From the IMG/VR virus record IMGVR_UViG_3300036829_000111, positions 1 through 52,556 of that record: a DNA stretch of 52,556 nucleotides; one strand, written 5' to 3'. Source of the stretch: a virus. The first letter of the stretch is position 1. Each line of letters starts with the position of its first letter. This document shows positions 1 through 52,556 of this stretch, in pieces. The notes under the pieces were generated by a model. That model had not been told where the DNA came from, made no database searches, and worked only from the letters and a program-made list of their open reading frames with translations. The position numbers and the translations under genes were made by a program.

Positions 1-256
1 GCTTCCAGACGGTGAGCGTGTCGCCCTGGCGCACGTAGTCAAGCGCCGCGGTGAGCCCTGCACGCTCGGAGGCGGCCTTGCGGGTGCTGATCTTCTCGGT
101 GTAGATCCGGCCGCACCCGGCGGCGGTCAGCGCGTCGTGCTGGAGCTGCGCGTCCTGCGCGTCGGTCGAGACGCGGGCGAGGCCGATCAGGTTCCGGTCG
201 CCGCTGGGGACGTCGATGACGGTGAATGCCGGCGCGGGTGCTGCGGCGTGTGACAT
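1..256 (-). CDS. Serine recombinase (resolvase/invertase type), N-terminal part; runs off the window
   Basis: The first 85 residues are present and the C-terminus lies left of position 1. After a 20-residue leader comes IGLARVSTDAQ, the resolvase-family signature with the catalytic serine in RVST, then YTEKISTRKA and a DYVRQGDTLTVWK segment, as in small resolvases and invertases (family knowledge). Such proteins resolve multimers, invert DNA or integrate elements; which applies cannot be decided without the C-terminus. ATG at 256 is preceded by TACACT (268-263) with 6 nt between, so translation may be leaderless. The gene lies at the end of the leftward gene string. Confidence 0.9.
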   Translation of the reverse strand, partial: MSHAAAPAPAFTVIDVPSGDRNLIGLARVSTDAQDAQLQHDALTAAGCGRIYTEKISTRKAASERAGLTAALDYVRQGDTLTVWK

Positions 257-326
257 AGCTCTAGTGTATCAAAACTGTCTCACAACTTTCAGCGTTTCAG
301 CTAAGTTTTTAGACAAGTTTTGAGAC
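257..326. promoter_or_regulatory. AT-rich recombinase promoter and possible recombinase-binding dyad
   Basis: This stretch is much more AT-rich than its surroundings. It holds an imperfect inverted repeat: TCAAAAC then TGTCT (269-280) on the left and AGACAA then GTTTTGA (311-323) on the right, plus CTAAGTTTTTAG at 301-312. It covers the putative -10 of the recombinase gene and the 3' end of the neighbouring gene. Resolvases often bind sites beside their own gene and autoregulate (family knowledge); a res-like role here is inference. Confidence 0.5.
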
Positions 327-650
327 GGCAAACGCCGAGTGCGGGTACCTGCTGCCGGTCGTCTCATAAATGACCGTTAAGGGACGCGCCTCGATAGCGG
401 CCACCGCCTCCGGGTCGTGCACATACCACCCGTCCCGGATCTGTCCCCGCTCGCCCCACGCTAGGTGCACGAGCCACCGGTCCCCGGAACGCTGCCACGC
501 CAGCACCCAGCACAACTGCCAGGTGCCATCTGTGCGGCGGACCATCAGCCGCGGCGTCCTCGGCGCGGTCAGCGGGGCATCCTCGTCCGGCTCCGCAGGC
601 ACCAGGTCGGGGACGACTCGGCGTGGCGGCTGCGGGACGATGGGATGCAC
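309..650 (-). CDS. Hypothetical protein, tryptophan-rich
   Basis: A 113-residue protein I do not recognise. A proline-rich N-terminus (about 1-35) leads into a compact segment with WQLCWVLAWQ and WLVHLAWGERG, spaced like beta strands of a small globular domain. The GTG start at 650 has no clear Shine-Dalgarno, but CATAAT (662-657) lies 6 nt upstream, so a leaderless transcript is possible. It is the last gene before the recombinase, and its 3' end enters the recombinase control region. Confidence 0.7.
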   Translation of the reverse strand: MHPIVPQPPRRVVPDLVPAEPDEDAPLTAPRTPRLMVRRTDGTWQLCWVLAWQRSGDRWLVHLAWGERGQIRDGWYVHDPEAVAAIEARPLTVIYETTGSRYPHSAFAVSKLV

Positions 651-657
651 TTGCTGA

Positions 658-945
658 TTATGCGGTCGGCCGCGGTACCGGTGCCAGCCCGCGCAGGAAC
701 GACTCGGCTCGCCGTTCCCAGTCGTGCCAGTTCTCGTTACCGCCGCCGGGTGGCCGCTCCCCGTACTGGCGCAGGAAGAAGGCTTCCTCGAGCAGCTGGC
801 GCGCGGGGTCCTGCTCGCCGTACGCCTGAATGATCGCGTCTGCCATCTGCTCGGCGACGACCTTCCCGGCCAGCGGTCCCGTTGCCGGGACGCGGACCTC
901 TATCCGGGTCAGGGCGTCGGCGAGACGCTCACGGTCAATCGGCAT
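658..945 (-). CDS. Hypothetical protein, 95 aa
   Basis: A small, charged, mostly helical protein without a recognised domain (MPIDRERLADALTRIEV at the start). It overlaps the upstream gene by 11 nt, typical of translational coupling in this leftward operon. Length and codon pattern fit a real gene; function unknown. Confidence 0.7.
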   Translation of the reverse strand: MPIDRERLADALTRIEVRVPATGPLAGKVVAEQMADAIIQAYGEQDPARQLLEEAFFLRQYGERPPGGGNENWHDWERRAESFLRGLAPVPRPTA

Positions 946-1234
946 CGGTGCCGTCCTCCTCCGGCCCGTAGACGGCTCCCTGCCACGATTCCACGGCCAC
1001 CGTGTGACCGGTCTCCTTAACGTGGTCCATGGCGTCGCGGCAGAGCACGTGCCAGTCCGATGTCCACCCGTGGAGACCGTCTACAGGGAGCGGCCCGCAG
1101 GTCTTGCACACGACTGCGCTTTTACCGGCGGTCTCGCGGAGCCATGTGCCGCCGATGTAGGGCTTGCCGTCGCGGTGCACACGGTAGGCGATGACCTCAA
1201 ACGGCCCTTCGGCCACCACAACCGGCTCAGACAT
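935..1234 (-). CDS. Hypothetical protein with CxxC pair
   Basis: A 99-residue protein of unknown function. A beta-like N-terminal half (VVVAEGPFEVIAYRVH) is followed by CKTCGPLP (about 43-50), one CxxC that could be half of a metal site, and an acidic C-terminus. It overlaps its upstream neighbour by 8 nt, so it belongs to the same polycistron. Similar short Cys-containing proteins fill this operon, and none gives a clear family match by eye. Confidence 0.7.
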   Translation of the reverse strand: MSEPVVVAEGPFEVIAYRVHRDGKPYIGGTWLRETAGKSAVVCKTCGPLPVDGLHGWTSDWHVLCRDAMDHVKETGHTVAVESWQGAVYGPEEDGTDAD

Positions 1235-1685
1235 CCGGCGCCTCCTTCCACGGGCCGATCGTGCGGTACATGACCTGGGGCTCCTCCGGCGGGTAGATCA
1301 GCGCGACCTGACGGGCGGCGCGGCGTGCCATGTCCTCGTCGTCGTAAGGCTGGATGTGGAAGCCGCCCGGCGCGTCGTGGTAGCGACCCTTGTACCGGAC
1401 CGCCCACCGGGTGCGGGTGCCGGGCTCCGGCTGGCGGCCGGTCTCATGGGCGCGGGTGACCCATCCGGCGATCACCTGGCAGACGGCATCCTCCCACTCG
1501 GCGAGCCACGTGATGGTTCGCTCGTCGTAGGCGCCGGTCGTGACTCCGGCAGCGGAGAGGGCGCAGTGGAGCAGCTCCCGGTTCTGAGGGTCGCGGAGGA
1601 TGCTCCAGCCGGGTTCGGGAGTGATCGCATGGTGGGCGGCGGAACGGGCGGCCTGCTTGTCCCCGTAGGGGCCGTTGTCAGCCAC
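1227..1685 (-). CDS. Hypothetical protein, 152 aa
   Basis: A soluble, mixed alpha/beta protein with no recognised motif. Residues 1-90 look helical; after TRTRWAVRYKGRYHDAPGG the sequence turns beta-like and ends acidic. It overlaps both neighbouring genes by 8 nt, consistent with a tightly packed phage early operon. I cannot assign a role. Confidence 0.75.
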   Translation of the reverse strand: MADNGPYGDKQAARSAAHHAITPEPGWSILRDPQNRELLHCALSAAGVTTGAYDERTITWLAEWEDAVCQVIAGWVTRAHETGRQPEPGTRTRWAVRYKGRYHDAPGGFHIQPYDDEDMARRAARQVALIYPPEEPQVMYRTIGPWKEAPDV

Positions 1686-2034
1686 GGCGTACCGCCCCCC
1701 GGAACCAGTCGAGCCACTGTCTCCGCGTCCACCGGGCGTCCGCGACCGCGGTCGCGCCGTCCTCGCACCACGCGGCCAGTTCCTCCAGCGTGCGGAACGA
1801 GGGCGACAGCGGAGTACCCGGAGTGGTCGTCTCGTACAGCGCGTACTCGTACCGGCGACCTTCGGGGATCTCCGGCATGTACTCGGCCGGGTCGACGTCC
1901 CAGCCCGCCTTCAGGTCTTCGCGCATGTCGCGGCGTGAGAACAGGGGCACGTACTTCGGTGACCCGTCGCTGTAGGTGCCGCGATGGCGGGGATGCTTCC
2001 AGCCCCTCGCGACCGGGCGCAGTTCACGTCCCAT
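1678..2034 (-). CDS. Hypothetical protein, 118 aa
   Basis: The reading frame is open further upstream, but MGRELRPVARG at 2034 is the sensible start because it begins 5 nt after the stop of the previous gene; the longer frame would be antisense-like, arginine/serine-rich sequence. The protein is basic at the N-terminus, with YEYALYETTTPG in the middle and a Trp-rich C-terminus (RWTRRQWLDWFRG). Function unknown. Confidence 0.7.
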   Translation of the reverse strand: MGRELRPVARGWKHPRHRGTYSDGSPKYVPLFSRRDMREDLKAGWDVDPAEYMPEIPEGRRYEYALYETTTPGTPLSPSFRTLEELAAWCEDGATAVADARWTRRQWLDWFRGAVRRG

Positions 2035-2038
2035 TGGC

Positions 2039-2461
2039 CTAGCCCCTCCTCGGCGCAGCGGCGTCCTTGGCGTGCGCCTCGGCGTAGCGCTCGGCTTCCA
2101 TGAACGCGCGCTGGAACTGCTCGCGCTTCTCGGTGCTGAGGGCGACGCCGTCACTGCCGGCGAAGACCTGCAGCACGACGTCCGCGCCCTTGTGGCCGAC
2201 CTCAACCGAGCAGCCGTCGGGGGCGAAGATGACGTCGATGTCCTGGTAGCTACTCGCCACCCCTGCGGGCCGCGCCGGCTCCGGGCGCTCGAACGCCTCG
2301 ATGGCCCGCCTGCGGGCCTCGTCCGCCAGCCCGGCCATACGGTCCGTCCACTGGGGGGCGTGATTCGGGTCTTCCCGGATACGGGCGGCGAACTCCTCCA
2401 GCGCCGTGTCGAGGACGAACGCGAGGTCGCCGTCAAGTTCGTATGCGACTACGGGACGCAT
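2039..2461 (-). CDS. Hypothetical protein, 140 aa
   Basis: An acidic protein starting MRPVVAYELDGDLAF. The N-terminal half is helical and the second half contains a beta-rich stretch around IDVIFAPDGCSVEVG and VVLQVFAGSD. No known family recognised. It lies 3 nt from the upstream gene stop, within the leftward operon. Confidence 0.7.
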   Translation of the reverse strand: MRPVVAYELDGDLAFVLDTALEEFAARIREDPNHAPQWTDRMAGLADEARRRAIEAFERPEPARPAGVASSYQDIDVIFAPDGCSVEVGHKGADVVLQVFAGSDGVALSTEKREQFQRAFMEAERYAEAHAKDAAAPRRG

Positions 2462-2464
2462 GCT

Positions 2465-2716
2465 CTACCTCTTTCCTGCCGCCGCAGCGGTGTCCTTGGC
2501 GGCCACCAGCCGCCACTTAAAGTCCCCGGAATGCGCCTGCATGCCGTTGCGCTTCCAGAACGGGATGATCGCGCCGTTTCGCAGCTTCGCCTGCACGTAC
2601 ACCGCGCCGACCTTCTCCACCGTCGCGGGGATCTCGGCGCCGCCCCGCTTCGGCCGGCGGGTCACGCCGTTGAGTTCGAGGACGAGGCAACGCTGACCCT
2701 TGTGCCACTCGGTCAC
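2465..2716 (-). CDS. Hypothetical small basic protein
   Basis: GTG at 2716 is preferred because it overlaps the upstream stop in a GTGA quartet; the open frame upstream is compositionally unlike a protein. The 83-residue product is basic (GVTRRPKRGG, FWKRNGMQA, FKWRLVAAK) and beta-like, compatible with a small nucleic-acid-associated protein. That is only a guess from charge; no motif is visible. Confidence 0.65.
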   Translation of the reverse strand: MTEWHKGQRCLVLELNGVTRRPKRGGAEIPATVEKVGAVYVQAKLRNGAIIPFWKRNGMQAHSGDFKWRLVAAKDTAAAAGKR

Positions 2717-3009
2717 TGCTGGCCGTCCTTCACGGTCAGCGACTTCTGCGCCGCGGTCCACGTCGGACACGGGTGCAGGGCGGACATGACCGGGTCCTCC
2801 GGGTCGGAGCACGTCTTGCACACCCACGTCCGGCCGTCGGCCACCAGGACCGGGACGTGCGGCTTCAGCGCTTCCGTGAGCGCGTTAGCGGCGCGGGCAA
2901 GCGCGGACGCCTGCTCGGCGAGCACGCCCGGCGTGTCCGGCGTCTTCGCCGCGAGGTCGCGGAGGTTTCCCACCTCCGTTGCCACGTCGGTGGCCTGCTC
3001 TAGTGACAT
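2713..3009 (-). CDS. Hypothetical protein with zinc-binding-like C-terminus
   Basis: ATG at 3009 (MSLEQATDVATEVG) follows an AGGAGAGG-like Shine-Dalgarno. The 98-residue product has a helical N-terminal half and a C-terminal segment WVCKTCSDPEDP...HPCPTW, whose CxxC plus HPC could ligate a metal ion. It shares a GTGA overlap with the next gene. Function unknown. Confidence 0.7.
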   Translation of the reverse strand: MSLEQATDVATEVGNLRDLAAKTPDTPGVLAEQASALARAANALTEALKPHVPVLVADGRTWVCKTCSDPEDPVMSALHPCPTWTAAQKSLTVKDGQQ

Positions 3010-3025
3010 CACCTGGTCCTCTCCT

Positions 3026-3463
3026 TCACTGGACGGACCGGCCGAACCGTGCCCGGTCGCGCCCGCTGTCCTCGTCGTTGTCCTGCGGCCACGAGGTGCC
3101 GCCCGACGCCCCGTGGTCGCCGTCGTGGCCGGTCGGCTGGTCGCAGTACTGCGGCGGCTCTCCGTACGAGCCGTCACCGTTACGCGGCGGCCACCACTCG
3201 GCGCCGCACAGGTCGCCGTCCTCCCCGTCGCGCCATGCTTCGTGAGCCAGGCGCTCCGCCTCGTCCTCGGCTTCCTCCGCCTTCGCGGCCACCATCTGCG
3301 CCCGCAGGTCCGGGAGGATCGCGGCGAGCTGGTCGACCCCGGCGACGGTCAGCTCCATCTCCGGGATGAGCCCGTGCGAGTAGTCCCGCCTGACGGTGAC
3401 CGGCTCGCCCTCGTGGTCGGCGATCGTGCCGACCGGGACGTGGCGGTGCGCTGCGTCGTTCAT
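3026..3463 (-). CDS. Hypothetical acidic protein
   Basis: Two in-frame starts exist: ATG at 3478 (ATGA overlap with the upstream stop) and ATG at 3463. The latter has AAGGGG about 7 nt upstream and gives MNDAAHRHVPVG, so I prefer it. The 145-residue product has an Ala/Glu-rich helix (about 55-80) and a C-terminus rich in Gly, Asp and Trp with single Cys residues. It is not a recognised family. Confidence 0.65.
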   Translation of the reverse strand: MNDAAHRHVPVGTIADHEGEPVTVRRDYSHGLIPEMELTVAGVDQLAAILPDLRAQMVAAKAEEAEDEAERLAHEAWRDGEDGDLCGAEWWPPRNGDGSYGEPPQYCDQPTGHDGDHGASGGTSWPQDNDEDSGRDRARFGRSVQ

Positions 3464-3474
3464 GACCTTCCCCT

Positions 3475-3942
3475 TCATCGCCAGCAGCCACAGGGCTGCT
3501 CCTGCCGGTGCTCGCCCCGCGAGAGGGCGAGCATGTCCGCGTCAACGCACGCGTCATGCATGAGGTCGTCGAGGCCGGCCCGGTACCGGTCGATCCCGGC
3601 GAGACGCTGCGCGCGGACCATGTCCACCAGCGCGCCCGGCACCGCGTCCCCGGCCGGGCCGATGCGGCCCCCGGGGCCTTCCGGGCGCCCGTCCGGACTC
3701 CAGCGGACCACGTGGTACACCTGCGAGTGCTGCGTCAGCCACGACACCCCGGACGCGCCGTCCTCCGCCGTCCAGTGCACCCGGGCGAACCGGTCAGTGC
3801 CCGTGCCGGGCGTCACGGCGTCCACGCGGACGGGCTGCGGCCAGAACGGGACGAGGATCTCGTCACCGGCATCGGCCTGCCACAGTTCCGGCGGGCGCGG
3901 GACGTGCTGGTCGCGGAGAAGCGTCATCTGCTCAGGTGTCAT
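3475..3942 (-). CDS. Hypothetical protein, DUF-like with C-terminal Cys
   Basis: ATG at 3942 is chosen over the further upstream start because GGAGG sits at a suitable distance. The 155-residue product starts MTPEQMTLLRDQ, contains a beta-like middle (ILVPFWPQPVRVDAV, VHWTAEDGASG) and ends in CGCWR. It overlaps the small gene upstream by 11 nt. No function can be assigned from sequence. Confidence 0.65.
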   Translation of the reverse strand: MTPEQMTLLRDQHVPRPPELWQADAGDEILVPFWPQPVRVDAVTPGTGTDRFARVHWTAEDGASGVSWLTQHSQVYHVVRWSPDGRPEGPGGRIGPAGDAVPGALVDMVRAQRLAGIDRYRAGLDDLMHDACVDADMLALSRGEHRQEQPCGCWR

Positions 3943-4039
3943 CGCCGGTCCTCCGTCCACTCGGCGTACCGGCGCTCCAGCCGCCGCATTCCGGGTGCTC
4001 TGTGATGGCCGGTGCGGCGGTGATTGCGGCGTTGCTCAT
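3932..4039 (-). CDS. Short leader-proximal peptide, 35 aa
   Basis: The first reading frame of the leftmost operon: MSNAAITAAPAITEHPECGG and a short basic tail. Its ATG at 4039 stands 6 nt after TACAAT, so the mRNA probably begins at the start codon. It overlaps the next gene by 11 nt and may mainly deliver ribosomes to it, as a leader peptide. The small size lowers confidence in an independent function. Confidence 0.5.
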   Translation of the reverse strand: MSNAAITAAPAITEHPECGGWSAGTPSGRRTGDDT

Positions 4040-4105
4040 GGCAAAATTGTACAACGCGACGACTTGTACAGGCAAGCGCGAACGTGACTCAGTTACCATG
4101 TACTC
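4040..4105. promoter_or_regulatory. Divergent leaderless promoters with three phased TTGTACA sites
   Basis: Minus strand: TTGCCT (4075-4070), an 18-nt spacer and TACAAT (4051-4046), 6 nt before the ATG at 4039. Plus strand: TACCAT (4094-4099), 6 nt before the ATG at 4106, with a poor -35. GTAC cores lie at 4049-4052 (in palindromic TTGTACAA), 4066-4069 (TTGTACA) and 4100-4103, at intervals of 17 and 34 bp. Sites over both promoters suggest one DNA-binding protein controls both directions; the adjacent Phd/YefM-like protein is the natural candidate (inference). Confidence 0.65.
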
Positions 4106-4333
4106 ATGGACACGATTCCCGGCACGATGAACGTCAGCGAAGCGCGGGCGAACCTCACCGAAGTCGTCAACACAGTGCGCCTTCAGGACCGCACGGTGCG
4201 CTTGATGCGACGGGGAACACCGCAGGCGGCAGTCGTGCCCGTCGACATCCTCGACCTCATTGAGGAAGTGGGTGGCCTGGATGATGCCCGGTCGGCGCTT
4301 CGCCGCTACAACGACCCGCCCTCCGACATCTAG
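4106..4333 (+). CDS. Phd/YefM-family antitoxin-like DNA-binding protein
   Basis: A 75-residue protein with the Phd/YefM pattern: NVSEARANLTEVVNTV (about 9-24), then RLMRRGTPQAAVVPVDILD, where antitoxins form a beta hairpin and dimer, and an acidic C-terminus. In toxin-antitoxin pairs this fold represses its own promoter and its C-terminus covers a toxin. No toxin gene follows: the next frame is on the opposite strand, converging 5 nt away. It may therefore act purely as a repressor of this operon junction. Probably leaderless. Confidence 0.8.
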   Translation: MDTIPGTMNVSEARANLTEVVNTVRLQDRTVRLMRRGTPQAAVVPVDILDLIEEVGGLDDARSALRRYNDPPSDI

Positions 4334-4338
4334 CCGCC

Positions 4339-4692
4339 TCACGCCGCCGTCCTCCGCAGCTTCCCGCGTTCGTGGTACTCGTTGTCGAGCCTGCGCACAT
4401 GCTCCGGAACCGGTTTCCCGTCCCTCCGGTACGCCTTCGCGTCCGCGTGGGCCCGCCGCAGCAGCAGGTCCCGGTCGGTGACATCCGGGCCATCCTCGTC
4501 GGCGCTGACGACCACACGGAGCCGCACCGGGTCGACAGCATCCGCCAGCACCAGGACGAGGGCTTCGATCTCCTCACGGGACAGTTTCCGGGTGATGTGG
4601 CCGGGGCTGAGCCGTCCCTCGACGCACTTGACGACGACGGGCGCGACGAACTTCGCGCGGGCGATCAGGGCGTCACGTTCGGCGGGGGTCAT
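4339..4692 (-). CDS. Hypothetical protein with conserved C-terminal basic motif
   Basis: A 117-residue protein, MTPAERDALIARAKF at the start. The C-terminus PEHVRRLDNEYHERGKLRR resembles a tail seen in several actinobacterial small HTH or regulatory proteins, and the N-terminal region LSPGHITRKLSREEIEAL could hold an HTH; both readings are tentative. Its ATG forms an ATGA overlap with the upstream stop. It is the last gene of the middle leftward operon. Confidence 0.65.
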   Translation of the reverse strand: MTPAERDALIARAKFVAPVVVKCVEGRLSPGHITRKLSREEIEALVLVLADAVDPVRLRVVVSADEDGPDVTDRDLLLRRAHADAKAYRRDGKPVPEHVRRLDNEYHERGKLRRTAA

Positions 4693-5141
4693 GACGGGTT
4701 CTCGTGTCCTGCGAGCTTGCGGAGGCGCGCGGCAAACTCCCTGCGGAACTCCGCGCGCTCCCCGTGGATGATGGCGGTCATGCTGTCGCCGTGTTTGGCT
4801 GCGGCCTGCTGGTCGCGGGCGGCCAGGCCCTCCTGACGCCCGGCCTCGGCGCACAGTGCCTCGCGCATGTCGCGGACGACATCGCGGGCCTCGTCGCGCT
4901 GGGCGGTGACGGTTTCGAGGCCGTCGATCGTCATCTCGAAGATCTTGTCCCGGGTGCCCTGTGCCGGCTTGCCCCCGGCCTTCTCGACCGCGGCGATGGT
5001 CACCGACGCGACGTGGGCTGCACCCGCCTTGTCGGAGCCGAGCGCGGCGATCTGGATCAGCCCGGCCCATGCCTCGCGCAGCTGCGCGGTGACCTGGTCG
5101 AGCCGCTCCTCCAGCGCGGCACGCTCCGATGCGGCGGTCAC
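4689..5141 (-). CDS. Hypothetical coiled-coil protein
   Basis: GTG at 5141 is chosen because it overlaps the upstream TGA in a GTGA quartet; an upstream ATG exists in the same frame. The 150-residue product is strongly helical: AALEERLDQVTAQLREAW near the start, then two further heptad-like regions ending EFRREFAARLRKLAG. That ending resembles the AAELRKLAAPEP tail of the next gene upstream, suggesting the pair are related. Function unknown. Confidence 0.65.
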   Translation of the reverse strand: MTAASERAALEERLDQVTAQLREAWAGLIQIAALGSDKAGAAHVASVTIAAVEKAGGKPAQGTRDKIFEMTIDGLETVTAQRDEARDVVRDMREALCAEAGRQEGLAARDQQAAAKHGDSMTAIIHGERAEFRREFAARLRKLAGHENPS

Positions 5142-5686
5142 GGCCTGGGCTCCGGTGCGGCGAGCTTCCGCAGCTCGGCGGCGCACTCGCGTTGCCTGAC
5201 AGCGTCGGCTTGCATGGCGGCGCGACTGTTGTAGGCGGGCTCGTTGGCGGCGTCAATGTCTCCCGCGTCCGCCTCGCCTTCCCACTCGTCCGCCAGTTCG
5301 GTGACGGCCTCACGCAGCGCGTTCCGCTCGGCGGCGAGCCGGATGCTTTCGGTGTGGGCCGCGGCCAGCTCCGCCTGCAGACCGGCAGCACGGGCACGGG
5401 AGCCTTCGAGGCGCGCCTGCGCCACGTGGAGATCCGTCTCCAGCTCGCCGATGCGGGCGGCCTGCTGGTCGCGCTCGGCGAGTTTCTTGGCCGTGTTCGG
5501 GTAGCCGGCCTTGAGGACGGCCTGCGCGCCAGCCTCCATCGCAGCGCTGTTCTCATCGGCCAGCTCGTCGTAAGGGACGTACATGGGCTCGTCGGTCTGG
5601 ATGTAGTCCCCGTTCAGGTACGGGTGGGCGGCGATGTACGCGTCGTAGTACGTGCGGCCGGGTGATGTCGCGGTTTTCTCGGTCAT
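5138..5686 (-). CDS. Hypothetical coiled-coil protein, 182 aa
   Basis: Residues 1-45 are aromatic-rich (YYDAYIAAHPYLNGDY). Residues 60-135 form a long coiled coil (AERDQQAARIGELETDLHVA), and the last 15 residues repeat the LRKL motif of its downstream neighbour. Many phage early operons carry such structural helical proteins without known roles. It has ATGA overlaps on both sides. Confidence 0.7.
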   Translation of the reverse strand: MTEKTATSPGRTYYDAYIAAHPYLNGDYIQTDEPMYVPYDELADENSAAMEAGAQAVLKAGYPNTAKKLAERDQQAARIGELETDLHVAQARLEGSRARAAGLQAELAAAHTESIRLAAERNALREAVTELADEWEGEADAGDIDAANEPAYNSRAAMQADAVRQRECAAELRKLAAPEPRP

Positions 5687-6135
5687 CGTGCTGTTCCTTC
5701 CAGGGTTTGAGCGGTCTCCACCAGTCCGAGTTCGCGCGCCCGCTGCTCCGCCGCAGGCTCGGCGAACCGGATGAACTTCCGATGCTCCACGGCGTACGCG
5801 ATCTCCCCAGCTGTGGACTGGCCGAAGTAGCCGCTCTGGTCGGACACGACCAGCACCTCGTCGGCGAGGTCGATCTTGCGCTTGTGGAGGTCATCCAGGC
5901 TCGTCTTGACCTCGCCGCCCTGGCTGTCCTCCGCGGAGAGGTCGCCGGACCAGCCGAACACGCCGGGTGCGAGGACGATCCGGCCGGCCAGCGTCTCGTC
6001 CCGGTTCGCTGCGGTGAACTCGTCACGGAAGCGGGTCGAGCCGCACAGGCAGACGATCACCGGGCGCTTGCCGCCGAAGTCGCGGACGAGGTCGTGGTAC
6101 TCGCCGCATTCGTTTGAGTAGTGGGGGTAGCTCAT
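5683..6135 (-). CDS. Nucleoside 2-deoxyribosyltransferase-like Rossmann protein
   Basis: A 150-residue protein. VIVCLCGSTRFRDEF (about 27-41) is a nucleotide-binding type strand-loop-helix. DLHKRKIDLADEVLVVSDQSGYFG and STAGEIAYAVEHRK follow the order seen in 2-deoxyribosyltransferase-like proteins, where a D-x-x-x-x-A-D segment and a GxxxE segment frame the active site (family knowledge). A role in nucleotide or nucleotide-sugar metabolism during replication is likely, but the substrate is unknown. It is coupled to both neighbours by ATGA overlaps. Confidence 0.65.
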   Translation of the reverse strand: MSYPHYSNECGEYHDLVRDFGGKRPVIVCLCGSTRFRDEFTAANRDETLAGRIVLAPGVFGWSGDLSAEDSQGGEVKTSLDDLHKRKIDLADEVLVVSDQSGYFGQSTAGEIAYAVEHRKFIRFAEPAAEQRARELGLVETAQTLEGTAR

Positions 6136-6386
6136 CGTGTTCCTCCTGTTTGAGCGGTCTCCGCCGCAGCGGACTTGACGGCGTGCTCGGCGTCGCGGAG
6201 CGCGCGTGTCTCAGCGATGACAGCGGCCTCGAAGACGTCGACGGCGTCCATCACCTGCGTCACAGCCGGCCCGGTGATGCGGGCTATCGCAGCCGGGTCG
6301 CTGACCGGGGTTCGAGACAGGGTCGACTCCAGGCGGTGCGTCAGCGTGGACGTGAGAACCGCGCGGGCATCGGATGCGGTTGTCAT
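6132..6386 (-). CDS. Hypothetical small helical protein
   Basis: An 84-residue, Ala-rich, all-helical protein (AVTQVMDAVDVFEAAVIAE is the central helix) without motifs. It overlaps the downstream gene in ATGA. The 42 nt upstream, before the next stop, contain nothing notable. Confidence 0.65.
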   Translation of the reverse strand: MTTASDARAVLTSTLTHRLESTLSRTPVSDPAAIARITGPAVTQVMDAVDVFEAAVIAETRALRDAEHAVKSAAAETAQTGGTR

Positions 6387-6428
6387 GGGGGGTTGTCCTA
6401 GCTGCGGGAATGGGTTGGTTGCGGGAAC

Positions 6429-6767
6429 TCAGGGAGAGGCGGCCAGTGCCGCCAGGTGGGCGTGCCACCGCTCGTGGTGGCCGCCGGCGTTCGTCGGGAC
6501 CGCTGGCTGCCACTTCCAGCCGCAGGCGCAGCCGATGCCGCGCAGGCCCGGCTCCGGCAGCTCCTCGGTGGTCAGCCAGTGCGGCAGGTGGCCGGCGTCC
6601 GTGACCAGCGGGGAGTGAGCGGGGCAGAGGTAGCCGTGGACGACGGGCTTGATCAGGCGCCAGCCGGGAACGTCGCGGAGTCCCTCGCCGGTCCAGATGT
6701 TGAACCGGGCCTCGCAGGCGGGGAACATGCAGTGGCGGAGGTAGCCGGGGTCGGTGAAGTCGGTCAT
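6429..6767 (-). CDS. Hypothetical Cys/His-rich protein
   Basis: ATG at 6767 overlaps the upstream stop in ATGA, which fixes the start. The 112-residue product has CMFPACEARF (about 14-23), LCPAHSP and GIGCACGWKW, with HHERWHAH near the end. These Cys and His pairs look like one or two zinc sites. Such zinc-ribbon-like proteins are common in actinophage early regions; function unknown. Confidence 0.7.
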   Translation of the reverse strand: MTDFTDPGYLRHCMFPACEARFNIWTGEGLRDVPGWRLIKPVVHGYLCPAHSPLVTDAGHLPHWLTTEELPEPGLRGIGCACGWKWQPAVPTNAGGHHERWHAHLAALAASP

Positions 6768-7516
6768 GACGCCTCGCCGAATAGGCAGCCTTGCGCGAGC
6801 CGACGGGCGGCGAGCTCGCAGTAGCGTTCGTCTGCCTCGATGCCGATGGCGCGGCGGCCGGAAGCGCGGGCAGCGTCCAGCGTCGAGCCAGATCCGGCGA
6901 ACGGGTCGATGATGAGGCCGCCGGGCGGGCACGCGTAGGCGATAAGCGGGTCGAGGATGCCGACCGGCTTCTCCGTGGGATGCAGGCCGCCACGCACGGA
7001 CTGAGCGAACTGGACTGACCGCGCCAGGCGCGTGCCGTCATCGTCATAGCGCGTCATGCCGATATCACCCAGGTGTGGTCCATGGGCAATGTTGCGCATC
7101 CGTATGTGCTTGTCCGGGCCGGTGTAGGCCGTGCGAGGGGTGTCGTGGTGGAGGTCGCTCCAGTCGCCCCGGTACCAGTGCGCAGCCGTCTCGTGGACGC
7201 GCTTGAAGCGGTCGGTCGCAAACCCAGTCCCGTTGGCTTTCTCCCAGATGACGTCCTGGCTGAGCTTCCACCGTGCGGCGGTGAACTCGTATCCGTGGTC
7301 GAGGAACATTCGCAGGCTGCCGAAGCACCACAGCGACCGCGTGACAGGTGCCGCCGTCTCAAGCCAGCCGTGCGGCCACCGATCCCATACGAGAGACGTC
7401 TCGCCGTACGGCGGGTCGGCGACGATGCAGTCCGCGGTGACGCCGAGTGCAGGCAGGATCCCGCGCGAGTCGCCGAGGTACAGCTCGACCTGGCCGTCGG
7501 CGAAGTAGGGCTTCAC
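6764..7516 (-). CDS. Adenine-N6/cytosine-N4 DNA methyltransferase
   Basis: A 250-residue protein from GTG at 7516 (GTGA overlap). Catalytic DPPY lies at about 34-37 in ADCIVADPPYGET, and the SAM-binding IDPFAGSGSTLDAA is near residue 205, so the order is catalytic motif first, then FxGxG (beta-type). HPTEKPVGI is the usual segment just before the SAM motif. It methylates the exocyclic amino group of A or C in a specific sequence. No restriction nuclease gene is adjacent, so host-restriction evasion or self-marking is more likely than a restriction system. Confidence 0.9.
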   Translation of the reverse strand: MKPYFADGQVELYLGDSRGILPALGVTADCIVADPPYGETSLVWDRWPHGWLETAAPVTRSLWCFGSLRMFLDHGYEFTAARWKLSQDVIWEKANGTGFATDRFKRVHETAAHWYRGDWSDLHHDTPRTAYTGPDKHIRMRNIAHGPHLGDIGMTRYDDDGTRLARSVQFAQSVRGGLHPTEKPVGILDPLIAYACPPGGLIIDPFAGSGSTLDAARASGRRAIGIEADERYCELAARRLAQGCLFGEAS

Positions 7517-7725
7517 GCCGCCACCTCCAGCGCGCCCGGCGGGTTCAGCGGCCAGTCCGCCGCCTCCGCGTCCCACCACGCAGGCCACGACGTCCCGCAC
7601 ACCTCATGCGTGTAGTCGGCACGCAGGGAGCCGTTGCCGTCCGGGGTGACCGTGGACGGGAGGACCGCGGGGAAGTCGCCGGGGTGGCACTCCGGGCAGG
7701 CGTCGGCGAGCGGCGAGCGGGTCAT
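7513..7725 (-). CDS. Small zinc-ribbon-like protein
   Basis: A 70-residue protein. ACPECHPGDFPAV near the N-terminus and HEVCGTSW about 30 residues later give the ligands of a small zinc site, and the C-terminus is Trp-rich (WPAWWDAEAADW). The start ATG at 7725 shares its last base with the DnaB stop (TGATG). It lies between helicase and methyltransferase; role unknown. Confidence 0.7.
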   Translation of the reverse strand: MTRSPLADACPECHPGDFPAVLPSTVTPDGNGSLRADYTHEVCGTSWPAWWDAEAADWPLNPPGALEVAA

Positions 7726-9086
7726 CACGCCGCCTCCTGGGGGAACTGCTGCTGTTCCTGCGCCGAGGGACGGTACATGTCGGCACACATCGCGAAATGT
7801 CCGCGGAACGCCAGCGTCGCAGTTCCGAGCGGTCCCTGCCGGTTCTTCGCCACGATCAGGTCGATCTCGCCAGCCCGGGCCGACTCCTGTTCATAGGCGT
7901 CCTGCCGGTACAGCAGGATCACGATGTCGCTGTCCTGCTCCACCGAACCCGAGTCACGCAGATCCGCGGGCAGCGGCCGGTGGTCCGTCCGCATCTCCGG
8001 GCCCCGGTTCAGCTGGCTGCCTACCAGGATCGGAACCTTGAACTCCTTCGCCAGCAGCTTCAGGCCACGCGAGAACTCCGAGATCTCCCGCTCCCTGCTC
8101 GCCGCCTTATCGGTGCCCTTGATGAGGCCGAGATAGTCGACGACCACCAGCTGCGCCGGGCTTCCCGCGCGGCGCATAGCCCGCAAATCCGACCGGATCG
8201 ACTGCACCGACATGTACGGGTCGTCGTTGATCAGCAGGTTCCCGCACCCCGTCAGGTGCGTGTGCGCCTTCGCGAGCCGCTCCCAGTCGCGCTCCTCAAG
8301 GCCGCCGTCCCGGATCCGCTTCAGCTCGACGCCGGCATGGAACGACAGGATCCGCTCGATGCACTCATCGGAGGACATCTCCATCGTGCACACGAGAACC
8401 GGCGCGCCCAGGTTGACGCCGGCGTGCACGGCGATGTTCAGCATGACCACGCTCTTGCCCATACCGGGGCGGCCGCCAACTGTGACCATCTGGCCGGGGC
8501 TGAAGCCCGGGACAAGCAGGTCGAGGTCCAGCCATCCGCTGGGGATGCCCTGCCGCCCTTCCGGGCCGCACTCGATGCGGTCGATTACCGGGCCGATCAG
8601 GTCGGCGATGCTCCGTGCGCCGGGCGGCAGCGCGGTGCCGGCTGCTTCGTCCAGCACCTTGTACGCCGCGTCGATGCGGTCGGCCAGGTCCGTGCTCCCG
8701 CCGAGAGCCGCGCTGCGGATGCTCGCTCCTGCCTCCGCGAGACGCCACCGGACGGCGCAGTCCCGCACCCGCTGCGCATACCAGGCGGCGCTCGCCGCGG
8801 ACGGGACTGCGGTTATCAAGGTGTGCAGGTACGGTGCACCGCCGGTCTTCGCGAGCGTGCGGCGTGTCTCCAGCTCGGCCTTGACGCGGATCGGGTCCGC
8901 ATGCTCCCCGCGGCCGGAAATCGCCGCGATCGCAGCGAAGATTTCCCCATGCGCGGGCCGCGCAAAGTCGCGGGCGTCCAAGATCTCCAGGCAGTCCGCG
9001 ACCGCAGCCTCCGACAGCATCATCGCGCCGAGCACCGCCTGCTCAGCCTGCAGGTCAGACGGGATCTCATTGTCGACGTCGTTCAC
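7725..9086 (-). CDS. dnaB: Replicative DNA helicase, DnaB family
   Basis: 453 residues, close to the usual DnaB length. The N-terminal helical domain begins PSDLQAEQAVLGAMML (about 9-24), Walker A GRPGMGKS is at about 205-212, and the family segment CTMEMSSDE follows. Walker B VVVDYLGLI is near 310, and GSQLNRGPEMR and NRQGPLGTATLAFRG are the C-terminal RecA-fold landmarks. It unwinds the replication fork as a hexamer. It sits in order initiator, DnaC-like loader, SF2 helicase, DnaB, each overlapping the next by 1-4 nt, so the element probably drives its own replication. Confidence 0.95.
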   Translation of the reverse strand: MNDVDNEIPSDLQAEQAVLGAMMLSEAAVADCLEILDARDFARPAHGEIFAAIAAISGRGEHADPIRVKAELETRRTLAKTGGAPYLHTLITAVPSAASAAWYAQRVRDCAVRWRLAEAGASIRSAALGGSTDLADRIDAAYKVLDEAAGTALPPGARSIADLIGPVIDRIECGPEGRQGIPSGWLDLDLLVPGFSPGQMVTVGGRPGMGKSVVMLNIAVHAGVNLGAPVLVCTMEMSSDECIERILSFHAGVELKRIRDGGLEERDWERLAKAHTHLTGCGNLLINDDPYMSVQSIRSDLRAMRRAGSPAQLVVVDYLGLIKGTDKAASREREISEFSRGLKLLAKEFKVPILVGSQLNRGPEMRTDHRPLPADLRDSGSVEQDSDIVILLYRQDAYEQESARAGEIDLIVAKNRQGPLGTATLAFRGHFAMCADMYRPSAQEQQQFPQEAA

Positions 9087-10732
9087 CGTGCCGCCTTCCG
9101 TATTTTCCGGATCGTCTTCGCCGCGTAGTGCGCGGTCATCAGGTCGGATGCCTCACCGCGGGACATCCCGGTCCTCACGGCGTGGCCCATGCGCCCGAGC
9201 GCGGACTTCTGCGCCTCGCTGGCAGGCCTGTCCCGCCATGCGGCCTTCGCCTGGGACAGGACGCCGCCGTTCGCGCGGGCGATCTCCTCGCCGACACCGC
9301 GTGCCCAGTCGAGGGCGAGCGGCTTCCCGGACTCCAGGCGGGGACTGCCGCCCTTCAGGCAGCGCCACACGTCCCACTCGTCCTCGCCGACACCCGGCCG
9401 GGAGGTGAGAATCATGACCTGATCGGCGCCCGCAGGAAGCACCCACGAGCCGTCCACGTCGATCCAGCGGAGCTCGCTGCGGCGCAGGAGCTCAATCTGC
9501 TTCGTCCGGGCCGCGGCAACCGCGATCTTGCGCTGCTCCGCCTCAGCCTGCTCCTCGGCCGCGTCCAGCAGGGACTTGCCGTTCTTCACGGACCCCGGGG
9601 GCATCCCGGCAAGATCGGCGATCGTGGCGAGACCGAGCTGCTCGGCGGAACCCGCGACGTCGAGGATCGGCGCGTCAGTCTTCGAGTAGGGCCTGCCGCC
9701 GACCTTTCCGATGAACGGCCGCAGCACGCGTCCCGCCATCTGGACGAAGAACGGGGCGGACTTCGTCGGGCGCAGCATCAGCGCGCACGACACGGCCGGC
9801 TCATCCCAGCCCTCAGTGAGCACCTGGGCGTTCGGCACGACGCGCGTCTCTCCGCGGTGCAGGCGGCCCAGGATCGCCCGGCGCTGCTCGAGCGGCATCT
9901 TCCCGTCCACGGCCTCCGCCGGGACGCCCTTGCGGGTGAGGGCCTCGGCGAGCGCGTGCGCGGTCGCGATCGTCGGGGTGAACGCCACCCCGATCCGGTC
10001 CTTCGCGTATTGCACGTACGCGTCCGCAGCGGCCTCGAGGGCGTCAGAGCGCTCCAGCTCGGCGGCGATCGACGAGTCCGTGTAGTCGCCGGCGCGGACC
10101 TGCGCGTTGGACAGGTTGAAATCGCCGCCGACCTGGATGGCCTTCACGTCGCACAGGTAGCCTTCGGCGATCATCTGGATGATGCCGCGCTGGTAGGCGA
10201 TCTCCTGCCAGACGTGGCCGAGCCCGATCTTGTCGCTGCGCCCGGCCGTGGCTGTGAATCCGACCGTGAGCGGGCCGTTGCCGGCCATGCTGCCGAGGCG
10301 CTCGAGGATGTCCAGGTAGATGTCGGCGACGGCGTGGTGGGCCTCATCGACGATGACCGTCGAGAACTTCCCGAGGCGCTCCAGCCGTCCCGGCCGGGCG
10401 AGCGTCTGCACCGAGGCGACGACGACCGGGGCACCGTAATCGTCCTGCTTGGCCTTGACGATCCCGATGTCCAGGTTCCCGCTGACGGCGGCCAGCTTCG
10501 CTGCAGCCTGCGAGATCAGCTCGTCCCGGTGGGCGAGGATCAGCGACCGGCCCGGGCGGCTGCTGACCAGGTGCGAGAACACCACGGTCTTGCCACCGCC
10601 TGTTGGCAGGACGACGAGCGGGCGCGTGATGCCCTTCGCATGAGCTGCGTTGACGGCGGCGATAGCCTGTGCCTGGTAGGGGCGGAGCGGCAGCGATGCG
10701 GACGCGGGCATCTCCAGTGCAAGCGCGTTCAC
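9083..10732 (-). CDS. Superfamily 2 DEAD/DEAH-type helicase
   Basis: 549 residues from GTG at 10732 (GTGA overlap). Walker A LPTGGGKT is at about 42-49, motif Ia-like LILAHRDEL follows, DEAH is in VIVDEAHH near 135, motif III TATAGRSDK follows, and motif VI QMAGRVLRP is near 345. This is the layout of RecG/RAD25-like and phage UvsW-type helicases. After the two RecA domains comes a long C-terminal region (about 400-549) with a helical Ala/Glu stretch and no clear domain. It probably remodels branched or stalled forks alongside the DnaB helicase. Confidence 0.9.
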   Translation of the reverse strand: MNALALEMPASASLPLRPYQAQAIAAVNAAHAKGITRPLVVLPTGGGKTVVFSHLVSSRPGRSLILAHRDELISQAAAKLAAVSGNLDIGIVKAKQDDYGAPVVVASVQTLARPGRLERLGKFSTVIVDEAHHAVADIYLDILERLGSMAGNGPLTVGFTATAGRSDKIGLGHVWQEIAYQRGIIQMIAEGYLCDVKAIQVGGDFNLSNAQVRAGDYTDSSIAAELERSDALEAAADAYVQYAKDRIGVAFTPTIATAHALAEALTRKGVPAEAVDGKMPLEQRRAILGRLHRGETRVVPNAQVLTEGWDEPAVSCALMLRPTKSAPFFVQMAGRVLRPFIGKVGGRPYSKTDAPILDVAGSAEQLGLATIADLAGMPPGSVKNGKSLLDAAEEQAEAEQRKIAVAAARTKQIELLRRSELRWIDVDGSWVLPAGADQVMILTSRPGVGEDEWDVWRCLKGGSPRLESGKPLALDWARGVGEEIARANGGVLSQAKAAWRDRPASEAQKSALGRMGHAVRTGMSRGEASDLMTAHYAAKTIRKIRKAAR

Positions 10733-11319
10733 TTCGCGGCCCTCCGCCTGTCCGCGCCGCGGAGCGGGATCAGCCGGCACATCTCGGCGAGCCGGGAGGC
10801 GACACGGTCTCCGATTACATCGCGCAGCTCGGCGGCCGGGATGTTGGACGTGAAGATCCCTGGCAGCATCGCCTCGTAACGGTGATTCACGAGCCGGTAG
10901 AGAATTTCCTCGGTCCACTCGGTGACCTTCGCGGCCCCAAGATCGTCCAGCAGCAGGAGGTCCGCGGCCGCGAGCCGCGCGAACTCGCCCTCGCTGTCGA
11001 CGCCTTCGCGGGGGCGCATCGATGCGTACATGTCGGGCGCGGTGGCCGCTTCCCAGTTCACGGTGATGCCGCGGGCGGCGAGCGAGCGGACGGCACCGAA
11101 CGCCTGGTGCGTCTTCCCGGATCCAGTGGGGCCGAGAATCAGCAGCGACGGCGACTCGGGAGAGAACCCCTGGCACCAGGCAGTGACATCGGAGTGGGTT
11201 GCGGTGGCATGCCGAAACCGGGGCGGGATGCGCCGGTCGGCGACTTCCGCCGCGCGGCGCAGGAAGCCCTCGCGGGTCGACACGTCGTAGAGCGGCGCGT
11301 CGTTCGGTGGTGCTGTCAT
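10729..11319 (-). CDS. DnaC/IstB-like AAA+ helicase loader
   Basis: 196 residues. Walker A LILGPTGSGKTHQAF is around 61-75, Walker B LLLLDDLGAAK around 118, sensor-1 FTSNIP follows, and an arginine-finger-like RVASRLAEMCR lies near the end, all typical of DnaC-type loaders. It would load the DnaB helicase at the origin. The start overlaps the stop of the initiator gene by one base (TGATG). Confidence 0.88.
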   Translation of the reverse strand: MTAPPNDAPLYDVSTREGFLRRAAEVADRRIPPRFRHATATHSDVTAWCQGFSPESPSLLILGPTGSGKTHQAFGAVRSLAARGITVNWEAATAPDMYASMRPREGVDSEGEFARLAAADLLLLDDLGAAKVTEWTEEILYRLVNHRYEAMLPGIFTSNIPAAELRDVIGDRVASRLAEMCRLIPLRGADRRRAAK

Positions 11320-12233
11320 CAGATCGGCTCCTCGTAGACCGAGTCATCGGAAGGGTTCTTGTAGGTCTTGTGGCCGCGCTGCGGCGACGCACGATTACCC
11401 CCGGCTTCCCGAGCGAGCCGGGCTCTGGCGTCGGCGGTGGCGGCGGCGTTGACGAAGCTGTCGAGCAGGGACACGTTCTTGTCGGCGATAAACCAATCGG
11501 CGAGGCCCTTCCGGATGTGCCGGTCAGGCGTGCCCTCGTTCAAGAGCGCACCGATCTGCTTGGCAAGCCGTCCTTTGGTCTGGCCGGTGAGTTCGCCGCC
11601 GTTGGCACGAACCCAGTCGATGAAGCTGCCAAGGATGGTCTGCGCGGTGGGCGCGTCAGCGCGCGCCGAATCTGAGGGTTGCTTTACTGAGGGTTCTATG
11701 AGGGGTAGCGGGCCTGTTTCCGCAGGTAGTGCGATCGAGTCCGCACCCTTTCGGCTTGATTCCGCACCCTTTTCCTTCGAATCCGCACCCTTTATCTCGG
11801 GTTGAGGGTGCGTTCTGGCCGCACCCTTTCCGCGCGCTTTAGGGTGCGTTCTGGCCGCACCCTTTCCCTGCTCCTCGCAGGGCTCCATCGCGTCAGATTC
11901 CCCGTCTTCGCAGTCCTCGAAAGGGTGCGCACAGTCCGCACCCTTTTCATCGTGGGCGAGAGGAAGAAGAACGAACCTTGCGCGACCGCCCCGGTTGCCT
12001 CCGCCATCCCGCTTCAGCACGCCCTCCGCGACCAGCTCGTCGGCGATGTGCGAGACGCGGGACGGCGACTTGCCCGTGCGATGCGAGAGCAGGCTGCGGC
12101 CCGGCCAGCCCGTGCGGGACCTGTCGTTGGCGTTCTCCGCCCAGGACAGGAGCCACAGCTTCCGGACATCAGGACCGTGGTAATGGTCGAGGATCTCGCG
12201 TACCAAGCGGATGCCCATAACCTCACCCGGCAT
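11319..12233 (-). CDS. Replication initiator-like protein carrying a repeat array in its gene
   Basis: 304 residues. The N-terminal region (about 1-90) holds a winged-helix pattern: LLSWAENANDRSRTGWPG, then SPSRVSHIADELVAEGVLKRDG. Residues 95-175 are low complexity with seven KGA repeats, encoded by the DNA repeats listed separately. The C-terminal part (about 195-275) is helical, like the helicase-loading half of phage O/DnaD-type initiators. Position directly before the DnaC-like gene supports initiation. The start at 12233 has an AAGGTG Shine-Dalgarno; an alternative is the ATG at 12218 (MGIRLVRE). Confidence 0.8.
   Translation of the reverse strand: MPGEVMGIRLVREILDHYHGPDVRKLWLLSWAENANDRSRTGWPGRSLLSHRTGKSPSRVSHIADELVAEGVLKRDGGGNRGGRARFVLLPLAHDEKGADCAHPFEDCEDGESDAMEPCEEQGKGAARTHPKARGKGAARTHPQPEIKGADSKEKGAESSRKGADSIALPAETGPLPLIEPSVKQPSDSARADAPTAQTILGSFIDWVRANGGELTGQTKGRLAKQIGALLNEGTPDRHIRKGLADWFIADKNVSLLDSFVNAAATADARARLAREAGGNRASPQRGHKTYKNPSDDSVYEEPI
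11742..11947. repeat. Iteron-like array inside the initiator gene; candidate replication origin
   Basis: Nine copies of CGCACCCT(TT) or its complement. Direct copies start at 11742, 11763 and 11784 (exact 21-bp period), then 11820, 11856 and 11937; inverted copies AGGGTGCG lie at 11805, 11841 and 11920. Copies at 11805/11820 and 11841/11856 form two inverted pairs with the same 7-nt spacer inside a 36-bp direct repeat. A third pair is 11920-11946. Phage lambda places its origin iterons inside gene O (established precedent). Use as the origin here is inference. Confidence 0.7.
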
Positions 12234-12404
12234 TGCCGGCCACCTTCCCGGTCATAGCCGCGGATCGCGGTCGCGCCCGCGGTCGCCCGGAGTCCGGTCG
12301 CAGGCTGATATGTGGTGCCGGGGACGATGGACAACGCCGCCGCCTTCCTGATCAGGGGGATTCGCGAGTTTTCAGATGAGTCGCGCAGCCGTTCGATTGC
12401 AAGC

Positions 12405-12510
12405 ATGCCACATACTACGTGGCATGGCAACTAGTCACGTGGCATAGTAGGTTGTTGCATGGCCTACATTTATGCCGCACACTAGGGGTAGGCCACACCC
12501 GTGTGACAAT
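12405..12510. promoter_or_regulatory. Operator array and divergent promoter region
   Basis: ATGCCAC (12405-12411) and GTGGCAT (12419-12425) form a perfect 7-bp dyad with a 7-nt spacer. GTGGCAT recurs at 12439-12445, and ATGCCGC is at 12472. On the plus strand, GACAAT (12505-12510) with an extended TGn lies 6 nt before the ATG at 12517. The replication operon starts to the left at 12233. The HTH gene at 12517 probably binds these sites and controls both directions. The leader between 12234 and 12404 shows no further clear feature. Confidence 0.6.
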
Positions 12511-12516
12511 GCGAGG

Positions 12517-12732
12517 ATGACTGACCCGATGGTTGCTGTTGTTGATGCGCGCAACGCGTACGTTGCCGCCCGTGAGCAGGTCAAGCTGACGCGGATCGCG
12601 CTCGGCAAGGCCATCGCCGAGGCGCGCGCCGCCGGAACTGACCAGGTCGACATCGCCAGGGAGCTGGATCTCACTAGGGAGCAGGTCCGGCGGTACCAGG
12701 TCGAGTACGAGGAAGACGCCGGCATCAAGTAG
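12517..12732 (+). CDS. Small helix-turn-helix protein, probable repressor
   Basis: 71 residues. A helical N-terminus (VVDARNAYVAAREQVKLTR) is followed by VDIARELDLTREQVRRYQVEY, a clear HTH of the sigma/TetR-like small type. It is the only plus-strand gene between two leftward operons. ATG at 12517 is immediately preceded by GCGAGG and, 6 nt away, by GACAAT, so it looks leaderless. Likely regulator of the replication operon through the ATGCCAC dyads beside it (inference). Confidence 0.75.
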   Translation: MTDPMVAVVDARNAYVAAREQVKLTRIALGKAIAEARAAGTDQVDIARELDLTREQVRRYQVEYEEDAGIK

Positions 12733-12746
12733 CCGCGCTCCTGACC

Positions 12747-12869
12747 TCACTCCCGCCCACCTCCCGCCGCGTTCCCGCGCTCCCGCCGCACCGGCACGAA
12801 CAGCGCGGCCAGCGTGATGGCGGCGCACCCGGCGACCACCACGGCGTACAGGACCCAGGCGAGGCTCAT
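12747..12869 (-). CDS. Single-span small membrane protein, 40 aa
   Basis: The product begins MSLAWVLYAVVVAGC, continues as one hydrophobic helix to about residue 25, then has a basic tail (VRRERG). Its ATG overlaps the stop of the upstream gene in ATGA, supporting translation. It is the last gene of the right-hand leftward operon, ending 15 nt from the convergent HTH gene. Function unknown; size and topology resemble small phage membrane peptides. Confidence 0.6.
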   Translation of the reverse strand: MSLAWVLYAVVVAGCAAITLAALFVPVRRERGNAAGGGRE

Positions 12870-13252
12870 TCGCACCCCCTCGGGTCTTCGGGGACGTCGA
12901 GGCGGGCGAGCATCGGCCTGCGTCCCCCGCAGGCCCCGGACGGCGCGAGGAACCGGAGTTCCGGCTGGACCTGCCCGCGCTTCATCTGCGCGTACAGTGC
13001 GCCGCCGTGGGGGCTGGAGAAGGAGACGCTGATGCTCTCGGCGACGTCGTCGGGTTCGGCGGCGCCGAGGATCTGCCCTGTCGCCAGCCGGGCCCAGGCT
13101 TTCGCCCGCGCGGCCGCGGGGCTGCCAGGAGCGGATGCGATCCGGTCCCCGAACGTGGCCCCGCGGCCCTTGCGGCGGCGTTCGAGCTCGGAGCGGGCCA
13201 GGTACCCGGCGGCGCCTGCGAGGACGGCGGCGGCGATGGCGGGGCGGTTCAT
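12866..13252 (-). CDS. Membrane-anchored hypothetical protein
   Basis: 128 residues from ATG at 13252 (ATGA overlap). Residues 4-20 (PAIAAAVLAGAAGYLAR) form one N-terminal hydrophobic helix followed by a basic stretch (ERRRKGR). The rest is a soluble domain with ESISVSFSSPHGGALYAQ near 72-90. No known family recognised. Confidence 0.7.
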   Translation of the reverse strand: MNRPAIAAAVLAGAAGYLARSELERRRKGRGATFGDRIASAPGSPAAARAKAWARLATGQILGAAEPDDVAESISVSFSSPHGGALYAQMKRGQVQPELRFLAPSGACGGRRPMLARLDVPEDPRGCE

Positions 13253-13482
13253 GCGGCGCTCCTCAGGTCGCCGAACAGGTCCGGCTGCTGCCAGCAGTCG
13301 GGGCAGCCGGGGCACGGCGTCACGGCCTGGACCTGCTGCGGGGTCTGGCAGCCCGGCCGGGGGCCTGCCCAGCAGCTGACCCACATGCCCGGCTCGGGCG
13401 CGGTGTGCCAGTGCTGGACGTGGCCGCAGGGCTGGAAGGTGATGAGGAAGCCGCGGGTGGTGGCGGCGGACGGGGAGGTCAT
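13249..13482 (-). CDS. Small Cys-rich protein, probable zinc binding
   Basis: 77 residues with CGHVQHWH, CWAGPRPGC and CPGCPDC, which supply enough Cys and His for a zinc site. ATGA overlaps bind it to both neighbours. Unknown function; such proteins are frequent in actinophage early operons. Confidence 0.7.
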   Translation of the reverse strand: MTSPSAATTRGFLITFQPCGHVQHWHTAPEPGMWVSCWAGPRPGCQTPQQVQAVTPCPGCPDCWQQPDLFGDLRSAA

Positions 13483-14324
13483 GCTGCCTCGCTTTCGCCG
13501 GTCTCCGGATTGCGCCGCAGCGCGCTCTGGAGGGTGTCACGGGAGACACCGAGGCGGCCCGTGGCCTCGTCAAGGCTGAACCCGAGCGAGAACAGTTCCC
13601 GCGCCTCAGCGGCCAGTTCAGCGCCGCGCAGCGGCTTGTCCGGGCCGCGCCGCCACCCATCGGCGGGTGAAGCATCCGGGTCGTCGATGTCATCCCACGC
13701 GGCCGGGGGTGCCCATCCGCGTGCCGCGGCGTAGTTCCGGGAGCGGCTCGCCGCTATCTTGTCCCGCCACTCCGCCTCGGGGGGCGCCTGGTCCCACAGT
13801 TCGTCGTACAGAGCGCCCACGGCACGCGCGGTGCCGGCATGGACCTTAGCGTTGTTCATCATCGTGCCGAAGTTGGAGCGCAGCATGCCCAGGCGCTCCG
13901 CGAGTTTCAGCTGCGACCATCCGCAGGCGACGAGGGCCTGCACGCGGCGGTGCGTGCCCGTGGCGTCCACGTCGGCGCGGGCGCCCAGCAGTTCGAGAGA
14001 CGGGCGCACGGCGAGGATCTTCGCCTCGGTCTCGGGGCGGATCCGCTGGCTCGGCGGCCGGTCGCCGGGGCCTCCGTACAGGAGCTTGCTCATCGATCCG
14101 GTGGAGACCCCGGTGAGTTCCGCCGCGCGCTTCCAGCCGATGCCGTGCGCGGCGAGCATGCGGACGTGCTCCCGGGCTCGTTCTGCGTCAACGTAGGGCT
14201 GCCATTGGCCGTAGGCGATGAGCCGGGTGCGCTGGTTCTCTGCGGTCCGGTTCGCCTGCGTGCAGGGCGCGCAGCGGCAGCCGCGGGCGTAGCGGGCTCG
14301 TGCGCCGTGCTCTGGCCCGTTCAT
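13479..14324 (-). CDS. DNA-binding protein with at least two HTH segments
   Basis: 281 residues from ATG at 14324 (ATGA overlap). It begins with RGCRCAPC, then YVDAERAREHVRMLAAHGIG and RAAELTGVSTGSMSKLL (about 65-81), an HTH. WSQLKLAERLGMLRSNFGTMM (about 145-165) is a second, and FSLDEATGRLGVSRDTLQSAL near 255 a third. Phage genomes often carry multi-HTH proteins of this type with N-terminal CxxC, annotated only as HTH proteins. Probably a regulator or DNA architectural protein. Confidence 0.75.
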   Translation of the reverse strand: MNGPEHGARARYARGCRCAPCTQANRTAENQRTRLIAYGQWQPYVDAERAREHVRMLAAHGIGWKRAAELTGVSTGSMSKLLYGGPGDRPPSQRIRPETEAKILAVRPSLELLGARADVDATGTHRRVQALVACGWSQLKLAERLGMLRSNFGTMMNNAKVHAGTARAVGALYDELWDQAPPEAEWRDKIAASRSRNYAAARGWAPPAAWDDIDDPDASPADGWRRGPDKPLRGAELAAEARELFSLGFSLDEATGRLGVSRDTLQSALRRNPETGESEAA

Positions 14325-14590
14325 GCGGCACGCTCCGGCGCATCGAACAGCGTGTGCTGCGCGTCCGGTTCGGTCCGTATGACCGCCCCGCGCTCGTCGG
14401 TGAATCCGGTGCAGCGGCAGCCCGGCCGGGTGCATGGCCGGTCGCGGTAGCGCCCGTGCTCGCCGTGCCACAGCGTCAGGTGGTGGCAGCCTTCACGGGT
14501 GCATGCTCCCGGTCCTCCGGGAACGGCCTCGCCACGGGACAGGAGGTCAGCCACGCGGCCGTCCTCCGCTGTCATCGGCCAGTTGTTCAT
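14321..14590 (-). CDS. Small Cys/His-rich protein
   Basis: 89 residues. CTREGCHHLTLWHGEHG and CTRPGCRCTGF give repeated CxxxC-H pairs suited to zinc. The second half shows the RPGCRCTG pattern also seen at the N-terminus of the next HTH protein (GCRCAPC), so the two may share an ancestral zinc knuckle. It overlaps both neighbours by ATGA. Function unknown. Confidence 0.7.
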   Translation of the reverse strand: MNNWPMTAEDGRVADLLSRGEAVPGGPGACTREGCHHLTLWHGEHGRYRDRPCTRPGCRCTGFTDERGAVIRTEPDAQHTLFDAPERAA

Positions 14591-15243
14591 GCCGTCACCT
14601 CGCGGATGATGACCCGGAGCCGTCCCCGCGGGTAAGGCTGGTCGCCGATCTCACACCCGGCGTGGACCACGTAGCGGGCGTCATCGCCGGATCCGCGGCG
14701 CCCGGGAACGTGCCGGCCGATCTTGCCTGCCAGCGTTATGCCGTCGATTACCGGCTTCAGCGTCGGGCCGAGGTTGTCAGGATCGCGGTCCCGGCTCAGG
14801 TTCGGCGGGTCGTAGACGATAGTGACGGTGACGCGCTCCAGGTGCGGCGGCTTCGCCTTCAGGGTCATCGCCCAGGCGGCTTTCTTGATGGCCTCGGACC
14901 GGCGGTGGCGTTCCATGTGGTGGATCCGGTCGTTGAGGCTGAGGAGTTTCAGCCCGGCGGGCAGCTCGATCGTCCACTGTGGTGCGGCCAGGACGGCTGC
15001 GTCCGTGCGCTCCGCCGTCCCGGCCGTGTCTGCGGGGCTCCCGGCCCTCCTCCTGGCGCCGGGAGCCGGGCCGCTGCCTGCGCCGGTGGGGGCTAGCGCA
15101 GGCAGGGACGGTGAGGTGCTCCGGGCACCGTCAGGACGGGGGGCGACGGTGCCCGGAGCGGCGGCGCGAGTGTCCTCGAGCGCCGCGCTTCCCCGGCCGG
15201 CTGATGGCGGGCAGGCCGGGGAAGCTTCAGGGTTGCGGGTCAT
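14587..15243 (-). CDS. RusA-like Holliday junction resolvase
   Basis: 218 residues. The C-terminal 120 match RusA: LPAGLKLLSLNDRIHH, VTVTIVYDPPNLSRDRDP, then DPDNLGPTLKPVIDGITLAG, whose Asp residues bind the catalytic metal. RusA dimers cut four-way junctions made during recombination and replication. The first 85 residues are a Pro/Ala/Ser-rich extension not needed for the fold; a later start would remove it, but ATGA coupling with the upstream stop favours 15243. Fits the recombination module with the annealing protein. Confidence 0.85.
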   Translation of the reverse strand: MTRNPEASPACPPSAGRGSAALEDTRAAAPGTVAPRPDGARSTSPSLPALAPTGAGSGPAPGARRRAGSPADTAGTAERTDAAVLAAPQWTIELPAGLKLLSLNDRIHHMERHRRSEAIKKAAWAMTLKAKPPHLERVTVTIVYDPPNLSRDRDPDNLGPTLKPVIDGITLAGKIGRHVPGRRGSGDDARYVVHAGCEIGDQPYPRGRLRVIIREVTA

Positions 15244-16238
15244 GCCGTCGCCACCTCGGCGGCACGCGCGAACTGCCTAACGCGCAGGTCTTCCGGCCAT
15301 GCGTCCCAGTCGCCGCCCTTCGGCCCCGCGCCGAGCTCGCGGCCGAGCATGGAGCCGAGCTGCTTCACAAACACCGGCACACCGGAGTCCTGACACTGCT
15401 CGACAAGGAGGCGCGCCCAGCCCTCAGCCATGCGGCGAGCACCGGGGCCGCTCTCTCCGCCGACAATCACCCAGTCGATAGCCGGGCCGACGGTGAGTTC
15501 CTGAGTGACAAGCCCGCTCGGCTCGCGGTGCTCTGGTCCCCACCCCGGACGCCCGTCCAGCCAGTAGGTCAGGCGCGGCCGGTGCCCGTTCACGACCGGT
15601 CCGTGGAGGTCGATCGGTCCCAGCAGCGGCTCCGCGCTGATGAACCGGATCGCGGCCGGCGTTTCGAGCAGCGCCGGGATGCGGATGTCCGCCCAGTGCT
15701 GGTCTTCGGTGCTGACGCCGAGCCAGACGTTCGGCAGCGGCGGCACTATTTCGGGCCAGCGGCCAGTGCCGTAAATCCATCGCCGCACTTCCACGAACCG
15801 TTCGGCGGGAATCGGCAGGTCAATGCCAACGGCCCAGTCGGCAGCCTCATAGAGAAGCTCGCGCCACTTATCTTTGGAGGACAGCAGCGACCGCATGCGC
15901 GCGTGCCGCTTGGTCAGCACCTGATAGGTGTGGTGCGGCGTCAATGCCATCACGGCAAATACGCGGGCGATGTACTCGTCGGGAACGTCCTTATGGAACA
16001 GGTCGCTCATCGAATTTACGAAGACTCTCCTCGGCCGCTTCCAGCGCAGCGGCTGGTCCAGCTTGTCCGGCCGCAGCTGCACGTCGAAGCCGTGCTCGAA
16101 GTAGTGGCCGGGCGTCCCGCGCCAGCGCTCGGCGAACGTGGAGGCATAGCAGCGGTCGCATCCGGGCGAGATCTTCTCGCAGCCGGTGACAGGGTTCCAC
16201 GTCGCGTCGGTCCACTCGATCTTGCTGTCGTCGCTCAT
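15240..16238 (-). CDS. Phage Gp37/Gp68 family protein (DUF5131)
   Basis: 332 residues. The hallmark is near the start: IEWTDATWNPVTGC, then KISPGCDRCYAS, giving a cysteine trio of radical-SAM-like spacing. VFVNSMSDLFHKDVP, FAVMALTPHHTYQVLTKR, WLGVSTEDQ, FISAEPLLGPIDL and DWVIVGGESGPGAR follow in the usual order, and the length agrees. The family is widespread in phages; its activity is not established, though an iron-sulfur enzyme is plausible. Start overlaps the upstream stop by one base. Confidence 0.9.
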   Translation of the reverse strand: MSDDSKIEWTDATWNPVTGCEKISPGCDRCYASTFAERWRGTPGHYFEHGFDVQLRPDKLDQPLRWKRPRRVFVNSMSDLFHKDVPDEYIARVFAVMALTPHHTYQVLTKRHARMRSLLSSKDKWRELLYEAADWAVGIDLPIPAERFVEVRRWIYGTGRWPEIVPPLPNVWLGVSTEDQHWADIRIPALLETPAAIRFISAEPLLGPIDLHGPVVNGHRPRLTYWLDGRPGWGPEHREPSGLVTQELTVGPAIDWVIVGGESGPGARRMAEGWARLLVEQCQDSGVPVFVKQLGSMLGRELGAGPKGGDWDAWPEDLRVRQFARAAEVATA

Positions 16239-16519
16239 CACAGAACCCCGTTCGCCAGGTCGTCTTCGATGGCCGCTTCGATCCCGGCGATCTCCGGGTC
16301 GTCGGGCAGGTAGTAGGTGCGCGCGGTGGCGCAGAATGCGATCAGTTCCTCGGCGGTGAGCACCGCGCCCTCGCACTTCACCGGGCCGCGCATTTTCTTC
16401 CGCTTCGTGCCGGGCAACAGCGGCTTGCCGTGCGCCCAGCACGCCTCGACATGGCACACCAGGGCGACGAGGCCGACAGCCCCGAACCCGATGGCGAAGC
16501 CGACTATGAGCGGCCACAT
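16238..16519 (-). CDS. Hypothetical protein with N-terminal membrane helix
   Basis: 93 residues. MWPLIVGFAIGFGAVGLVAL is a hydrophobic span directly at the N-terminus, followed by a basic patch (GTKRKKMRG) and an acidic helical C-terminus with LTAEELIAFCATART. The topology suggests a cytoplasmic domain tethered to the membrane. Unknown function; one-base overlaps with both neighbours. Confidence 0.7.
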   Translation of the reverse strand: MWPLIVGFAIGFGAVGLVALVCHVEACWAHGKPLLPGTKRKKMRGPVKCEGAVLTAEELIAFCATARTYYLPDDPEIAGIEAAIEDDLANGVL

Positions 16520-16809
16520 CAGCCCTCACCGCCCTGCAGCGCGTCGAGCCGTGCCCGCTCGTACCTGCCGGCGGCCGCCGGGCCGACCCCGACCTCGGCC
16601 GCCGCCTCGGCGACGCTCCGGCCGGCGTTGCGCAGCTGGCAGAACCGCTCGTACCGGGCGGCCTTCTCTGCGGACGCGGCCCGGGCGGCACCGGAGGGCG
16701 CCCTCACGACGTCCTCATCCGTCTTGGTGCCGCGATACACGTACCGCGTGCCGGCCGGTATCCCGTTGGGGGACGAGCCGAGGCTGGCCGCCCGGATCCG
16801 CGCGGTCAC
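16519..16809 (-). CDS. Small HTH-containing protein
   Basis: 96 residues. After a variable N-terminal half with a GTRYVYRGTK strand, AARYERFCQLRNAGRSVAEAA and VGVGPAAAGRYERARL form an HTH of the homeodomain-like resolvase/transposase type. Probably DNA binding. It overlaps the HNH gene upstream in ATGA. Confidence 0.7.
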   Translation of the reverse strand: MTARIRAASLGSSPNGIPAGTRYVYRGTKTDEDVVRAPSGAARAASAEKAARYERFCQLRNAGRSVAEAAAEVGVGPAAAGRYERARLDALQGGEG

Positions 16810-17189
16810 GCTGCATCACCGTCCGGTGCCCACGAGTGCCTCAACAGACCCGCCTCGTATGCCCAGCCGAGTTCGGACTCGGGCCGGAACGTGATCTCGT
16901 CATGGCAGGGACGGCACAGCGGCACCATGTTGCCCGGGTCGGTGATTGACCCGCCGCGTGCCCGGGTGAGCGGTTCGTGCACGTCATCGGCGAGGCGTCT
17001 GCAGCCCGGCCGCGCGCATGACGGGCGCTCCGGCCACAGCGCGTCGATGACCCGTCGGCGCTGCCGGTTCTCCGCTGCCCGCTTCGCGGACACCGCCCTG
17101 ATGCTGGCCGTGCGGAGCGGTGCCACGGTCCTCAGCGGCGCGACGGGCCTCAGCGGCGTCTTGCGCTGCAGTCCTCCCGAGCGGTTCAT
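16806..17189 (-). CDS. HNH endonuclease
   Basis: 127 residues. CARPGC (about 58-63) and CRPCHDEI (about 91-98) are the zinc pairs framing the HNH fold; DVHEPLTRARGGS carries the first catalytic His region and DPGNMVPLC the middle part. The N-terminus is basic with tandem PLRPVAPLRTVAPLR. It lies in the early recombination operon, not beside the terminase. Phage HNH proteins here may be homing nucleases or recombination nucleases. Confidence 0.85.
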   Translation of the reverse strand: MNRSGGLQRKTPLRPVAPLRTVAPLRTASIRAVSAKRAAENRQRRRVIDALWPERPSCARPGCRRLADDVHEPLTRARGGSITDPGNMVPLCRPCHDEITFRPESELGWAYEAGLLRHSWAPDGDAA

Positions 17190-17359
17190 GACCCGCTCCT
17201 GTCGATGACGTCCAGCTCCAGGTACACGACCACGTCGCCCTCGTGCGTGCGGGACGGCTTCCGCGGGGAACGCCCGACCATGCCGGGCAGTCCCTCCACC
17301 TGCCGGACCGCTTCCGCGACCTCCTCGGGACTTCCGCTGAACCTGATGTGGACGCTCAC
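17186..17359 (-). CDS. Small hypothetical protein, 57 aa
   Basis: GTG at 17359 and TGA at 17186 both overlap neighbouring genes in GTGA/ATGA quartets, and without it the operon would have an unexplained 170-nt gap. The product begins VSVHIRFSGSPEEVAEAV, has RSPRKPSRTHEGD in the middle and ends VVVYLELDVIDRSG. The beta-alpha-beta pattern suggests a small ferredoxin-like fold; function unknown. Confidence 0.65.
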   Translation of the reverse strand: MSVHIRFSGSPEEVAEAVRQVEGLPGMVGRSPRKPSRTHEGDVVVYLELDVIDRSGS

Positions 17360-17754
17360 GCCGCTACCCCCGCCATCTCGTACGCCTGCCGCACGGATGC
17401 GCCGAGGGAGCGGACGATCTCGCCCTGGTCCCGGACGACACGCAGGTGGTCCTGCGCGGACTCGCGGGTCGCGACGGAGATGTCATAGGCAAGCTGAAGG
17501 TCGGCGACCTTGTCGTCCACCCAGGCGTCTCGCTCGGCGGTCGTGAATCCGCCGCGCGTCACCTTCGGGCGCTCGTCCGACAGCAGCCAGCGGCGGCGTT
17601 CGGCGTTGAGCTCGTGCTTTCGGCTGACCTCGTTGTCGCGGGCTTTCGCGAGGGCTTCCTGAGCCTTGGTCAGTTCGGTGACGAGCCACCGCAGCCGCCG
17701 CTCAATGTCATGCGGCGACAGCGGCTCGTACTGCCCGGTCGGCTGCTCACTCAC
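17356..17754 (-). CDS. Hypothetical coiled-coil protein
   Basis: GTG at 17754 overlaps the upstream gene by 8 nt; an ATG 9 nt earlier is also possible. The 132-residue product is helical throughout: IERRLRWLVTELTKAQEALAK, then a charged linker and DISVATRESAQDHLRVV. It belongs to the recombination gene block next to the annealing protein. No enzymatic motif is visible. Confidence 0.7.
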   Translation of the reverse strand: MSEQPTGQYEPLSPHDIERRLRWLVTELTKAQEALAKARDNEVSRKHELNAERRRWLLSDERPKVTRGGFTTAERDAWVDDKVADLQLAYDISVATRESAQDHLRVVRDQGEIVRSLGASVRQAYEMAGVAA

Positions 17755-18361
17755 CGGACGCACCGTCCCCGGCCGGCAGCGCGAGCGCGTCCAGGGCGAT
17801 GCCCTGCAGCTCGCCGCGCCGCCACGCCGCGATCACCTCGTCGCGGGCGTTCTTCGCCGGCCGGTAACTGAACGCCCCGGTCGGCTTGACGTCCGTGACC
17901 TCGGCGACCTGCTCCTTGTCGCCGCTGTCCTTGTCGACCAGGTAGCCGCCGGTCTCCTCGATCTCCTTCAGCAACGCCGCCCGGACCTCGGCCCGGATGC
18001 GGGTGCGCACCAGTTCGGGGAACACGGCGCGCACCACGTCGAGGAGTTCGGTGTTCGTCGCCGCGGACGGGTCGAGGTAGTCCTCAAGCCCTTCCGGGTT
18101 GTGCTCTTCCAGCCATCCGGTGAGCGCGTCCTCGGTGGCGTTGATGTCCTTGCTGCCGGACTTGATCGAGATCAGTCCGATCTCGGTTCCGTCCGGCATC
18201 ATGACCTTCTGCTGCGACTGGCCGTCCGCGCGCAGCGGGCCGAACGCCTCCTCGGCGTCCTTCCGCGCGCCCTTGTAGGCGCCGCTGATCTCCTTGCCGA
18301 TCACGTCCAGCACCGCGACGCGCAGGGCGTGGTCCCGTGCGGACAGGCTCTCGTCACTCAC
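17747..18361 (-). CDS. Hypothetical phage protein next to annealing protein
   Basis: 204 residues beginning MSDESLSARDHALRVAV. It has a helical N-terminal region with AYKGARKDAEEAFGPLR, a beta segment VMMPDGTEIGLISIKSGS (about 53-70), and acidic helices ending in GELQGIALDALALP. Partners of Rad52/RecT-like proteins are often nucleases, but I see no PD-D/ExK motif, so no such claim is made. ATGA overlap with the annealing protein gene. Confidence 0.75.
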   Translation of the reverse strand: MSDESLSARDHALRVAVLDVIGKEISGAYKGARKDAEEAFGPLRADGQSQQKVMMPDGTEIGLISIKSGSKDINATEDALTGWLEEHNPEGLEDYLDPSAATNTELLDVVRAVFPELVRTRIRAEVRAALLKEIEETGGYLVDKDSGDKEQVAEVTDVKPTGAFSYRPAKNARDEVIAAWRRGELQGIALDALALPAGDGASGE

Positions 18362-19521
18362 GCCGCGCTCCTCAGCTCGTTCTGGCGGTTCTTCAGTACG
18401 TCGCCGAGCTCGTTGGCGATCTCGGGGGTGACGGTCTTGTCCTTGACGGCGCGGGCCAGTTCGAGCTTCAGCCCGCGGATGTCCTCATGGCTCCCGGCGC
18501 CCCCGGCACGGCCGGTGAAGTCGACGGCCCACGCGGACTCGCCGCCGTCGGCGTCCTGCCCGGACTCCGGCTCGGCTGCGGGCTGCTGCTGCGCCTGCCG
18601 TGCCCGGCCGCGCAGTTCCGCGACGCGGGCGTCAATCGCCCGGCGGATCTCGTTAGCGCGCTCCGCTTCGAGCGCGCCCCGGTCGTAAAGCTGAGTCACC
18701 TCGTCCTTGATGGCGATCACGTCGTCCGGGGTGCCGATCTCCGCGATCTTCACGTCCCAGTCGCCGAGGTCCGGGCCTGCCGGGCGCTGCGGCCCCTGGC
18801 CGGCAGGCTGCCGGCGCTCCTGCTGCTGCCGGGTGCCGTTCGAGGCGGTCTCGCGAGGCTTCCACTGCCGCTGCTGCCCGTTGCCGTCCGGCCGCGCCGG
18901 AGAGGCGTTGTCGAACGCGTCCACGGCGGACTGCGGCGCGCGGCCGCCTCGCTCCGACCTGCCGCCCGAGGCGGTCGCGTTCTCCGCCGTCGGGTCGGCC
19001 CGGTCGCCCTTGGCCCACAGATCGACAGCCACCCCGAACCGCATCGCTGCGTTGCGGAGCGCGTCGCCGATCAGCACCTTCTCGGCGTCGTTCTGGTTGC
19101 CAGGGCACGACCCGTAGCCGGGCCTGGTGACGCCGCCGACCGTGAGGTTCATCCACAGGCCGACCGCGTTGCCGTTGCGGTCCCGCTCGAACTTCGGCGG
19201 CGCGTTGTCGATCACGTGCCGGACGATGTCCGGGTTACCGGAGGCGAGCGCCGCCTTCAGCATGTCCGGGTCCGGGTCGGTGGCTTTCGGCGCCCATGAC
19301 CATTCCGGATCTACCTCAAGCAGCCTGATCGTGACGTCGGCGTGGCCGACGTAGTCCAGGTGGATGTGCTTGCCGATGGTGGATTTGCATGTGTCGCACC
19401 ACGTCGCCCGGTGCTCGCTGCAGTTGTGGTTGCTGCAGGCCCGGCAGGTGGCGCGGGGAAGCTTGCCGACCACGTCGGCGGGGAACGGGGCGCGCAGCTT
19501 GGTCAGGTCGACGTCGTTCAC
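18358..19521 (-). CDS. Single-strand DNA annealing protein, Rad52/Sak/ERF-like
   Basis: 387 residues from GTG at 19521 (GTGA overlap). The N-terminal domain holds CRACSNHNC and CDTCKS, then YVGHADVTIRLLEVDPEWSW, GLWMNLTVGGVTRPGYGS and KVLIGDALRNAAMRFGVAVDLW, which matches the conserved core of Rad52/Sak-type proteins (new-DNA helix ending RFG). The middle (about 185-270) is a Gln/Arg-rich linker and the C-terminus is helical. It anneals complementary strands for phage recombination. The extra N-terminal Cys pairs suggest a zinc site, unusual for this family. Confidence 0.85.
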   Translation of the reverse strand: MNDVDLTKLRAPFPADVVGKLPRATCRACSNHNCSEHRATWCDTCKSTIGKHIHLDYVGHADVTIRLLEVDPEWSWAPKATDPDPDMLKAALASGNPDIVRHVIDNAPPKFERDRNGNAVGLWMNLTVGGVTRPGYGSCPGNQNDAEKVLIGDALRNAAMRFGVAVDLWAKGDRADPTAENATASGGRSERGGRAPQSAVDAFDNASPARPDGNGQQRQWKPRETASNGTRQQQERRQPAGQGPQRPAGPDLGDWDVKIAEIGTPDDVIAIKDEVTQLYDRGALEAERANEIRRAIDARVAELRGRARQAQQQPAAEPESGQDADGGESAWAVDFTGRAGGAGSHEDIRGLKLELARAVKDKTVTPEIANELGDVLKNRQNELRSAA

Positions 19522-19841
19522 AGTGCACTCCCCGATGTCGTGAGGCCGATAAGGTCCGCGACGATCCGCCGCTCGGCGTCGTCCGGGGCGGCGTAGATGA
19601 TCGCGGCGCAGATGTCGTCGCGGGACTCCGCGTCCCGGACGAGCGCGGCGGCCCGCTCGAGGCGTGCCTGCGCGGCGGCGTCGTTCGCGTGGTCGCCGCA
19701 CCTGTCCTCGACCGACTTGGCGCAGTCCGTGCACTCGTAGGTGTCGGGCTCGACTAGGGCGGCAAGTTCCAGCAGGAGCGCGGTCAGGCCCTTCTTGACG
19801 TCGGCGAGGGTGAACGCCGGGGCTTCGGTCGTGGCGGTCAT
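19518..19841 (-). CDS. Hypothetical protein with Cys pair
   Basis: 107 residues, ATGA overlap at both ends. A helical N-terminus (LADVKKGLTALLLELAAL) leads to YECTDCAKSVEDRCGDH, a Cys-rich segment possibly binding metal, then an acidic helical tail with DDAERRIVADLIG. No known family. Confidence 0.7.
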   Translation of the reverse strand: MTATTEAPAFTLADVKKGLTALLLELAALVEPDTYECTDCAKSVEDRCGDHANDAAAQARLERAAALVRDAESRDDICAAIIYAAPDDAERRIVADLIGLTTSGSAL

Positions 19842-20038
19842 GACGTCGTCACCTCCGCCCGCTCGGTGACGTCCAGGTGCAGGTCCGACATCTCGGCCGA
19901 GGCCACGATCTGGGAGAGCATCGCGCCCGGCGTGCCAGCTGGAGTGTTGTAGAAGCGGTTGCAGGCGCGGGCCAGGAGATCGGCCACCTTGCGGCGCTCG
20001 GCTCGGCTGAGGGGATCGGCCCAGCATGTGCTGCTCAT
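19838..20038 (-). CDS. Small hypothetical protein, 66 aa
   Basis: ATG at 20038 (ATGA overlap) gives MSSTCWADPLSRAERRKVAD followed by LLARACNRFYNTPAG and an acidic C-terminus. The helical first half is basic. Function unknown; retained because of tight coupling to both neighbours. Confidence 0.6.
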   Translation of the reverse strand: MSSTCWADPLSRAERRKVADLLARACNRFYNTPAGTPGAMLSQIVASAEMSDLHLDVTERAEVTTS

Positions 20039-20541
20039 GCCGCCACCCCGCTCTCGATCTCGTGCGCCCACGTCAGCGGGCTGCGGGTGCCGGTGATCCG
20101 GTCGATCGCCCGCATCACGGTCCTGTAGTCGGCAGGGGACGTGCCGCCGGCCGCGGGGTAGACGAGGGACTGCTCCCACGCCAGTGGCGGCCGGGCGGTC
20201 CTCGGGGTCCTCGGGGACAGGGGCTGCAGGCGCGGGCGCGGTGCGTCCTCGCGGACCCGCTGCGTCTCGGTGCGCGCGGGGGCGTTGAACGGGTGCTGGC
20301 CCTTCAGTGCGGTGCGCAGCCTTGCGAGCAGCTCGGGCGTGGCCTGCGCCCACTGCGGGGCGGAGGGTCCGAACACGGCCTGCGCGTCGGACAGGCCCGG
20401 GATCTCGCCCGTGTCGCGGAGCGGGTCCGGCTGCGGCTCGTCGGGGACTTCCCGGAGCGCGTCCGCCACGGTGACGGCGGTGTCCGGGTCGAACTGGTGG
20501 CGGCCGCGCCTGCGGCTGCGGGGCAGGAGCGAGATGCTCAT
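20035..20541 (-). CDS. Hypothetical protein, 168 aa
   Basis: The N-terminus is basic (MSISLLPRSRRRGRHQF) and is followed by an acidic, Pro-rich central region. Near the end, YRTVMRAIDRITGTRSPLTW forms a helix. Mostly disordered by composition; no motif. ATGA overlaps on both sides. Confidence 0.6.
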   Translation of the reverse strand: MSISLLPRSRRRGRHQFDPDTAVTVADALREVPDEPQPDPLRDTGEIPGLSDAQAVFGPSAPQWAQATPELLARLRTALKGQHPFNAPARTETQRVREDAPRPRLQPLSPRTPRTARPPLAWEQSLVYPAAGGTSPADYRTVMRAIDRITGTRSPLTWAHEIESGVAA

Positions 20542-20897
20542 GCGGCCACCCCGTTCCCGGCGGCGCGCTTCCGTGCGTCCTCCAGCCACGCCGTGGTGCC
20601 CTTGTTGGCGGGCGCGACATGCGCCTCGCAGGTCAGCGGGCCCCAGACCAGCTCGGCCATGAACGTGCCGTCCGGCAGGGTGATCAGGGGGGTGTTCCAC
20701 GACTCGGCGATGGCCTGCAGGTCGCGCAGTCTCCAGGCGCGGGTGGTGCCCTTGGCCCGGACGTTGATGAGCGGCGAGTCGGGGAGCCGCGCGTCCGGGT
20801 TGGCCTCAACCCAGTCGGCGAACTCGCGGAGCGCGGTCACGAAGTCGGCCCGCGCCATCGCCTGCGCCTCGGCGGCGGAAACGGCAGTGATAGTCAT
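20538..20897 (-). CDS. Hypothetical protein, 119 aa
   Basis: Begins MTITAVSAAEAQAMARADF, a helical segment, then a mixed region with LINVRAKGTTRAWRLRDLQA and LPDGTFMAELVWGPLTCEA. A GAGGAG Shine-Dalgarno lies about 12 nt before the ATG. It is the first gene after the hairpin at 20964-20988. Function unknown. Confidence 0.7.
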   Translation of the reverse strand: MTITAVSAAEAQAMARADFVTALREFADWVEANPDARLPDSPLINVRAKGTTRAWRLRDLQAIAESWNTPLITLPDGTFMAELVWGPLTCEAHVAPANKGTTAWLEDARKRAAGNGVAA

Positions 20898-20963
20898 TAC
20901 CGGTGCTGCTCCTCTGATGGCGGATCAGTTACAGTTGTCGGCGGCGGTGTTGCTCCGCCCCTC

Positions 20964-20988
20964 GCCCCGGTGTTCGCAGCACCGGGGC
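20964..20988. other. Perfect 9-bp hairpin in the early operon
   Basis: GCCCCGGTG (20964-20972), loop TTCGCAG, CACCGGGGC (20980-20988). It lies in the 95-nt gap between the second and third genes of the leftward operon. No T run follows on the minus strand; TCTTT follows on the plus strand. It could attenuate or stabilise the early transcript; a classical terminator for the minus strand is not supported. Confidence 0.5.
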
Positions 20989-20992
20989 TCTT

Positions 20993-21187
20993 TCATGCGG
21001 CTCTTGCGGGTGCCGCGTGAAGCTGGTTGTAGTGCGCCTCGATCTCGTCGGGGCTCTTTGCGTGTCCGGGGTAGTGCGCGGCCCTGGCGACCGCAGCCGC
21101 CCCGTACTCGGCGGCGAGCTGGTCGCGTTCGGCACACGCAGAGGCGAGGATTCGCGCTGCGGCGGTGATGGCCTCGTCCTTGGTCAT
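20993..21187 (-). CDS. Small hypothetical protein, 64 aa
   Basis: MTKDEAITAAARILASACAE begins an all-helical protein ending SPDEIEAHYNQLHAA. ATGA overlap with the XRE regulator upstream shows co-translation. It might modulate that regulator, but no motif supports it. Confidence 0.65.
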   Translation of the reverse strand: MTKDEAITAAARILASACAERDQLAAEYGAAAVARAAHYPGHAKSPDEIEAHYNQLHAAPARAA

Positions 21188-21435
21188 AAGGCGGCGGCCT
21201 TCGCCGCGGGCTCACCGGTTCCGGCGTCGTCCCTGATGAGGTCATCGACGGGGACGCCGAGTTCGCGGGCGATGCTGATGAGGGTGCTGATGCCGGCCGG
21301 CTTGTTGCCGAGCTCGATGTTCGACAGCGCTTGCGGCGTGATGCCGATGAGCTCGGCGAAACCGGGGACGCTCAGGCCGCGCTGCTTGCGGAGCGCGCGG
21401 ATCTTGGCGCCGTCCTGGCTTCCGATGCGATTCAT
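21184..21435 (-). CDS. XRE/Cro-family transcription regulator, first gene of the leftward operon
   Basis: 83 residues: IRALRKQRGLSVPGFAELIG then ITPQALSNIELGNKPAGIST is a canonical XRE HTH (about 12-55), with LISIARELGVPVDDLI completing the five-helix fold. Its ATG lies 7 nt after TAAATT of a strong promoter, and a TGACT/AGTCA dyad covers that promoter, implying autorepression. As head of the early operon it is a Cro/CI-type candidate. Confidence 0.88.
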   Translation of the reverse strand: MNRIGSQDGAKIRALRKQRGLSVPGFAELIGITPQALSNIELGNKPAGISTLISIARELGVPVDDLIRDDAGTGEPAAKAAAL

Positions 21436-21472
21436 AATGACTAATTTAGGAGTCAGATGGAATCGATGTCAA
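21436..21472 (-). promoter_or_regulatory. Strong leftward early promoter with overlapping operator
   Basis: TTGACA (21472-21467), an 18-nt spacer and TAAATT (21448-21443), then 7 nt to the ATG at 21435. The dyad TGACT (21438-21442), 8 nt, AGTCA (21451-21455) straddles the -10. Repressor binding there would block RNA polymerase. Leaderless initiation is likely. Confidence 0.75.
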
Positions 21473-21490
21473 GCCGATGTCGGAATCACG

Positions 21491-21594
21491 AGGTAACGAG
21501 ACGGCATAGTGCAGAATTGTTACCTGTAGTGGGCACTAGATCGTCACGGAGAGGTGCCCCCGTCATATGATTCCTAGAGAATCATCCGACGGGG
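21491..21594. promoter_or_regulatory. Intergenic dyads between divergent XRE genes
   Basis: AGGTAAC (21491-21497) pairs with GTTACCT (21519-21525). A long dyad follows: CCCCGTC (21558-21564), ATGATTC (21567-21573), centre CTAGA, GAATCAT (21579-21585), GACGGGG (21588-21594). No T run follows, so an operator is more likely than a terminator. It precedes the plus-strand regulator at 21660. The rest of the 224-nt gap up to 21659 shows only an AAAGGAG Shine-Dalgarno. Confidence 0.55.
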
Positions 21595-21659
21595 CGTGAT
21601 CAACTCCGCCTGACACAGAGACGCTCCGCACAGCCACCACCACGAAAGGAGCCGTCCCA

Positions 21660-22253
21660 GTGCCGCCAGCCGCCAGCACCTGGAAACGGCTAGGAGACCT
21701 GCTCGTGCGCCGCCGCATCGAGCTAGACCCCGCCTACGCCAACCGCCAAAAATTCGCCGACGCAGTACGCGTGAACTACAGGACCATCGCCGACATCGAG
21801 AAGGGGCGCCGCGACAACTACGAGGCCGCCACCATCGCCTCCGTGGAGGTCGCCTACCGGCTGGCAGGCGGCTCGATCGCCCGCACCGTCGCCGGCGGCA
21901 GCCTCGAGCCGCTGTCCGTCACGGAAAGGACCGTCGACCCGTCCGCGCAGGCCGCCCGGGCTCGCGCGGATACCTCCGACCCGGACACCGCCCCCGACGT
22001 TCTGTTCCCCGCCGACCCGGTCCGCCAGGACATGTGGCGGGTGATCACCGACCCGCGCATGCCCGCGGACGAGAAGCTCGCCGCGCTCGCCGGCCCCGCG
22101 CTGTTCCCCGGGGACCGCGCCAAGCAGGCCATCGTGGCAGCCGACATCATCAGCCGCGAGAAGCCGGCCGAGATGGCGGCGAAGATCCGGGTCCTGGACC
22201 GCATGCGCGCCGAGGCGCGGGGAAGGTCAGTGCACAGCGAACAATCAGCGTAA
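21660..22253 (+). CDS. XRE-like regulator with C-terminal domain
   Basis: 197 residues from GTG at 21660 (AAAGGAG 8 nt upstream). WKRLGDLLVRRRIELDPAYA, FADAVRVNYRTIADIEKG and YEAATIASVEVAYRLAGGS form an HTH domain of the kind found in actinobacterial prophages and AICEs. The C-terminal half (about 105-195) is helical, with MWRVITDPRMPADEKLAALAG. It is transcribed divergently from the XRE gene at 21184-21435, resembling a lysogeny switch pair (inference). Confidence 0.78.
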   Translation: MPPAASTWKRLGDLLVRRRIELDPAYANRQKFADAVRVNYRTIADIEKGRRDNYEAATIASVEVAYRLAGGSIARTVAGGSLEPLSVTERTVDPSAQAARARADTSDPDTAPDVLFPADPVRQDMWRVITDPRMPADEKLAALAGPALFPGDRAKQAIVAADIISREKPAEMAAKIRVLDRMRAEARGRSVHSEQSA

Positions 22254-22423
22254 CAGCCCGTGATCGCACCGTAATGCACATGTAAGCGGGATGAATTTCC
22301 GGTAAACCTGGACAACCCTCAACACGTCACCTATCAAGGGGAGTACCGCAAGGCACACTCCACCATGAGGCCGCCCCGGACCCCGGCGGCAATCCCGCTA
22401 CCGCGCACGAGGGGACTACCTCC
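22254..22423. other. Intergenic region, no gene seen
   Basis: A 170-nt gap with relatively AT-rich sequence around 22280-22345 that may hold the promoter of the 22424 gene. No clear -35/-10 pair, repeat or terminator could be identified by eye. A GAGGGGA Shine-Dalgarno ends it. Confidence 0.4.
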
Positions 22424-22708
22424 ATGCCCTCCGATCCCGCTTCCCTCGCCGAGCACGTCGACCGCGCCGAGGTCCTGTACAGCCAGGCCGCCCGGCTGTG
22501 CGGCGCGAGTCCCCAGCCGCAGCCCGTCGAGTTCGCCGTCCTGGCCGATGCGATGAGGACCCTCGCCGACGCGCTCCGCAGCGCCATCCCGTCCGCCGAG
22601 GCGGTCGCCGAGTCCTACGCCTCCGGGTGGGACGCCTGCGAGAAGTCGATCGCCGCGCTCGCCGCCGAGGAGGACCGGACCGGGCGGCACCTGCGCGTCG
22701 CCGGCTAA
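22424..22708 (+). CDS. Hypothetical helical protein, 94 aa
   Basis: MPSDPASLAEHVDRAEVLYS begins an all-helical, acidic protein with LADALRSAIPSAEAVAESYA in the middle. No motif recognised. Its stop overlaps the stop of the convergent methyltransferase-like gene. Confidence 0.65.
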   Translation: MPSDPASLAEHVDRAEVLYSQAARLCGASPQPQPVEFAVLADAMRTLADALRSAIPSAEAVAESYASGWDACEKSIAALAAEEDRTGRHLRVAG

Positions 22709-23418
22709 GGCAGCCGGGCGATCATCGTGCCGACCCCGCCCTGGCGCGACGGCCGGTACGCGACCCCGGATGACACCACCCTCATCCCGGCATCCTCCGC
22801 CCATCCCGCCACGTCCCCGGGTGCGTGCCAGTGCAAGGGGATGCCCATCGCCGCGAACGCCTCCGTCACGGCCGGCGGGGCACCTGGGACCCCGGCCGAG
22901 GTGACCAGCCACGACCCCGGCGGCATCAGCGCGGCGTAGCCGGCGATCACCTCCGCGCACCGGTCCGCAGGCCAGAAGTGCATGCAGAGCCGCAGGTGGC
23001 AGCACCACGGCCCCGGCGAGCCCGCGATCAGCGGGTTCGCGAGCAGCTCGGCAGGCCGCGAGGCCCAGCCCTCGATCGCGTGCACCCGCGGGCTGGTAGG
23101 CCGCACCGCCTGGCGGATCAGGACCGCCTGCGGGTTCGGGTCGGCGAACACGTGCGTGCCGTGCAGCACGCGGCCCCGCGTCGTCACGTGCGGCTCCGGG
23201 TCGGCGGGCAGTCCCGCCGGGGCGTGCACCACCGTGCTGGTCCCGTGCCTGAGCGCGCGGACCGTGGCCTGCCGGTGGAACTCGCGGGCATGCCGCACCG
23301 CGGCGGCCGTGCCGGGCGCCAGCGCCTCCACCCGGGCGGCGAGGTCCCGGTCCTCCGGGTTCGCCCACCTGCTATCGGCCCAAGCGGCGTACAGACGGGA
23401 GCAGTCGCTCGGTTCCAT
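22705..23418 (-). CDS. Methyltransf_19/DUF574-like SAM-methyltransferase homologue, degenerate
   Basis: 237 residues from MEPSDCSRLY at 23418 (weak Shine-Dalgarno; ATG at 23454 is an alternative). The arrangement VEALAPGTAAAVRHAREFHR, VLHGTHVFADPNPQAVLIRQ, LRLCMHFWPADRCAEVIAG and PPGSWLVTSAG follows the actinobacterial SAM-methyltransferase family known as DUF574. In that family the first segment is LDIGTGLPT; here it reads VVHAPAGLPA, so the glycine-rich SAM loop is eroded. It may no longer methylate. Related to host regulatory loci rather than phage core genes. Confidence 0.65.
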   Translation of the reverse strand: MEPSDCSRLYAAWADSRWANPEDRDLAARVEALAPGTAAAVRHAREFHRQATVRALRHGTSTVVHAPAGLPADPEPHVTTRGRVLHGTHVFADPNPQAVLIRQAVRPTSPRVHAIEGWASRPAELLANPLIAGSPGPWCCHLRLCMHFWPADRCAEVIAGYAALMPPGSWLVTSAGVPGAPPAVTEAFAAMGIPLHWHAPGDVAGWAEDAGMRVVSSGVAYRPSRQGGVGTMIARLP

Positions 23419-23613
23419 CGGCGGAGTTTCTCCCGTCACAACACTGTTACTCATCAGTACAGCGCTGCCAGGGGACACCGACATCACGCGGTCGCCAGCA
23501 GCGCACCAGGGCGGCGGCAACCGCGCCACGCCTCGCCTGACAACGCTACTACCAGGTAATCTCTCGTGTCACAGCGGCCCCGCCCGGGGCCGGCACGCCC
23601 CGGCGCACACGCC

Positions 23614-23874
23614 TCAAGCCGCACGCCTCATCGGCGCCCACGACACCACGCCGTCCGCGGCCGTCCCCTTCGACCCGACCCCGGTCCGCTTGTGCACCAG
23701 CACCAGGTCCGGTCCCGGCGCGAGCCGGGCCAGCTCCACCACCGCGGTCCCGGCGATGCCGATGCACTCCCCGGCCGCCTCGACAGCGTCCTGCTCGCGC
23801 CCGGCGACACCGCTATGGCTGCCCGCATCCCACAGCCACACGACGGGATACAGGGGGTCCGCTGAATCGGTCAT
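23614..23874 (-). CDS. Hypothetical protein, 86 aa
   Basis: MTDSADPLYPVVWLWDAGSH starts a protein with helix AVEAAGECIGIAGTAVVELA and a strand DLVLVHKRTG. Unknown family. It is divergent from the XRE/TPR gene at 23971, with about 96 nt between. The 195 nt between 23419 and 23613 hold GGCCCC/GGGGCC near 23575, a weak possible terminator, and nothing else seen. Confidence 0.6.
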   Translation of the reverse strand: MTDSADPLYPVVWLWDAGSHSGVAGREQDAVEAAGECIGIAGTAVVELARLAPGPDLVLVHKRTGVGSKGTAADGVVSWAPMRRAA

Positions 23875-23970
23875 ACGGGCAGCATGCACGCAGGCGGGGT
23901 AACGTTGTCACTGCGACGCGCTGCCCGCTCCAGCGCCGCAAAACTGGCAGCACTCACTTACGGAGCGGGC

Positions 23971-25083
23971 ATGGACGTATTCGCCGATGTCGTGACACGC
24001 TACATAGAGGAACGCGGCGTCAGCGTCCGCACCCTGGCCAGGACGATCGGCTACAGCGACGCCTACGTGGGCAGAGTCATCCGGGGCGTCAGGCCGCGGA
24101 GTGCCGGCCTCGCCCGTCGCATCGACGACGCCCTCGATGCCGGAGGGGAGATCGCCGACGCGGTCAGCACCGGCCCGCAGCCCGCAGCGGAAGAGGTCTA
24201 CGTCGTGCCGCAGGAACTCATCAACGACTTCGCCTTCCAGCTTGCCTCCCAGTACCGGACCGACCGCTACCTCGGCTCCGGCACCCTCATCCCCGTCGCG
24301 CACGCCCAGTACAAGGTGGTCAAGGGCGTCGCAGAGGCCGCGAAGGGCACCGACCGGGCCGCGCTCGAGGGCACTGCAGCCGGGTTCGCCGGCCTGCTCG
24401 GCTGGCTTTACCAGGACGCGGGCAAGATGACCGAGTCCGCGCACTGGCACGACCTCATGCTCGTCCACGCGCAGCGCTCCGGCGACGTGCAGCTGGCCGC
24501 GTTCGCCCTCCAGGCGAAGGCGTTCATGGTTTCCGACACCGGTGACGGCGCCGCGGTCTTGGACCTCACCGGCGAGGCGCTGCAAAACCGCTCTCGGCTC
24601 GCGCCGAAGGTCATGGTCCACCTGCTCCAGCAGCGGGCCCACGGGCTGTCGCTCGCCGGGGGCGACCCCGCCGAGGCGTTCCGGCTGATCGACGAGGCCG
24701 AGACGTTCATGGACGGCGCCGACGACGGGCGGCCATGGGGCACCGCGGTTAACAGCCCGCGGTTCCTTGATGTCCGGCGGGCCTCTGTCGCTACGAGGGC
24801 GGGCCTCGCCGGGGCGCTGGATATGTGGGATGACCTGCTGCCCGATGTCGCGCCGGGACGGGACCGCGGCGTTTTCATGACGCGGAAGGCGCAGGCCCTC
24901 GCGGCAGCCCGGGAGCCGGACGAGGCGGTCCGCGTGGCACGGGAGGTGATCCTGCTGGCCAGGCGCACCGGGTCAGCCCGGATGCGGCGCGAGCTCGACG
25001 TGCTGCAGGACAGGCTGGTGCCGTATCAGCGCCAGGGACGGGAACTGCGGGAGGCCGTGGCAGGGCTGCGCAAGGGACGCTAG
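23971..25083 (+). CDS. XRE regulator with C-terminal TPR-like domain
   Basis: 370 residues. MDVFADVVTRYIEERG at 23971 has CGGAG 5 nt upstream; the longer frame upstream lacks support. The HTH is at about 12-55 (VRTLARTIGYSDAYVGRVIR). From 130 onward, helix pairs such as AGFAGLLGWLYQDAGKMTES and DVQLAAFALQAKAFMVSD repeat in TPR fashion to the end. This architecture is common in Streptomyces-type regulators that respond to small ligands or peptides. It is followed by a strong terminator. Confidence 0.8.
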   Translation: MDVFADVVTRYIEERGVSVRTLARTIGYSDAYVGRVIRGVRPRSAGLARRIDDALDAGGEIADAVSTGPQPAAEEVYVVPQELINDFAFQLASQYRTDRYLGSGTLIPVAHAQYKVVKGVAEAAKGTDRAALEGTAAGFAGLLGWLYQDAGKMTESAHWHDLMLVHAQRSGDVQLAAFALQAKAFMVSDTGDGAAVLDLTGEALQNRSRLAPKVMVHLLQQRAHGLSLAGGDPAEAFRLIDEAETFMDGADDGRPWGTAVNSPRFLDVRRASVATRAGLAGALDMWDDLLPDVAPGRDRGVFMTRKAQALAAAREPDEAVRVAREVILLARRTGSARMRRELDVLQDRLVPYQRQGRELREAVAGLRKGR

Positions 25084-25097
25084 GCGACTAGACAGCA

Positions 25098-25130
25098 AGA
25101 GACCCCCCGCCATCCTGGCGGGGGGTCTCT
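25098..25130. terminator. Bidirectional terminator between convergent genes
   Basis: AGAGACCCCCCGCC (25098-25111), loop ATCCT, GGCGGGGGGTCTCT (25117-25130): a 14-bp perfect stem. It lies between the XRE/TPR gene stop (25083) and the HNH gene stop (25142). Short T-containing tails occur on both sides, fitting termination in both directions. Confidence 0.85.
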
Positions 25131-25141
25131 CTGCGTTCAGG

Positions 25142-25591
25142 CTAGGGCTGCGGATCGTGCAGGGCTCCATGATCCGACGCACCCCACTGGCGCAGGTGCG
25201 GCCACGTGTTACACCACAGGCATGCCCACGCCAGGTTGGCCGTCCCATTCGATCCGCTGAGGACGCGCGCAATGCGGTGGTCGAGCGAGCCGATACGCCG
25301 GCCGACCGGCTCCCACGGGAGAGGACGCCCGTCAGCGCCCGACGGACGCTCCTGCAAGGCCAGCGAGCCGCAATACTCGCAGCGGCCCCGGGCATTCTCC
25401 AAGACAGTCCAGATATCAGCGGCAGTGAGCTTGACGTCAACGGCCTCGAGCCGCTTGCGATTGGCGGTCTTCGCCTTACGCGCGCACCACCTCCTGCGCT
25501 CCGCCTCAGTCGTCTGCTCCAGGTAGTGCTCCCAGCTGGCGTACTCCGCCGGCATCGCACCAACCCCGGTCTCCACGAGCTTAAACTTCAT
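25142..25591 (-). CDS. HNH endonuclease
   Basis: 149 residues. RCEYCGSLA (about 69-77) and CLWCNTW (about 125-131) are the zinc pairs; GSLDHRIARVLSGS supplies the catalytic His region and GTANLAWAC the central part of the fold. Preceded by a helical, Arg/Lys-rich segment. GGAG lies 9 nt before the ATG. A tiny in-frame ORF (25588-25644) overlaps its start in ATGA and could couple translation. As a free-standing HNH gene in a regulatory zone it may be a homing-type nuclease. Confidence 0.82.
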   Translation of the reverse strand: MKFKLVETGVGAMPAEYASWEHYLEQTTEAERRRWCARKAKTANRKRLEAVDVKLTAADIWTVLENARGRCEYCGSLALQERPSGADGRPLPWEPVGRRIGSLDHRIARVLSGSNGTANLAWACLWCNTWPHLRQWGASDHGALHDPQP

Positions 25592-25627
25592 CTTGCCCGT
25601 CTCCGGTCCATCACGGCAGGCGTCAGC

Positions 25628-25804
25628 TCATCCATGACGCTCATCCTCTCTATGTCGTGTCGCTCTGGATTCCCGAAGTCTGGACAAGTGCGGGGAAAGG
25701 ATCGCCGCGACCTTGTCGGCCTGTTCCTGGGTGAGCGGCCCTAGCGCGCGGCCGGCCTCGGTGCCCGCGGCCTCGATCTCGGCGAGAGTGCGGCAGACGG
25801 TCAT
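25628..25804 (-). CDS. Small hypothetical protein, 58 aa
   Basis: MTVCRTLAEIEAAGTEAGRA, then LTQEQADKVAAILSPHL and a basic tail. The ATG overlaps the upstream stop in ATGA. Helical, no known motif; the LTQEQADKVAAIL helix is like those in small actinobacterial regulatory proteins, but I cannot name the family. Confidence 0.6.
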   Translation of the reverse strand: MTVCRTLAEIEAAGTEAGRALGPLTQEQADKVAAILSPHLSRLRESRATRHREDERHG

Positions 25805-26130
25805 GGTGCCACCGTAGCTGGCTCCACGGACACCGACGCCCCGGCAGCACCGGCCCCGAGCGCCCGCACAACCTCAGCACCCACCGCCAGCGCATCCGCG
25901 CAGTCCCTCGCGTCCACGACCAGTGAGAGCACCGACTGCGCAGACGTCCACCCGGTCACCAGTCCACGCGCTGACAGGATCACCGCGGCGAGATCGGCGA
26001 TCGCCTGGTCCTCCGCGGGCTCCGCATTGCTCCCGCTGCGCGTGATCGTCACATCAACCCGGTACCGGCGCCCGACCGCCGGGAGATCCGGGAACAGGTC
26101 GGAAAGCGTGATCGGCGCGTCAACGTCCAT
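25801..26130 (-). CDS. Hypothetical protein, 109 aa
   Basis: Begins MDVDAPITLSDLFPDLPAVG, with RRYRVDVTITRSGS as a strand pair and a long Ala-rich second half. TACCGT lies 6 nt before the ATG, a possible leaderless start. Function unknown; first gene of a short three-gene leftward set ending in the HNH gene. Confidence 0.6.
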   Translation of the reverse strand: MDVDAPITLSDLFPDLPAVGRRYRVDVTITRSGSNAEPAEDQAIADLAAVILSARGLVTGWTSAQSVLSLVVDARDCADALAVGAEVVRALGAGAAGASVSVEPATVAP

Positions 26131-26172
26131 GACCGCACGGTACGGCGGGGCACTGACATTCCGACAGCACCG

Positions 26173-26358
26173 TCACTCCGTGTCGGGCTGCGTCTTCCGC
26201 GAGGGGTCGTCGCCGAGCTCCCTGTCGATGAATTCCAGGATCGCGCGCCGCACGATCGACGCGAGCGGAACCTCGTACCTTTGCCGCCGCCGGATCGTCT
26301 CCAGGTCTTCGCGCATGGGCTCGTCGAGGCGCAAGTTGTACCCCTTCATCGGCGGCAT
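26173..26358 (-). CDS. Ribbon-helix-helix-like DNA-binding protein
   Basis: 61 residues: YNLRLDEPMREDLETIRRRQ followed by VPLASIVRRAILEFIDRE. A short strand and two amphipathic helices are the RHH (CopG/Arc) layout. Such dimers bind inverted repeats near their own promoter; a GTAACCC dyad lies just upstream. AAGG sits 7 nt before the ATG. No toxin partner is adjacent. Confidence 0.75.
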   Translation of the reverse strand: MPPMKGYNLRLDEPMREDLETIRRRQRYEVPLASIVRRAILEFIDRELGDDPSRKTQPDTE

Positions 26359-26382
26359 GCGGGAACCTTACAGAAGCCCGCA

Positions 26383-26404
26383 GTAACCCTCATCGGCGGG
26401 TTAC
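26383..26404. promoter_or_regulatory. GTAACCC dyad, probable RHH operator
   Basis: GTAACCC (26383-26389), 8 nt, GGGTTAC (26398-26404), perfect 7-bp arms, 25 bp upstream of the RHH start. A second inverted pair CGCAC/GTGCG lies at about 26430-26450. Together they suggest self-regulation (inference). Confidence 0.55.
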
Positions 26405-26501
26405 GCAGCGTATCACGATGCACCACGCCGCACCACGGCGTAGTGCGAACGTGGCGACAATCCGTGATGTTGTGACTACGCCTGGAAGACCGCCCCCAAA
26501 C

Positions 26502-26546
26502 GCCGCGCCCCCCGGAAGACCGTCATCTTCCGGGGGGCGCGGCTTT
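26502..26546. terminator. Strong intrinsic terminator
   Basis: GCCGCGCCCCCCGGAAGA (26502-26519), 6-nt loop, TCTTCCGGGGGGCGCGGC (26526-26543), then TTTACT: an 18-bp perfect stem. The minus side is followed by GTTTGGGG. It lies between two leftward genes, so it separates the 26589 gene from the RHH gene, and may act in both directions. Confidence 0.85.
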
Positions 26547-26588
26547 ACTGGCGTTCTGGTGCCTCGCGGCGCGGCGGGGCATTGACAT

Positions 26589-26954
26589 TCAGCGCAAGGC
26601 GCTCCGTCCGTAGCCGTCGATCCACGACCGGGCAAAGTCGCAGACGCCGTCCGCGTGGTCGTGGGCGTCCTCGCGCACCCGGCCGCCATGCAGTTGCCCG
26701 CACGGCGCATAGTCGGCGCGCTGCCGCTCGTCCATCAGCGCCCAGTCCTCGCGGCACGGCATCGTCCGCCGCCGCCCCGGCCGCCAGAACAGGACGAGGC
26801 AGCCGAGCGGGGGCAGCACCAGGGCGGCGGAGTCGTTGCACCACTCATCGCCGCCGCGGAAAGCCCTCGGCCGCCACCAGTCGGTCACCGACCAAGGGAA
26901 CCACCACATGAAGCGGCGCCGGTAGATGCCGTCGCGGCGGAAGGTCAGGCTCAT
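26589..26954 (-). CDS. Hypothetical aromatic-rich protein
   Basis: 121 residues. A Trp/Phe-rich N-terminus (FMWWFPWSVTDWWRPR) and a hydrophobic segment LVLPPLGCLVLFW (about 45-57), then Cys and His residues and an Asp-rich stretch. It could be membrane associated. The start lacks a Shine-Dalgarno; GACACT lies 6 nt upstream. Unknown family. Confidence 0.6.
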   Translation of the reverse strand: MSLTFRRDGIYRRRFMWWFPWSVTDWWRPRAFRGGDEWCNDSAALVLPPLGCLVLFWRPGRRRTMPCREDWALMDERQRADYAPCGQLHGGRVREDAHDHADGVCDFARSWIDGYGRSALR

Positions 26955-26969
26955 AACCGCAGTGTCCCA

Positions 26970-27143
26970 CTACCGGGCGGCAGCCGCGGCGTCCGCGAAC
27001 TCGGTCAGCGCCCCGGCGATCTCCCGCGCCTTGGCCTCGTCCAGCACCACCTCAGCCCAGCAGTGCGGCTCACCGCGCACGAGAACCTGCCACGCCCCGG
27101 CGAGGCGCTGACGGAGCCGTGCGCGCCAATCGCCCTCAAGCAT
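26970..27143 (-). CDS. Small hypothetical protein, 57 aa
   Basis: MLEGDWRARLRQRLAGAWQV, a strand pair VRGEPHCWAEVVLD and the helix KAREIAGALTEFADAAA. Overlaps the upstream HTH gene by 8 nt, so likely co-translated. No motif known. Confidence 0.6.
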   Translation of the reverse strand: MLEGDWRARLRQRLAGAWQVLVRGEPHCWAEVVLDEAKAREIAGALTEFADAAAAAR

Positions 27144-27462
27144 GATGCAACCCTCCGCTGATACGCTCGACCTCTTCCGTCACCTCTCCTGCCCCCGCCT
27201 GTAAGACGTCTACCTTGCCGCTGAACCGCTGTCGTGCCGCTTGCCGTGATACCCCGATGGCGAGCCCGATCCGCGTCCACGACCTGCCGTGCGCCCTTGC
27301 TATGGCCACGCGCTCCGTCAGCCTCGCCTCGGCAGTGCTCACCGCATCCGCCGCGGCGGCGATGTCACGCAGGTCTGAAATGTCTGTGCGTACGGCTGAT
27401 TCGGGGTCGAAGTCCTCGAACGCCTTGGCTGCCTTCTCGATGTCTTCGTCGGTCCATGGCAT
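27136..27462 (-). CDS. HTH protein, probable antitoxin-like partner of the upstream gene
   Basis: 108 residues. The acidic N-terminus MPWTDEDIEKAAKAFED resembles antitoxin tails that cover a toxin. DAVSTAEARLTERVAIARAHG and SWTRIGLAIGVSRQAARQRF form an HTH (about 58-80). GAGGTG lies 8 nt before the ATG. It overlaps the 3' part of the toxin-like gene by 124 nt in another frame. Paired toxin and HTH antitoxin genes in this order are common in actinobacteria. Confidence 0.7.
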   Translation of the reverse strand: MPWTDEDIEKAAKAFEDFDPESAVRTDISDLRDIAAAADAVSTAEARLTERVAIARAHGRSWTRIGLAIGVSRQAARQRFSGKVDVLQAGAGEVTEEVERISGGLHHA

Positions 27463-27704
27463 GTGATCACCACCTCTAAGAGGTATTTGTTGAAGCGAGG
27501 CCGAAGCCGCATTGCGTGGATGATGACGGGATCGTCGCTGTCCGGTCCCAGGATGCCGATTTCAAGAAGGGCGCCGTTCCTGGCGGGGCCGATCAGCATC
27601 AGGAGATGGCCGTGCTCGAACCCCGGATTGACCGCGTTGCGGATGGCGTGCCAGATGTCTTCGGCCGTGACGCCGTGCTTGAGTGCTGAGGTATGTAAGC
27701 GCAT
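27339..27704 (-). CDS. Toxin-like protein, C-terminus extended over the HTH gene
   Basis: 121 residues. MRLHTSALKHGVTAEDIWHA and EIGILGPDSDD...VIIHAMRLRPRFNKYLL follow the pattern of small actinobacterial type II toxin-like proteins (SALKHGV near the N-terminus, IHAMRLRP near the end). Homologues usually stop right after that last segment; here the frame runs about 40 residues into the HTH gene with a Ser/Arg/Thr-rich, out-of-frame composition. This suggests a lost stop codon or a frameshift. Strong leaderless promoter upstream. Confidence 0.65.
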   Translation of the reverse strand: MRLHTSALKHGVTAEDIWHAIRNAVNPGFEHGHLLMLIGPARNGALLEIGILGPDSDDPVIIHAMRLRPRFNKYLLEVVITCHGPTKTSRRQPRRSRTSTPNQPYAQTFQTCVTSPPRRMR

Positions 27705-27740
27705 GTTGACAAGATAAGTTGTCGGCAAGGAGCGAGTCAA
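27705..27740 (-). promoter_or_regulatory. Leaderless promoter with dyad operator of the toxin-like operon
   Basis: TTGACT (27740-27735), an 18-nt spacer, TATCTT (27716-27711), then GTCAAC and the ATG at 27704. GACAA (27708-27712), 6 nt, TTGTC (27719-27723) is a dyad covering the -10, the expected place for the HTH partner to bind. Confidence 0.75.
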
Positions 27741-27784
27741 GCCGTGAGCCGATGGAGCAGGACGCCATGGGGCAACCATTGACC

Positions 27785-28528
27785 CTAGGCCGCGGACTCG
27801 ACCGGACATCCGCAGGCGCAATCGCTCTCCCAGCGCCAGCAGTCCCGGCACACCGCCTCGACGTTGGCCATGAACGTGTCCAGGTACGGCGCGTCGCCGA
27901 GGATCTTGGTCATGTAGGCGACGAGGTCGCGGACCGGCTTTTCGGGGTTGGCGTAGGTGTAGTACAAGCCGAGCACCTCGCCGTCACTCAGCCCGTCGGC
28001 GTCGTCCTGGCTGCAGGAGTCGGCGACAGCCTGACGGACTTCCGCGATGACTTGATCGACTGTCCGTGTCGCGCTCGCGCCGGAGGCGTGAGCCCGCCGG
28101 GAGGCCCGTCCTTGGACCATCTTTTGCGTATTAGGGGTGTGCGTCTTTAGCTCTTTATCTGACGGGCTGCCGTCTGACGACTCCCCGAAGTACGGGTTGC
28201 CGTCACTCGGCGCCTCGGTCTCATCATTGGCGAGCGGGGCGTCACTGATGACCTGTTCCCAGTTCCAGTGGCCGCGGGCATCCTGCTTGCGGGTTCGTCG
28301 CATGTAACCGCACTCCATCAGTTCGTGCAGTGCGGTCCGGATAGCCTCGCGTCCCTCCGGAACCTGAGTCTCAAGCCACTGCGCGGTGAACTGCTTGTCC
28401 GGTGGCAGGGACAGGACGAACACCAGGACGCCGCGCGCCCGGAGGCTGAGACGCCGGTCCTGTGCGGCGGCGTTGGCGATCTGGACGAACTTGCCTTCGG
28501 CGGCGCGAACGCTTCGGATAGCAGTCAC
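27785..28528 (-). CDS. Winged-helix (replication/regulatory) protein
   Basis: 247 residues from GTG at 28528 (GGAG 5 nt upstream). LSLRARGVLVFVLSLPPDKQ, FTAQWLETQVPEGREAIRTAL and HELMECGYMRRTRKQDARGH form a winged helix (about 30-95) like those in actinobacterial RepA/DnaD-type proteins. A Ser-rich linker follows, then a helical C-terminal part with LVAYMTKILGDAPYL, ending CRDCWRWESDCACGC, a Cys cluster. Replication helper or regulator; it is not next to the replication operon. Confidence 0.75.
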   Translation of the reverse strand: MTAIRSVRAAEGKFVQIANAAAQDRRLSLRARGVLVFVLSLPPDKQFTAQWLETQVPEGREAIRTALHELMECGYMRRTRKQDARGHWNWEQVISDAPLANDETEAPSDGNPYFGESSDGSPSDKELKTHTPNTQKMVQGRASRRAHASGASATRTVDQVIAEVRQAVADSCSQDDADGLSDGEVLGLYYTYANPEKPVRDLVAYMTKILGDAPYLDTFMANVEAVCRDCWRWESDCACGCPVESAA

Positions 28529-28620
28529 GGGCACTCCGTTTCATTCGGATGAGATGCCCGTGGGAGGGATTCTCCGCGTGGCTCCCTTGCAGGAACCGGA
28601 TTGCGGGTTACCATTAACGC

Positions 28621-28694
28621 ACTGGGAAGCGCGTTGGTCCCTCGGGCCTTCGATCTTGCGAATCGCCCGGCGCTGTGGGAGGCGCCGGGCTTTT
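28621..28694 (+). ncRNA. Candidate small RNA with intrinsic terminator
   Basis: TTGCAG (28587-28592), 16 nt, TACCAT (28609-28614) could start a transcript near 28621. It would end at GCCCGGCGC (28665-28673), loop, GCGCCGGGC (28682-28690) followed by TTTTCGTTT, a textbook plus-strand terminator. No plus-strand protein gene lies in 26.0-29.6 kb that would need it. This 223-nt gap otherwise shows nothing. The RNA is hypothetical; the terminator itself is clear. Confidence 0.4.
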
Positions 28695-28699
28695 CGTTT
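28665..28699 (+). terminator. Intrinsic terminator, plus strand
   Basis: A 9-bp GC stem with an 8-nt loop followed by a T-rich run. The minus side has no T tract, so it does not serve the flanking leftward genes. Confidence 0.8.
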
Positions 28700-28751
28700 G
28701 TCAAGACCGAATCTACCGGGAGATGACCCGAATGCCCGTTCGGCGCGCCGA

Positions 28752-28973
28752 CTACCGCGGCAGGTCGAACTCGCCGTTCTTGGCGCCCCCCAGGAAGGCG
28801 GCCCACTCGTCCGGCGTGAAGGCGAGCACGGGCCCGCGGCCCTTGTCCTTGGAGTCCCGCACGCCGATAGCGTCACCGGTTATCGCGACCTCGACGCAGG
28901 TCTTGTCCGAGCAGCTGCCCGCCGTACGGAACGGGACGCCTTCCAGCGCTGCTTCCAGTGCCTCGCGGTTCAT
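28752..28973 (-). CDS. DUF397-family protein
   Basis: 73 residues. FRTAGSCSDKTCVEVAITGD, AIGVRDSKDKGRGPVLAFTP and DEWAAFLGGAKNGEFD give the DUF397 pattern (Cys pair, VRDSK, F-T-x-x-EW). In Streptomyces and relatives these small proteins are encoded beside XRE regulators with DUF5753 and are thought to act with them as sensor-regulator or antitoxin-like pairs. ATGA overlap with the DUF6879 gene. Confidence 0.9.
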   Translation of the reverse strand: MNREALEAALEGVPFRTAGSCSDKTCVEVAITGDAIGVRDSKDKGRGPVLAFTPDEWAAFLGGAKNGEFDLPR

Positions 28974-29515
28974 ACCGCCTCCTTCATTCCCAGTGATGTG
29001 AGATAGTCCGCCAGCGGGACGGAATGCCGCATGGCGAGGTCGCGTATGCGCCGGTAGTGCCTGATCGTGTGCGAGTCCGAGGCAAGCTCCGCGCCTGTGA
29101 AGTCCCCGTCCTCGTCGTAGTCCATGAGCACCACTGCGCGATCATCGAACAGCCAGTAGTCGCGGCTCGGCAGCGACACGGCCGGATGGCGGTAGGGCGG
29201 CAGGATCCGCACGTCCTCCCCGGCATCCACGTTCGCCGGGTAGGCACAGGTGAGCTCGAATTGCAGGTAGTCACTCAGGGGTTCGTCGACGACATGGACC
29301 CGCGCCATCTGCTTCCCGTCGCTCAGCGAGGAGCGGACGAACTCCTGCCACGGTCCCCGCCAGGCCGGGTCCTGCGGCTCGCCGGCGAGGAACCGCCGGA
29401 ACGGCTCGGCCTCGTTCGCGGCGACGTACTGGTCCAGCAGCTCAAGCCGGAACGCCGACCGCTGGAACAGCGAGTCGAAGACCGCTCCGAACTCTTCTGG
29501 TGTTAGGTGCGCCAT
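28970..29515 (-). CDS. DUF6879-family protein
   Basis: 181 residues. FGAVFDSLFQRSAFRLELLD, EPFRRFLAGEPQDPAW, ARVHVVDEPLSDYLQFEL, DYWLFDDRAVVLMDYD and RIRDLAMRHSVPLADYL are the typical segments. This family accompanies DUF397 and XRE/DUF5753 genes in actinobacteria; activity unknown. It is divergent from the XRE gene at 29686 with shared operator-like repeats between them. Confidence 0.88.
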   Translation of the reverse strand: MAHLTPEEFGAVFDSLFQRSAFRLELLDQYVAANEAEPFRRFLAGEPQDPAWRGPWQEFVRSSLSDGKQMARVHVVDEPLSDYLQFELTCAYPANVDAGEDVRILPPYRHPAVSLPSRDYWLFDDRAVVLMDYDEDGDFTGAELASDSHTIRHYRRIRDLAMRHSVPLADYLTSLGMKEAV

Positions 29516-29591
29516 GGTTTGTGCTCTCAGTTCGCTCAGTTCGGCTTTTCAACGCTAACGCGCGGAGAGCGCCCAGGGAAGACATCGGTAA

Positions 29592-29637
29592 GACTAGTCG
29601 CACATCCTCGCTATCTGTCTGCGACTACGGCGACTAG
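29592..29637. promoter_or_regulatory. Operator-like repeats, GCGACTAG family (left set)
   Basis: GACTAGTCGC (29592-29601), GCGACTA (29621-29627) and GCGACTAG (29630-29637) lie between the divergent DUF6879 and XRE genes. The same motif recurs at 30600-30644 on the other side of the XRE gene. Probable binding sites of that regulator. The rest of 29516-29685 shows nothing else. Confidence 0.65.
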
Positions 29638-29685
29638 CATCTACGGGGTAACCAGGATCTATCCACGTGCGAGGTGTTCCCGCTG

Positions 29686-30534
29686 ATGATGCCGAGACAG
29701 CATCCGAGTGCCGACCGCCGCCGTCTCGCCGCGGCGCTTAAGGAACTGCGGGAAGACACTGGCATGTCTGCTGAGAGGTTCGGGGAGCCGCACGGCTGGT
29801 CTCAGGGCAAGGTCTCCAAGATCGAGAACGGCCGGACGGTCCCTTCCCGCGATGACGTCGAGACGTGGGCATCGACCGCAGGCCATCCTGAGCAAGGCCC
29901 GGCTCTCATCGCACTGCGCGACGCGGTAGCCACCCAGACGCGAGGCTATGCGGGACGCCGGGGAGCCACGCTCGCGGCCCGAGCAGAGGAGGCCGGCGTT
30001 GCAGAGTCGCTGGCGACGGTGACCCGGGTCTTCCAGCCGGCAATGGTCCCCGGCCTGCTCCAGACCGCGGAATACGCCCGGAACGTTCTCGAGATGATCG
30101 GCCGCCCCGAGGAAGAGATTGCACCCGCCGTCAACGCCCGCATGCAGCGCCAGGACGCCCTGTACCGGCCCGGCCGCCACTGGGAGTTCATGCTCACCGA
30201 GGGCGCGCTGCGCTGGCGGCCGGGCTCACGGCAGATGATGAGCGCCCAGTACGACCGGCTTCTGAGGGTGGCCGGCGTCGAAAGCGTCGAGCTCCGGGTC
30301 CTGCCGTTCGCACTCCAGGCGCCCACGTTCTACGACAACCCCTTCACCATCTATGAGATCCCCGACGACCCAGCAGTCCTCGTCGAGGGCACGCCCCTAG
30401 AGCAGTTCTGCCGCGACGAAAGCGACATCGAGGAATGCCGGACCTCGTTCGCGCGAGGCTGGGATGCCGCCCTCGCCGACGATGACGCCCTGCGCATGAT
30501 CGCCAGCCTTCAGCGCGAGCTCGACGGGGACTGA
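29686..30534 (+). CDS. XRE regulator with DUF5753 domain
   Basis: 282 residues from ATG at 29686 (GAGGTG 9 nt upstream). The HTH is at about 12-65: LAAALKELREDTGMSAERFG, WSQGKVSKIENGRTVPSRDD. The DUF5753 domain follows, with FQPAMVPGLLQTAEYARNVL, LYRPGRHWEFMLTEGALRW and VELRVLPFALQAPTFYDNPF. These regulators pair with DUF397 proteins, as seen here across the divergent promoter. Likely controls its own region and the rightward operon through GCGACTAGTC sites. Ends in a strong terminator. Confidence 0.92.
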   Translation: MMPRQHPSADRRRLAAALKELREDTGMSAERFGEPHGWSQGKVSKIENGRTVPSRDDVETWASTAGHPEQGPALIALRDAVATQTRGYAGRRGATLAARAEEAGVAESLATVTRVFQPAMVPGLLQTAEYARNVLEMIGRPEEEIAPAVNARMQRQDALYRPGRHWEFMLTEGALRWRPGSRQMMSAQYDRLLRVAGVESVELRVLPFALQAPTFYDNPFTIYEIPDDPAVLVEGTPLEQFCRDESDIEECRTSFARGWDAALADDDALRMIASLQRELDGD

Positions 30535-30553
30535 CGCCACTCCCTCGCTGGCC

Positions 30554-30588
30554 AGCCGCCTCCCGGATCGCCGGGCGGCGGCTTTTTT
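30554..30588 (+). terminator. Intrinsic terminator after the XRE/DUF5753 gene
   Basis: AGCCGCC-T-CCCGG, loop ATCG, CCGGG-C-GGCGGCT followed by TTTTT (30584-30588). Twelve pairs with one mismatch and a clean T run. Confidence 0.9.
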
Positions 30589-30599
30589 AATGCCCGGAG

Positions 30600-30652
30600 T
30601 TAGTCGCATGTCAGTCTTGACTAGAAGACTAGGCGCGACTAGTCTCCAGATT
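30600..30652 (+). promoter_or_regulatory. Rightward operon promoter overlapped by four GACTAG sites
   Basis: TTGACT (30617-30622), a 17-nt spacer, TAGTCT (30640-30645), then 7 nt to an ATG at 30653. Overlapping motifs: TTAGTCGC (30600-30607), GACTAG (30619-30624), GACTAG (30627-30632) and palindromic GCGACTAGTC (30635-30644). The sites cover both promoter boxes, so the upstream XRE protein probably represses this operon. Confidence 0.72.
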
Positions 30653-30949
30653 ATGCAGAACGCTGGGAGCGCCCAGAGCACCAGGGGAGTACAGGTGCCG
30701 ACGGGGCGTGAGCGAAGGTTCATGCGCGTTCGAGAAGTCGCGCGCGCTCTTGACGTGAGCGAGATGACCATCCGGCGCGCTTACGCGGCAGGAGTCATCC
30801 CCGGCATCACGTTCGGGACCTCCTGCCGCATCCTGCGCGCATTCGTCGTGAGCCTGATCGCGGCTGTCGAAGCAGGCCAGCAGATCGAGGTCGAAGAGTT
30901 CGGCCGCCAGTGGACGGCCCAGAACGCGACGCCTGAGGCGGTGGCGTAG
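30653..30949 (+). CDS. Excisionase/MerR-like HTH protein, first gene of the rightward operon
   Basis: 98 residues from the leaderless ATG at 30653. RRFMRVREVARALDVSEMTI and RRAYAAGVIPGITFG form the winged HTH of Xis/AlpA-type proteins, and SCRILRAFVVSLIAAVEAG completes it. Xis-like proteins direct excision or act as transcription factors. In actinomycete AICEs such a gene lies near the transfer genes (knowledge). A shorter start at 30722 (MRVREV) is possible. Confidence 0.8.
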   Translation: MQNAGSAQSTRGVQVPTGRERRFMRVREVARALDVSEMTIRRAYAAGVIPGITFGTSCRILRAFVVSLIAAVEAGQQIEVEEFGRQWTAQNATPEAVA

Positions 30950-30990
30950 ATGGCCGCCGCCTTTTCTGCAACCCCCCCTGGAGACGCTTC

Positions 30991-31077
30991 ATGCGCGCTG
31001 ACCAGCCAGACCCGGAGGACTGCGTCCTCTGCAACGTCCGGGGTGCCGGCTGCCCGTTCCACGGGTCCGGCCGCTGA
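30991..31077 (+). CDS. Tiny Cys-rich peptide, 28 aa
   Basis: The sequence begins MRADQPDPEDCVLCNVRGAG and ends CPFHGSGR. GGAG lies 7 nt before the ATG. CxxC plus C-x2-H could bind zinc. The good ribosome site and its place in the operon favour a real gene, though size makes this tentative. Confidence 0.5.
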   Translation: MRADQPDPEDCVLCNVRGAGCPFHGSGR

Positions 31078-31091
31078 CCCGGAAAACGATC

Positions 31092-31122
31092 GAGGGTCCT
31101 GCGACGCAACCGCAGGACCCTC
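31092..31122 (+). terminator. 12-bp hairpin, possible attenuator
   Basis: GAGGGTCCTGCG (31092-31103), loop ACGCAAC, CGCAGGACCCTC (31111-31122). No T run follows, so it may be a partial or factor-dependent terminator, or an mRNA processing element between the first and later operon genes. Confidence 0.5.
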
Positions 31123-31157
31123 GCTGCTCTCAACCCCGCTAGGAATGGAGAACGTTC

Positions 31158-31322
31158 ATGCGCAAGCTATCACGCCTGCCACTCCTGCGCCCCCTGACTC
31201 GCCGGCGCGTCGTCCGGACGCTGACCGCCGAGTCGATCGAGGCGATCCGCACGGAAAGCTTCATGGATGGCTACCGGACCCGCGACGCCGAGCTGGCGGC
31301 CAGCGCCGGAGTGTCGTCGTGA
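31158..31322 (+). CDS. Small basic protein, 54 aa
   Basis: MRKLSRLPLLRPLTRRRVVR starts a strongly basic N-terminus, then ESIEAIRTESFMDGYRTRDA and a short acidic tail. GGAG lies 7 nt upstream; GTGA overlap with the next gene. Function unknown. Confidence 0.65.
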   Translation: MRKLSRLPLLRPLTRRRVVRTLTAESIEAIRTESFMDGYRTRDAELAASAGVSS

Positions 31323-31732
31323 CACCCGCCGACTTCCGCCTCGCCGACTTCCTCGGCTGCCTCGCCGCGTCGATCCACGAGACGCGGATGGGACGCCCGG
31401 CCCGCGCCGAGGCCCAGTGGCTTGAGGCGCAGCTCCCCGCGTCGGACCTGTTCCGCCCCGGCACCGACGCATCGGACGCGGCAGGCGTGCTGATCGCCGC
31501 CGTCCGCGCCGACGGCAACGGCGACCCGGCCGCCGCGAACAAGCTGCACAACGCGCTGGACGTCGCAGGAGAGGCCGCCGCCATGGCGGCGAGGAACCGT
31601 ACAGCGTTCCTGCGGGACGCGCTCGGCGACGCATACGAGGCCGTCGTGTCGCTGCCGGAGGACTGGCGCGACGCGATCTGCACCCTGCTCGCCCCCGTCG
31701 CCGTCGCCGCCGTGGGGGTGCTGCCGGCATGA
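31319..31732 (+). CDS. Hypothetical helical protein, 137 aa
   Basis: GTG at 31319 (GTGA overlap). VTPADFRLADFLGCLAASIH starts an Ala-rich helical protein with conserved-looking RAEAQWLEAQLPASDLF and EDWRDAICTLLAPVAVAAVG near the end. Not a known family by eye. Confidence 0.7.
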   Translation: MTPADFRLADFLGCLAASIHETRMGRPARAEAQWLEAQLPASDLFRPGTDASDAAGVLIAAVRADGNGDPAAANKLHNALDVAGEAAAMAARNRTAFLRDALGDAYEAVVSLPEDWRDAICTLLAPVAVAAVGVLPA

Positions 31733-31914
31733 TCACCCTCATCGCCACCAAGCAGGACATGTCCCGCTGGACCCGCGCCCACGAGAACACGCCCGGCATC
31801 AACTGGTCCGTCCAGGCCGGGGACGGCGGAACGCTGATCATCGTCGAGCACGAGGACCGCTCCTTCCCGACCGGGACCAGCGTCCCGGCCGCGCCTACGG
31901 CGGTGGCGGCGTGA
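31729..31914 (+). CDS. Hypothetical protein, 61 aa
   Basis: MITLIATKQDMSRWTRAHEN then a beta-like stretch GGTLIIVEHEDRSFPTG. ATGA overlap before and GTGA overlap after. Unknown function. Confidence 0.65.
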   Translation: MITLIATKQDMSRWTRAHENTPGINWSVQAGDGGTLIIVEHEDRSFPTGTSVPAAPTAVAA

Positions 31915-32363
31915 AGAACCGCACCGCCTCCCAGTTCAGCCTCGGCGCCCTCGGCCCGCTGCTGGACATGGAGACGCCGAAGAACTGGCAGGACCTCGCC
32001 GCGTGCCAGTACACCGATCCCGAGGTCTTCTTCCCGGTGAAGGGCGGCACCTCGGCACCGGCCAAGCGCATCTGCGCTGCCTGCGCGGTCCGCATGGAGT
32101 GCCTGGAATTCGCCCTGGACAACGATGAGCGCTTCGGGGTCTTTGGCGGCACGTCCGAGGCGCAGCGCCGCCGCATCCTCCGCGACCGGGCCCGCTCGGC
32201 GCAACCCGGACCCCAGCGCATGTGCCGCAGGAACCTGCACGTCATGGACGCGGCGAACACGAACGAAAGCGGGAAGTGCCGCGCATGCGGCGGCCAGTCC
32301 GCAGCCCAGGTCCCGGACAACGGCACCCCGTGCGACCGCACGGAAGCGGCGCAAGTCGCGTAA
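31911..32363 (+). CDS. WhiB-family iron-sulfur regulator
   Basis: 150 residues from GTG at 31911. WQDLAACQYTDPEVFFP, then KRICAACAVRMECLEFALDN gives the four Cys ligands of the WhiB 4Fe-4S cluster, and GVFGGTSEAQRRRILRD is the G-[VIF]-x-G-G turn plus basic DNA-binding tail. WhiB proteins control transcription with the sigma factor. The C-terminal 45 residues add MCRRNLHVMD and CRACGGQ, a second Cys pair that is unusual and may be a zinc finger. Phage and plasmid WhiB proteins are known in actinobacteria. Confidence 0.92.
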   Translation: MKNRTASQFSLGALGPLLDMETPKNWQDLAACQYTDPEVFFPVKGGTSAPAKRICAACAVRMECLEFALDNDERFGVFGGTSEAQRRRILRDRARSAQPGPQRMCRRNLHVMDAANTNESGKCRACGGQSAAQVPDNGTPCDRTEAAQVA

Positions 32364-32377
32364 CGGAAGGAACCCTT

Positions 32378-32575
32378 GTGAAAACCTTTATCGGCGCCGC
32401 CTTCATAGTGGTCGACGTCATCGTGGTGAAGGCGCTGATGATCGCCAGCCACGCCCCGCACGCCGGCAACAAGGTGGCGGAAGGCGCCATTATCCTCTTC
32501 GTCGCCAACGTGGTGGCCTTCTGGCTGCTCGGCAAGCTGAAGAAGTCCGCAACTCCGTTCGGGGGGTCGCGGTGA
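32378..32575 (+). CDS. Small membrane protein, two spans
   Basis: 65 residues from GTG at 32378 (GGAAGGA Shine-Dalgarno). FIGAAFIVVDVIVVKALMIA and GAIILFVANVVAFWLLGKL are two membrane helices, followed by a basic tail. It opens a series of small membrane proteins leading to the transfer genes. Function unknown. Confidence 0.7.
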   Translation: MKTFIGAAFIVVDVIVVKALMIASHAPHAGNKVAEGAIILFVANVVAFWLLGKLKKSATPFGGSR

Positions 32576-32793
32576 AGGCGACCGCCCCGCCGGAGCGCGC
32601 GAACTGGTCGCCCGTGGCCGCCGCGTTCGCGTCGATGCTGGCCTTCATCCTGCTGGTCTCCCTGGCGATCGGCTTCGGCGTCGCCCGGAACTGGACTGGC
32701 GTCGCCGCCGTGATCGGCGCGTTCGTGCTGCTGGTCAGTGTCGGCCTGGTCGTCGAGCGCATCTGCCAGCGCCGCGTAAGGGGGCAGAGGTGA
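32572..32793 (+). CDS. Small membrane protein, two spans
   Basis: 73 residues from GTG at 32572 (GTGA overlap). AAFASMLAFILLVSLAIGFG and GVAAVIGAFVLLVSVGLVVE are the spans; the C-terminus is Arg-rich (CQRRVRGQR). Likely part of the cell-envelope portion of the transfer module. Confidence 0.7.
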   Translation: MKATAPPERANWSPVAAAFASMLAFILLVSLAIGFGVARNWTGVAAVIGAFVLLVSVGLVVERICQRRVRGQR

Positions 32794-32921
32794 CACCGGA
32801 ACTCGTGCTCGCCGCCGCGCACACCGCGGCGAAGCACCAGACGAACACCCCCGGGTGGATCCTCCTCATCGTTCTCATCGCCATCGGCGTGTGGGCGCTT
32901 GGCCGCTGGCTGAGGAGCTGA
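32790..32921 (+). CDS. Small membrane protein, one span
   Basis: 43 residues from GTG at 32790 (GTGA overlap). WILLIVLIAIGVWALGRWL is one C-terminal membrane helix after a polar N-terminus. Small Spd-like peptides of this kind are common in actinomycete conjugative elements. Confidence 0.65.
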   Translation: MTPELVLAAAHTAAKHQTNTPGWILLIVLIAIGVWALGRWLRS

Positions 32922-32927
32922 CCGCTG

Positions 32928-33521
32928 ATGCGCAGGTACCGCTATCGCCACCCCTACCGCCTGCACCGCGGCGGTGTTAACCCGCGCACGATTGCGGTCG
33001 CGGCGGGTGCTGTAGCGGTACTGGCCTGGATGCAAGCGCACCCGGGCACCGGGCACGCGGGCGAGTCGGCGGCCGGGATCGGCGGCAGGCACGCCACAAA
33101 GCCGCATCCGGCCTCCCCGTCGCGGGCAGCCCGGATCGCGGTCGCCTACGCCGAATCCAAGGTCGGCCGCGTCCCGTACGTGTGGGGCGGTGTCACCAAC
33201 GGGGGGATGGACTGCTCAGGCCTGACGTGGAACGCGTGGGGCGACGCCGGGGTGCACATCGCCCGCACCTCCCAGGACCAGTGGGCGACCGAGCACCGGG
33301 TCTCCAGCCCCGCAGCCGGGGACCTGGTGTTCTTCCCCGGCGTCGACGGAACTCCCTCGGCACCGGGGCACGTGGGGATCGTCACCGACCCGGCGAGGCA
33401 CCGGATGGTCGATGCCTACGGGGCTGGCACGCTCGTCCGTTACGACACGTACGGCTCGGACGCTTCGGCACCGGGGCTGTCCGCGGTCGTCGGCTTCACC
33501 GACCCGGCAGGAGGCGCGTGA
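32928..33521 (+). CDS. NlpC/P60 cell-wall peptidase
   Basis: 197 residues. The N-terminus is basic (RRYRYRHPYRLHRGG) followed by a hydrophobic span TIAVAAGAVAVLAWMQA, a signal or anchor. Catalytic Cys is in GGMDCSGLTWNAWGDAG (about 93-109) and the His in PGHVGIV, giving the NlpC/P60 hydrolase. It would open peptidoglycan for DNA transfer or act as a phage lysin-like enzyme. Its location among membrane proteins before the FtsK-like gene favours conjugation. Confidence 0.9.
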   Translation: MRRYRYRHPYRLHRGGVNPRTIAVAAGAVAVLAWMQAHPGTGHAGESAAGIGGRHATKPHPASPSRAARIAVAYAESKVGRVPYVWGGVTNGGMDCSGLTWNAWGDAGVHIARTSQDQWATEHRVSSPAAGDLVFFPGVDGTPSAPGHVGIVTDPARHRMVDAYGAGTLVRYDTYGSDASAPGLSAVVGFTDPAGGA

Positions 33522-33808
33522 TGGGCACCCGTGCCGCGCTGGCCTGCGGGACCGTGCTGTCGTTCGCGGTCACCTGCGCATGGTCGTGGACGGCGGACGC
33601 GCTCGCGGGCCCGATTCCCGCGCCGCGCCTCGGCGCCGGCCTGCGTGCCGATTACGCACGGCTCGCCGACTCTGCCGCAGGCGGCCCGGGGATCGCGCTG
33701 TTCGCCGTCGTTGCCGCGATCTACGCGCTGTGCCTGTTCGTCTCCGGACTGCGGCGGATCCGCCGGGAGCAGGCCGCGAAGGAGCGAATGGCGGGTGATG
33801 AGCGGTGA
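33521..33808 (+). CDS. Membrane protein with two spans
   Basis: 95 residues; start shares a base with the upstream stop. ACGTVLSFAVTCAWSWTADA and GIALFAVVAAIYALCLFV are hydrophobic spans, with a charged C-terminus (RRIRREQAAKERM). Function unknown; envelope component by context. Confidence 0.7.
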   Translation: MGTRAALACGTVLSFAVTCAWSWTADALAGPIPAPRLGAGLRADYARLADSAAGGPGIALFAVVAAIYALCLFVSGLRRIRREQAAKERMAGDER

Positions 33809-34332
33809 GGCGCTACACGACCCATTCCCGCTACGGGCGGCACGGCTCGAACAGGGACATGATCGTCGGTGTGGCGATCGGCCTCGTTGCGCTGGCCGGC
33901 GGCACGAAAACCGCGGTGACGGTGACTCATCACCACGCCTCTGCCCCTCACGTCGCCGCGGTCACCAGTGGCAGCGAGCGCGCGTTCATCCGCGCCACCC
34001 TCGCCGACCTCGGCGCCCCGGCCACGTCCGCGAACATCTACTCGCTCGCCGCGTGGTTCCCGCACGAGTACCCGAGCTGGCCGCCGTGGGCCGCCAACAA
34101 CCCCATGTCATCCACTTTGCGGATGCCCGGCTCGACCACCTACAACTCCATCGGCGTCCAGAACTATCCGACAGCCTCCGAGGGCGCGCATGCGACTGCG
34201 CTGACCCTCGCGAACGGCTACTACCCCCTGATCGTCGCCGCCCTGCGCTCCGGCCGGGGCCTGTGCGGCAACCCCAACCTCGCCGCCGAGTTCCTCGTGT
34301 GGTCCGGCGGCGGCTACAGAGGAGCGTGCTAA
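33805..34332 (+). CDS. Exported protein, putative wall-acting or lysozyme-like
   Basis: 175 residues from GTG at 33805 (GTGA overlap). After a basic start, MIVGVAIGLVALAGGTKTAV is a signal anchor. The extracellular part reads FIRATLADLGAPATSANIYS, LAAWFPHEYPSWPPWAAN, STTYNSIGVQNYPTASEGAH and ALTLANGYYPLIVAAL, a pattern like transglycosylase-type domains of actinobacterial transfer loci. No certain catalytic residue can be named. Partner of the NlpC/P60 protein by position. Confidence 0.6.
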   Translation: MRRYTTHSRYGRHGSNRDMIVGVAIGLVALAGGTKTAVTVTHHHASAPHVAAVTSGSERAFIRATLADLGAPATSANIYSLAAWFPHEYPSWPPWAANNPMSSTLRMPGSTTYNSIGVQNYPTASEGAHATALTLANGYYPLIVAALRSGRGLCGNPNLAAEFLVWSGGGYRGAC

Positions 34333-34335
34333 CCC

Positions 34336-35241
34336 ATGTCAACCACTTCGCAGGACAGGATCCCAGAGCTGCGGGTGCGCCCCGGGGTCAGCAAGGCGGT
34401 CGTCTGGTCCGGGGTCGCGCTCGGCACGACCCTGGCGATCCTGGCCATGATGCACGGGGCGCGGCTGCACCTCGGCGGAATGCCCGCCCTCCCCGGCGCC
34501 GTCTTCGGCGTGCTTGTCGAGTGGGCGCTGTTCGTGGCCACGGCGATCCTGGCGGCCGAGATGACCCGCCGCCATCACAAGACGGCGGCCCGGTACGCGG
34601 CACAGCAGGGGAGCCGCGGCGCGTCCGCCGGAGGCCAGGCCCTCCGCAGGCACGCGCTCATGTTCCTCGACAAGTCAGCCGACTGGGCCGCCCCGCGGTG
34701 GCATGCCCGGACAGGCAGCACCCGCACGCCGGATGAGATCACGCAGCCGATTCCCTCGGCAGCACCCGCAAGCCCCTCCGCAGACAGCGCGGAGGTCAAT
34801 CCAACCGAAGGAGAAAACATGACGACACCGACACGCGGCCTTGTCAGCCGCATCAGCCCTGACCGGCGGGCGCAGCGCACCGCATCCCGCAGCGGCGCCG
34901 TCATCCCGGCGGAGTGGGGCCATGTGGTCACGCAGACCGCCGACTTCGACCCCGAAGACGACGGGCACCTGCTCGACTGGATGGGCGGGCAGGTCGCCGG
35001 CGTAGCCGCCTACGGGGAGGCGCTCGTCGAGGTGTACGAGGGCCTCACCCGCGACAAGGGGGCCGACCCCAAGGCCGCCGCCGCGATCCACGATGTCGCC
35101 GACGCCATCGCCCACGCCGCGGAGATGATGGCCGCCGCCAAGGCGAAGTTCTCCGAGCACTACGAACTGCCTCGCGAGTACGCCGCCAACGGCGGGCTCA
35201 TGACCCACGACGGCCGGTGGGTCACCGGCGAAGGCGACTAG
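34336..35241 (+). CDS. Membrane protein fused in frame to a soluble THDGR-type protein
   Basis: 301 residues. AVVWSGVALGTTLAILAMM (about 22-40) and FGVLVEWALFVATAILAAEM (about 57-76) are two spans, with a charged linker to about 160. The second half, helical and acidic, ends GGLMTHDGRWVTGEGD. A strong GAAGGAG and ATG occur in frame at 34807-34821, so this second half can be made separately. The C-terminal motif is shared with the 38473 protein. Likely a transfer-module component. Confidence 0.75.
   Translation: MSTTSQDRIPELRVRPGVSKAVVWSGVALGTTLAILAMMHGARLHLGGMPALPGAVFGVLVEWALFVATAILAAEMTRRHHKTAARYAAQQGSRGASAGGQALRRHALMFLDKSADWAAPRWHARTGSTRTPDEITQPIPSAAPASPSADSAEVNPTEGENMTTPTRGLVSRISPDRRAQRTASRSGAVIPAEWGHVVTQTADFDPEDDGHLLDWMGGQVAGVAAYGEALVEVYEGLTRDKGADPKAAAAIHDVADAIAHAAEMMAAAKAKFSEHYELPREYAANGGLMTHDGRWVTGEGD
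34819..35241 (+). CDS. Nested product of the 34336 gene (internal start)
   Basis: The 140-residue C-terminal half could be made from ATG at 34819, which has GAAGGAG 5 nt upstream. It starts MTTPTRGLVSRISPDRRAQR, contains AAAIHDVADAIAHAAEMMAA and ends THDGRWVTGEGD. Homologous ending to the first domain of the 38473 protein, which there begins at its own ATG, supports an independent protein. Confidence 0.55.
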   Translation: MTTPTRGLVSRISPDRRAQRTASRSGAVIPAEWGHVVTQTADFDPEDDGHLLDWMGGQVAGVAAYGEALVEVYEGLTRDKGADPKAAAAIHDVADAIAHAAEMMAAAKAKFSEHYELPREYAANGGLMTHDGRWVTGEGD

Positions 35242-35315
35242 CCCTCACCTACCGTTCCCGCCGCCGGGCACGCGCCCGGCGGCGGGGACCTGACCAGAAG
35301 CAGGAAGGAAGTTCA

Positions 35316-37616
35316 GTGGCCATACAGGCGCCGGAGCGATGGGCACCGGAGCGGCCGTGCCAGATCCCCGGGCACCCCCACGACGACGTCGGAGATGACG
35401 AGCGTCTGCTGCTCACCATGTCGCCGTGGCAGAGGTTCCGGTCATGGATCATGGCCGCGCCCGCTGAGCGGCTGCCCCTGCCCGCGTTCGTGACTGCGTG
35501 GCCCGCCACGGAGATCATGCACGCAGCCGGCGTCCCCGGCACGGTCCCCGCCTGCGCGACATGCGCCGCTACCGCCGCAGCGTGGCTGACCTGGTTCCGG
35601 CACCGGAAGGCATCCCCGCACCCGCGGCTCGCCCCCCTCGAGGCCGCAGGCGTCGCCGCCGCTGCCGGCGGATGGATCACCGCCGCCGACATGTGGGGCC
35701 CGCTCGGCTGGCCCGCCCACCTGCTCACCGGGATCTACCTTGCCGGGTCCGCCGGCGGGTACGCGTGGCTGCGCCGCCATGAGGCTGTCCTCGCCGCCCG
35801 CAAGCGCCGTGAAGACGCCGCTGCCGAGATCGCCGACAGGCGCCACTGGCATGGGGTGCTCCACCGGGCCGGCCTTGGCGGCTGGCACGTGCAGTGGCGC
35901 CGCGACACCAACCTCGGCGAGGAGCGGCTGATCACCACCAGCCCGGAGAACGCGTCCGCCAAGCAGATCGCCGCGAACAGCAGCAGGATCGCGGAGAAGC
36001 TCGAGCACATCCTCGGCCTGCCCTACAACCGGATCGACATCAGCACGACCGGCCAGCCGGGCCAGCTGATCATCGGTATCCGCACCGTGGACGTTTCGTC
36101 GCGGAGCGCCGCCTACCACCCGATGACGATGCCGTGGCCCGAGAGCAGCCCGTCCCCGTTCGCGGACTGGTTCCCGGAGACCGCCAGTATCCGCGACCCG
36201 GCCGTGTGGGGATTCTGCCCCGAGGACAGTTCCCCCCTGGCCGCCCAGCTGCTGAGCGACATCGGCGGCCGGGCCATCGGCGTGTTCGGCATGACCGGCT
36301 CCGGCAAGTCGTCCCTGCTGAACAACCTCCGCGAGTTCGTCACCCGATGCCCCGACGCCCGCATGGTGCAGCTGAACGGCGCGCACATGGGCGACGAGTT
36401 GTCCTGGGAGCCGCTGTCCGCGCTGACGCGATGCGGCCCGGTCGCCACCAACGAGAACGTCCGCAACGACATCGCCGAGATCCTGGAAGCGCTGCGCCTG
36501 CTCGTCACGAACCGGTCAGAGACCCTCGAGAAGACCGGGCATTCCACGTTCCAGCCCACGGAGAAAGATCCGGCCGTCGTCATCTTCATCGACGAGGTCG
36601 ACGAGATCGTCAAGTACGTCCCCGGGGCCGGAGATGCGCTGGATTTCCTCGCCGGCAAGCAGCGGAAATCGGCGGTTGCCCTGGTTCTCGCGACTCAGCG
36701 TGCCGTGATCAAGGCGATCGGCGGCGGTGCCGTGCGGGCGAACCTGAGCGAGGCCCTCGTCGGCAAGGTCGCTCGCGGCTCTGAATCCCGCCACGCGACC
36801 GGGGCGGAGAGCGAGCTGCCGGACATCCGCGAGTACAGCGGCGGGGCGCCCGGCTATTTCCAGACGTTTGACCCGCACTCAAACACCGTCACCGGACGGG
36901 GCCGGGCGTTCCTCCTCGGCGTGCCACCCGAGGAACTGGCCTACGTCAAGCGCCTCGTCGCGGCCCGCAGGCACCTGCGGGACTGGGGCATCCCCGACAT
37001 GCCGGAGATGGACCTGGACGGCGGCGAGGCGGTTGCTGAAGCCGCCGCGGGCGAGACGACGCGGGAAGTCGCCGGCCTGCGCGAACGGCTCGCCGCCGCC
37101 CGCGACAACGCCGCGGCACAGCCCGCGCCTGCAGCGGCCGCCAAGACGCAGCCGCCCGCGCAGGCTCCGACCTTCATCCCGGGGGTTCCGCAGCCTGTCG
37201 TACAGATGATGCTTCGGATGCTCGCCGCCCCGGACGGGGTGACCGCGGCGGCCTTCGGCGATGCCATCGGCAAGTCGAAGACCACGGCGTACGGGTACCT
37301 GAAATCAGCGGAAGACCGCGGAGTCGCCGTTCGCGACGGCAACTCGGTAGCGAGTCGTTACCGGCTCGCGACCCGTCGGCAGCCGGAATCCGTCCGGGAT
37401 CAGTCCGAGACGATGGAACCGGCCCAGACCCGGCCCGAGGGATACGTGACGCTGGAAGACCTCGCCGAAGAGGTACGCGACGGCCGGGTGGATGTCGATG
37501 ACGAGGCCCGCGCCGTATTGATGCAGGCGCTTCAACTCCGCGACCAGGCACCCGCGCGCCCGCATCTGACGGTCGTGCCGGACCCGGACCCGGAACCGGA
37601 AAGTGACGCACTGTGA
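35316..37616 (+). CDS. FtsK/TraB-type DNA translocase of the transfer module
   Basis: 766 residues from GTG at 35316 (AAGGAAG upstream). Hydrophobic segments lie near 55-150 (AAGVAAAAGGWITAADMW, LLTGIYLAGSAGGYAWL). Walker A GVFGMTGSGKSSLLNNL is at about 322-338, Walker B AVVIFIDEVDEIV near 418-430, followed by ALVLATQRAVIKAI. The C-terminus (about 625-690) is a winged helix: MMLRMLAAPDGVTAAAFGDA, IGKSKTTAYGYLKSAEDRG. Actinomycete TraB proteins share this plan and move double-stranded DNA between cells after binding a clt site (established knowledge). Assignment to conjugation rests on this and on context. Confidence 0.85.
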   Translation: MAIQAPERWAPERPCQIPGHPHDDVGDDERLLLTMSPWQRFRSWIMAAPAERLPLPAFVTAWPATEIMHAAGVPGTVPACATCAATAAAWLTWFRHRKASPHPRLAPLEAAGVAAAAGGWITAADMWGPLGWPAHLLTGIYLAGSAGGYAWLRRHEAVLAARKRREDAAAEIADRRHWHGVLHRAGLGGWHVQWRRDTNLGEERLITTSPENASAKQIAANSSRIAEKLEHILGLPYNRIDISTTGQPGQLIIGIRTVDVSSRSAAYHPMTMPWPESSPSPFADWFPETASIRDPAVWGFCPEDSSPLAAQLLSDIGGRAIGVFGMTGSGKSSLLNNLREFVTRCPDARMVQLNGAHMGDELSWEPLSALTRCGPVATNENVRNDIAEILEALRLLVTNRSETLEKTGHSTFQPTEKDPAVVIFIDEVDEIVKYVPGAGDALDFLAGKQRKSAVALVLATQRAVIKAIGGGAVRANLSEALVGKVARGSESRHATGAESELPDIREYSGGAPGYFQTFDPHSNTVTGRGRAFLLGVPPEELAYVKRLVAARRHLRDWGIPDMPEMDLDGGEAVAEAAAGETTREVAGLRERLAAARDNAAAQPAPAAAAKTQPPAQAPTFIPGVPQPVVQMMLRMLAAPDGVTAAAFGDAIGKSKTTAYGYLKSAEDRGVAVRDGNSVASRYRLATRRQPESVRDQSETMEPAQTRPEGYVTLEDLAEEVRDGRVDVDDEARAVLMQALQLRDQAPARPHLTVVPDPDPEPESDAL

Positions 37617-37708
37617 CCATGGAAGCGCGGTTGAGGAGGGGACGCGTACGCGACCCCCGGATTGAGTTCGGAAAGGCGTTCGGTTGTCTTGCTGAGCAGG
37701 GGTTTTGA
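37613..37708 (+). CDS. Small basic peptide, 31 aa
   Basis: GTG at 37613 overlaps the FtsK/TraB stop in GTGA. The product is VTMEARLRRGRVRDPRIEFG plus a short tail ending in LAEQGF. Arg-rich. Its stop overlaps the repeat array. Coupling favours translation but composition alone does not prove it. Confidence 0.4.
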   Translation: MTMEARLRRGRVRDPRIEFGKAFGCLAEQGF

Positions 37709-37752
37709 ACGGAAACGGAACGACAGTCGAATGGAAAACCGAACGGAAAACC
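37707..37752. repeat. 12-bp tandem repeats, candidate clt/transfer or operator site
   Basis: GAATGGAAAACC (37729-37740) abuts GAACGGAAAACC (37741-37752), with a partial copy GAACGGAAAC at 37707-37716. They lie between the FtsK/TraB gene and the GIY-YIG gene, just before the latter's ATG. TraB proteins recognise short direct repeats near or within tra genes (knowledge). Whether these serve as such is inference. Confidence 0.5.
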
Positions 37753-37756
37753 AGTC

Positions 37757-38476
37757 ATGACCGCTTACGAAGAGTCACCGTATGAGCGCGCCGAGACGCC
37801 AGATGAGGCCACGCGTGGCGATGCCCTGATGATTCCGCTGTCGCGCATGCTCACCGGCAGGCCTCACCCCCCTGTCGTCTACTTCGCCCGCATCGGCAAC
37901 ATCGTCAAGATCGGCACGACCACCAACCTCACGTCGCGCATGCGGTCGATGTATGTGTCGCTTGAAAACGTGCTGGCCGTGGTGCCTGGCGGCAGGGAAG
38001 AGGAGAGCGCCTACCACAAGCGCTTCAAGGCGAGCCGGGTCGAAGACACCCACGGGCGCGAGTTGTTCCACCTTGATCCGCAGTTGCGGCGCTTCCTGCG
38101 CCTCGGCCCAGAAAATCCCCAGGCGGACACGCTCAGGACGAAGGCCCGGCAGATGGGGAGGCGTCGCCCTGGCGCCCCCCAACGCAAGCAGTTTCTTCCC
38201 GTGGACGTGGCAATCCCGGTAGGGCCGTTCGCCGCCAACGATGCGCCCCCGGTGATGCGCGAGGTGCCCTCATATGTCATGGAGGTGCTGTGGCGGCTGC
38301 TCGCCAAGCCGGAAGGCACCACTGCGACCTATGTCGCCGCCGCCATCGGCACGTCCAAGACCGTCGCGTGGGAGTACCTGACCACACTCCGCGACCAGAA
38401 CATGGCAACACTGACCGGTGGCGGCCGAGGGGCGCGGTGGAGACGCACGAAGCCACCCGAGGAGCAAGCATCATGA
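37757..38476 (+). CDS. GIY-YIG (MUG113-type) nuclease-like protein with C-terminal winged helix
   Basis: 239 residues. PPVVYFARIGNIVKIGTTTN (about 38-57), SRMRSM, LAVVPGGREEESAYHKRFKA and GRELFHLDPQLRRFL are the MUG113/T5orf172 GIY-YIG segments, with the usual Y/F-x-x-x-x-x-x-KIG core. C-terminal VMEVLWRLLAKPEGTTATYV and AIGTSKTVAWEYLTTLRDQ match the winged helix of the FtsK/TraB neighbour closely. A nuclease that shares the translocase's DNA-recognition module could act at the same site. Weak Shine-Dalgarno. Confidence 0.8.
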   Translation: MTAYEESPYERAETPDEATRGDALMIPLSRMLTGRPHPPVVYFARIGNIVKIGTTTNLTSRMRSMYVSLENVLAVVPGGREEESAYHKRFKASRVEDTHGRELFHLDPQLRRFLRLGPENPQADTLRTKARQMGRRRPGAPQRKQFLPVDVAIPVGPFAANDAPPVMREVPSYVMEVLWRLLAKPEGTTATYVAAAIGTSKTVAWEYLTTLRDQNMATLTGGGRGARWRRTKPPEEQAS

Positions 38477-40416
38477 GCAGTTACGAGGACACGCTGTACT
38501 CGCGCGCCGAGCTGCTGGATGAGACCAGCGACCTCGCCGCGGAAGCGACGGAAGTGCTTGACGGTGCGGCCGCGACGGGCGTCGACCCGGCCGCCGTCAC
38601 CAGCCTGCGAGCAGCCGTCCGGGCGCTCGACCCCGCAGGCGGCACCCCCTCCTACCAGGAGCACCCCGGCGACAGCTACCACTCCGACATCGAGTTCCTC
38701 GAGGCCATCGTCGATGCCGAGGACCAGGTCCGCGAGCGGCTCCGCGACGCGGACAAGCTCCGGGGCGAGGCCGCCGAGGCGATGGACAAGGCCCAGGATG
38801 ACCTGGGACGATCCCGCCGCGACCTGCAGAACGCCCAGATGGCCCTCGCCGCCGCGATGGCGCTCCCCACCAAGGATCCCTGCAACGGCTGCCACTCCGC
38901 CAAGGCCGCCGCGATCATGCAGGCCGAACAGGAAGTCGCCGACGCCGAGCAGGCCATCGCGGATGCCGAGCGGCGCATCAGCACCCTCGGCGGCGCCCTG
39001 GAGATCCTCGACGAGCTCACCCGCAGGCTCACCGCCGCCATGAAGGCGCTCCGCCGGGTGCCCGCCGACCTGGGCGAGACCTACGAGCTGGTTGCCGAGT
39101 TCATCCGCCGCGGCGGGAAATTGACCCACGACGGCCGCTTCATCACCGGCGAAGGCGACATGCCAGTCGGCGGCCGCCGCCCAAAAGGCCAGGGGCGGCT
39201 GTGGAACGCCCGAAACGATCACCATGACAGGAGCAGCATGAACGGCACGCCGCCGGTCAACGGCACGCAACTGCGCTTCGGGAAACTGCCCATGGTGTGG
39301 CTTCCCGAGTCGCCCGCGCCCGCATCACAGTGGCCGCAGCAGGAAGCGCCGGCCGGACTGCCGGCGGAGGCGGAAAGCCCGGCAGAGCCGAAGCGGCGCT
39401 CGTTCACCCTCAGCCGCGGCCAGAAGACGCTCGCCGTCGCGATCCTCGTCCTGGCGCTCGCCGTCACCCCCGTGTTTTTCCTCGTCATGTTCCTGACCGT
39501 GAACGGGATGCTCGGCCCGTACTTCGACGGCTGGGCGTGGACGGTGCCGGTCGCGACCGAGACGACGTTCCTGCTGCTGTTCCTGCTGGCCGTCTTCATG
39601 GAGTGGGTGCGCAAGCCAAAGAAGCTGCTGTGGGTCGCCCCGCTCCCGTTCGGCGCCATGTCCGTGTTCCTGAACGTGTGGGCCTCGCACGACAGCGTCC
39701 CCGGCATGATGGGCCACCTCGCGGTGACCCTCGCGTTCTTCATCCCGGTGATGTTCGCGAAGTCCGCTGTCCGGTCCCTTCTCGTCACCGACGAGGAGCG
39801 GGCCCGCACCGTCGCGCTGGCCGACGCGCAGGCCCATGCCCGCGACATGCTCCGCTCCGGGCTCGGCATCCGGTGGCGGGCGAAGGCCCCGATGATGCTG
39901 CGCCGCCAGCTTCGCTCCGGACGCCTCCCGGCGCGGGTCCTCGAGGCCGTCAACACCGGCCAAGCGACCGCATGGGAGGACGCCGTGGAGACGTGGATCG
40001 CCGCCGCCGTGACCCTCCCGGAGCGCACCCGCGCGGTACTCGACGCGGCCCGCGCAGAGGCCTCCCGGAGCATGCCCGCAAGCACGCCGGAGACGCCCGC
40101 CGAGCCTGCCCCGGAGCCCGTCCCCGAGCCCGCTCCGGACACGCCCGCAGCCGTGCCTGAAGCACGCCCCCGGGCAAGCGCGAAGCGTGTCTCCAAGCCT
40201 GCCCTGAAGCTCACCGCAGCACGGTCCCGGAGCATGTCCCCGGCCGAGCTCGCCGCGAACGTCGAGGCCATGCTCGACGCCAACGGCGGGACCGTGTCCG
40301 TGAACAAGATCAAGGCCGACCTGAGCGTCGGCACGGACAAGGCCAAGACGGCACTGGAGATCGCCCAGCGGAACCGGGCGCGCGTCATCCCGATAGGGGA
40401 GCGGCGGCAGGCGTAG
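38473..40416 (+). CDS. Coiled-coil / DUF2637 (SpdB-type) membrane fusion with winged helix
   Basis: 647 residues. Part 1 (1-229) is a coiled coil with CNGCHS and ends GGKLTHDGRFITGEGD, where the paralogue at 34819 stops; here no stop follows. Part 2 (about 256-647) starts MNGTPPVNG at a good internal ribosome site, then has four DUF2637 spans (TLAVAILVLALAVTPVFFLV, ETTFLLLFLLAVFMEWV, APLPFGAMSVFLNVW, LAVTLAFFIPVMFAKS), a Pro-rich linker and a winged helix (MLDANGGTVSVNKIKADLSV, near 590). DUF2637 proteins belong to actinomycete plasmid spread regions. The fusion is unusual. Confidence 0.8.
   Translation: MSSYEDTLYSRAELLDETSDLAAEATEVLDGAAATGVDPAAVTSLRAAVRALDPAGGTPSYQEHPGDSYHSDIEFLEAIVDAEDQVRERLRDADKLRGEAAEAMDKAQDDLGRSRRDLQNAQMALAAAMALPTKDPCNGCHSAKAAAIMQAEQEVADAEQAIADAERRISTLGGALEILDELTRRLTAAMKALRRVPADLGETYELVAEFIRRGGKLTHDGRFITGEGDMPVGGRRPKGQGRLWNARNDHHDRSSMNGTPPVNGTQLRFGKLPMVWLPESPAPASQWPQQEAPAGLPAEAESPAEPKRRSFTLSRGQKTLAVAILVLALAVTPVFFLVMFLTVNGMLGPYFDGWAWTVPVATETTFLLLFLLAVFMEWVRKPKKLLWVAPLPFGAMSVFLNVWASHDSVPGMMGHLAVTLAFFIPVMFAKSAVRSLLVTDEERARTVALADAQAHARDMLRSGLGIRWRAKAPMMLRRQLRSGRLPARVLEAVNTGQATAWEDAVETWIAAAVTLPERTRAVLDAARAEASRSMPASTPETPAEPAPEPVPEPAPDTPAAVPEARPRASAKRVSKPALKLTAARSRSMSPAELAANVEAMLDANGGTVSVNKIKADLSVGTDKAKTALEIAQRNRARVIPIGERRQA
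39238..40416 (+). CDS. Nested DUF2637 product (internal start)
   Basis: ATG at 39238 with AGGAG 4 nt upstream, in frame, would give a 392-residue DUF2637 protein lacking the coiled coil. This is the normal gene boundary if the two parts were once separate genes. Both long and short forms could be made. Confidence 0.5.
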   Translation: MNGTPPVNGTQLRFGKLPMVWLPESPAPASQWPQQEAPAGLPAEAESPAEPKRRSFTLSRGQKTLAVAILVLALAVTPVFFLVMFLTVNGMLGPYFDGWAWTVPVATETTFLLLFLLAVFMEWVRKPKKLLWVAPLPFGAMSVFLNVWASHDSVPGMMGHLAVTLAFFIPVMFAKSAVRSLLVTDEERARTVALADAQAHARDMLRSGLGIRWRAKAPMMLRRQLRSGRLPARVLEAVNTGQATAWEDAVETWIAAAVTLPERTRAVLDAARAEASRSMPASTPETPAEPAPEPVPEPAPDTPAAVPEARPRASAKRVSKPALKLTAARSRSMSPAELAANVEAMLDANGGTVSVNKIKADLSVGTDKAKTALEIAQRNRARVIPIGERRQA

Positions 40417-40487
40417 CCCGTCCGCGAGACTCCTGGCAAGCCGGGCCGGACACCCAGCCAGTACTCCCGAAGGAGAGCACCCACATT

Positions 40488-40640
40488 ATGTTCAACGCGC
40501 TTGTCATCGTGGCCATCGGCTTGTTCGTCGCGGTCTACGGCGCCGACCTCATCGCACCTGGCAACAGCGCGGTCCAGGTCGCGATCTTCGTCGTGTTCAA
40601 CGTCGGCGCCTACCTGGTCGTGCGTCGCCGCGACGCCTAG
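40488..40640 (+). CDS. Small membrane protein, 50 aa
   Basis: MFNALVIVAIGLFVAVYGAD and AVQVAIFVVFNVGAYLVV are two membrane spans ending RRRDA. GAAGGAG lies upstream at a longer than usual distance. It follows the DUF2637 gene, as small Spd proteins do in actinomycete plasmids. From 40641 to 40755 I see no gene. Confidence 0.65.
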   Translation: MFNALVIVAIGLFVAVYGADLIAPGNSAVQVAIFVVFNVGAYLVVRRRDA

Positions 40641-40755
40641 TCCTGACGGCCCCGAGGGCGCACGGCATCCGCGAGGGGACCGCGCGCCCGGCCGGGCACT
40701 CAGGCCGCCCGCCAACATCGTCGACAGCAACAACACCACGGAGGAGTAACCGATC

Positions 40756-41052
40756 ATGACCGACACCACCCAAGAGGCCACCCCGTCGGCTGACACCCGG
40801 GAGGGTGGCTACGCCTACCACTGGATCATCACCCTCCAGTACCGCAACAAGCACGGGCTGGCGGCAGCAACCCAAGACGGCACCCTCGGTACCACCTACA
40901 CCACGCGGGGCGACGCGCTCAAGGCCGTAATTGGCAGCGTGAAAAAGGCGCTCAGGATCGCCGCAGACGCCCAAGTCGTCATCCTGTTCTTCGCCCTGGA
41001 GCCGAACCGGTTGCCCGCTCCGGTTCAGGTCGCGTCCAGCGACGGCGACTAA
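40756..41052 (+). CDS. Hypothetical protein, 98 aa
   Basis: MTDTTQEATPSADTREGGYA then beta-rich YHWIITLQYRNKHGLAAATQ and a helix ALKAVIGSVKKALRIAADA, ending VVILFFALEP. The GGAGGAG site before the ATG is good. No family recognised. Last gene clearly tied to the transfer block. Confidence 0.7.
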   Translation: MTDTTQEATPSADTREGGYAYHWIITLQYRNKHGLAAATQDGTLGTTYTTRGDALKAVIGSVKKALRIAADAQVVILFFALEPNRLPAPVQVASSDGD

Positions 41053-41149
41053 GCCCCGCGCCTGCGACCGGAAGGTCGCCTGCAAGACCCCGCTTTCGCG
41101 TTTAGGGCACCGACATCGTTTCCCCGTCTCGTTCGCATCATCCGCCCCG

Positions 41150-41992
41150 GTGCCCGATGATGATGCCATGTCCCCTCGTGTCCCTTTCCCGTCCGGGTCT
41201 GACGGCGACCGCCCGTGTTCACAGGGAACCTGGTGCGCCTCCGCCATGACGAGCATCGAAGGCGAGCGCATCCCCGCCTACGGCCCGCGCGCCTTTTGCC
41301 CGGCCGACCGCGGCCGGATCGAGACGGCGCTCGCCGAACTGCCCGGGCAGTACGTGCACCTCGCCGCCGAGCTCGGCCAGCCCGCGCAGGGCAGCAGTAC
41401 GACCAGGTCGCCGTTCGGCCCGAAGATCCCGCTCCGCACCGGCATAGACGCCCTCATGCGGCTGTACAGCGAGGTGCTCACCTCGTGGCATGAGCGAGTC
41501 GCCGTGATCGCCCGGCTCACGCCGCCGCCGGATCACGTCCGCCCCGGCGTCGCCATCGCCCGCGCCGTCGACGTCCTCACGCCCCGCCTCGATGCCCTGC
41601 TCGCGCTGGAGCCGGAGCCGATGCGCCGCGCCGTCTCCCACCGGGAGCTGGAACTCCTCGGCGACGTCGACGGGATCGTCCGCCCCGGCTACGCCGCGAT
41701 CACCCCCGACCTCGACGGCGGAGACGCGGGCCTGGAGATCCTCGCCCTGCACCGCCGGTCCCGCGCGGTACTGGGGGAGACGCGCGAACGGCCCGTCGAG
41801 CTGCTCGGCGTGCCGTGCCGCGTCGAGGACTGCGACATGCTCGCGCTGCGCCGCGCCGAACTGCCGTCCGATCCGGACGAGGACCCGCCGTGGTCGGTAT
41901 GCGAATTTTGCGGAGATGTGATGAGCGAGGAGGAGTACCGCGAGTGGACGAAGCGGTACGCGAGGTGGGCGCGAGGACAGGAGGCGTCGTGA
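41150..41992 (+). CDS. Hypothetical protein with terminal zinc-like sites
   Basis: 280 residues if GTG at 41150 is used; ATG at 41168 is as likely, and neither has a good Shine-Dalgarno. CSQGTWCAS near the N-terminus and CRVEDCDM / CEFCGDVMSEEEY at the C-terminus frame a helical middle with MRLYSEVLTSWHERVAVIAR. Proteins of this layout occur in actinophages shortly before the terminase genes; role unknown. Confidence 0.7.
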   Translation: MPDDDAMSPRVPFPSGSDGDRPCSQGTWCASAMTSIEGERIPAYGPRAFCPADRGRIETALAELPGQYVHLAAELGQPAQGSSTTRSPFGPKIPLRTGIDALMRLYSEVLTSWHERVAVIARLTPPPDHVRPGVAIARAVDVLTPRLDALLALEPEPMRRAVSHRELELLGDVDGIVRPGYAAITPDLDGGDAGLEILALHRRSRAVLGETRERPVELLGVPCRVEDCDMLALRRAELPSDPDEDPPWSVCEFCGDVMSEEEYREWTKRYARWARGQEAS

Positions 41993-42198
41993 GACTTCCC
42001 GGGCAGTTCCGCCCCCGCCATACCTGCGAATGCCGCGACTGCGGCTCTCAGGGCAGCACGAGGCGCTGGCGCAAGCGGGTTGAACAGCGCGAGGTGCTCA
42101 CCGAGATTCAGGAAGCCATGTCCGAGCTCGGCCCCGACGCCGCGACACGCGCGGACATCGTCGCCAAGTGTGCTTGCTCGCAGGCCGAAATGCTGTAA
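41989..42198 (+). CDS. Small Cys-rich protein, 69 aa
   Basis: GTG at 41989 (GTGA overlap). HTCECRDCGSQG near the start could be a zinc site; the rest is helical (REVLTEIQEAMSELGP) and ends CACSQAEML. Function unknown. Confidence 0.65.
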   Translation: MRLPGQFRPRHTCECRDCGSQGSTRRWRKRVEQREVLTEIQEAMSELGPDAATRADIVAKCACSQAEML

Positions 42199-42222
42199 CG
42201 TGGAGTCACCTGGAACAGTTGT

Positions 42223-42249
42223 CCCCTGGGAGCCTTGCGCACCCAGGGG
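42223..42249 (+). terminator. 8-bp hairpin followed by ATTT
   Basis: CCCCTGGG (42223-42230), 11-nt loop, CCCAGGGG (42242-42249), then ATTTCGCGTATTTAGGGC. A weak intrinsic terminator or attenuator ahead of the next HTH gene; the sequence after it recurs near 41094-41108. Confidence 0.5.
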
Positions 42250-42274
42250 ATTTCGCGTATTTAGGGCGGTGGCC

Positions 42275-42526
42275 ATGTTCATCACCCGCGCGGATGGTTT
42301 CATCACCACCGAGCAGGCCGCCGAAATGGTCGGCAAGAAGCCCGGGACGATCCGTCAGTGGAAGTTCCGCGGCCATCTCGCCCCGGTCGGCCTGGACGAG
42401 CAGGGCAAGCCGCTCTACCGTCCCGCCGACGTGGGCCGCGCCGAGAAGACAGTCCGCGACAACGCCCTCCGCACTAACGGCACAGACCCTAGGCAGATGC
42501 GCGCGACGCTTCCCGAGGCGGCTTAG
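42275..42526 (+). CDS. MerR/excisionase-like HTH protein
   Basis: 83 residues. MFITRADGFITTEQAAEMVG, KKPGTIRQWKFRGHLAPVGL and QGKPLYRPADVGRAE form a MerR-type winged HTH. It could regulate the following late genes. A GTG 6 nt upstream is an alternative start. Confidence 0.78.
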   Translation: MFITRADGFITTEQAAEMVGKKPGTIRQWKFRGHLAPVGLDEQGKPLYRPADVGRAEKTVRDNALRTNGTDPRQMRATLPEAA

Positions 42527-42602
42527 ATCATGCCTTCGGAAATGGTAGACTGAACTGGGATTTCACCCATTCACCTGCCGCTTTCTCCCGATCGGTCGTC
42601 TC

Positions 42603-42752
42603 GTGCTGCATGCCCTCGCCATTGCTTCCGTCCTGCTCGCCGGCCCCGGCTGGCTCGGCATCGCCCTCGCCATCCGCGACGCCGCTGCCCGCGACGCTGA
42701 GCAGGCCATCCCTGAGCGCGATACGGCACGCGACATGAGGCTCGCAGCCTGA
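42603..42752 (+). CDS. Small membrane protein, 49 aa
   Basis: GTG at 42603: VLHALAIASVLLAGPGWLGI continues to one hydrophobic span, then a charged helix with AEQAIPERDTARDMR. No good Shine-Dalgarno. Kept because it fills a gap in a dense operon. Confidence 0.5.
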   Translation: MLHALAIASVLLAGPGWLGIALAIRDAAARDAEQAIPERDTARDMRLAA

Positions 42753-42765
42753 CCGGGAGGTGTCC

Positions 42766-43101
42766 GTGACCGCTGCGCCCGCGCGCAAGCACCCGCGCAC
42801 GGTCCTCGCCATCACAGCCGCAGCCTGGACCCTCCTGTGGGTGACGCTCGGCTCCCTGTCCGACTGGGGCGCCTACTGGATCACATGGAGCGCGGCCGGC
42901 TTCTTGATCCCCGAGCTGTACGGCCTCGCGACCAACACCGCGGACACCCTGTCCCGCAACACGTGGGCGCTTGAGCACCTGGACTTCGGGCATCCGCTGG
43001 ACTTCGCCGAGTGGACGCCGCTGCACTATGCGATCGCGGTAGTCGTGTGGCTGCTGTTCCTGTGGCTGAGCGTACATATCCCGTTCGGCTGGCTGCGTTA
43101 G
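42766..43101 (+). CDS. Membrane protein, three spans
   Basis: 111 residues from GTG at 42766 (GGAGG 5 nt upstream). Spans: VLAITAAAWTLLWVTLGS, WITWSAAGFLIPELYGLA and YAIAVVVWLLFLWLSVHI. Between spans 2 and 3 is a polar loop with TLSRNTWALEHLDFGHP. Possible holin-like or superinfection protein; not assignable from sequence. Confidence 0.75.
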   Translation: MTAAPARKHPRTVLAITAAAWTLLWVTLGSLSDWGAYWITWSAAGFLIPELYGLATNTADTLSRNTWALEHLDFGHPLDFAEWTPLHYAIAVVVWLLFLWLSVHIPFGWLR

Positions 43102-43110
43102 ACTCGCCGC

Positions 43111-43422
43111 GTGACCGCCGAACTCGCCACCTGCGACGGCTCGCCGCCACCGCAGGGCCTTCCGCGCGGCGAGTGCATCATGACGAGCCTCGATGACGGA
43201 ACGATCCGCATCGACCACGCCGACCCGCGCATCCTCATCAGCGCCGAGGTGCTCGACGCCATCGTCGACGAGCGGCCGCCGCAAGCATCGCTTGACCTAG
43301 CCGGATGCACGACCTACGACGGCGCGGTACTGCGAATACACGGCGTCAACCGGACCATGGTCTACCGGATCACCGAATACGTCCCGTCCGTCCGCGGCTA
43401 CATCGCCGAATGGCCGGACTGA
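43111..43422 (+). CDS. Hypothetical protein, 103 aa
   Basis: GTG at 43111, 6 nt after TAGACT, possibly leaderless; the ATG at 43180 (MTSLDDGTIR) is an alternative. Beta-rich: GTIRIDHADPRILISAEVLD, AVLRIHGVNRTMVYRITEYV. Function unknown. Confidence 0.65.
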   Translation: MTAELATCDGSPPPQGLPRGECIMTSLDDGTIRIDHADPRILISAEVLDAIVDERPPQASLDLAGCTTYDGAVLRIHGVNRTMVYRITEYVPSVRGYIAEWPD

Positions 43423-43434
43423 AGGAGCCAGCCC

Positions 43435-43614
43435 GTGCACGCTGACGGCCCGTACGAATACGACGTGGCCGACACCGGCAGGCTCACCAGCGACGAACGC
43501 AAGGCCCTGCTGAACCGCTTCGCCGCCGAAGGCTGGCAGCTGGACCACGTCGACGGCGTCCGCTACATCTTCAAGCGGCCGAAGCGTGACGCCACCACTC
43601 CGCGCGAACGGTGA
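43435..43614 (+). CDS. Small DUF4177-like protein, 59 aa
   Basis: GTG at 43435 with GGAG 7 nt upstream. EYDVADTGRLTSDERKALLN followed by RFAAEGWQLDHVDGVRYIFK is the strand-helix-strand shape of DUF4177-like proteins (YEY, then LN-x-x-A-x-x-GW). Function unknown. Confidence 0.65.
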   Translation: MHADGPYEYDVADTGRLTSDERKALLNRFAAEGWQLDHVDGVRYIFKRPKRDATTPRER

Positions 43615-43618
43615 ACCC

Positions 43619-43906
43619 ATGGCCCTGCGTCCGTGTACAGGCTGCGGTCGGCTAGTCCGCGGATCACGGTGTGCCGACTGCCGAGGCAGTACGGCCAGCC
43701 GCGGCTACGGTGCCAGCCACCAGGCTGAGCGTGCCAACTGGCAGCCAGTCATCGACTCAGGCCAAGGCTGGTGCAACGCTGAGCGGTGCCTTGAGTCCTC
43801 GCGCCAGATCCTTCCAGGTGCTGATTGGGACCTCGGGCACTTGCCTGATCGTTCCGGCTGGTCAGGACCCGAGCACCGCCACTGCAACAGGGCGACGCGC
43901 CGCTGA
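43619..43906 (+). CDS. HNH endonuclease next to the terminase genes
   Basis: 95 residues from MALRPCTGCGRLVRGSRCAD at 43619. CTGC and CADC are the first zinc ligands, WDLGHLPDRSG carries the HNH histidine, and HRHCNRATRR is the C-terminal part. HNH nucleases beside terminase genes assist packaging-site cleavage in HK97-type phages (established knowledge), which fits this place. Confidence 0.85.
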   Translation: MALRPCTGCGRLVRGSRCADCRGSTASRGYGASHQAERANWQPVIDSGQGWCNAERCLESSRQILPGADWDLGHLPDRSGWSGPEHRHCNRATRR

Positions 43907-44173
43907 TCTCTCCGGTATCCCGGCTGCCGCCATCACGGAGACGCCACACCGCAGCGCGAGCCGGAAACCAAGCGGCAGTCACAGAACGTGACCAACCACT
44001 CAAATCGGTCGGGCCGCGACGGCGAACGATAGGGGGGGAGGGTACCGACGGCGGCCGGATGGCCTCCCTGACCCGCCGCACGCTTCTCGCAAAATGTACG
44101 GTTCACGCGATTCCGGAGGGTGGCCATCCGTCACCCTCCGCGCCATACCCCCTGACCGCATAGGGAGGTGACC
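43907..44173. other. Non-coding gap before terminase; possible cos/pac region
   Basis: 267 nt with no convincing gene on either strand. It contains a G run at about 44033-44043 (GGGGGGGAGGG), and GGAGGGTG (44115-44122), 9 nt, CACCCTCC (44132-44139), an 8-bp hairpin. Its place between the HNH and small-terminase genes is where cos or pac sites lie in many phages. A GGGAGG Shine-Dalgarno ends it. Confidence 0.45.
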
Positions 44174-44575
44174 GTGCCTCAGCCGCCTAAGTTCGAGCCT
44201 GCCAGGCGCAACGCACGGTCAGGTCCGGTCAGGCTCCCGGCCGAGGGACGGGAGGGCGACCCGCCGGAATGGCCGCTGGGCGGCCGTACTACGGCTGCGG
44301 AAAGAGCGGCCTGGGTCGACCTGTGGCGTACGCCGCAGGCGGTGGCCTGGGAGAAGCTGGGATGGACGCGGACAGTCGCCCGGTACTGCCGGGTCATGGT
44401 CGAGGCGGAGAAGCGTGACGCGACGCCGGCGCTCCTTGCGCAGGCGACATCCCTCGAGGATCGCCTGGGACTGACCCCGAAGGCGATGCGGCTGCTGTTG
44501 TGGGAGATCGTTTCCGATGAGGTGGCCGAGCAGCGGGCCGCCACCGACGTGCGGGCGCGGATTAAGGCGGTCTGA
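44174..44575 (+). CDS. Terminase small subunit
   Basis: 133 residues from GTG at 44174 (GGGAGG 5 nt upstream). TTAAERAAWVDLWRTPQAVA, WEKLGWTRTVARYCRVMVEA and LEDRLGLTPKAMRLLLWEI match small-terminase proteins of actinophages. It recognises the packaging site and hands the DNA to the large subunit encoded directly downstream (TGATG overlap). Confidence 0.82.
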   Translation: MPQPPKFEPARRNARSGPVRLPAEGREGDPPEWPLGGRTTAAERAAWVDLWRTPQAVAWEKLGWTRTVARYCRVMVEAEKRDATPALLAQATSLEDRLGLTPKAMRLLLWEIVSDEVAEQRAATDVRARIKAV

Positions 44576-46155
44576 TGCCGTGGCGCGGCCCGTCTGAGCC
44601 AGGGGAGTTCCCGACTCTCGGCTACGAGATCGGCGAGTGGATCGAGGCGCACGTCGTCATCCCGGACGGCTACCGCCGCGGGGAGCAGTACCTGCTGACC
44701 GATGAGATGTGGCGGTTCCTGCTGCGCTTCTACCGGATTGACGAGGCTGAACAGAGCCTTCGCTACTACGGCGGCCAGCTGCGCCGCTCGCAGAAGTGGG
44801 GCAAGGACCCGTTCGGCGCGGCGATCATCCTGGCCGAGGCCCTCGGCCCGGCGCGGTTCGACGGCTGGAATGCCAGCGGCGAGCCGGTCGGCAAGCCGTA
44901 CCCGACGCCGTACATCCCGTGCCTGGGGACGTCCGAGGAGCAGACGGACAACACGTATCTTCCGCTGCTGGACATGATCCGGCTGGGGCCGCTGGCCGAC
45001 CTGCCGGGCATGGACGCGGGGGAGACCCGGGTGAAGCTGCCGAACAGCGGCTCGATCGAACCGGTGACCGCCTCGGCGCGGGCGCGGCTCGGGCAGCGGA
45101 TGACGTTCGCGACCTTGACCGAATCGCACCTGTGGACGCTGCAGGGCGGATTCCGGCGCCTGGCCGGCGCAGTGAAGCGGAACATCGCGGGCATGGACGG
45201 CCGGTGGCTTGAGCTCACCAACGCGTGGGATCCGACCGAGGGCAGCGAGGCCCAGGTGACATCCGAGTCGGCCAACGACCGGGTGTACATCGACACGGTC
45301 GAGCCGCAGCGCGTGGAAGACCTTCAGGATGACGAGGCGCTGTACCGGGAGCTGCTGCGACAGTACGGGGACTCGGCGGCCGAGCGCGGCGGCTGGGTGA
45401 ACATCCGGGGCCGCATCATGCACGAGGTGCGCAGCGCCGCGCACCTTGAGGCGGACCGGCGCCGGTTCTTCCTGAACGAGATTGTCGTCGGCGAGTCGGT
45501 GTTCGTCGATCCCGTGCGCTGGGACCTGCAGGCACGCCCGGATGAGACTCTCGCGCCGGGCGAGCGTGTGGCGCTCGGGTTCGACGGATCGAAGTACCGG
45601 GACGCTACCGCGCTGGTGGCCTCGCGGAGGTCGGACGGGCGCCTGTTCGAGATCCGGATATGGGAGCGGCCGGAGGATGCCGGCCGGGACTGGCGCGTTC
45701 CCTCGGCTGATGTTGACCGGGTGGTGCGGGAGACGTTCGGCGCCTACGACGTTGCCGTGATGTTCGCGGACCCGTACCGCTGGCAGGACTACCTGGATGC
45801 CTGGGCGGTCGCGTTCGGCGCGGACCGGGTCGTGGAGTTCCCGACCAACCAGGAACAGCGGATGGACAAGGCGATCGAGCGGTTCACGACGGCGTTCGGG
45901 AACCTGGAGATCACGCACAGCGGCTCAGAGATGATGACGGGCCATTTCAAGAACGCCGTCGTGGTCAAGGGTGCCCGCAAGAAGCCGCGGCCCGGCGAGG
46001 AGCAGTCTCTCGCGACGCACTACCTGAAGATGGCCAAGCGCGGCGACGGAAAGCTCATCGACGCCGCTGTCGCCGGCGTCCTCGCGCATGAGGCACGGGC
46101 GTGGGCCGCTGAGCACGTCCCGGATGCCAGCGACCCGTTCGTCCTGTTCGGATAG
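44575..46155 (+). CDS. Terminase large subunit
   Basis: 526 residues. The ATPase part has LRRSQKWGKDPFGAAIILAE (deviant Walker A, about 69-88) and ATLTESHLW near 180 (Walker B/adenine region). The nuclease part has ALGFDGSKYRDATALV (about 338-353) and VMFADPYRWQDYLDAWA, and near the end IDAAVAGVLAHEARAW. This is the HK97-like large terminase plan. It pumps DNA into proheads and cuts it. Confidence 0.9.
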   Translation: MPWRGPSEPGEFPTLGYEIGEWIEAHVVIPDGYRRGEQYLLTDEMWRFLLRFYRIDEAEQSLRYYGGQLRRSQKWGKDPFGAAIILAEALGPARFDGWNASGEPVGKPYPTPYIPCLGTSEEQTDNTYLPLLDMIRLGPLADLPGMDAGETRVKLPNSGSIEPVTASARARLGQRMTFATLTESHLWTLQGGFRRLAGAVKRNIAGMDGRWLELTNAWDPTEGSEAQVTSESANDRVYIDTVEPQRVEDLQDDEALYRELLRQYGDSAAERGGWVNIRGRIMHEVRSAAHLEADRRRFFLNEIVVGESVFVDPVRWDLQARPDETLAPGERVALGFDGSKYRDATALVASRRSDGRLFEIRIWERPEDAGRDWRVPSADVDRVVRETFGAYDVAVMFADPYRWQDYLDAWAVAFGADRVVEFPTNQEQRMDKAIERFTTAFGNLEITHSGSEMMTGHFKNAVVVKGARKKPRPGEEQSLATHYLKMAKRGDGKLIDAAVAGVLAHEARAWAAEHVPDASDPFVLFG

Positions 46156-46164
46156 GAGGCAGGC

Positions 46165-46320
46165 ATGGCGCTGACTGAGGGCACTCCGGGTGACTGGCAG
46201 CCGGGGAGTTACCCGGCCGCTGTCCATCTGGTGTACAAGGGCGATGACCGGGCGCCGATCCCCGTCGTGCACTGGCCGGCCGGTCCTGTGAAGCTCCCCG
46301 TCCCCGGGGAGGCGCAGTGA
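46165..46320 (+). CDS. Small hypothetical protein, 51 aa
   Basis: MALTEGTPGDWQPGSYPAAV, then HLVYKGDDRAPIPVVHW, beta-rich. AGGAGG lies 4-5 nt upstream. GTGA overlap with the next gene. Unknown function. Confidence 0.65.
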   Translation: MALTEGTPGDWQPGSYPAAVHLVYKGDDRAPIPVVHWPAGPVKLPVPGEAQ

Positions 46321-46553
46321 CGGTTCTCGACACGGTCCCGGTCGACCGGATCACGGCGCGGGCCCGCGAGGTGCATTTCTGGCGGACCGTCCTCACGATC
46401 ATCGCCGGGCTGCTGTTCGGCCTCGGCTGGCTGGCGTACAAGACGGTCGCGGTGGCATGGCTGGCCGCGGCCTGGAGTGCGGTCGCTGTCCGGGAAGGCT
46501 GGCTAGAAGCTCGCAAGGGCCAGCTGAGGCGTGCCGCCGGGCACACCGGTTAA
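46317..46553 (+). CDS. Small membrane protein, 78 aa
   Basis: GTG at 46317. VHFWRTVLTIIAGLLFGLGW and VAVAWLAAAWSAVAVREGW make two spans, with a basic C-terminus. Small membrane proteins between terminase and portal are frequent in actinophages; function unknown. Confidence 0.68.
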   Translation: MTVLDTVPVDRITARAREVHFWRTVLTIIAGLLFGLGWLAYKTVAVAWLAAAWSAVAVREGWLEARKGQLRRAAGHTG

Positions 46554-46577
46554 CGGAACTGCGCGGCGGGAGGGCTG

Positions 46578-47993
46578 ATGGGTCTCGTTGACCGGGTGAA
46601 TTCTTCCCTCTCCGCATCTTCGCGCGGCACGCTGCGGTCACGGTCGGATTCGCCGCTGTCGATCGACGATTACGCGAACTTCTTCAACTTCGGCGGCCTC
46701 GCCTACCCGATCGTCCAGACGACGCTGGGTTCGGTCGACCGCGAGCGGGTGGCGCTGTCGGCGGTCGGCGCCTATAAGGCGTCGGGGCCGATCTTCGCGC
46801 TGATCCAGGCGCGGCTGCAGGTGTTCAGCCAGGTGGCGTTCCAGTTCACGAGGCTGACGGGGTCGATGCCGGGTGACCTGTTCGGCACGCAGGACCTGCA
46901 GATCCTGGAGACGCCGTGGGCGGGCGGTTCCACGGCACGGCTGCTGTCGGTGATGGAGGTCGACAACAGCCTCGCGGGCAACAGCTACATCGTCCGGGCA
47001 CGCCCGGGCACGCTGTCGCGGCTGCGGCCGGAGTTCGTGACGATCATCCTCGGCTCCGAGACGGACGCCGAGTCGCCGGCCGACGCGCCGGACTGCACGG
47101 TCGCGGCCTACCTGTACACGCCGCCGTCCGGCAAACAGACCATTTACTTCCCCGGGGAAGTCGCGCACTACGCGCCCGTCCCGGACCCGTATTACCACTT
47201 CCTCGGCCAGTCGTGGGTGACGCCGGTGATCCGGGAGCTGGAAGGCGACACGCTCGCCACCGAGCACAAGACGCGCTTCTACGCGAACGCCGCAACTCCG
47301 AACCTGGCGATCAAGTTCGACCCATCGCTCGACATCACGAAGGTGAAGGCCTTCAAGGAGCTGCTGGAGGAAGAGCACCGCGGCGCGTTCAACGCGTGGA
47401 AGACGATGTACCTCGGCGGCGGCGCCGACCCGGTGACGGTCGGCATGAACTTCCGCGACATGGAGTACGCGGCGATCCAGGGCAAGGCGGAGTCGCGGCT
47501 GGCCGCCGCGGCGGGGGTCCCGCCGTCGTGGGTGGGCTTCTCCGAGGGCCTGCAGGGCTCATCGCTGAACGCCGGGAACTTCAACTCGGCGCGCAGGCGC
47601 TTCTCCGACGGCACGGTCTGGCACCTGTGGCGGGCTGCCGCCTCGGCGCTGGAGTCCGTGGTGAACGTGCCGCCGGGCGCGAACCTGTGGCCGGACACGC
47701 GAGTCCCGTTCATGCGAGAGGACGCCGGCGACCAGGCGGCGATCCAGGCGCAGCAGGCGTCGACGATCGGGTCGCTGATCAAGGACGGGTTCGACCCGGA
47801 CTCGGCGGTGAAGGCCGTCATCAACAACGACTGGTCGGTGCTGGAGCACACGGGCATGGTCTCGGTCCAGCTGAATCCGCCCGGTTCCGATGCGGCCAGC
47901 GGCGGTGCGGCCGGCGGTGGCGGTGCCGCGAACGGGCTGCCGCCGAAATCAGGTCTTGCCATGAAGGAAAGCGGCGACAGCGACCCGCTGTAG
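46578..47993 (+). CDS. Portal protein
   Basis: 471 residues. GPIFALIQARLQVFSQVAFQ, NSYIVRARPGTLSRLRPEFV, VAHYAPVPDPYYHFLGQSWV and SRLAAAAGVPPSWVGFSEGL are the sections of HK97/SPP1-type phage portals. The C-terminus has Gly/Ala-rich GGAAGGGGAANG. It forms the 12-fold ring at the DNA entry vertex. GGGAGG precedes the ATG. Confidence 0.92.
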   Translation: MGLVDRVNSSLSASSRGTLRSRSDSPLSIDDYANFFNFGGLAYPIVQTTLGSVDRERVALSAVGAYKASGPIFALIQARLQVFSQVAFQFTRLTGSMPGDLFGTQDLQILETPWAGGSTARLLSVMEVDNSLAGNSYIVRARPGTLSRLRPEFVTIILGSETDAESPADAPDCTVAAYLYTPPSGKQTIYFPGEVAHYAPVPDPYYHFLGQSWVTPVIRELEGDTLATEHKTRFYANAATPNLAIKFDPSLDITKVKAFKELLEEEHRGAFNAWKTMYLGGGADPVTVGMNFRDMEYAAIQGKAESRLAAAAGVPPSWVGFSEGLQGSSLNAGNFNSARRRFSDGTVWHLWRAAASALESVVNVPPGANLWPDTRVPFMREDAGDQAAIQAQQASTIGSLIKDGFDPDSAVKAVINNDWSVLEHTGMVSVQLNPPGSDAASGGAAGGGGAANGLPPKSGLAMKESGDSDPL

Positions 47994-48043
47994 CCGCCCC
48001 TGATCCCGATCCGTCCCCGCCCGTGCGCGCAGGGGCGGCTTTT
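47992..48043 (+). terminator. Intrinsic terminator after portal gene
   Basis: AGCCGCCCCTG (47992-48002), a 27-nt loop, CAGGGGCGGCT (48030-48040) then TTTCTG. It could reduce portal relative to downstream capsid transcription. Confidence 0.7.
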
Positions 48044-48078
48044 CTGTTGCCTAGCACCCTGGGAGGTCGCGGTGCCCG

Positions 48079-51000
48079 ATGAGCGATGAGGGCCGGGTGC
48101 GGCGCGCGCTGGCCGGGGACACGTCCCTGCTGGCGATGCGGGCATTCCCGCTGCGGGACATCGAGATCCTGTCGCGGGCCAAGGGCGGCGACGGCCGGAC
48201 GGTCACCGCGTACGCCGCCGTGTTCAACAAGCCGACGGAGATCGTCGACCAGGACGGGCACTACAACGAGCAGATCGCCCCGGTCGCGTTCAACAAGAGC
48301 CTCGCGGACCGGTCCCGGAAGATCGGCGTCTACTACAACCACGGCAAGACGCTGCACGGCACGCCGTCCGAGCGCGGTTCGGTGCCGCTCGGCAGCCCGC
48401 TGGAGCCGCCGCGGCCGGACGGAAACGGGCTGCTGACCGTCTCCCGGTACAACCGGACGCAGCTTGCCGACGACGTGCTCGAGGCGATCAAGAACGGTGA
48501 CATCACCGGCCAGAGCTTCACCGGCGTGTTCCTGCATTCCGACCCCGACAACGGCCCGTACTACGGCCGGAGCGGGCAGCTCACCACGGTGACGCGCCGG
48601 GAGATCGCCTTGGTCGAGTACGGCCCCACGCCTATCCCGGCCTACGAGGCCGCCGAGATCGTGGGGGTCCGCAACAGGGAGGGACGAATGTCCGGCGACC
48701 ACGATCACACTCACGACCGGGCGTCGGGCCCGGAACCGTACGAGCGGCATCCGGGCGAGGACGTGCAGTGCCCGGCGTGCGGCAAGTTCAACGACGACGA
48801 CGCGGTCTACTGCGACCAGTGCGGGAAGAAGATCCCGGACTCGGCGTTCCCGGCCGGCCCGCAGCCCTACCACCGGGACGCGGGCGAGACGGTGCAGTGC
48901 CCGAACTGCATGAAGTTCGACATGCCGGATGCCCGGTTCTGCGACCAGTGCGGGGAGCAGCTGCCGGACTCGGCGTATAACTCCGGCGGTGCCGCGGCGC
49001 CCGGGAACGCGGACCGGGCGGCGGCCCGCGCTCCCGGTGACGCCGGCGACGGCGAGGCGGCGGCCCCCGAGGATGAGCGCACCCGGGCGAACACGATGCT
49101 GTGCGAGCACTTCGGCTGGGAGCCGGGAGGCGCCGACGCGCTGGGCGACTCCGAGCGGAGCCTGCTGCTGGCCAGCATCAGCGAAGCCCACGGCGGCGGC
49201 GAGCACGAGCGCGCCAGCGTGGACGACAGCGCCTGGGACGGCAACGCCGCGATGGGCACGTGCAGCAGCGCCTCGGACTACCGGGCGATCTGCGCCGGGG
49301 AGAAGACCATCGGCGACCCGTCGGAGCGGCAGCACTGGGCACTCCCGCACCACAAGCAGCCCGGTGCGGCGCCGAACGCGGGCGGGGTCCGCAACAGCCT
49401 GTCACGGCTGCCGCAGACCCAGGACCTGAAGAACAAGAGCGCCGCCGAGGCGCACCTGCGGGCCCACATGCGGGCCATCGCCCCGGACTCCGGAGATTCC
49501 GGGTCCTCGAATTCTTCCGGCAGGTCAGAGCCTGCCGGGCCAGCCGCCGTCAACGGCACTGGAGCCGGCACGGGAACACCGCTCCCGCCGCCAGCCGAGC
49601 CGCCCACGCACTCGGTAAACCGCAGCACATCCAACGCAAGCACAGGAGAAGGAACGATGACCGAACAGGCCATGACGGTCGAGGAGCGGGCGGCTCGCCA
49701 GGACGAGATCCGGGCGCGGCTCGCCGAGATCGACAGCCAGTACACCGGCGCGGCGCTGCCCGAGAAGGCCCGCTCCGAGTGGAAGCAGCTGCAGGACGAG
49801 CTCGTGATCAACGAGGACGCGATCCGCGACGCCACCGAGCGCGCTACCTACCTGCGCACGATCGCCGCGCAGAACCCGGAGGCGACCGTGCAGGGTGCCG
49901 ACCCGGGCTCCGGCTACGCGGACGCGCAGGAGGCGCAGCGGTCCGGTGCCGTGCCGCAGCAGTCCCGCAGCGGCACCCCGCGGGCAATGTACGGGGCGCC
50001 GTACCTCTCCCGCCGGCCGCACAACATCTACGATGTCGCCGGCATGCGGCGCGAGGCCCGCAGCATCGAGGACCTGCCCGGCCTGTACCGGGACCGGGCG
50101 AAGTGGTCGCTGGAGGAGGCGACGTTCCCCGGCGACGGAAGGCCCCGCGAGGTCGTACAGGAGCGCGTCCAGCACCTGCTCGACACGCGGGATGACGTGA
50201 ACGGCACCCTCGCCCGCAACATGCTGTTGACTGGCAGCCCCGAGTACCGGCGGGCGTTCGGCAAGCTGCTGGCGCGGATGAACGTCGGCGCACTGGACCA
50301 GGCCGAGCAGCGGGCCCTCGCGATGGGCACCCCGGCATCGTGGCAGCCCGGCTCCTTCCCGGTGCCCTACCAGCTCGACCCCACGGTCACGCTGACCAGC
50401 AACGGCGCGATCAACGCGCTGCGGCAGATCGCCCGGGTCGAGCAGATCGTCGGCAAGGAATGGCTGGGTGTCACCAGCTCGGGGATCACGGTCACCCGCG
50501 CCAACGAGGTCACCGCGGCCACCGACGCCACCGCGTCGCCGTTCGCCATGAACCAGCCCGGCGTCGCCCCGACCCGCGTCCAGGCATTCGTGCCGTTCTC
50601 GGTCGAGGTCGAGCAGGACTGGAACGGCCTCATGGCCGAAATCGCCATGATGCTCGCCGACGCCAAGGACGTGGAAGAGGCGGCGACATTCCTCACCGGC
50701 GCGGGCACCGGGAACATCCCGCAGGGCGTCCTCACCGGCGTCACCGCCGGGGGCACCGCCCAGCAGATCACGACCGCAGGCACCGCGGCCGTGTCGCCCG
50801 GCGACGTGTACGCCCTGGAATCCGCCATGGCCCCCAGGTTCCGCGCCCAGGCGTCGCTCCTGGCCAGCAAGGGCGGATACAACGCGATCCGCGCCACGTT
50901 CCAGGCCTTCGCCTCGGCCGCCGGGGACGTGTGGGTCCGCCCCTCCGCCGGCACCGCGCCGGAACTCCTCGGCTACCCGGCCTACGAGAACAGCAACATG

Positions 51001-51213
51001 GCGTCCACGACAGCGACCGGAAACCAGGTCCTGCTAATGGGCGACTTCAAGCAGTTCATTGTGGTCGACCGGATTGGCATGTCCGTCGAGTTGATTCCCC
51101 ATGTGTTCGCTTCTGGCGGTCTCCCGCAGGGCCAGCGCGGGATTTACGCACTTTGGCGCAACTCCAGCCAGGTGCTCGTCCCCAACGCGTTCCGTTTCCT
51201 GCAGGCGCGATAA
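48079..51213 (+). CDS. Prohead protease / zinc ribbon / major capsid fusion protein
   Basis: 1044 residues. (1) Prohead protease, about 20-195: TVTAYAAVFNKP, IGVYYNHG (His), ITGQSFTGVF (Ser). (2) Two zinc ribbons: VQCPACGKF...YCDQCGKKI (about 228-253) and VQCPNCMKF...FCDQCGEQL (about 271-295). (3) A conserved domain, DDSAWDGNAAMGTC, DYRAICAG, WALPHHKQPGAAPNAGGVRN (about 347-465), seen with phage proteases. (4) Linker. (5) HK97 major capsid from residue 527 with a delta-type coiled N-terminus. Single-chain protease-capsid fusions are known, but a zinc-ribbon pair within is unusual. Confidence 0.88.
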   Translation: MSDEGRVRRALAGDTSLLAMRAFPLRDIEILSRAKGGDGRTVTAYAAVFNKPTEIVDQDGHYNEQIAPVAFNKSLADRSRKIGVYYNHGKTLHGTPSERGSVPLGSPLEPPRPDGNGLLTVSRYNRTQLADDVLEAIKNGDITGQSFTGVFLHSDPDNGPYYGRSGQLTTVTRREIALVEYGPTPIPAYEAAEIVGVRNREGRMSGDHDHTHDRASGPEPYERHPGEDVQCPACGKFNDDDAVYCDQCGKKIPDSAFPAGPQPYHRDAGETVQCPNCMKFDMPDARFCDQCGEQLPDSAYNSGGAAAPGNADRAAARAPGDAGDGEAAAPEDERTRANTMLCEHFGWEPGGADALGDSERSLLLASISEAHGGGEHERASVDDSAWDGNAAMGTCSSASDYRAICAGEKTIGDPSERQHWALPHHKQPGAAPNAGGVRNSLSRLPQTQDLKNKSAAEAHLRAHMRAIAPDSGDSGSSNSSGRSEPAGPAAVNGTGAGTGTPLPPPAEPPTHSVNRSTSNASTGEGTMTEQAMTVEERAARQDEIRARLAEIDSQYTGAALPEKARSEWKQLQDELVINEDAIRDATERATYLRTIAAQNPEATVQGADPGSGYADAQEAQRSGAVPQQSRSGTPRAMYGAPYLSRRPHNIYDVAGMRREARSIEDLPGLYRDRAKWSLEEATFPGDGRPREVVQERVQHLLDTRDDVNGTLARNMLLTGSPEYRRAFGKLLARMNVGALDQAEQRALAMGTPASWQPGSFPVPYQLDPTVTLTSNGAINALRQIARVEQIVGKEWLGVTSSGITVTRANEVTAATDATASPFAMNQPGVAPTRVQAFVPFSVEVEQDWNGLMAEIAMMLADAKDVEEAATFLTGAGTGNIPQGVLTGVTAGGTAQQITTAGTAAVSPGDVYALESAMAPRFRAQASLLASKGGYNAIRATFQAFASAAGDVWVRPSAGTAPELLGYPAYENSNMASTTATGNQVLLMGDFKQFIVVDRIGMSVELIPHVFASGGLPQGQRGIYALWRNSSQVLVPNAFRFLQAR
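49657..51213 (+). CDS. Major capsid protein from internal start
   Basis: ATG at 49657 with AGGAGAAGGA upstream gives the 518-residue MTEQAMTVEERAARQDEIRA... protein: an N-terminal coiled delta domain (about 1-100), then the capsid fold with GSFPVPYQLDPTVTLTS, IVGKEWLGVTSSGITVTRAN and YAYENSN-type loops to the end. This start would give capsid in excess of the fusion, as head assembly needs. Confidence 0.65.
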   Translation: MTEQAMTVEERAARQDEIRARLAEIDSQYTGAALPEKARSEWKQLQDELVINEDAIRDATERATYLRTIAAQNPEATVQGADPGSGYADAQEAQRSGAVPQQSRSGTPRAMYGAPYLSRRPHNIYDVAGMRREARSIEDLPGLYRDRAKWSLEEATFPGDGRPREVVQERVQHLLDTRDDVNGTLARNMLLTGSPEYRRAFGKLLARMNVGALDQAEQRALAMGTPASWQPGSFPVPYQLDPTVTLTSNGAINALRQIARVEQIVGKEWLGVTSSGITVTRANEVTAATDATASPFAMNQPGVAPTRVQAFVPFSVEVEQDWNGLMAEIAMMLADAKDVEEAATFLTGAGTGNIPQGVLTGVTAGGTAQQITTAGTAAVSPGDVYALESAMAPRFRAQASLLASKGGYNAIRATFQAFASAAGDVWVRPSAGTAPELLGYPAYENSNMASTTATGNQVLLMGDFKQFIVVDRIGMSVELIPHVFASGGLPQGQRGIYALWRNSSQVLVPNAFRFLQAR

Positions 51214-51284
51214 CCATCACGGCCCGGCCGGAAGCTGTCCGCAGCCCGGCCGGGCCCGCTACTCACTGGGAGAGTGCCCGAGCA

Positions 51285-52436
51285 ATGCGCGTGCTTTTTC
51301 ATTCCCCGGGCACCAACCCGACCGGCTACGGGCAGCAGACCGCCCTGTTCGTCCCGCTGATCGCCTCCCTCGGCCACGAGGTGGCGATCTCCGCGTTCCA
51401 CGCCGTCCGCGGCGCGGCAACCGAGTGGAACGGGCACCGGGTCTACCCGGCCGGGCACGACCCGTACGGCTCGGACGTGCTGCGCGAGCACGCCCGGCAT
51501 TTCGGCGCCGACCTCGTCATCACGCTCATGGACGTGTGGGCGCTGAAACCGGACGCGGTGGCCGGCTTGCCGGTGGCTCACTGGATGCCGGTGGACTGCG
51601 ATGACGGCGGCGGTCTACAGGGCCGCGGCCTGTCGCTGCGAGACCACGTGCACCTGCGTGCCGGCGGAGGCGTGCCGGTCGCCATGTCCCGGTTCGGGGA
51701 AGCGCAGCTGCGCAAGTCGGGGCACGACCCGCTGTACGTGCCGCACGGCATCGACACGAACGTGTGGAAGCCGCCGGAGGACCGCAAGGCGCTCCGGGAG
51801 GCGATGGGCACCGCTGACTGTTTCGTGGTCGGCATCAACGCCGCGAACATCGACAAGACCCGGAAGGCGTGGCCGGAGCAGCTCGCCGCGTTCGCCCGGC
51901 TGCACCGCAGGCACAGTGACACGCGGCTGTTCGCGCACACGTTCCGGAAGACCGAGCCGGGGCTGAACCTGGCGGGGATCGCCCGGGACCTGGGTATCGC
52001 CGACGCCATCATGTGGCCGGACGAGTACATGCTGAAGTCCGGGCTGATCACGCCGGAGATGCTGGCCGCGACCTGCGGCACCTGGGACCTGTATTCCGGG
52101 TGCGCGATGGCTGAGGGGTTCGGGCTGCCGGTCCTGGAGGCGGAGGCGTGCGGCGTGCCGTCCGTGGTGACGGACGGGTCGGCGATGGCCGAGGTCGGAG
52201 CCGGGTGGAAGGTGCCGGGGGAGCCGGCCTGGTCCGAGCTCCACGCGGCGTGGTGGCGGAAGCCGTCGGTCGACGCCATCGCCAAGGTGTACGAGAAGGC
52301 CTACCAGGGCGGCCCGTCCTATGAGGCGAAGAAGGCGAAGGCGCGCGAGCATGCGCTGGCCTACGACGTCCAGCGGGTCCTGAAGGACCACTGGGAGCCG
52401 GCTTTGAAGACGCTTGAGGAGCGGCTGTGCGGCTGA
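51285..52436 (+). CDS. Glycosyltransferase, GT4-like
   Basis: 383 residues. MRVLFHSPGTNPTGYGQQTA, then LGHEVAISAFHAVRG is a GT-B N-domain. MSRFGEAQLRKSGHDPLYVP, HGIDTNVW, VVGINAANIDKTRKAWPEQL and CAMAEGFGLPVLEAEACGVP (E-x7-E at about 287-295) are GT4 landmarks. It transfers a sugar from a nucleotide donor. Placed right after capsid, it could modify capsid, wall polymer or DNA (inference). GGGAG lies about 10 nt upstream. Confidence 0.88.
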   Translation: MRVLFHSPGTNPTGYGQQTALFVPLIASLGHEVAISAFHAVRGAATEWNGHRVYPAGHDPYGSDVLREHARHFGADLVITLMDVWALKPDAVAGLPVAHWMPVDCDDGGGLQGRGLSLRDHVHLRAGGGVPVAMSRFGEAQLRKSGHDPLYVPHGIDTNVWKPPEDRKALREAMGTADCFVVGINAANIDKTRKAWPEQLAAFARLHRRHSDTRLFAHTFRKTEPGLNLAGIARDLGIADAIMWPDEYMLKSGLITPEMLAATCGTWDLYSGCAMAEGFGLPVLEAEACGVPSVVTDGSAMAEVGAGWKVPGEPAWSELHAAWWRKPSVDAIAKVYEKAYQGGPSYEAKKAKAREHALAYDVQRVLKDHWEPALKTLEERLCG

Positions 52437-52556
52437 ACCTGGGCTGCGGCAGCGTTCCCGAACCCGGCTACGTGAACGTGGACGTGTGGGATCAGCCCGG
52501 CGTGGACGTTGCCCATGACCTGGACGTCTTCCCGTGGCCGTTCAAGGACGGCGAGG
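52427..52556 (+). CDS. SAM-dependent methyltransferase, 5' part only
   Basis: From GTG at 52427 (10-nt overlap with the glycosyltransferase gene; GAGGAG upstream). VRLNLGCGSVPEPGYVNVDV carries the LNLGCG SAM loop and the D of the acidic loop, then AHDLDVFPWPFKDGE. It runs off the window. Its position suggests it modifies the same target as the glycosyltransferase. Confidence 0.85.
   Translation, partial: MRLNLGCGSVPEPGYVNVDVWDQPGVDVAHDLDVFPWPFKDGE

Follow-up and report, generated by a model that had tools for sequence, protein, structure and literature searches.

A candidate replication origin of the lambda O type inside the initiator gene of a probable actinophage

The replication origin of phage lambda lies inside its own initiator gene, O, where the iterons (four, at about codons 117–144 according to the annotation of the lambda record) sit in mid-gene between the N-terminal DNA-binding and the C-terminal parts, with an AT-richer region beside them and the loader gene P next. 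The lambda iterons are 18 bp long and each internally symmetric, and P is not DnaC-like. Winged-helix initiators are also known from Firmicutes phages (SPP1 G38P, TP901-1), whose DnaD-like replisome organizers have, in some cases, origin sites inside the initiator gene, while the iteron plasmids (Rep_3 and similar) carry in-phase direct and inverted repeats beside an AT-rich element. Variation in the number of iterons has been described in the Stx phages, which have six and whose O is 13 residues longer on account of the additional ones (PMC7466680). In extrachromosomal mycobacterial prophages of the RepA type, the origin is suspected, as in lambda, to lie inside repA or immediately upstream of it, and no repeated motifs were found in the region examined, from the tail genes to parS-L (Wetzel et al., 2020; PMC7157519).

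The locus described here belongs to the IMG/VR virus record IMGVR_UViG_3300036829_000111, all 52,556 bp of which were analysed and are referred to as the window (G+C 65–74%; no tRNAs found). Phage records with a match to its terminase number 1,987 (best identity 39%), and since almost all of these have actinobacterial hosts, the source virus is probably an actinophage. As in lambda, the iterons sit centrally in the initiator gene, flanked by the DNA-binding and C-terminal parts, an AT-richer region lies beside them and a loader gene comes next; the variable length of the array among relatives recalls the extra iterons of the Stx phages. Unlike the symmetric lambda iteron, the unit is asymmetric here and is arranged as three direct copies of 21 bp accompanied by inverted pairs, and the loader, in contrast to P, is DnaC-like. 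The likeness to the DnaD-like organizers resides in the winged helix, whereas the iterons differ and the window protein has no sequence match to the Pfam DnaD domain. In iteron plasmids the array lies upstream of rep, whereas here it lies inside the initiator gene, in whose product no plasmid Rep domain of Pfam was found. The RepA-type prophages share the actinophage setting, but here there is a clear array, and it is constrained. Lambda O already exemplifies the principle; what is new is the lineage, the unusual direct-plus-dyad layout and a natural switch of specificity.

The initiator gene, its relatives and the array

The initiator is the first gene of the following run:

11319..12218, minus strand: initiator gene (PHROG O-like matches, AlphaFold2, homologues)
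10729..11319, minus strand: DnaC-like helicase loader whose gene overlaps the stop codon of the initiator (PHROG 50, E=5e-35; Pfam IstB_IS21, E=2e-12)
9083..10732, minus strand: DEAD/ResIII-type DNA helicase
7725..9086, minus strand: DnaB-like replicative helicase (Pfam DnaB_C, E=2e-78)

On the other side of the gene, in the gap before a divergent small HTH gene (12472–12732), a candidate operator lies at window positions 12405–12450, where ATGCCAC occurs inverted at 12405 and ACGTGGCAT occurs at 12417 and again 20 bp on, at 12437. Elsewhere in the window, a 1044-aa frame (48079–51213) matches a head maturation protease (27–199) and a major head protein (533–1042) and is apparently a fused protease-capsid gene, the frame at 15240–16691 strongly matches the phage family phrog_2045, whose function is unknown (E=1e-104), and a 900-aa frame (34914–37616) weakly matches an FtsK/SpoIIIE-like phage family.

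The initiator has 299 aa counted from the conserved ATG at 12218 (304 aa from an upstream ATG at 12233), and its predicted layout, according to the AlphaFold2 model, is an N-terminal winged helix (helices and wing, 5–89), a disordered linker (low confidence, 94–166) and a helical C-terminal domain (helices, 197–277). The PHROG O-like replication initiation families phrog_391 and phrog_8540 match 10 of 10 members, and phrog_391 is matched by lambda O itself. The Pfam lambda-O model Phage_rep_O (PF04492), to which lambda O as control matches at 6e-36, is matched neither by the window protein nor by three homologues, and direct profile comparison of the initiator with lambda O is weak (E=0.07). 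Foldseek matches the initiator to the N-terminal winged helix of DnaD (probability 1.0, but E about 0.1), the N-domain fold being all that resembles DnaD, and also to viral HTH and phage replication proteins; sequence searches of PDB and NCBIfam returned nothing useful.

The gene is present in about eleven other IMG/VR contigs (L002, L004, L006, L007, L009, L010 with its near-copy L012, L021, L026 and L027; L008 and L046 are partial), recovered by a DNA pattern scan together with an alignment-based scan; only about 10 homologues are independent. Single-sequence protein searches recovered no relatives, a protein scan of bacterial genomes revealed no homologue of the initiator, and matches to the iteron pattern in bacterial genomes were rejected as chance or simple repeats. 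Most relatives are 56–62% identical to the window protein (L027, whose C-terminus differs from that of the other members, 45%), and between members the winged-helix part is 70–93% identical and the C-terminal part 49–70%.

In the DNA encoding the linker between the winged helix and the C-terminal domain, nine exact CGCACCCT motifs are found within 203 bp (11742–11944), with successive spacings of 21, 21, 21, 15, 21, 15, 66 and 15; the remainder of the 52.6-kb window contains 1 additional motif, and the whole array is present once in the genome. Dinucleotide shuffles of the whole window contain 3.6 motifs on average, and synonymous recoding of the initiator gene yields a mean of 0.3 and a maximum of 4 (2000 trials) against the 9 observed, so that the protein sequence alone is insufficient to account for the array. 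Its elements and those beside it are the following:

11742+, 11763+, 11784+, 11805-, 11820+, 11841-, 11856+, 11922-, 11937+: starts and strands of the CGCACCCT motifs
11741-11751, 11762-11772, 11783-11793 (span 11741..11793), minus strand: direct iterons (core), AAAGGGTGCGGA on the coding strand, in exact 21-bp phase
11805..11829, no strand: dyad 1, an inverted iteron pair with 15 bp between motif starts
11841..11865, no strand: dyad 2, identical to dyad 1 (25 bp), 36 bp further
11922..11946, no strand: dyad 3, 84% identical, the 5'-most element of the array as the gene is read
11713..11726, minus strand: linker CCTGCGGAAACAGG, a short imperfect inverted repeat between the iterons and the CCCTCA block
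11673..11708, minus strand: putative unwinding element CTACCCCTCA-ACCCTCA-AACCCTCA (three CCCTCA repeats, codon-invariance, fixed spacing)

The exact motif positions bear out the first-pass annotation, which had described nine repeats, three of them in exact 21-bp phase, and two 36-bp repeats each holding an inverted pair; its statement that the repeats encode KGA within a disordered linker agrees with the translation and with the low-confidence part of the model. The iteron unit AAAGGGTGCGG is asymmetric, and symmetry exists only between adjacent inverted units. In 10/10 homologues the array starts at gene base 276–277, immediately past the winged-helix segment, and ends with the triple of direct iterons at the identical 21-bp spacing; the inverted pairs between the start and this core vary in number, position and state.

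The CCCTCA block, which adjoins the direct iterons and was absent from the earlier description, begins (at CTACCCCTCA) at a fixed distance from them in 10/10 homologues, exactly 42 bp (2 x 21) counted from where the last one starts. Its AT content in the window is about 47%, against 35% for the initiator gene, and in all 10 homologues the 45-bp block has an AT fraction of 0.47–0.51 against 0.31–0.37 for the gene. The softest 60-bp stretch of the window gene starts at gene base 491 and overlaps the block, as it does in 7 of 10 homologues, lying elsewhere in 3. The block is soft for this genome, and its AT content is moderate, not extreme. The CCTGCGGAAACAGG linker is nearly invariant in 9/10 homologues and lost in L027; a hairpin at this site was rejected, the predicted folding not being significant. 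The GC-skew check that had been suggested for the origin was uninformative, the cumulative curve having no turning point at the array.

Constraint on the DNA and the two iteron classes

The homologues fall into two classes according to the iteron. In class I (seven genomes) the array copies read GGGTGCG in 59/59 cases, and in class II (three genomes: L021, L026 and L027) they read GGGTTCG in 23/23. Within class I, degenerate codons whose amino acid is invariant are also invariant as codons in 18 of 19 cases in the array and in 12 of 12 in the neighbouring block (11670–11740), compared with 21 of 79 in the rest of the gene (Fisher p=3e-12, array and block together versus the rest). Even codons with a varying amino acid keep a third-position A in the CCCTCA block (e.g., GTA/CAA/GAA), and the iteron copies use throughout Gly GGT and Pro CCT, codons that are rare in neighbouring genes (11/106 and 2/62, respectively). 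L026 and L027 preserve the iterons of one dyad although the reading frame there is shifted, and conservation of the peptide is therefore not the explanation. It had been anticipated that the DNA sequence, rather than the protein, is what is kept, and that KGA repeats conserved with freely varying synonymous codons would speak against an origin; the frozen synonymous sites are the opposite of that outcome.

The change between classes is matched in the protein. Five positions of the N-terminal domain (47, 58, 62, 65 and 89) separate the classes perfectly, including, from class I to class II, S to V or A at 58, H to N at 62 and L to M at 89; among the 120 possible three-sequence groupings, the next best separates one position only. 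AlphaFold2 predicts, at modest confidence (pLDDT about 60–70), a recognition helix that contains or adjoins residues 58 and 62, and places residue 89 in the wing strand. Outside the array, GGGT[GT]CG in the DWVR codons is independent of class, which indicates that the switch is confined to the array. Such a matched switch is as expected if the initiator binds its own iterons, and is the best evidence of this obtainable without bench work.

The winged-helix tree unites class II (support 83/91), which suggests that the switch could be a single event, whereas in the C-terminal tree L021 groups with the window and L004 (90/96), apart from L026. This disagreement implies either that the switch occurred once and the cassette recombined onto different C-termini, or that it occurred twice; winged helix and array travel together under either history.

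Origin function and the alternatives

Taken together, the array, its conservation at the DNA level, its fixed geometry and the matched change of iteron and winged helix lead us to consider that the array is the replication origin of the phage, of the lambda O type and within its own initiator gene, with a probability of roughly 85%. The candidate origin proposed in the first-pass annotation is thus supported at the sequence level by the DNA constraint and the concerted change. Iterons followed by an unwinding element are, by analogy, the layout of a theta-type origin, and from it we infer how binding, melting, loading and the dyads would come into play. The winged-helix domain would bind the AAAGGGTGCGG iterons, three of which, at 21 bp or two turns, would share one helix face; these direct iterons end two periods before the AT-richer CCCTCA block, which would be melted upon initiator assembly, and the C-terminal domain and the loader encoded next would bring DnaB to the opened strands. 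The upstream inverted pairs probably tune initiator loading or give the gene self-regulation.

The main rival is an intragenic operator, in which the repeats inside its gene would serve the initiator as binding sites for regulating transcription of the replication operon, the origin being elsewhere. The DNA constraint and the matched switch would fit it equally, and the dyads look like operator sites, but the array is located about 270 bp into the gene and not at a promoter, a scan limited to the sigma-70 type detected no promoter-like site in 11600–12700, and the conserved AT-richer CCCTCA block at its fixed 42 bp is left unexplained. We regard an operator in place of an origin as unlikely, although the two roles may coexist. 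Control at the level of RNA, with the inverted pairs folding in the initiator mRNA to govern translation or transcript ends, draws on the two 36-bp units, which form single-strand stem-loops (z=-3.3, DNA parameters) whose pairing is preserved through the class switch. This is very improbable, given that the switch also took in the three direct copies, which lack an inverted partner in place and are conserved better than any other part, that the number and position of dyads differ among relatives and that no terminator-like site was found. Least probable of all, and barely tenable, is that KGA/THP repeats are kept for linker function and that conservation of the DNA is a by-product: K-G-[AS] does recur, and within each orientation most copies share a frame, but synonymous sites are frozen, the rare GGT and CCT codons are used throughout, copies are frame-shifted in L026 and L027, and the linker is predicted to be disordered.

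Combination with different partners and implications

The order initiator, loader, helicases, previously taken as that of an origin-proximal replication operon, stands in the window, but the partner after the initiator is not constant among relatives. Judged by eye from the sequences, one type of DnaC-like loader is common to the window and L046, and another to L002, L006, L009 and L021; in L004, L007, L010 and L026 a different small protein follows the initiator, in L027 another again, and no loader is recognisable. This gene order suggests that the initiator and the array inside it form one module, to which different loading partners have been joined. A more tentative proposal, to which we give somewhat less than even odds, is that the array and the winged helix form a self-contained, exchangeable specificity cassette with at least two specificities (GGGTGCG and GGGTTCG), that a few residues set them, including S58/H62 versus A-or-V58/N62, that it is joined to different C-terminal and loader partners, and that the direct core plus dyad array is an origin layout of its own kind, in which control is a separate part.

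Repeats of the GGGTT(CGG) type, often 10–11 or 22 bp apart, were also observed in mid-gene in unrelated initiators, from actinophages or DnaD-like (L038, L039, L040, L041, L044, L045, L048, L049 and L051), where they may mark further hidden origins, and GGGTT-type repeats occur inside the initiator genes of L038–L045 and of the Gordonia phages Walrus, Fireball and Twister6. As a recurrent feature of unrelated phage initiators, GGGTT-type iterons are a suggestive lead that is not established: codon-permutation tests were mostly not significant, and of only two matches to a scrambled control pattern, one likewise hit a gene resembling an initiator.

Few actinophage origins seem to have been mapped, and the array provides a precise candidate origin in an uncultured phage family, while frozen synonymous sites in initiator genes offer a way to find further origins. 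With an origin inside the coding sequence of its own initiator, a new specificity would require about eight sites to change at once, and the two iteron classes with their matched helix changes would constitute a natural experiment on the joint change of initiator and origin specificity.

Follow-up and report, generated by a model that had tools for sequence, protein, structure and literature searches.

Closest described systems

Mycelial bacteria are partitioned by cross-walls, and how a phage would colonise a connected mycelium is not obvious. A dual life, as a virion and as DNA transferred through the mycelium, has previously been described for Streptomyces plasmid-phages, and plasmid-phages of the architecture considered here are already known in culture, namely ZL12 of Streptomyces and PhiNon1 of Nonomuraea. 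PhiNon1, from Nonomuraea gerenzanensis (NZ_LT559120.1), is a 59-kb element reported in circular and integrated forms (PMC5431353). Like the window, by which we mean the whole 52,556-nucleotide stretch of viral DNA analysed here, it combines terminase, portal, protease, a DUF2637 gene and an ATPase in one element, and its ATPase is 32 to 34% identical to those of two related phage contigs, G290 and G002. However, the window ATPase belongs to another subfamily, and BLAST finds no match between it and the PhiNon1 ATPase; the PhiNon1 module lies on the strand opposite to its terminase; and among its neighbours with an annotated function there is neither GIY-YIG nor NlpC/P60.

The other cultured system, pZL12/phiZL12 (GQ919031), resembles the window as a circular phage genome, of 90 kb, encoding an FtsK-type protein, pZL12.71c, that is matched by the same ATPase HMM (E 1e-16), although tblastn with the window ATPase does not find it. 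Its ParA/ParB genes are a further difference. This phage has largely random DNA ends and is not known to use cos.

Actinomycete integrative conjugative elements (AICEs), too, carry an FtsK-type Tra protein together with an integrase (PMC3218068), and some of those examined here have DUF2637 next to it. In contrast to them, the window holds terminase and capsid genes, and a Pfam scan of 30 window ORFs found none of the AICE replication families RepSA, RepAM and Prim-Pol. The genes likely to serve replication matched DnaB, helicase and IstB-like families instead; an AICE assignment was dropped on these grounds. Related ATPases also occur in Streptomyces phages NootNoot, Gilgamesh and Hiyaa (FtsK-like DNA translocase) and in Thermobifida phage P1312, which represent other phage lineages; the stretches inspected there have neither WhiB nor a wall hydrolase in their annotation, and gene 98 of Hiyaa is weakly DUF2637-like, below cut-off.

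Gene content of the window

The window is probably about two-thirds of the genome, some 80 kb long, of a temperate actinobacterial siphophage. We favour, with rather more confidence than doubt, the reading that this phage is cos-packaged and that a plasmid/AICE-type module pumps its double-stranded DNA across mycelial walls or septa. The host would be mycelial and Micromonosporaceae-like, and the role of the module in transfer is likewise inferred.

Gene calls and family scans bear out the single rightward gene string of the earlier note. From 30.6 to 52.6 kb it holds genes for WhiB, small membrane proteins, NlpC/P60, the FtsK/TraB-type ATPase, GIY-YIG, the DUF2637-family protein, both terminase subunits, portal and protease-capsid. 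The rightward arm (all features on the + strand unless stated) opens with an HTH and DUF5753 regulator (29686..30534; PF19054 E 3e-40, PF13560 E 2e-13), followed by a WhiB-family regulator (31911..32363; PF02467 E 2e-22) with homologs in G001, G002, G290 and L232, and by three small membrane proteins predicted from hydropathy (65, 73 and 43 aa; 32378..32921), which among the contigs compared find a match in G001 only. The NlpC/P60 wall hydrolase (32928..33521; PF00877 E 1e-15) precedes a membrane-anchored protein of 157 aa (33859..34332) that has no family match in Pfam or NCBIfam, is 72% conserved in G001 and is all-helical in a low-confidence AlphaFold model (pLDDT 54). A protein with two TM segments by hydropathy (34336..35241) has a GGxMTHDGRWVTGEGD-like stretch that recurs in the DUF2637-like protein. 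Downstream of the module are a DNA-binding protein (41246..41992; PHROG 1467/1568; homologs in G001 and L232), a MerR-like regulator (42269..42526; PF13411 E 2e-4) and a small ORF adjoining cos (43586..43906). The last had been called HNH, and such a motif can be read by eye, but the ORF has no Pfam or NCBIfam match; its DNA is 80 to 83% conserved in G002 and G003.

The packaging genes begin with the terminase small subunit, TerS (44174..44575), identified by PF25673 at E 1e-5, slightly below the curated cut-off, while its top PHROG carries the label minor tail protein (E 2e-18). The large subunit, TerL (44575..46155; phrog_19179 E 1e-56), the portal (46578..47993; PF04860 E 1e-22) and a single ORF joining prohead protease, double zinc ribbon and HK97 capsid (48079..51213; PF04586 E 7e-14, PF12773, PF05065 E 2e-30) follow, so that terminase, portal, protease and capsid, the head set of an HK97-fold tailed phage, are all detected. 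On the - strand, the window contains a replication block with DnaB, helicase, an IstB/DnaC-like ATPase and an initiator-like gene without family match (7725..12218), and the N-terminal piece (85 aa) of a serine recombinase (2..256; PF00239 E 2e-11), cut off by the contig end. Megablast of positions 28 to 52.6 kb against phages and a scan with Rfam gave no matches.

A predicted DNA pump and its partners

The central gene of the module (35316..37616) encodes a predicted DNA pump ATPase of FtsK/TraB type. It has the TraB-like layout of an FtsK-type motor and a C-terminal winged helix, the latter assigned by similarity and reading, with GMTGSGKS as Walker A. An FtsK/SpoIIIE-like PHROG matches it at E 1e-8, and a reciprocal HMM built from 14 related genomic ATPases recovers it at E 8.5e-26. 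Pfam gave no PF01580 match at E 0.05, and the sole NCBIfam matches were to EccC/EssC, whose cut-offs lie well above the scores reached (E 1e-3 to 5e-3). A PDB sequence search ranked two ABC transporters (E 0.007) over FtsK 2ius (E 0.01), and a further PDB search had an antibody chain (E 0.5) as its sole match. By tblastn, the window ATPase has no matches in phages or plasmids and the G002 ATPase none in phages, a scan of the genome contigs with the ATPase alignment found nothing, and the AlphaFold model is unusable (mean pLDDT 41). An ATPase match in G004 (E 6e-8) was dropped as a module member, since Zot fits it better than FtsK.

By profile similarity, the nearest relatives of the window motor are PF01580 ATPases that small integrative elements carry in relatives of Micromonospora, some of them with an adjoining DUF2637 gene. 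Within the Micromonospora tarensis family, the ATPase profile finds matches at E<=1e-4 in 48 of 250 genomes (best 1.7e-16), in eight of them through the winged helix alone; winged-helix-only matches in genomes look like IclR-type regulators on reading and are uninformative on transfer. All six contexts inspected place the ATPase among small neighbour genes with an integrase (four of the integrases recognised by eye). PF01580 is present in four of four integrative-element ATPases scanned and DUF2637 in three of three membrane proteins scanned, and in three of the six contexts no DUF2637 gene is called adjoining the ATPase. The earlier note had counted TraB among the hallmarks of actinomycete conjugative plasmids and AICEs; the window protein is homologous by profile to these ATPases, with no PF01580 match of its own.

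The next two genes had been read as a fusion of GIY-YIG and DUF2637; they are in fact separate, with a 4-bp overlap. The first encodes a GIY-YIG nuclease (37757..38476; PF10544 E 2e-4) that ends in a winged helix sharing 42% identity with the C-terminal one of the ATPase (E 2e-11); a GIY-YIG scan across the viral contigs found none. The second encodes a DUF2637-family membrane protein, SpdB2-like by analogy (38473..40416), for which neither the Pfam scan nor a direct PF10935 search gives a match, and which was recognised by profile comparison through a bridging phage sequence (probability 92, E 7e-7). Over 219 aa, its C-terminal part shares 45% identity (E 1e-42) with a protein of L242 in which DUF2637 makes up the membrane part. 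The related phages G026, G007 and G003 encode DUF2637-like proteins without an ATPase of the module type.

In the mechanism that we propose, the ATPase would form a hexameric pump, in the lysogen or in early infection, and would recognise phage DNA via its winged helix. The DUF2637 membrane protein would partner it and NlpC/P60 would open the wall, so that double-stranded phage DNA could pass cross-walls or enter adjacent hyphae while the cells stay intact, with virions serving long-distance carriage. Since the GIY-YIG nuclease has the DNA-reading domain of the ATPase, it would act at the same sites.

The same motor could instead serve a SpoIIIE-like segregation within the host's own hyphae. 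It would drive phage or prophage DNA into spores or branches as their septa close, and other individuals would receive none. We regard this as unlikely, though it is the alternative that deserves most weight. It is in keeping with the FtsK/SpoIIIE type of the motor, with the SsgA-family sporulation and cell-division regulator of PhiNon1 (41200-41661) that stands shortly ahead of its DUF2637 gene at 43341, and with the view of the P1312 authors that the FtsK homolog acts in DNA segregation (PMC4569894). However, a DUF2637 partner and NlpC/P60 would seem to exceed the needs of segregation, and the closest motors found sit in mobile elements.

Alternatively, the small membrane proteins might form a lysis or entry cassette with the wall hydrolase, the ATPase aiding genome entry or excluding other phages or plasmids. 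PHROGs indeed match NlpC/P60 to tail and virion proteins. In G002 the ATPase gene adjoins one that weakly matches lysozyme (GH25, E 0.003), and L242 has a homolog of such a gene nearby. The window NlpC/P60, however, has an N-terminal hydrophobic stretch, read by eye and under the TM threshold applied, and lysis would leave unexplained the DUF2637-ATPase pair that recurs in small integrative elements. We consider such a cassette improbable.

One element, joined at a cos site

The phage and transfer genes are parts of one genome, as judged from a collinear relative. G001 has 83,479 bp with an exact 118-bp terminal repeat inside its serine integrase gene, which indicates a complete circular genome. 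It is collinear with window positions 384-43609 and 46318-51049 and carries the module together with TerL, portal, capsid, head-tail adaptor, major tail, tape measure, Dit and fibre proteins and the serine integrase, so that phage genes and a plasmid-type transfer gene share one molecule, as in plasmid-phages. The genes of G002 read much like those of G001. Tail genes, on which the earlier note had placed weight, are absent from the window, which ends before them, but present in G001 and G290.

The union of the two modules that the earlier note proposed thus stands, but not as a one-off. In the divergent contigs G290, L232 and L244, ATPase, DUF2637 and then terminase follow in one order, which with the window and G001 makes five contigs; two additional contigs have ATPase and DUF2637 located elsewhere. 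The window portal finds no match by BLAST in G289 or G290, although a PHROG identifies a portal in G290.

Between the modules, contig ends of relatives place fixed genome ends at a conserved cos site near 44,073-44,080. Among 80 TerL-bearing contigs, 28 terminate 430-550 bp upstream of TerL, compared with at most four in any downstream 120-bp bin, and 18 begin at a common motif, 16 of these starting exactly six bases ahead of it. This conserved left-end motif occurs once in the window, starting at 44087, and since left ends begin six bases ahead of it, the overhang in the window would, by the trimmed ends of relatives, have 8 nt, CCGCCGCA (44073..44080, no strand assigned). The spanning contigs L076 and L052 give 10 nt. 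Both genome ends can be read in five related contigs of 45-49 kb. Contigs L073 and L081, which open on the left-end motif, count as contig ends. Virion DNA would accordingly be linear with the two modules at opposite ends, adjoined only as a circle or concatemer.

It had been asked whether the junction at 41-43 kb merely sets a prophage by chance beside what is left of an AICE or plasmid, or is a chimera made in assembly. The terminases of the window and G001 do differ, and the cos motif is not in G001, and the former indicates that recombination has occurred near the junction. Yet the same order in five contigs, the circular G001, the cos site at the junction itself and the absence of transposases from the six ORFs scanned between the modules (40.7-43.9 kb) make this explanation hardly credible, and it was set aside in favour of a single phage genome.

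Scope and implications

What appears to be new is the repeated module-terminase order, a nuclease with a DNA-binding domain common to the transfer proteins, and database matches only in mycelial hosts. We offer, as a possible rather than a probable generalisation, that some phages of mycelial actinomycetes form a class that keeps a standing "hyphal spreading machine" beside its packaging genes: a TraB-type pump with a DUF2637 pore partner, a GIY-YIG nuclease reading the same DNA address as the pump and, in part of the class, a wall hydrolase. Such a machine would move unpackaged double-stranded phage DNA between mycelial compartments, providing two transmission modes, and its DNA-address domain would evolve at the speed of a specificity determinant. 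Between the ATPases of two phages compared, the motor is 89% identical and the winged helix only 40%, which amounts to a natural experiment. If a plasmid-type pump is kept beside packaging genes, hyphae could become lysogenic one after another with no cell being lysed. The case also extends the plasmid-phage category past a few Streptomyces and Nonomuraea elements and supplies candidate genes for deletion.

A search for a TraB-like clt by clusters of exact 8-mers gave weak candidates only, none convincing. Four copies of CCCGGAGC lie at 40017-40233 inside the DUF2637 gene, in a Pro/Glu-rich coding stretch without counterpart in G001. The sole strong cluster of repeated 8-mers, near 11.7 kb, consists of iterons at 11740-11946, inside the replication initiator-like gene.

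Transfer-like and packaging modules on one element

The window, a virus contig of 52,556 bp, has a G+C content of about 70% and 91 genes by a simple codon-based caller, and 30 of its ORFs were scanned with Pfam, 10 with PHROGs and 10 with NCBIfam. The left 23 kb lie largely on the minus strand and encode, by Pfam, an N6/N4 methyltransferase, DnaB, a helicase, an IstB/DnaC-like ATPase and DUF5131; the right arm lies on the plus strand, where the gene names given in the earlier note hold overall, with some corrected. A single plus-strand gene amid the minus-strand arm (4106-4333), by eye Phd-type antitoxin-like, is 82% conserved in G001, a circular relative. Within an initiator-like gene (11319-12218) adjoining the DnaC-like and DnaB genes, six copies of CCGCACCCTTT (11740-11946) form a candidate lambda-like replication origin or, with lower probability, a transfer site; five block shuffles produced no 8-mer cluster of this kind. 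A single 1044-aa ORF (48079-51213) joins a prohead protease, a double zinc ribbon and an HK97 capsid, and is matched by a homologous 1095-aa ORF in G001. Directly 3' of it, 51285-52556 holds a glycosyltransferase and the beginning of a further small gene; conservation of this stretch in the viral contigs G002 and G028 is 64-81%.

The earlier note had proposed that a transfer module and a packaging and capsid module share one element, and G001 bears this out. This 83,597-bp contig is collinear with the window over 384-43609 and 46318-51049, and since an exact 118-bp repeat at its ends falls within one serine integrase gene, it represents a complete genome, in circular or circularly permuted form. 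Its structural genes comprise TerL, portal, head-tail adaptor, major tail, tail chaperone, tape measure, Dit, minor tail and fibre proteins. In contrast to the window, G001 has a different terminase and about 12 kb between module and portal, a stretch with QueD-, QueE- and FolE-like genes (Pfam PTPS, Radical_SAM and GTP_cyclohydroI) and a queuine-transferase-like gene. Together with a ParB-like gene, these (48272-52396 of the G001 record) look, from their sequences, like a 7-deazaguanine DNA-modification set, which was not seen among the window genes scanned.

A packaging terminus at the junction

The junction that had been placed near 41-43 kb is real, and we read it as a packaging terminus (cos), since relatives of the window TerL (44575-46155) have fixed ends and the window carries the matching block and motif. 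These relatives are found in 122 viral stretches, 80 of which entered the analysis of end positions. A contig end lies 430-550 bp upstream of TerL in 28 of the 80; downstream, no 120-bp bin holds more than 4 ends. Eighteen stretches (16 of the 28, plus L073 and L081, where TerL lies further in) open within a few bases of TCGC(A/G)(A/G)NN(T/C)GTA, 16 of them exactly six bases before it, with the first 200 bases common to two of the 18. The opposite genome end is also visible in five contigs of 45-49 kb, which stop about 35 nt past a GGGGGG-rich block at GAC in four and GGA in the fifth. In the window, the order is GGGGGG-rich block, CTGAC, CCGCCGCA, CGCTTC and, at 44,087, the only copy of the motif. 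Positions 44,073-44,080 probably form the cohesive overhang, whose length, deduced by aligning trimmed ends with spanning sequences, is 8 nt in the window and L003 and 10 nt in L076 and L052; in L011 the GAC is not seen. Virion DNA would then carry the transfer-like module at its right end and the terminase at its left, the two being adjacent in the circle.

Module proteins and a shared winged helix

Searches of viral contigs with the window ATPase (35316-37616) and DUF2637 protein (38473-40416) returned G001 as the sole relative, and it was also the only match in an ATPase search of 31 contigs. The two ATPases are 89% identical in the motor (residues 190-560) and 40% in the winged helix (623-690). 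The Pfam scan gave no PF01580 match to the window ATPase. A two-sequence ATPase profile, with 4 candidates scored per genome, matched 48 of 250 genomes of the Micromonospora tarensis family at E<=1e-4 (best 1.7e-16) and only 1 of 9 in a separate set; among the 58 genomic places listed, 11 match by winged helix alone, and a few fall within ORFs some 1400 aa long, which may be other FtsK-like proteins. From 14 strong matches and 1 weak match, six contexts were inspected, all with the ATPase, small neighbour genes and an integrase-like gene. Pfam identified PF01580 in 4/4 ATPases, DUF2637 in 3/3 membrane proteins and integrase domains in 2/2; no DUF2637 gene was called in the other three contexts (L177, L178, L180). 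An HMM of the 14 genomic ATPases matches those of the window (8.5e-26), G001 (1.9e-27), G002 (7e-13) and the phages ZL12 (9.6e-17), Gilgamesh (2e-65), NootNoot (8e-40), P1312 (2e-29) and Hiyaa (3e-17).

DUF2637 is contained in the plasmid protein SpdB2. Two direct tests for it in the window protein gave no match; despite this, the earlier assignment is right in substance, by profile comparison and by similarity to L242, a 62-kb viral contig. Compared with 28 DUF2637 sequences, the membrane block reaches an hhalign probability of 39 (E 3e-4; at most 9.1 in 100 column shuffles), and one of 91.8 (E 7e-7) with a G290 phage sequence as bridge, a version run without shuffles. In L242, the protein following the ATPase clearly matches DUF2637 in its membrane part (E 8e-15); its similarity to the window protein lies outside that part, in the C-terminal 219 aa (45% identity, E 1e-42; 145 bits, against at most 26 in 200 shuffles). 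Four of the seven plus-strand CCCGGAGC copies in the window lie in the 3' part of this gene (40017-40233), within a Pro/Glu-rich coding stretch with no counterpart in G001. DUF2637-like proteins also occur in the cos siphophages G026 (19236-19997), G007 (18896-19672) and G003 (15370-16113), where no FtsK-type ATPase was found.

The C-terminal winged helix of the GIY-YIG protein (37757-38476) is 42% identical to that of the window ATPase (E 2e-11), as close as the ATPase winged helices of window and G001 are to each other. In G290, the GIY-YIG winged helix is common to the DUF2637 protein (45%, E 3e-11), not to the ATPase. Thus, in two modules the nuclease and a transfer protein have an address domain in common, and both may read the same DNA sites.

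Spread, hosts and known systems

Scans of contigs with G002-type ATPases as queries yielded, besides G002, G290 (105 kb), G289/L232 (17.6 kb), L242 and L244 (51 kb). The order in G290 is WhiB, ATPase, DUF2637, GIY-YIG, MerR and TerL; L232 repeats it, with DUF2637 assigned from a 105-aa match to its G290 counterpart at 63% identity rather than by HMM, TerL identified by eye and a G290-portal homolog downstream. L244 has, in sequence, ATPase, DUF2637, TerL and portal. The module thus lies upstream of the terminase in five of the seven contigs bearing it, window and G001 included; in G002 it is inverted, adjoining a weakly lysozyme-like gene, and in L242 no terminase was seen within the stretch examined. 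NlpC/P60 within the module is known only from the window and G001. Among 16 other whole TerL relatives, several of which may be fragments, 14 are without this ATPase type; it is present in G002, and G004 encodes a Zot-like ATPase instead. The module ATPase is therefore optional in this phage group.

TerL relatives in genomes belong to Micromonosporaceae at 73-75% identity and to other actinomycetes at 49-53%. The following host counts are inflated by duplicate records and shared ancestry, uncorrected for phylogeny. Against 50,697 phage records, one of three related ATPases gave 91 matches, all Streptomyces, the other two an identical set of 8 records each, from Streptomyces or Thermobifida, and two further ATPases none; the TerL family gave 1,987 (among them 1,295 Mycobacterium, 227 Gordonia and 207 Streptomyces). 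The G290 ATPase matched 76 plasmid records (Streptomyces 64, Kitasatospora 7, Micromonospora 3, Verrucosispora 1, and Nonomuraea 1, which is PhiNon1). The ATPase-bearing genera grow as mycelium, which Mycobacterium and Gordonia mostly do not.

The element is genuine and of a kind already known: PhiNon1 is described as a plasmid-phage found circular and integrated (PMC5431353), its record contains DUF2637, and the ATPases of PhiNon1 and G002 share 34% identity. In published work on plasmid transfer, TraB is described as hexameric on 8-bp repeats, with SpdB2 as its oligomeric DNA-binding membrane partner. A literature search that covered few subscription papers and no preprints found no treatment of these modules as a class of phage genes, and DUF2637 is named in one of the papers covered. 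Within the reach of these searches, three features are new: the repeated order with the terminase, the address domain common to nuclease and transfer protein, and the host pattern. Judged by its genes, the module would serve transfer, and the three features make that function worth testing. The 203-kb Micromonospora plasmid NZ_CP107937.1 has ParA and, amid small hypothetical genes, an ATPase gene, in an order resembling the phage module.

Follow-up and report, generated by a model that had tools for sequence, protein, structure and literature searches.

A viral GIY-YIG nuclease shares a C-terminal winged helix with the DNA translocase encoded beside it, consistent with capture of motor reading domains

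The last ~60 residues of a DNA translocase and of a GIY-YIG nuclease encoded next to it on a viral genome are homologous winged helices, as judged by sequence comparison and structural models. We give a probability of roughly one half to the reading that this nuclease is a mobile chimera directed to translocase address sites resembling clt or KOPS, and that it is used against other elements in the manner of the phage nuclease Odn, a reading that draws on sequence comparison and on analogy.

The window, meaning the whole stretch of DNA analysed, is an actinobacterial virus record of 52,556 bases with a G+C content of ~70% that also encodes terminase and portal proteins and a DnaB helicase. Upstream of the terminase genes lies a same-strand block comprising the translocase gene, a 140-bp gap, the GIY-YIG gene and a membrane-protein gene, with the GIY-YIG stop codon and the start codon of the membrane-protein gene overlapping as ATGA at 38473-38476. 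The coordinates of an earlier, sequence-only reading of this block were right, and its features are as follows.

35316..37616, + strand: FtsK/SpoIIIE-like (TraB-type) DNA translocase, 766 aa, GTG start (phrog_12531, FtsK 2ius match, homologue in the relative L003)
36288..36311, + strand: Walker A motif, GMTGSGKS (from the translation)
about 290 bp downstream of Walker A, + strand: Walker B-like motif, VVIFIDEVDE (from the translation)
37185..37379, + strand: translocase residues 624-688, predicted to form its C-terminal winged-helix (DNA-reading) domain (homology to the GIY-YIG C-terminus, AlphaFold)
37617..37756, no strand: gap with short repeats (GAACGGAA twice, AACCGAAC twice), a candidate clt-like site (weak repeat score)
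37757..38476, + strand: GIY-YIG nuclease chimera, 239 aa (Pfam, viral fold match)
37757..37813, + strand: first 19 codons of the nuclease gene, similar to the beginning of the membrane-protein gene (MTAYEESPYERAETPDEAT versus MSSYEDTLYSRAELLDETS; shuffles)
37859..38101, + strand: GIY-YIG catalytic domain, residues 35-115 (conserved columns, pLDDT)
38261..38455, + strand: nuclease residues 169-233, predicted to form its C-terminal winged helix (AlphaFold, structure matches)
38473..40416, + strand: membrane protein with a coiled N-terminal part, called a DUF2637 fusion in the sequence-only reading (translation)

Residues ~624-688 of the TraB-like motor align without gaps to residues ~169-233 of the GIY-YIG protein, with 24/61 identities and a local score of 115, where shuffled sequences average 23 (z ~22, 0/2000 shuffles as high). 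A search of the GIY-YIG protein against its own record found the translocase C-terminus at E 1.6e-10, and HHalign joined the two reading domains (hereafter readers) at 97.7% (E 9.4e-12). An HMM made from both readers plus the L003 domain matched, at E <= 1e-3, no window ORF of at least 100 aa other than these two. AlphaFold models both readers in the same helix-helix-helix-strand-strand order, with mean pLDDT values per 10-residue block of 90-96 over residues 171-230 of the nuclease and 63-85 over residues 621-690 of the translocase, the two models not being independent because each input alignment had the other's domain as a row. In the nuclease, the predicted helices span residues 172-182, 190-197 and 201-213, and the strands residues 217-220 and 227-230. 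Fifty structures among the matches listed, including many DNA-binding domains of winged-helix type, align to this domain over 58-73 residues with Z scores of 8.0-9.1, and the PDB matches of the GIY-YIG model cover mainly the winged helix. The proposal that the FtsK/TraB-type and GIY-YIG proteins share a C-terminal domain is thus borne out by alignment, profile comparison and structure prediction alike.

The motor matches the FtsK/SpoIIIE-like PHROG family phrog_12531 (E 1.1e-8), and this match together with the Walker A motif identifies it as an FtsK/SpoIIIE-like ATPase; phmmer also matched it to FtsK 2ius (E 0.0099). Since the NCBIfam plasmid_TraB equivalog did not match it at E <= 0.01, we call it TraB-like and not TraB. 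Pfam FtsK_SpoIIIE was not listed for this motor and was sub-threshold for its L003 homologue (0.019). Outside the winged helix the AlphaFold model of the translocase is poor, with a mean pLDDT of 46.

The nuclease assignment rests on Pfam T5orf172, which matches at 22.4 bits, above its 20-bit cut-off, and on MUG113, which at 22.1 bits falls just below its cut-off of 22.3; among viral proteins, the fold is closest to that of a GIY-YIG protein from phage MooMoo (E 2.1e-5). The putative catalytic residues Y42, K51-I52-G53, R61, H87 and E102 are invariant in 6/6 aligned sequences. In the model of the catalytic domain, pLDDT values by block are 81-95 between residues 41 and 120.

The third gene of the block departs from this pattern. 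It had been proposed to end in a more distant version of the same domain, and a third copy was undetectable by either pairwise scores or HHalign: against the two readers, the C-terminus of the membrane protein scored below the shuffled mean; against the whole motor and nuclease proteins it lay within 0.5 s.d. of the shuffled mean; and against all reader classes HHalign gave at most 0.12%. The proposed profile relationship among three C-termini therefore holds for the motor and the nuclease (97.7%) and fails for the membrane protein (<=0.12%). The DUF2637 label for the membrane protein was likewise unsupported, with no Pfam match at E <= 0.1 and a BLASTP E of 0.78 against a Pfam-confirmed DUF2637 protein. 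Pooled C-termini from a genuine DUF2637 protein (L009) and from a membrane GIY-YIG protein (L018) reached 11% at most when HHalign compared them with the window domain. In the reading that we favour, the nuclease would sit in an ordinary transfer or spread cassette made up of motor and membrane protein.

When 2.9 million viral contigs were scanned with sequence patterns, a single relative came up, L003, on an 83.6-kb contig. Its translocase, 79% identical to the window motor, is followed by 130 bp (8263-8392) and then directly by the membrane-protein gene (8393-10324), with no GIY-YIG gene between them. When the whole 83.6-kb record (L003/G001) was searched with the GIY-YIG protein, only the translocase C-terminus matched. 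The window and L003/G001 thus present an occupied and an empty site between the same conserved genes, as seen in one relative. The lack of a nuclease gene beside a 79%-identical motor indicates that the motor does not depend on the nuclease as a partner.

The two motors share 86.7% identity over residues 1-600 and 38.5% in the winged helix. Comparison of the membrane protein with its L003 counterpart gives a mosaic, with windows of 32.5-45% identity over residues 281-440 and of 80-92.5% over residues 441-520. As the membrane protein is in parts equally divergent, faster change is not unique to the motor reader, and the divergence of that reader from L003 is possibly simple mosaicism. The nuclease reader of the window is about equally like its own motor (24/61) and the L003 motor (21/61), so that foreign targeting is not established for the window itself. 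Within the recognition helix, a by-eye count gives 11/19 identities with the L003 motor and 9/19 with its own motor, values too close to tell from this helix which site the nuclease reads.

The N-terminus of the nuclease also resembles a neighbour. Its first 40 aa align to those of the membrane protein with z 6.2 (1/5000 shuffles), and its start aligns to the L003 membrane-protein gene with z 6.6 (0/5000) and to the whole next protein with z 4.3 (11/5000), a likeness that is short and was spotted post hoc. Because both ends resemble flanking genes, the window chimera may have taken both from its neighbours.

Sharing of a reader between nucleases and translocases recurs beyond the window. In a tblastn search of plasmids, the window GIY-YIG protein matched 8 Streptomyces records, all through its catalytic domain, and three of these (NBC_01259, NBC_01590 and NBC_01723) are circular and carry terminase genes, from which we infer that they are phage-plasmids. 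The GIY-YIG proteins of these three end in another winged helix. A plasmid search with one such protein (P0009) returned 32 records, and in 27/32 the best match lay in the C-terminal domain only; 15 of these 27 are annotated as type IV secretory or FtsK translocases, 10 as hypothetical, and 2 are unannotated. In all, seven GIY-YIG proteins (L006, L007, L009 and, on viral contigs, L022-L025) carry a C-terminal winged helix of translocase type. Two more of the homologous GIY-YIG proteins have Pfam FtsK_gamma (PF09397) after the nuclease domain with no motor attached (L026, 2.3e-17; L031, 1.2e-18; both above the 30.6-bit cut-off). Across a set of 22 GIY-YIG loci, divided by reading of their translations and containing two pairs of identical proteins (L020/L032 and L021/L033), 4 carry the translocase-type winged helix, 2 carry FtsK gamma, 5 have a hydrophobic N-terminus with a C-terminal extension, 5 have a hydrophobic N-terminus only, and 6 are of other kinds.

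Nuclease and translocase readers match strongly within each class (HHalign 97.7% for the window, 99.96% for the phage-plasmids and 99.4% for FtsK gamma), and matches between classes reach at most 11%, with some single-pair E-values down to 7e-4; the classes are separate in the sense that these profiles do not join them. By these profiles, the sharing is not the legacy of one old fusion, and the classes may still have a distant common winged-helix origin. A fourth candidate, the C-terminus of L044, was set aside: it matches plasmid proteins, but its partner is a 288-aa protein with no visible motor.

Neither the GIY-YIG protein nor the translocase of the window matched any of 50,697 phage records, the translocase had no match among plasmids, and patterns taken from the GIY-YIG protein itself found no relative in viral contigs. 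Among the further queries, A1 gave no match in genome contigs and, in 396 genomes of the phylum, none at E <= 1e-12 among the first candidates of each genome, which were the ones scored (a run made without a positive control), while A9 returned only the already-known relative. A4, whose matches in the 396 genomes were dominated by FtsK itself, gave none spanning GIY-YIG and FtsK gamma among the matches listed, and its viral scan yielded the two known cases and two contigs already found, the latter through their GIY-YIG part. With no more than 6 candidates scored in each of 392 sampled Streptomyces genomes, matches came from 43; the 30 loci retrieved comprised 18 with GIY-YIG genes and 12 with translocase-type readers, and 0/18 of the GIY-YIG loci carried either of the two reader classes tested, which indicates that chimeras are uncommon in the sampled Streptomyces genomes.

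We compared the DNA of 3 nuclease genes with that of 5 translocase genes. Of the resulting 15 pairs, 11 share DNA inside the genes, 3 share it downstream only and 1 shares none. Six of the 11 pairs (four involving L007 and two involving L009) have homology that begins at GIY-YIG residue 181-182; in the other five its start falls within residues 177-221. In 4/11 the homology extends beyond the stop codon, examples being 76% identity over 621 bp between NBC_01723 and pSAM1 (77% over 1020 bp in a separate comparison), 74% over 369 bp between NBC_01590 and L013, and 73% over 188 bp between NBC_01259 and L010. That DNA homology begins at the reader indicates that these nuclease genes are recombination chimeras. 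When 7 readers from nucleases and 19 from translocases were placed in one tree (97 columns of a short domain, some branches long, 4/23 inner branches well supported), the two kinds were intermixed, with 5 nuclease/translocase changes of which at least 3 are forced, and a single nuclease clade is rejected (p-AU 4.8e-34).

At the five comparable loci (L006, L007, L009, L023 and L025; L022 has no such ORF, and the translocase of L024 is split), the nuclease reader had no meaningful match to the resident translocase in 5/5 cases (best E 0.25) and in 5/5 matched foreign translocases with 39-79% identity (E 6e-18 to 6e-46). The upper value belongs to NBC_01723, whose nuclease reader is 79% identical to the reader of the pSAM1 translocase. 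The idea that the trio meets at the same DNA site consequently does not generalise. Exchange between nuclease genes and translocase genes, foreign matches and absence in a relative together point to a nuclease that is mobile or competitive more than to one that is a fixed partner, and domain capture with redirection fits the comparisons better than a complex of three proteins.

The same observations bear on an alternative that we regard as unlikely, in which the nuclease acts in cis, binding its own transfer site beside the motor and nicking or opening it for double-strand transfer, segregation or spread. The adjacency of the same-strand genes, the overlap of the nuclease stop with the membrane-gene start and the homology of the two window readers are what such a partner would lead one to expect. 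GIY-YIG domains also recur with hydrophobic N-termini that look like those of spread-type proteins (L005, L017-L020, L027-L030), which suggests a GIY-YIG role tied to the transfer machine. Against these points stand the L003 motor with no nuclease beside it and the mismatch of resident readers at all five phage-plasmid or viral loci. Moreover, TraB-mediated transfer is reported to involve a double-stranded molecule and to require just one plasmid-encoded protein (PMC4170104).

Equally doubtful is a plain freestanding homing endonuclease that inserted into the junction of traB and the membrane gene and drew its ends from the flanking genes, the winged helix setting only the insertion site, with no part in competition. 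The empty site in L003 suits this account, as do the C-terminus of the nuclease, which is like the upstream gene, and its first 19 residues, which are like the downstream gene; nuclease genes are, moreover, often found at exchange boundaries near essential genes, according to a survey of such enzymes (PMC10448857). The N-terminal similarity is nevertheless short and was noticed post hoc, and homing alone fails to explain the capture of translocase readers belonging to three separate sequence classes. A regulator that binds transfer-operon operators through its winged helix, its GIY-YIG domain being inert or DNA-binding only, is very improbable, since the fold does resemble ArsR/IclR/MarR-type regulators but an inert domain would not need the invariance of the putative catalytic residues.

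Our preferred reading, that of a chimeric nuclease turned against other elements, can be set out as a series of proposed steps. TraB has a C-terminal winged helix, and FtsK gamma directs the chromosomal motor by KOPS. Joining a cutting domain of T5orf172/MUG113 type to the winged helix of an FtsK/TraB-type translocase would yield a site-specific nuclease, which the winged helix would bring to short repeated address sites, clt for the TraB-type readers and KOPS-type sites for FtsK gamma, and which would nick or cut there. The absence of the gene from a close relative and the foreign readers in phage-plasmids make related or competing elements its most likely targets. A cut at the transfer site of a rival could promote spread of the nuclease gene by repair (homing) or could exclude the rival, in the way that Odn of phage ICP1 acts on satellite origins. 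More tentatively, and with less confidence than we place in the window nuclease, the GIY-YIG nucleases of actinobacterial phages and phage-plasmids might form a class of weapons that has repeatedly captured motor readers (TraB-type and FtsK gamma), cuts the address sites of rivals and drives the exchange of motor readers.

The gap between the translocase and nuclease genes is a candidate site of this kind. The repeats of the window gap (37617-37756) are weak, since 2-15% of same-record windows do as well, the figure varying with the word length and the score used. The homologous L003 gap (8263-8392) is clearer, containing CGAACGAA three times and CGAACG four times, its best word being equalled in 0.4-2.6% of windows and the three copies of CGAACGAA in 0.4%; 4/16 copies of CGAACG in the 14.2 kb L003 locus fall in the gap. 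In the window gap, CGAACG is at background level (2 copies, a number that other windows also reach). In a repeat scan of 11 loci, the top clusters shared no word across the loci, nor did a common word appear near the genes. Translocase and chimera genes are both followed by a conserved hairpin-like block, which had no Rfam match at the gathering threshold and showed weak covariation (2/15 pairs); we do not put it forward as the target. Should a site lie in the downstream DNA that is shared along with the reader in 4/11 pairs, the nuclease would attack its own genome, and some means of avoidance would be needed. To our knowledge, few clt sequences have been described.

The closest precedent is Odn (Gp88) of ICP1. 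The N-terminal part of Odn shares 42% identity with the PLE1 RepA_N domain, and the enzyme cuts PLE origins, requires iterons and loses activity as E180A (PMC8263062). Odn, too, is a phage T5orf172-type chimeric nuclease whose reader comes from a key DNA-binding protein of another element, and by analogy the chimeras described here belong to the same kind, with translocase readers in place of that one. The readers of Odn and its source share 42% identity, compared with 24/61 residues in the window, where the resident motor and that of the relative are about equally close, and 39-79% at the phage-plasmid and viral loci. Odn carries the reader of a replication initiator at its N-terminus, whereas here the readers are those of DNA translocases (TraB-type and FtsK gamma) and stand at the C-terminus; and cleavage by Odn is proven, whereas the present chimeras are known from sequence and models.

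Among T5orf172 homing endonucleases, 200/229 have readers of zinc-finger type and some have RepA_N, as reported in the same survey (PMC10448857). These enzymes are like ours in nuclease class, in modular DNA-binding parts, in exchange with satellites and in their location near essential genes, and a term search of the main text of that paper found no FtsK, translocase, TraB, Streptomyces or plasmid. Streptomyces TraB is likewise an element-borne FtsK-like motor that adjoins spread-type membrane proteins; according to passages of two accounts, both the 8-bp repeats at clt and short recognition sequences (for pSVH1, GACCCGGA) are recognised by it, and those passages describe no nuclease with a TraB reader (PMC4170104, PMC5133688). 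The window differs in that its motor is unmatched by NCBIfam plasmid_TraB and its recognition repeats are candidates only. In the open-access literature that we searched, we found no description of a nuclease bearing the reading module of a motor, in agreement with the sequence-only reading, which had held it to be new to the TraB model, nor any of the capture of translocase readers by nucleases.

With Odn, a phage made a targeted weapon of a homing-type nuclease by taking over the DNA-binding domain of its rival (PMC8263062). The same borrowing has apparently been made here with the domains of DNA motors, and in three separate sequence classes. Cleavage at clt- or KOPS-like sites, if it takes place, would make these nucleases a tool for finding such sites and could explain the variability of the reading domain of the window motor. 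The prediction that follows is that a translocase and the nuclease carrying its reader should act on the same DNA, the one binding it and the other cutting it.

Upstream of four translocase genes, the 6-mer TGAGCC/GGCTCA is concentrated into dense arrays, which were located by 500-bp windows as follows.

L010 (translocase locus), 749-1248: 19 copies
L013 (translocase locus), 815-1314: 19 copies
L014 (plasmid translocase locus of Streptomyces sp. QHH-9511), 795-1294: 16 copies
L006 (locus with a GIY-YIG chimera bearing the translocase-type winged helix), 56-555: 17 copies

The remainder of these four loci carries 0.25–0.34 copies per 500 bp, and no more than 1–2 copies per 500 bp were found in L011, L012, L007, L009, L015, L016, the related viral contig L003 or the window. 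Each array sits within a gene upstream of the translocase, the product of which ends in L010 with an HTH-like stretch, and its copies fall in each of the three reading frames and in either orientation. This is a site array at the DNA level, perhaps clt- or centromere-like. The L014 translocase itself (4979-7909) continues for ~200 low-complexity residues beyond its winged helix, perhaps because translation runs on into downstream sequence after a frameshift.

A conserved noncoding block lies 3' of translocase genes and nuclease-chimera genes (GIY-YIG domain plus translocase-type reader) alike.

L006, ~6765-6855: conserved block
L007 (chimera locus), 6622-6710: conserved block
L010, 7495-7592: conserved block
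L011, 7350-7460: conserved block
L013, 7352-7440: conserved block

The same block is present in L009, L022, L023, L025, L052 and L067; its conserved elements are, in order, CAGACAAAC, GCACGGCCCGG, GGTGTCCCCGCGCCC and CCGGGCCGTGC. Searches of 9 of the 11 block-bearing loci returned no Rfam match at the gathering threshold, and the block contains a hairpin with weak covariation. The block may encode a small RNA or serve as a site.

In other GIY-YIG proteins the domain is preceded by a hydrophobic N-terminal region and followed by a C-terminal extension, which is HTH-like in L018; it looks as if the domain had been inserted into spread-type membrane proteins.

L018, 6843-8603: GIY-YIG protein
L020, 7128-8519: GIY-YIG protein
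L029, 7140-8702: GIY-YIG protein
L035, 7026-8534: GIY-YIG protein

The GIY-YIG/FtsK-gamma protein of L026 (7206-8858) extends ~80 residues C-terminally beyond the gamma domain, and this extra segment may be another winged helix. A fourth type of C-terminal domain in GIY-YIG proteins (L044 1456-2286; L107 5455-6321) also occurs in a plasmid protein of 288 aa, near whose gene lies a DUF2637 gene.

Within the window, a short motif of the form GG-x-(M/L)-THDGR-x-(V/I)-TGEGD occurs both in the membrane protein and in the ORF that precedes the translocase, at 34336-35241; the L003 counterparts of both carry a similar one. Elsewhere in the window, nine copies of a DNA repeat are packed into ~200 bp.

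Window 35191-35238: THDGR/TGEGD motif, ORF 34336-35241
Window 39112-39159: THDGR/TGEGD motif, membrane protein
Window 11742-11944: nine CGCACCCT/AGGGTGCG repeats, within minus-strand ORF 11319-12233

These repeats look like replication-origin iterons within an initiator gene.
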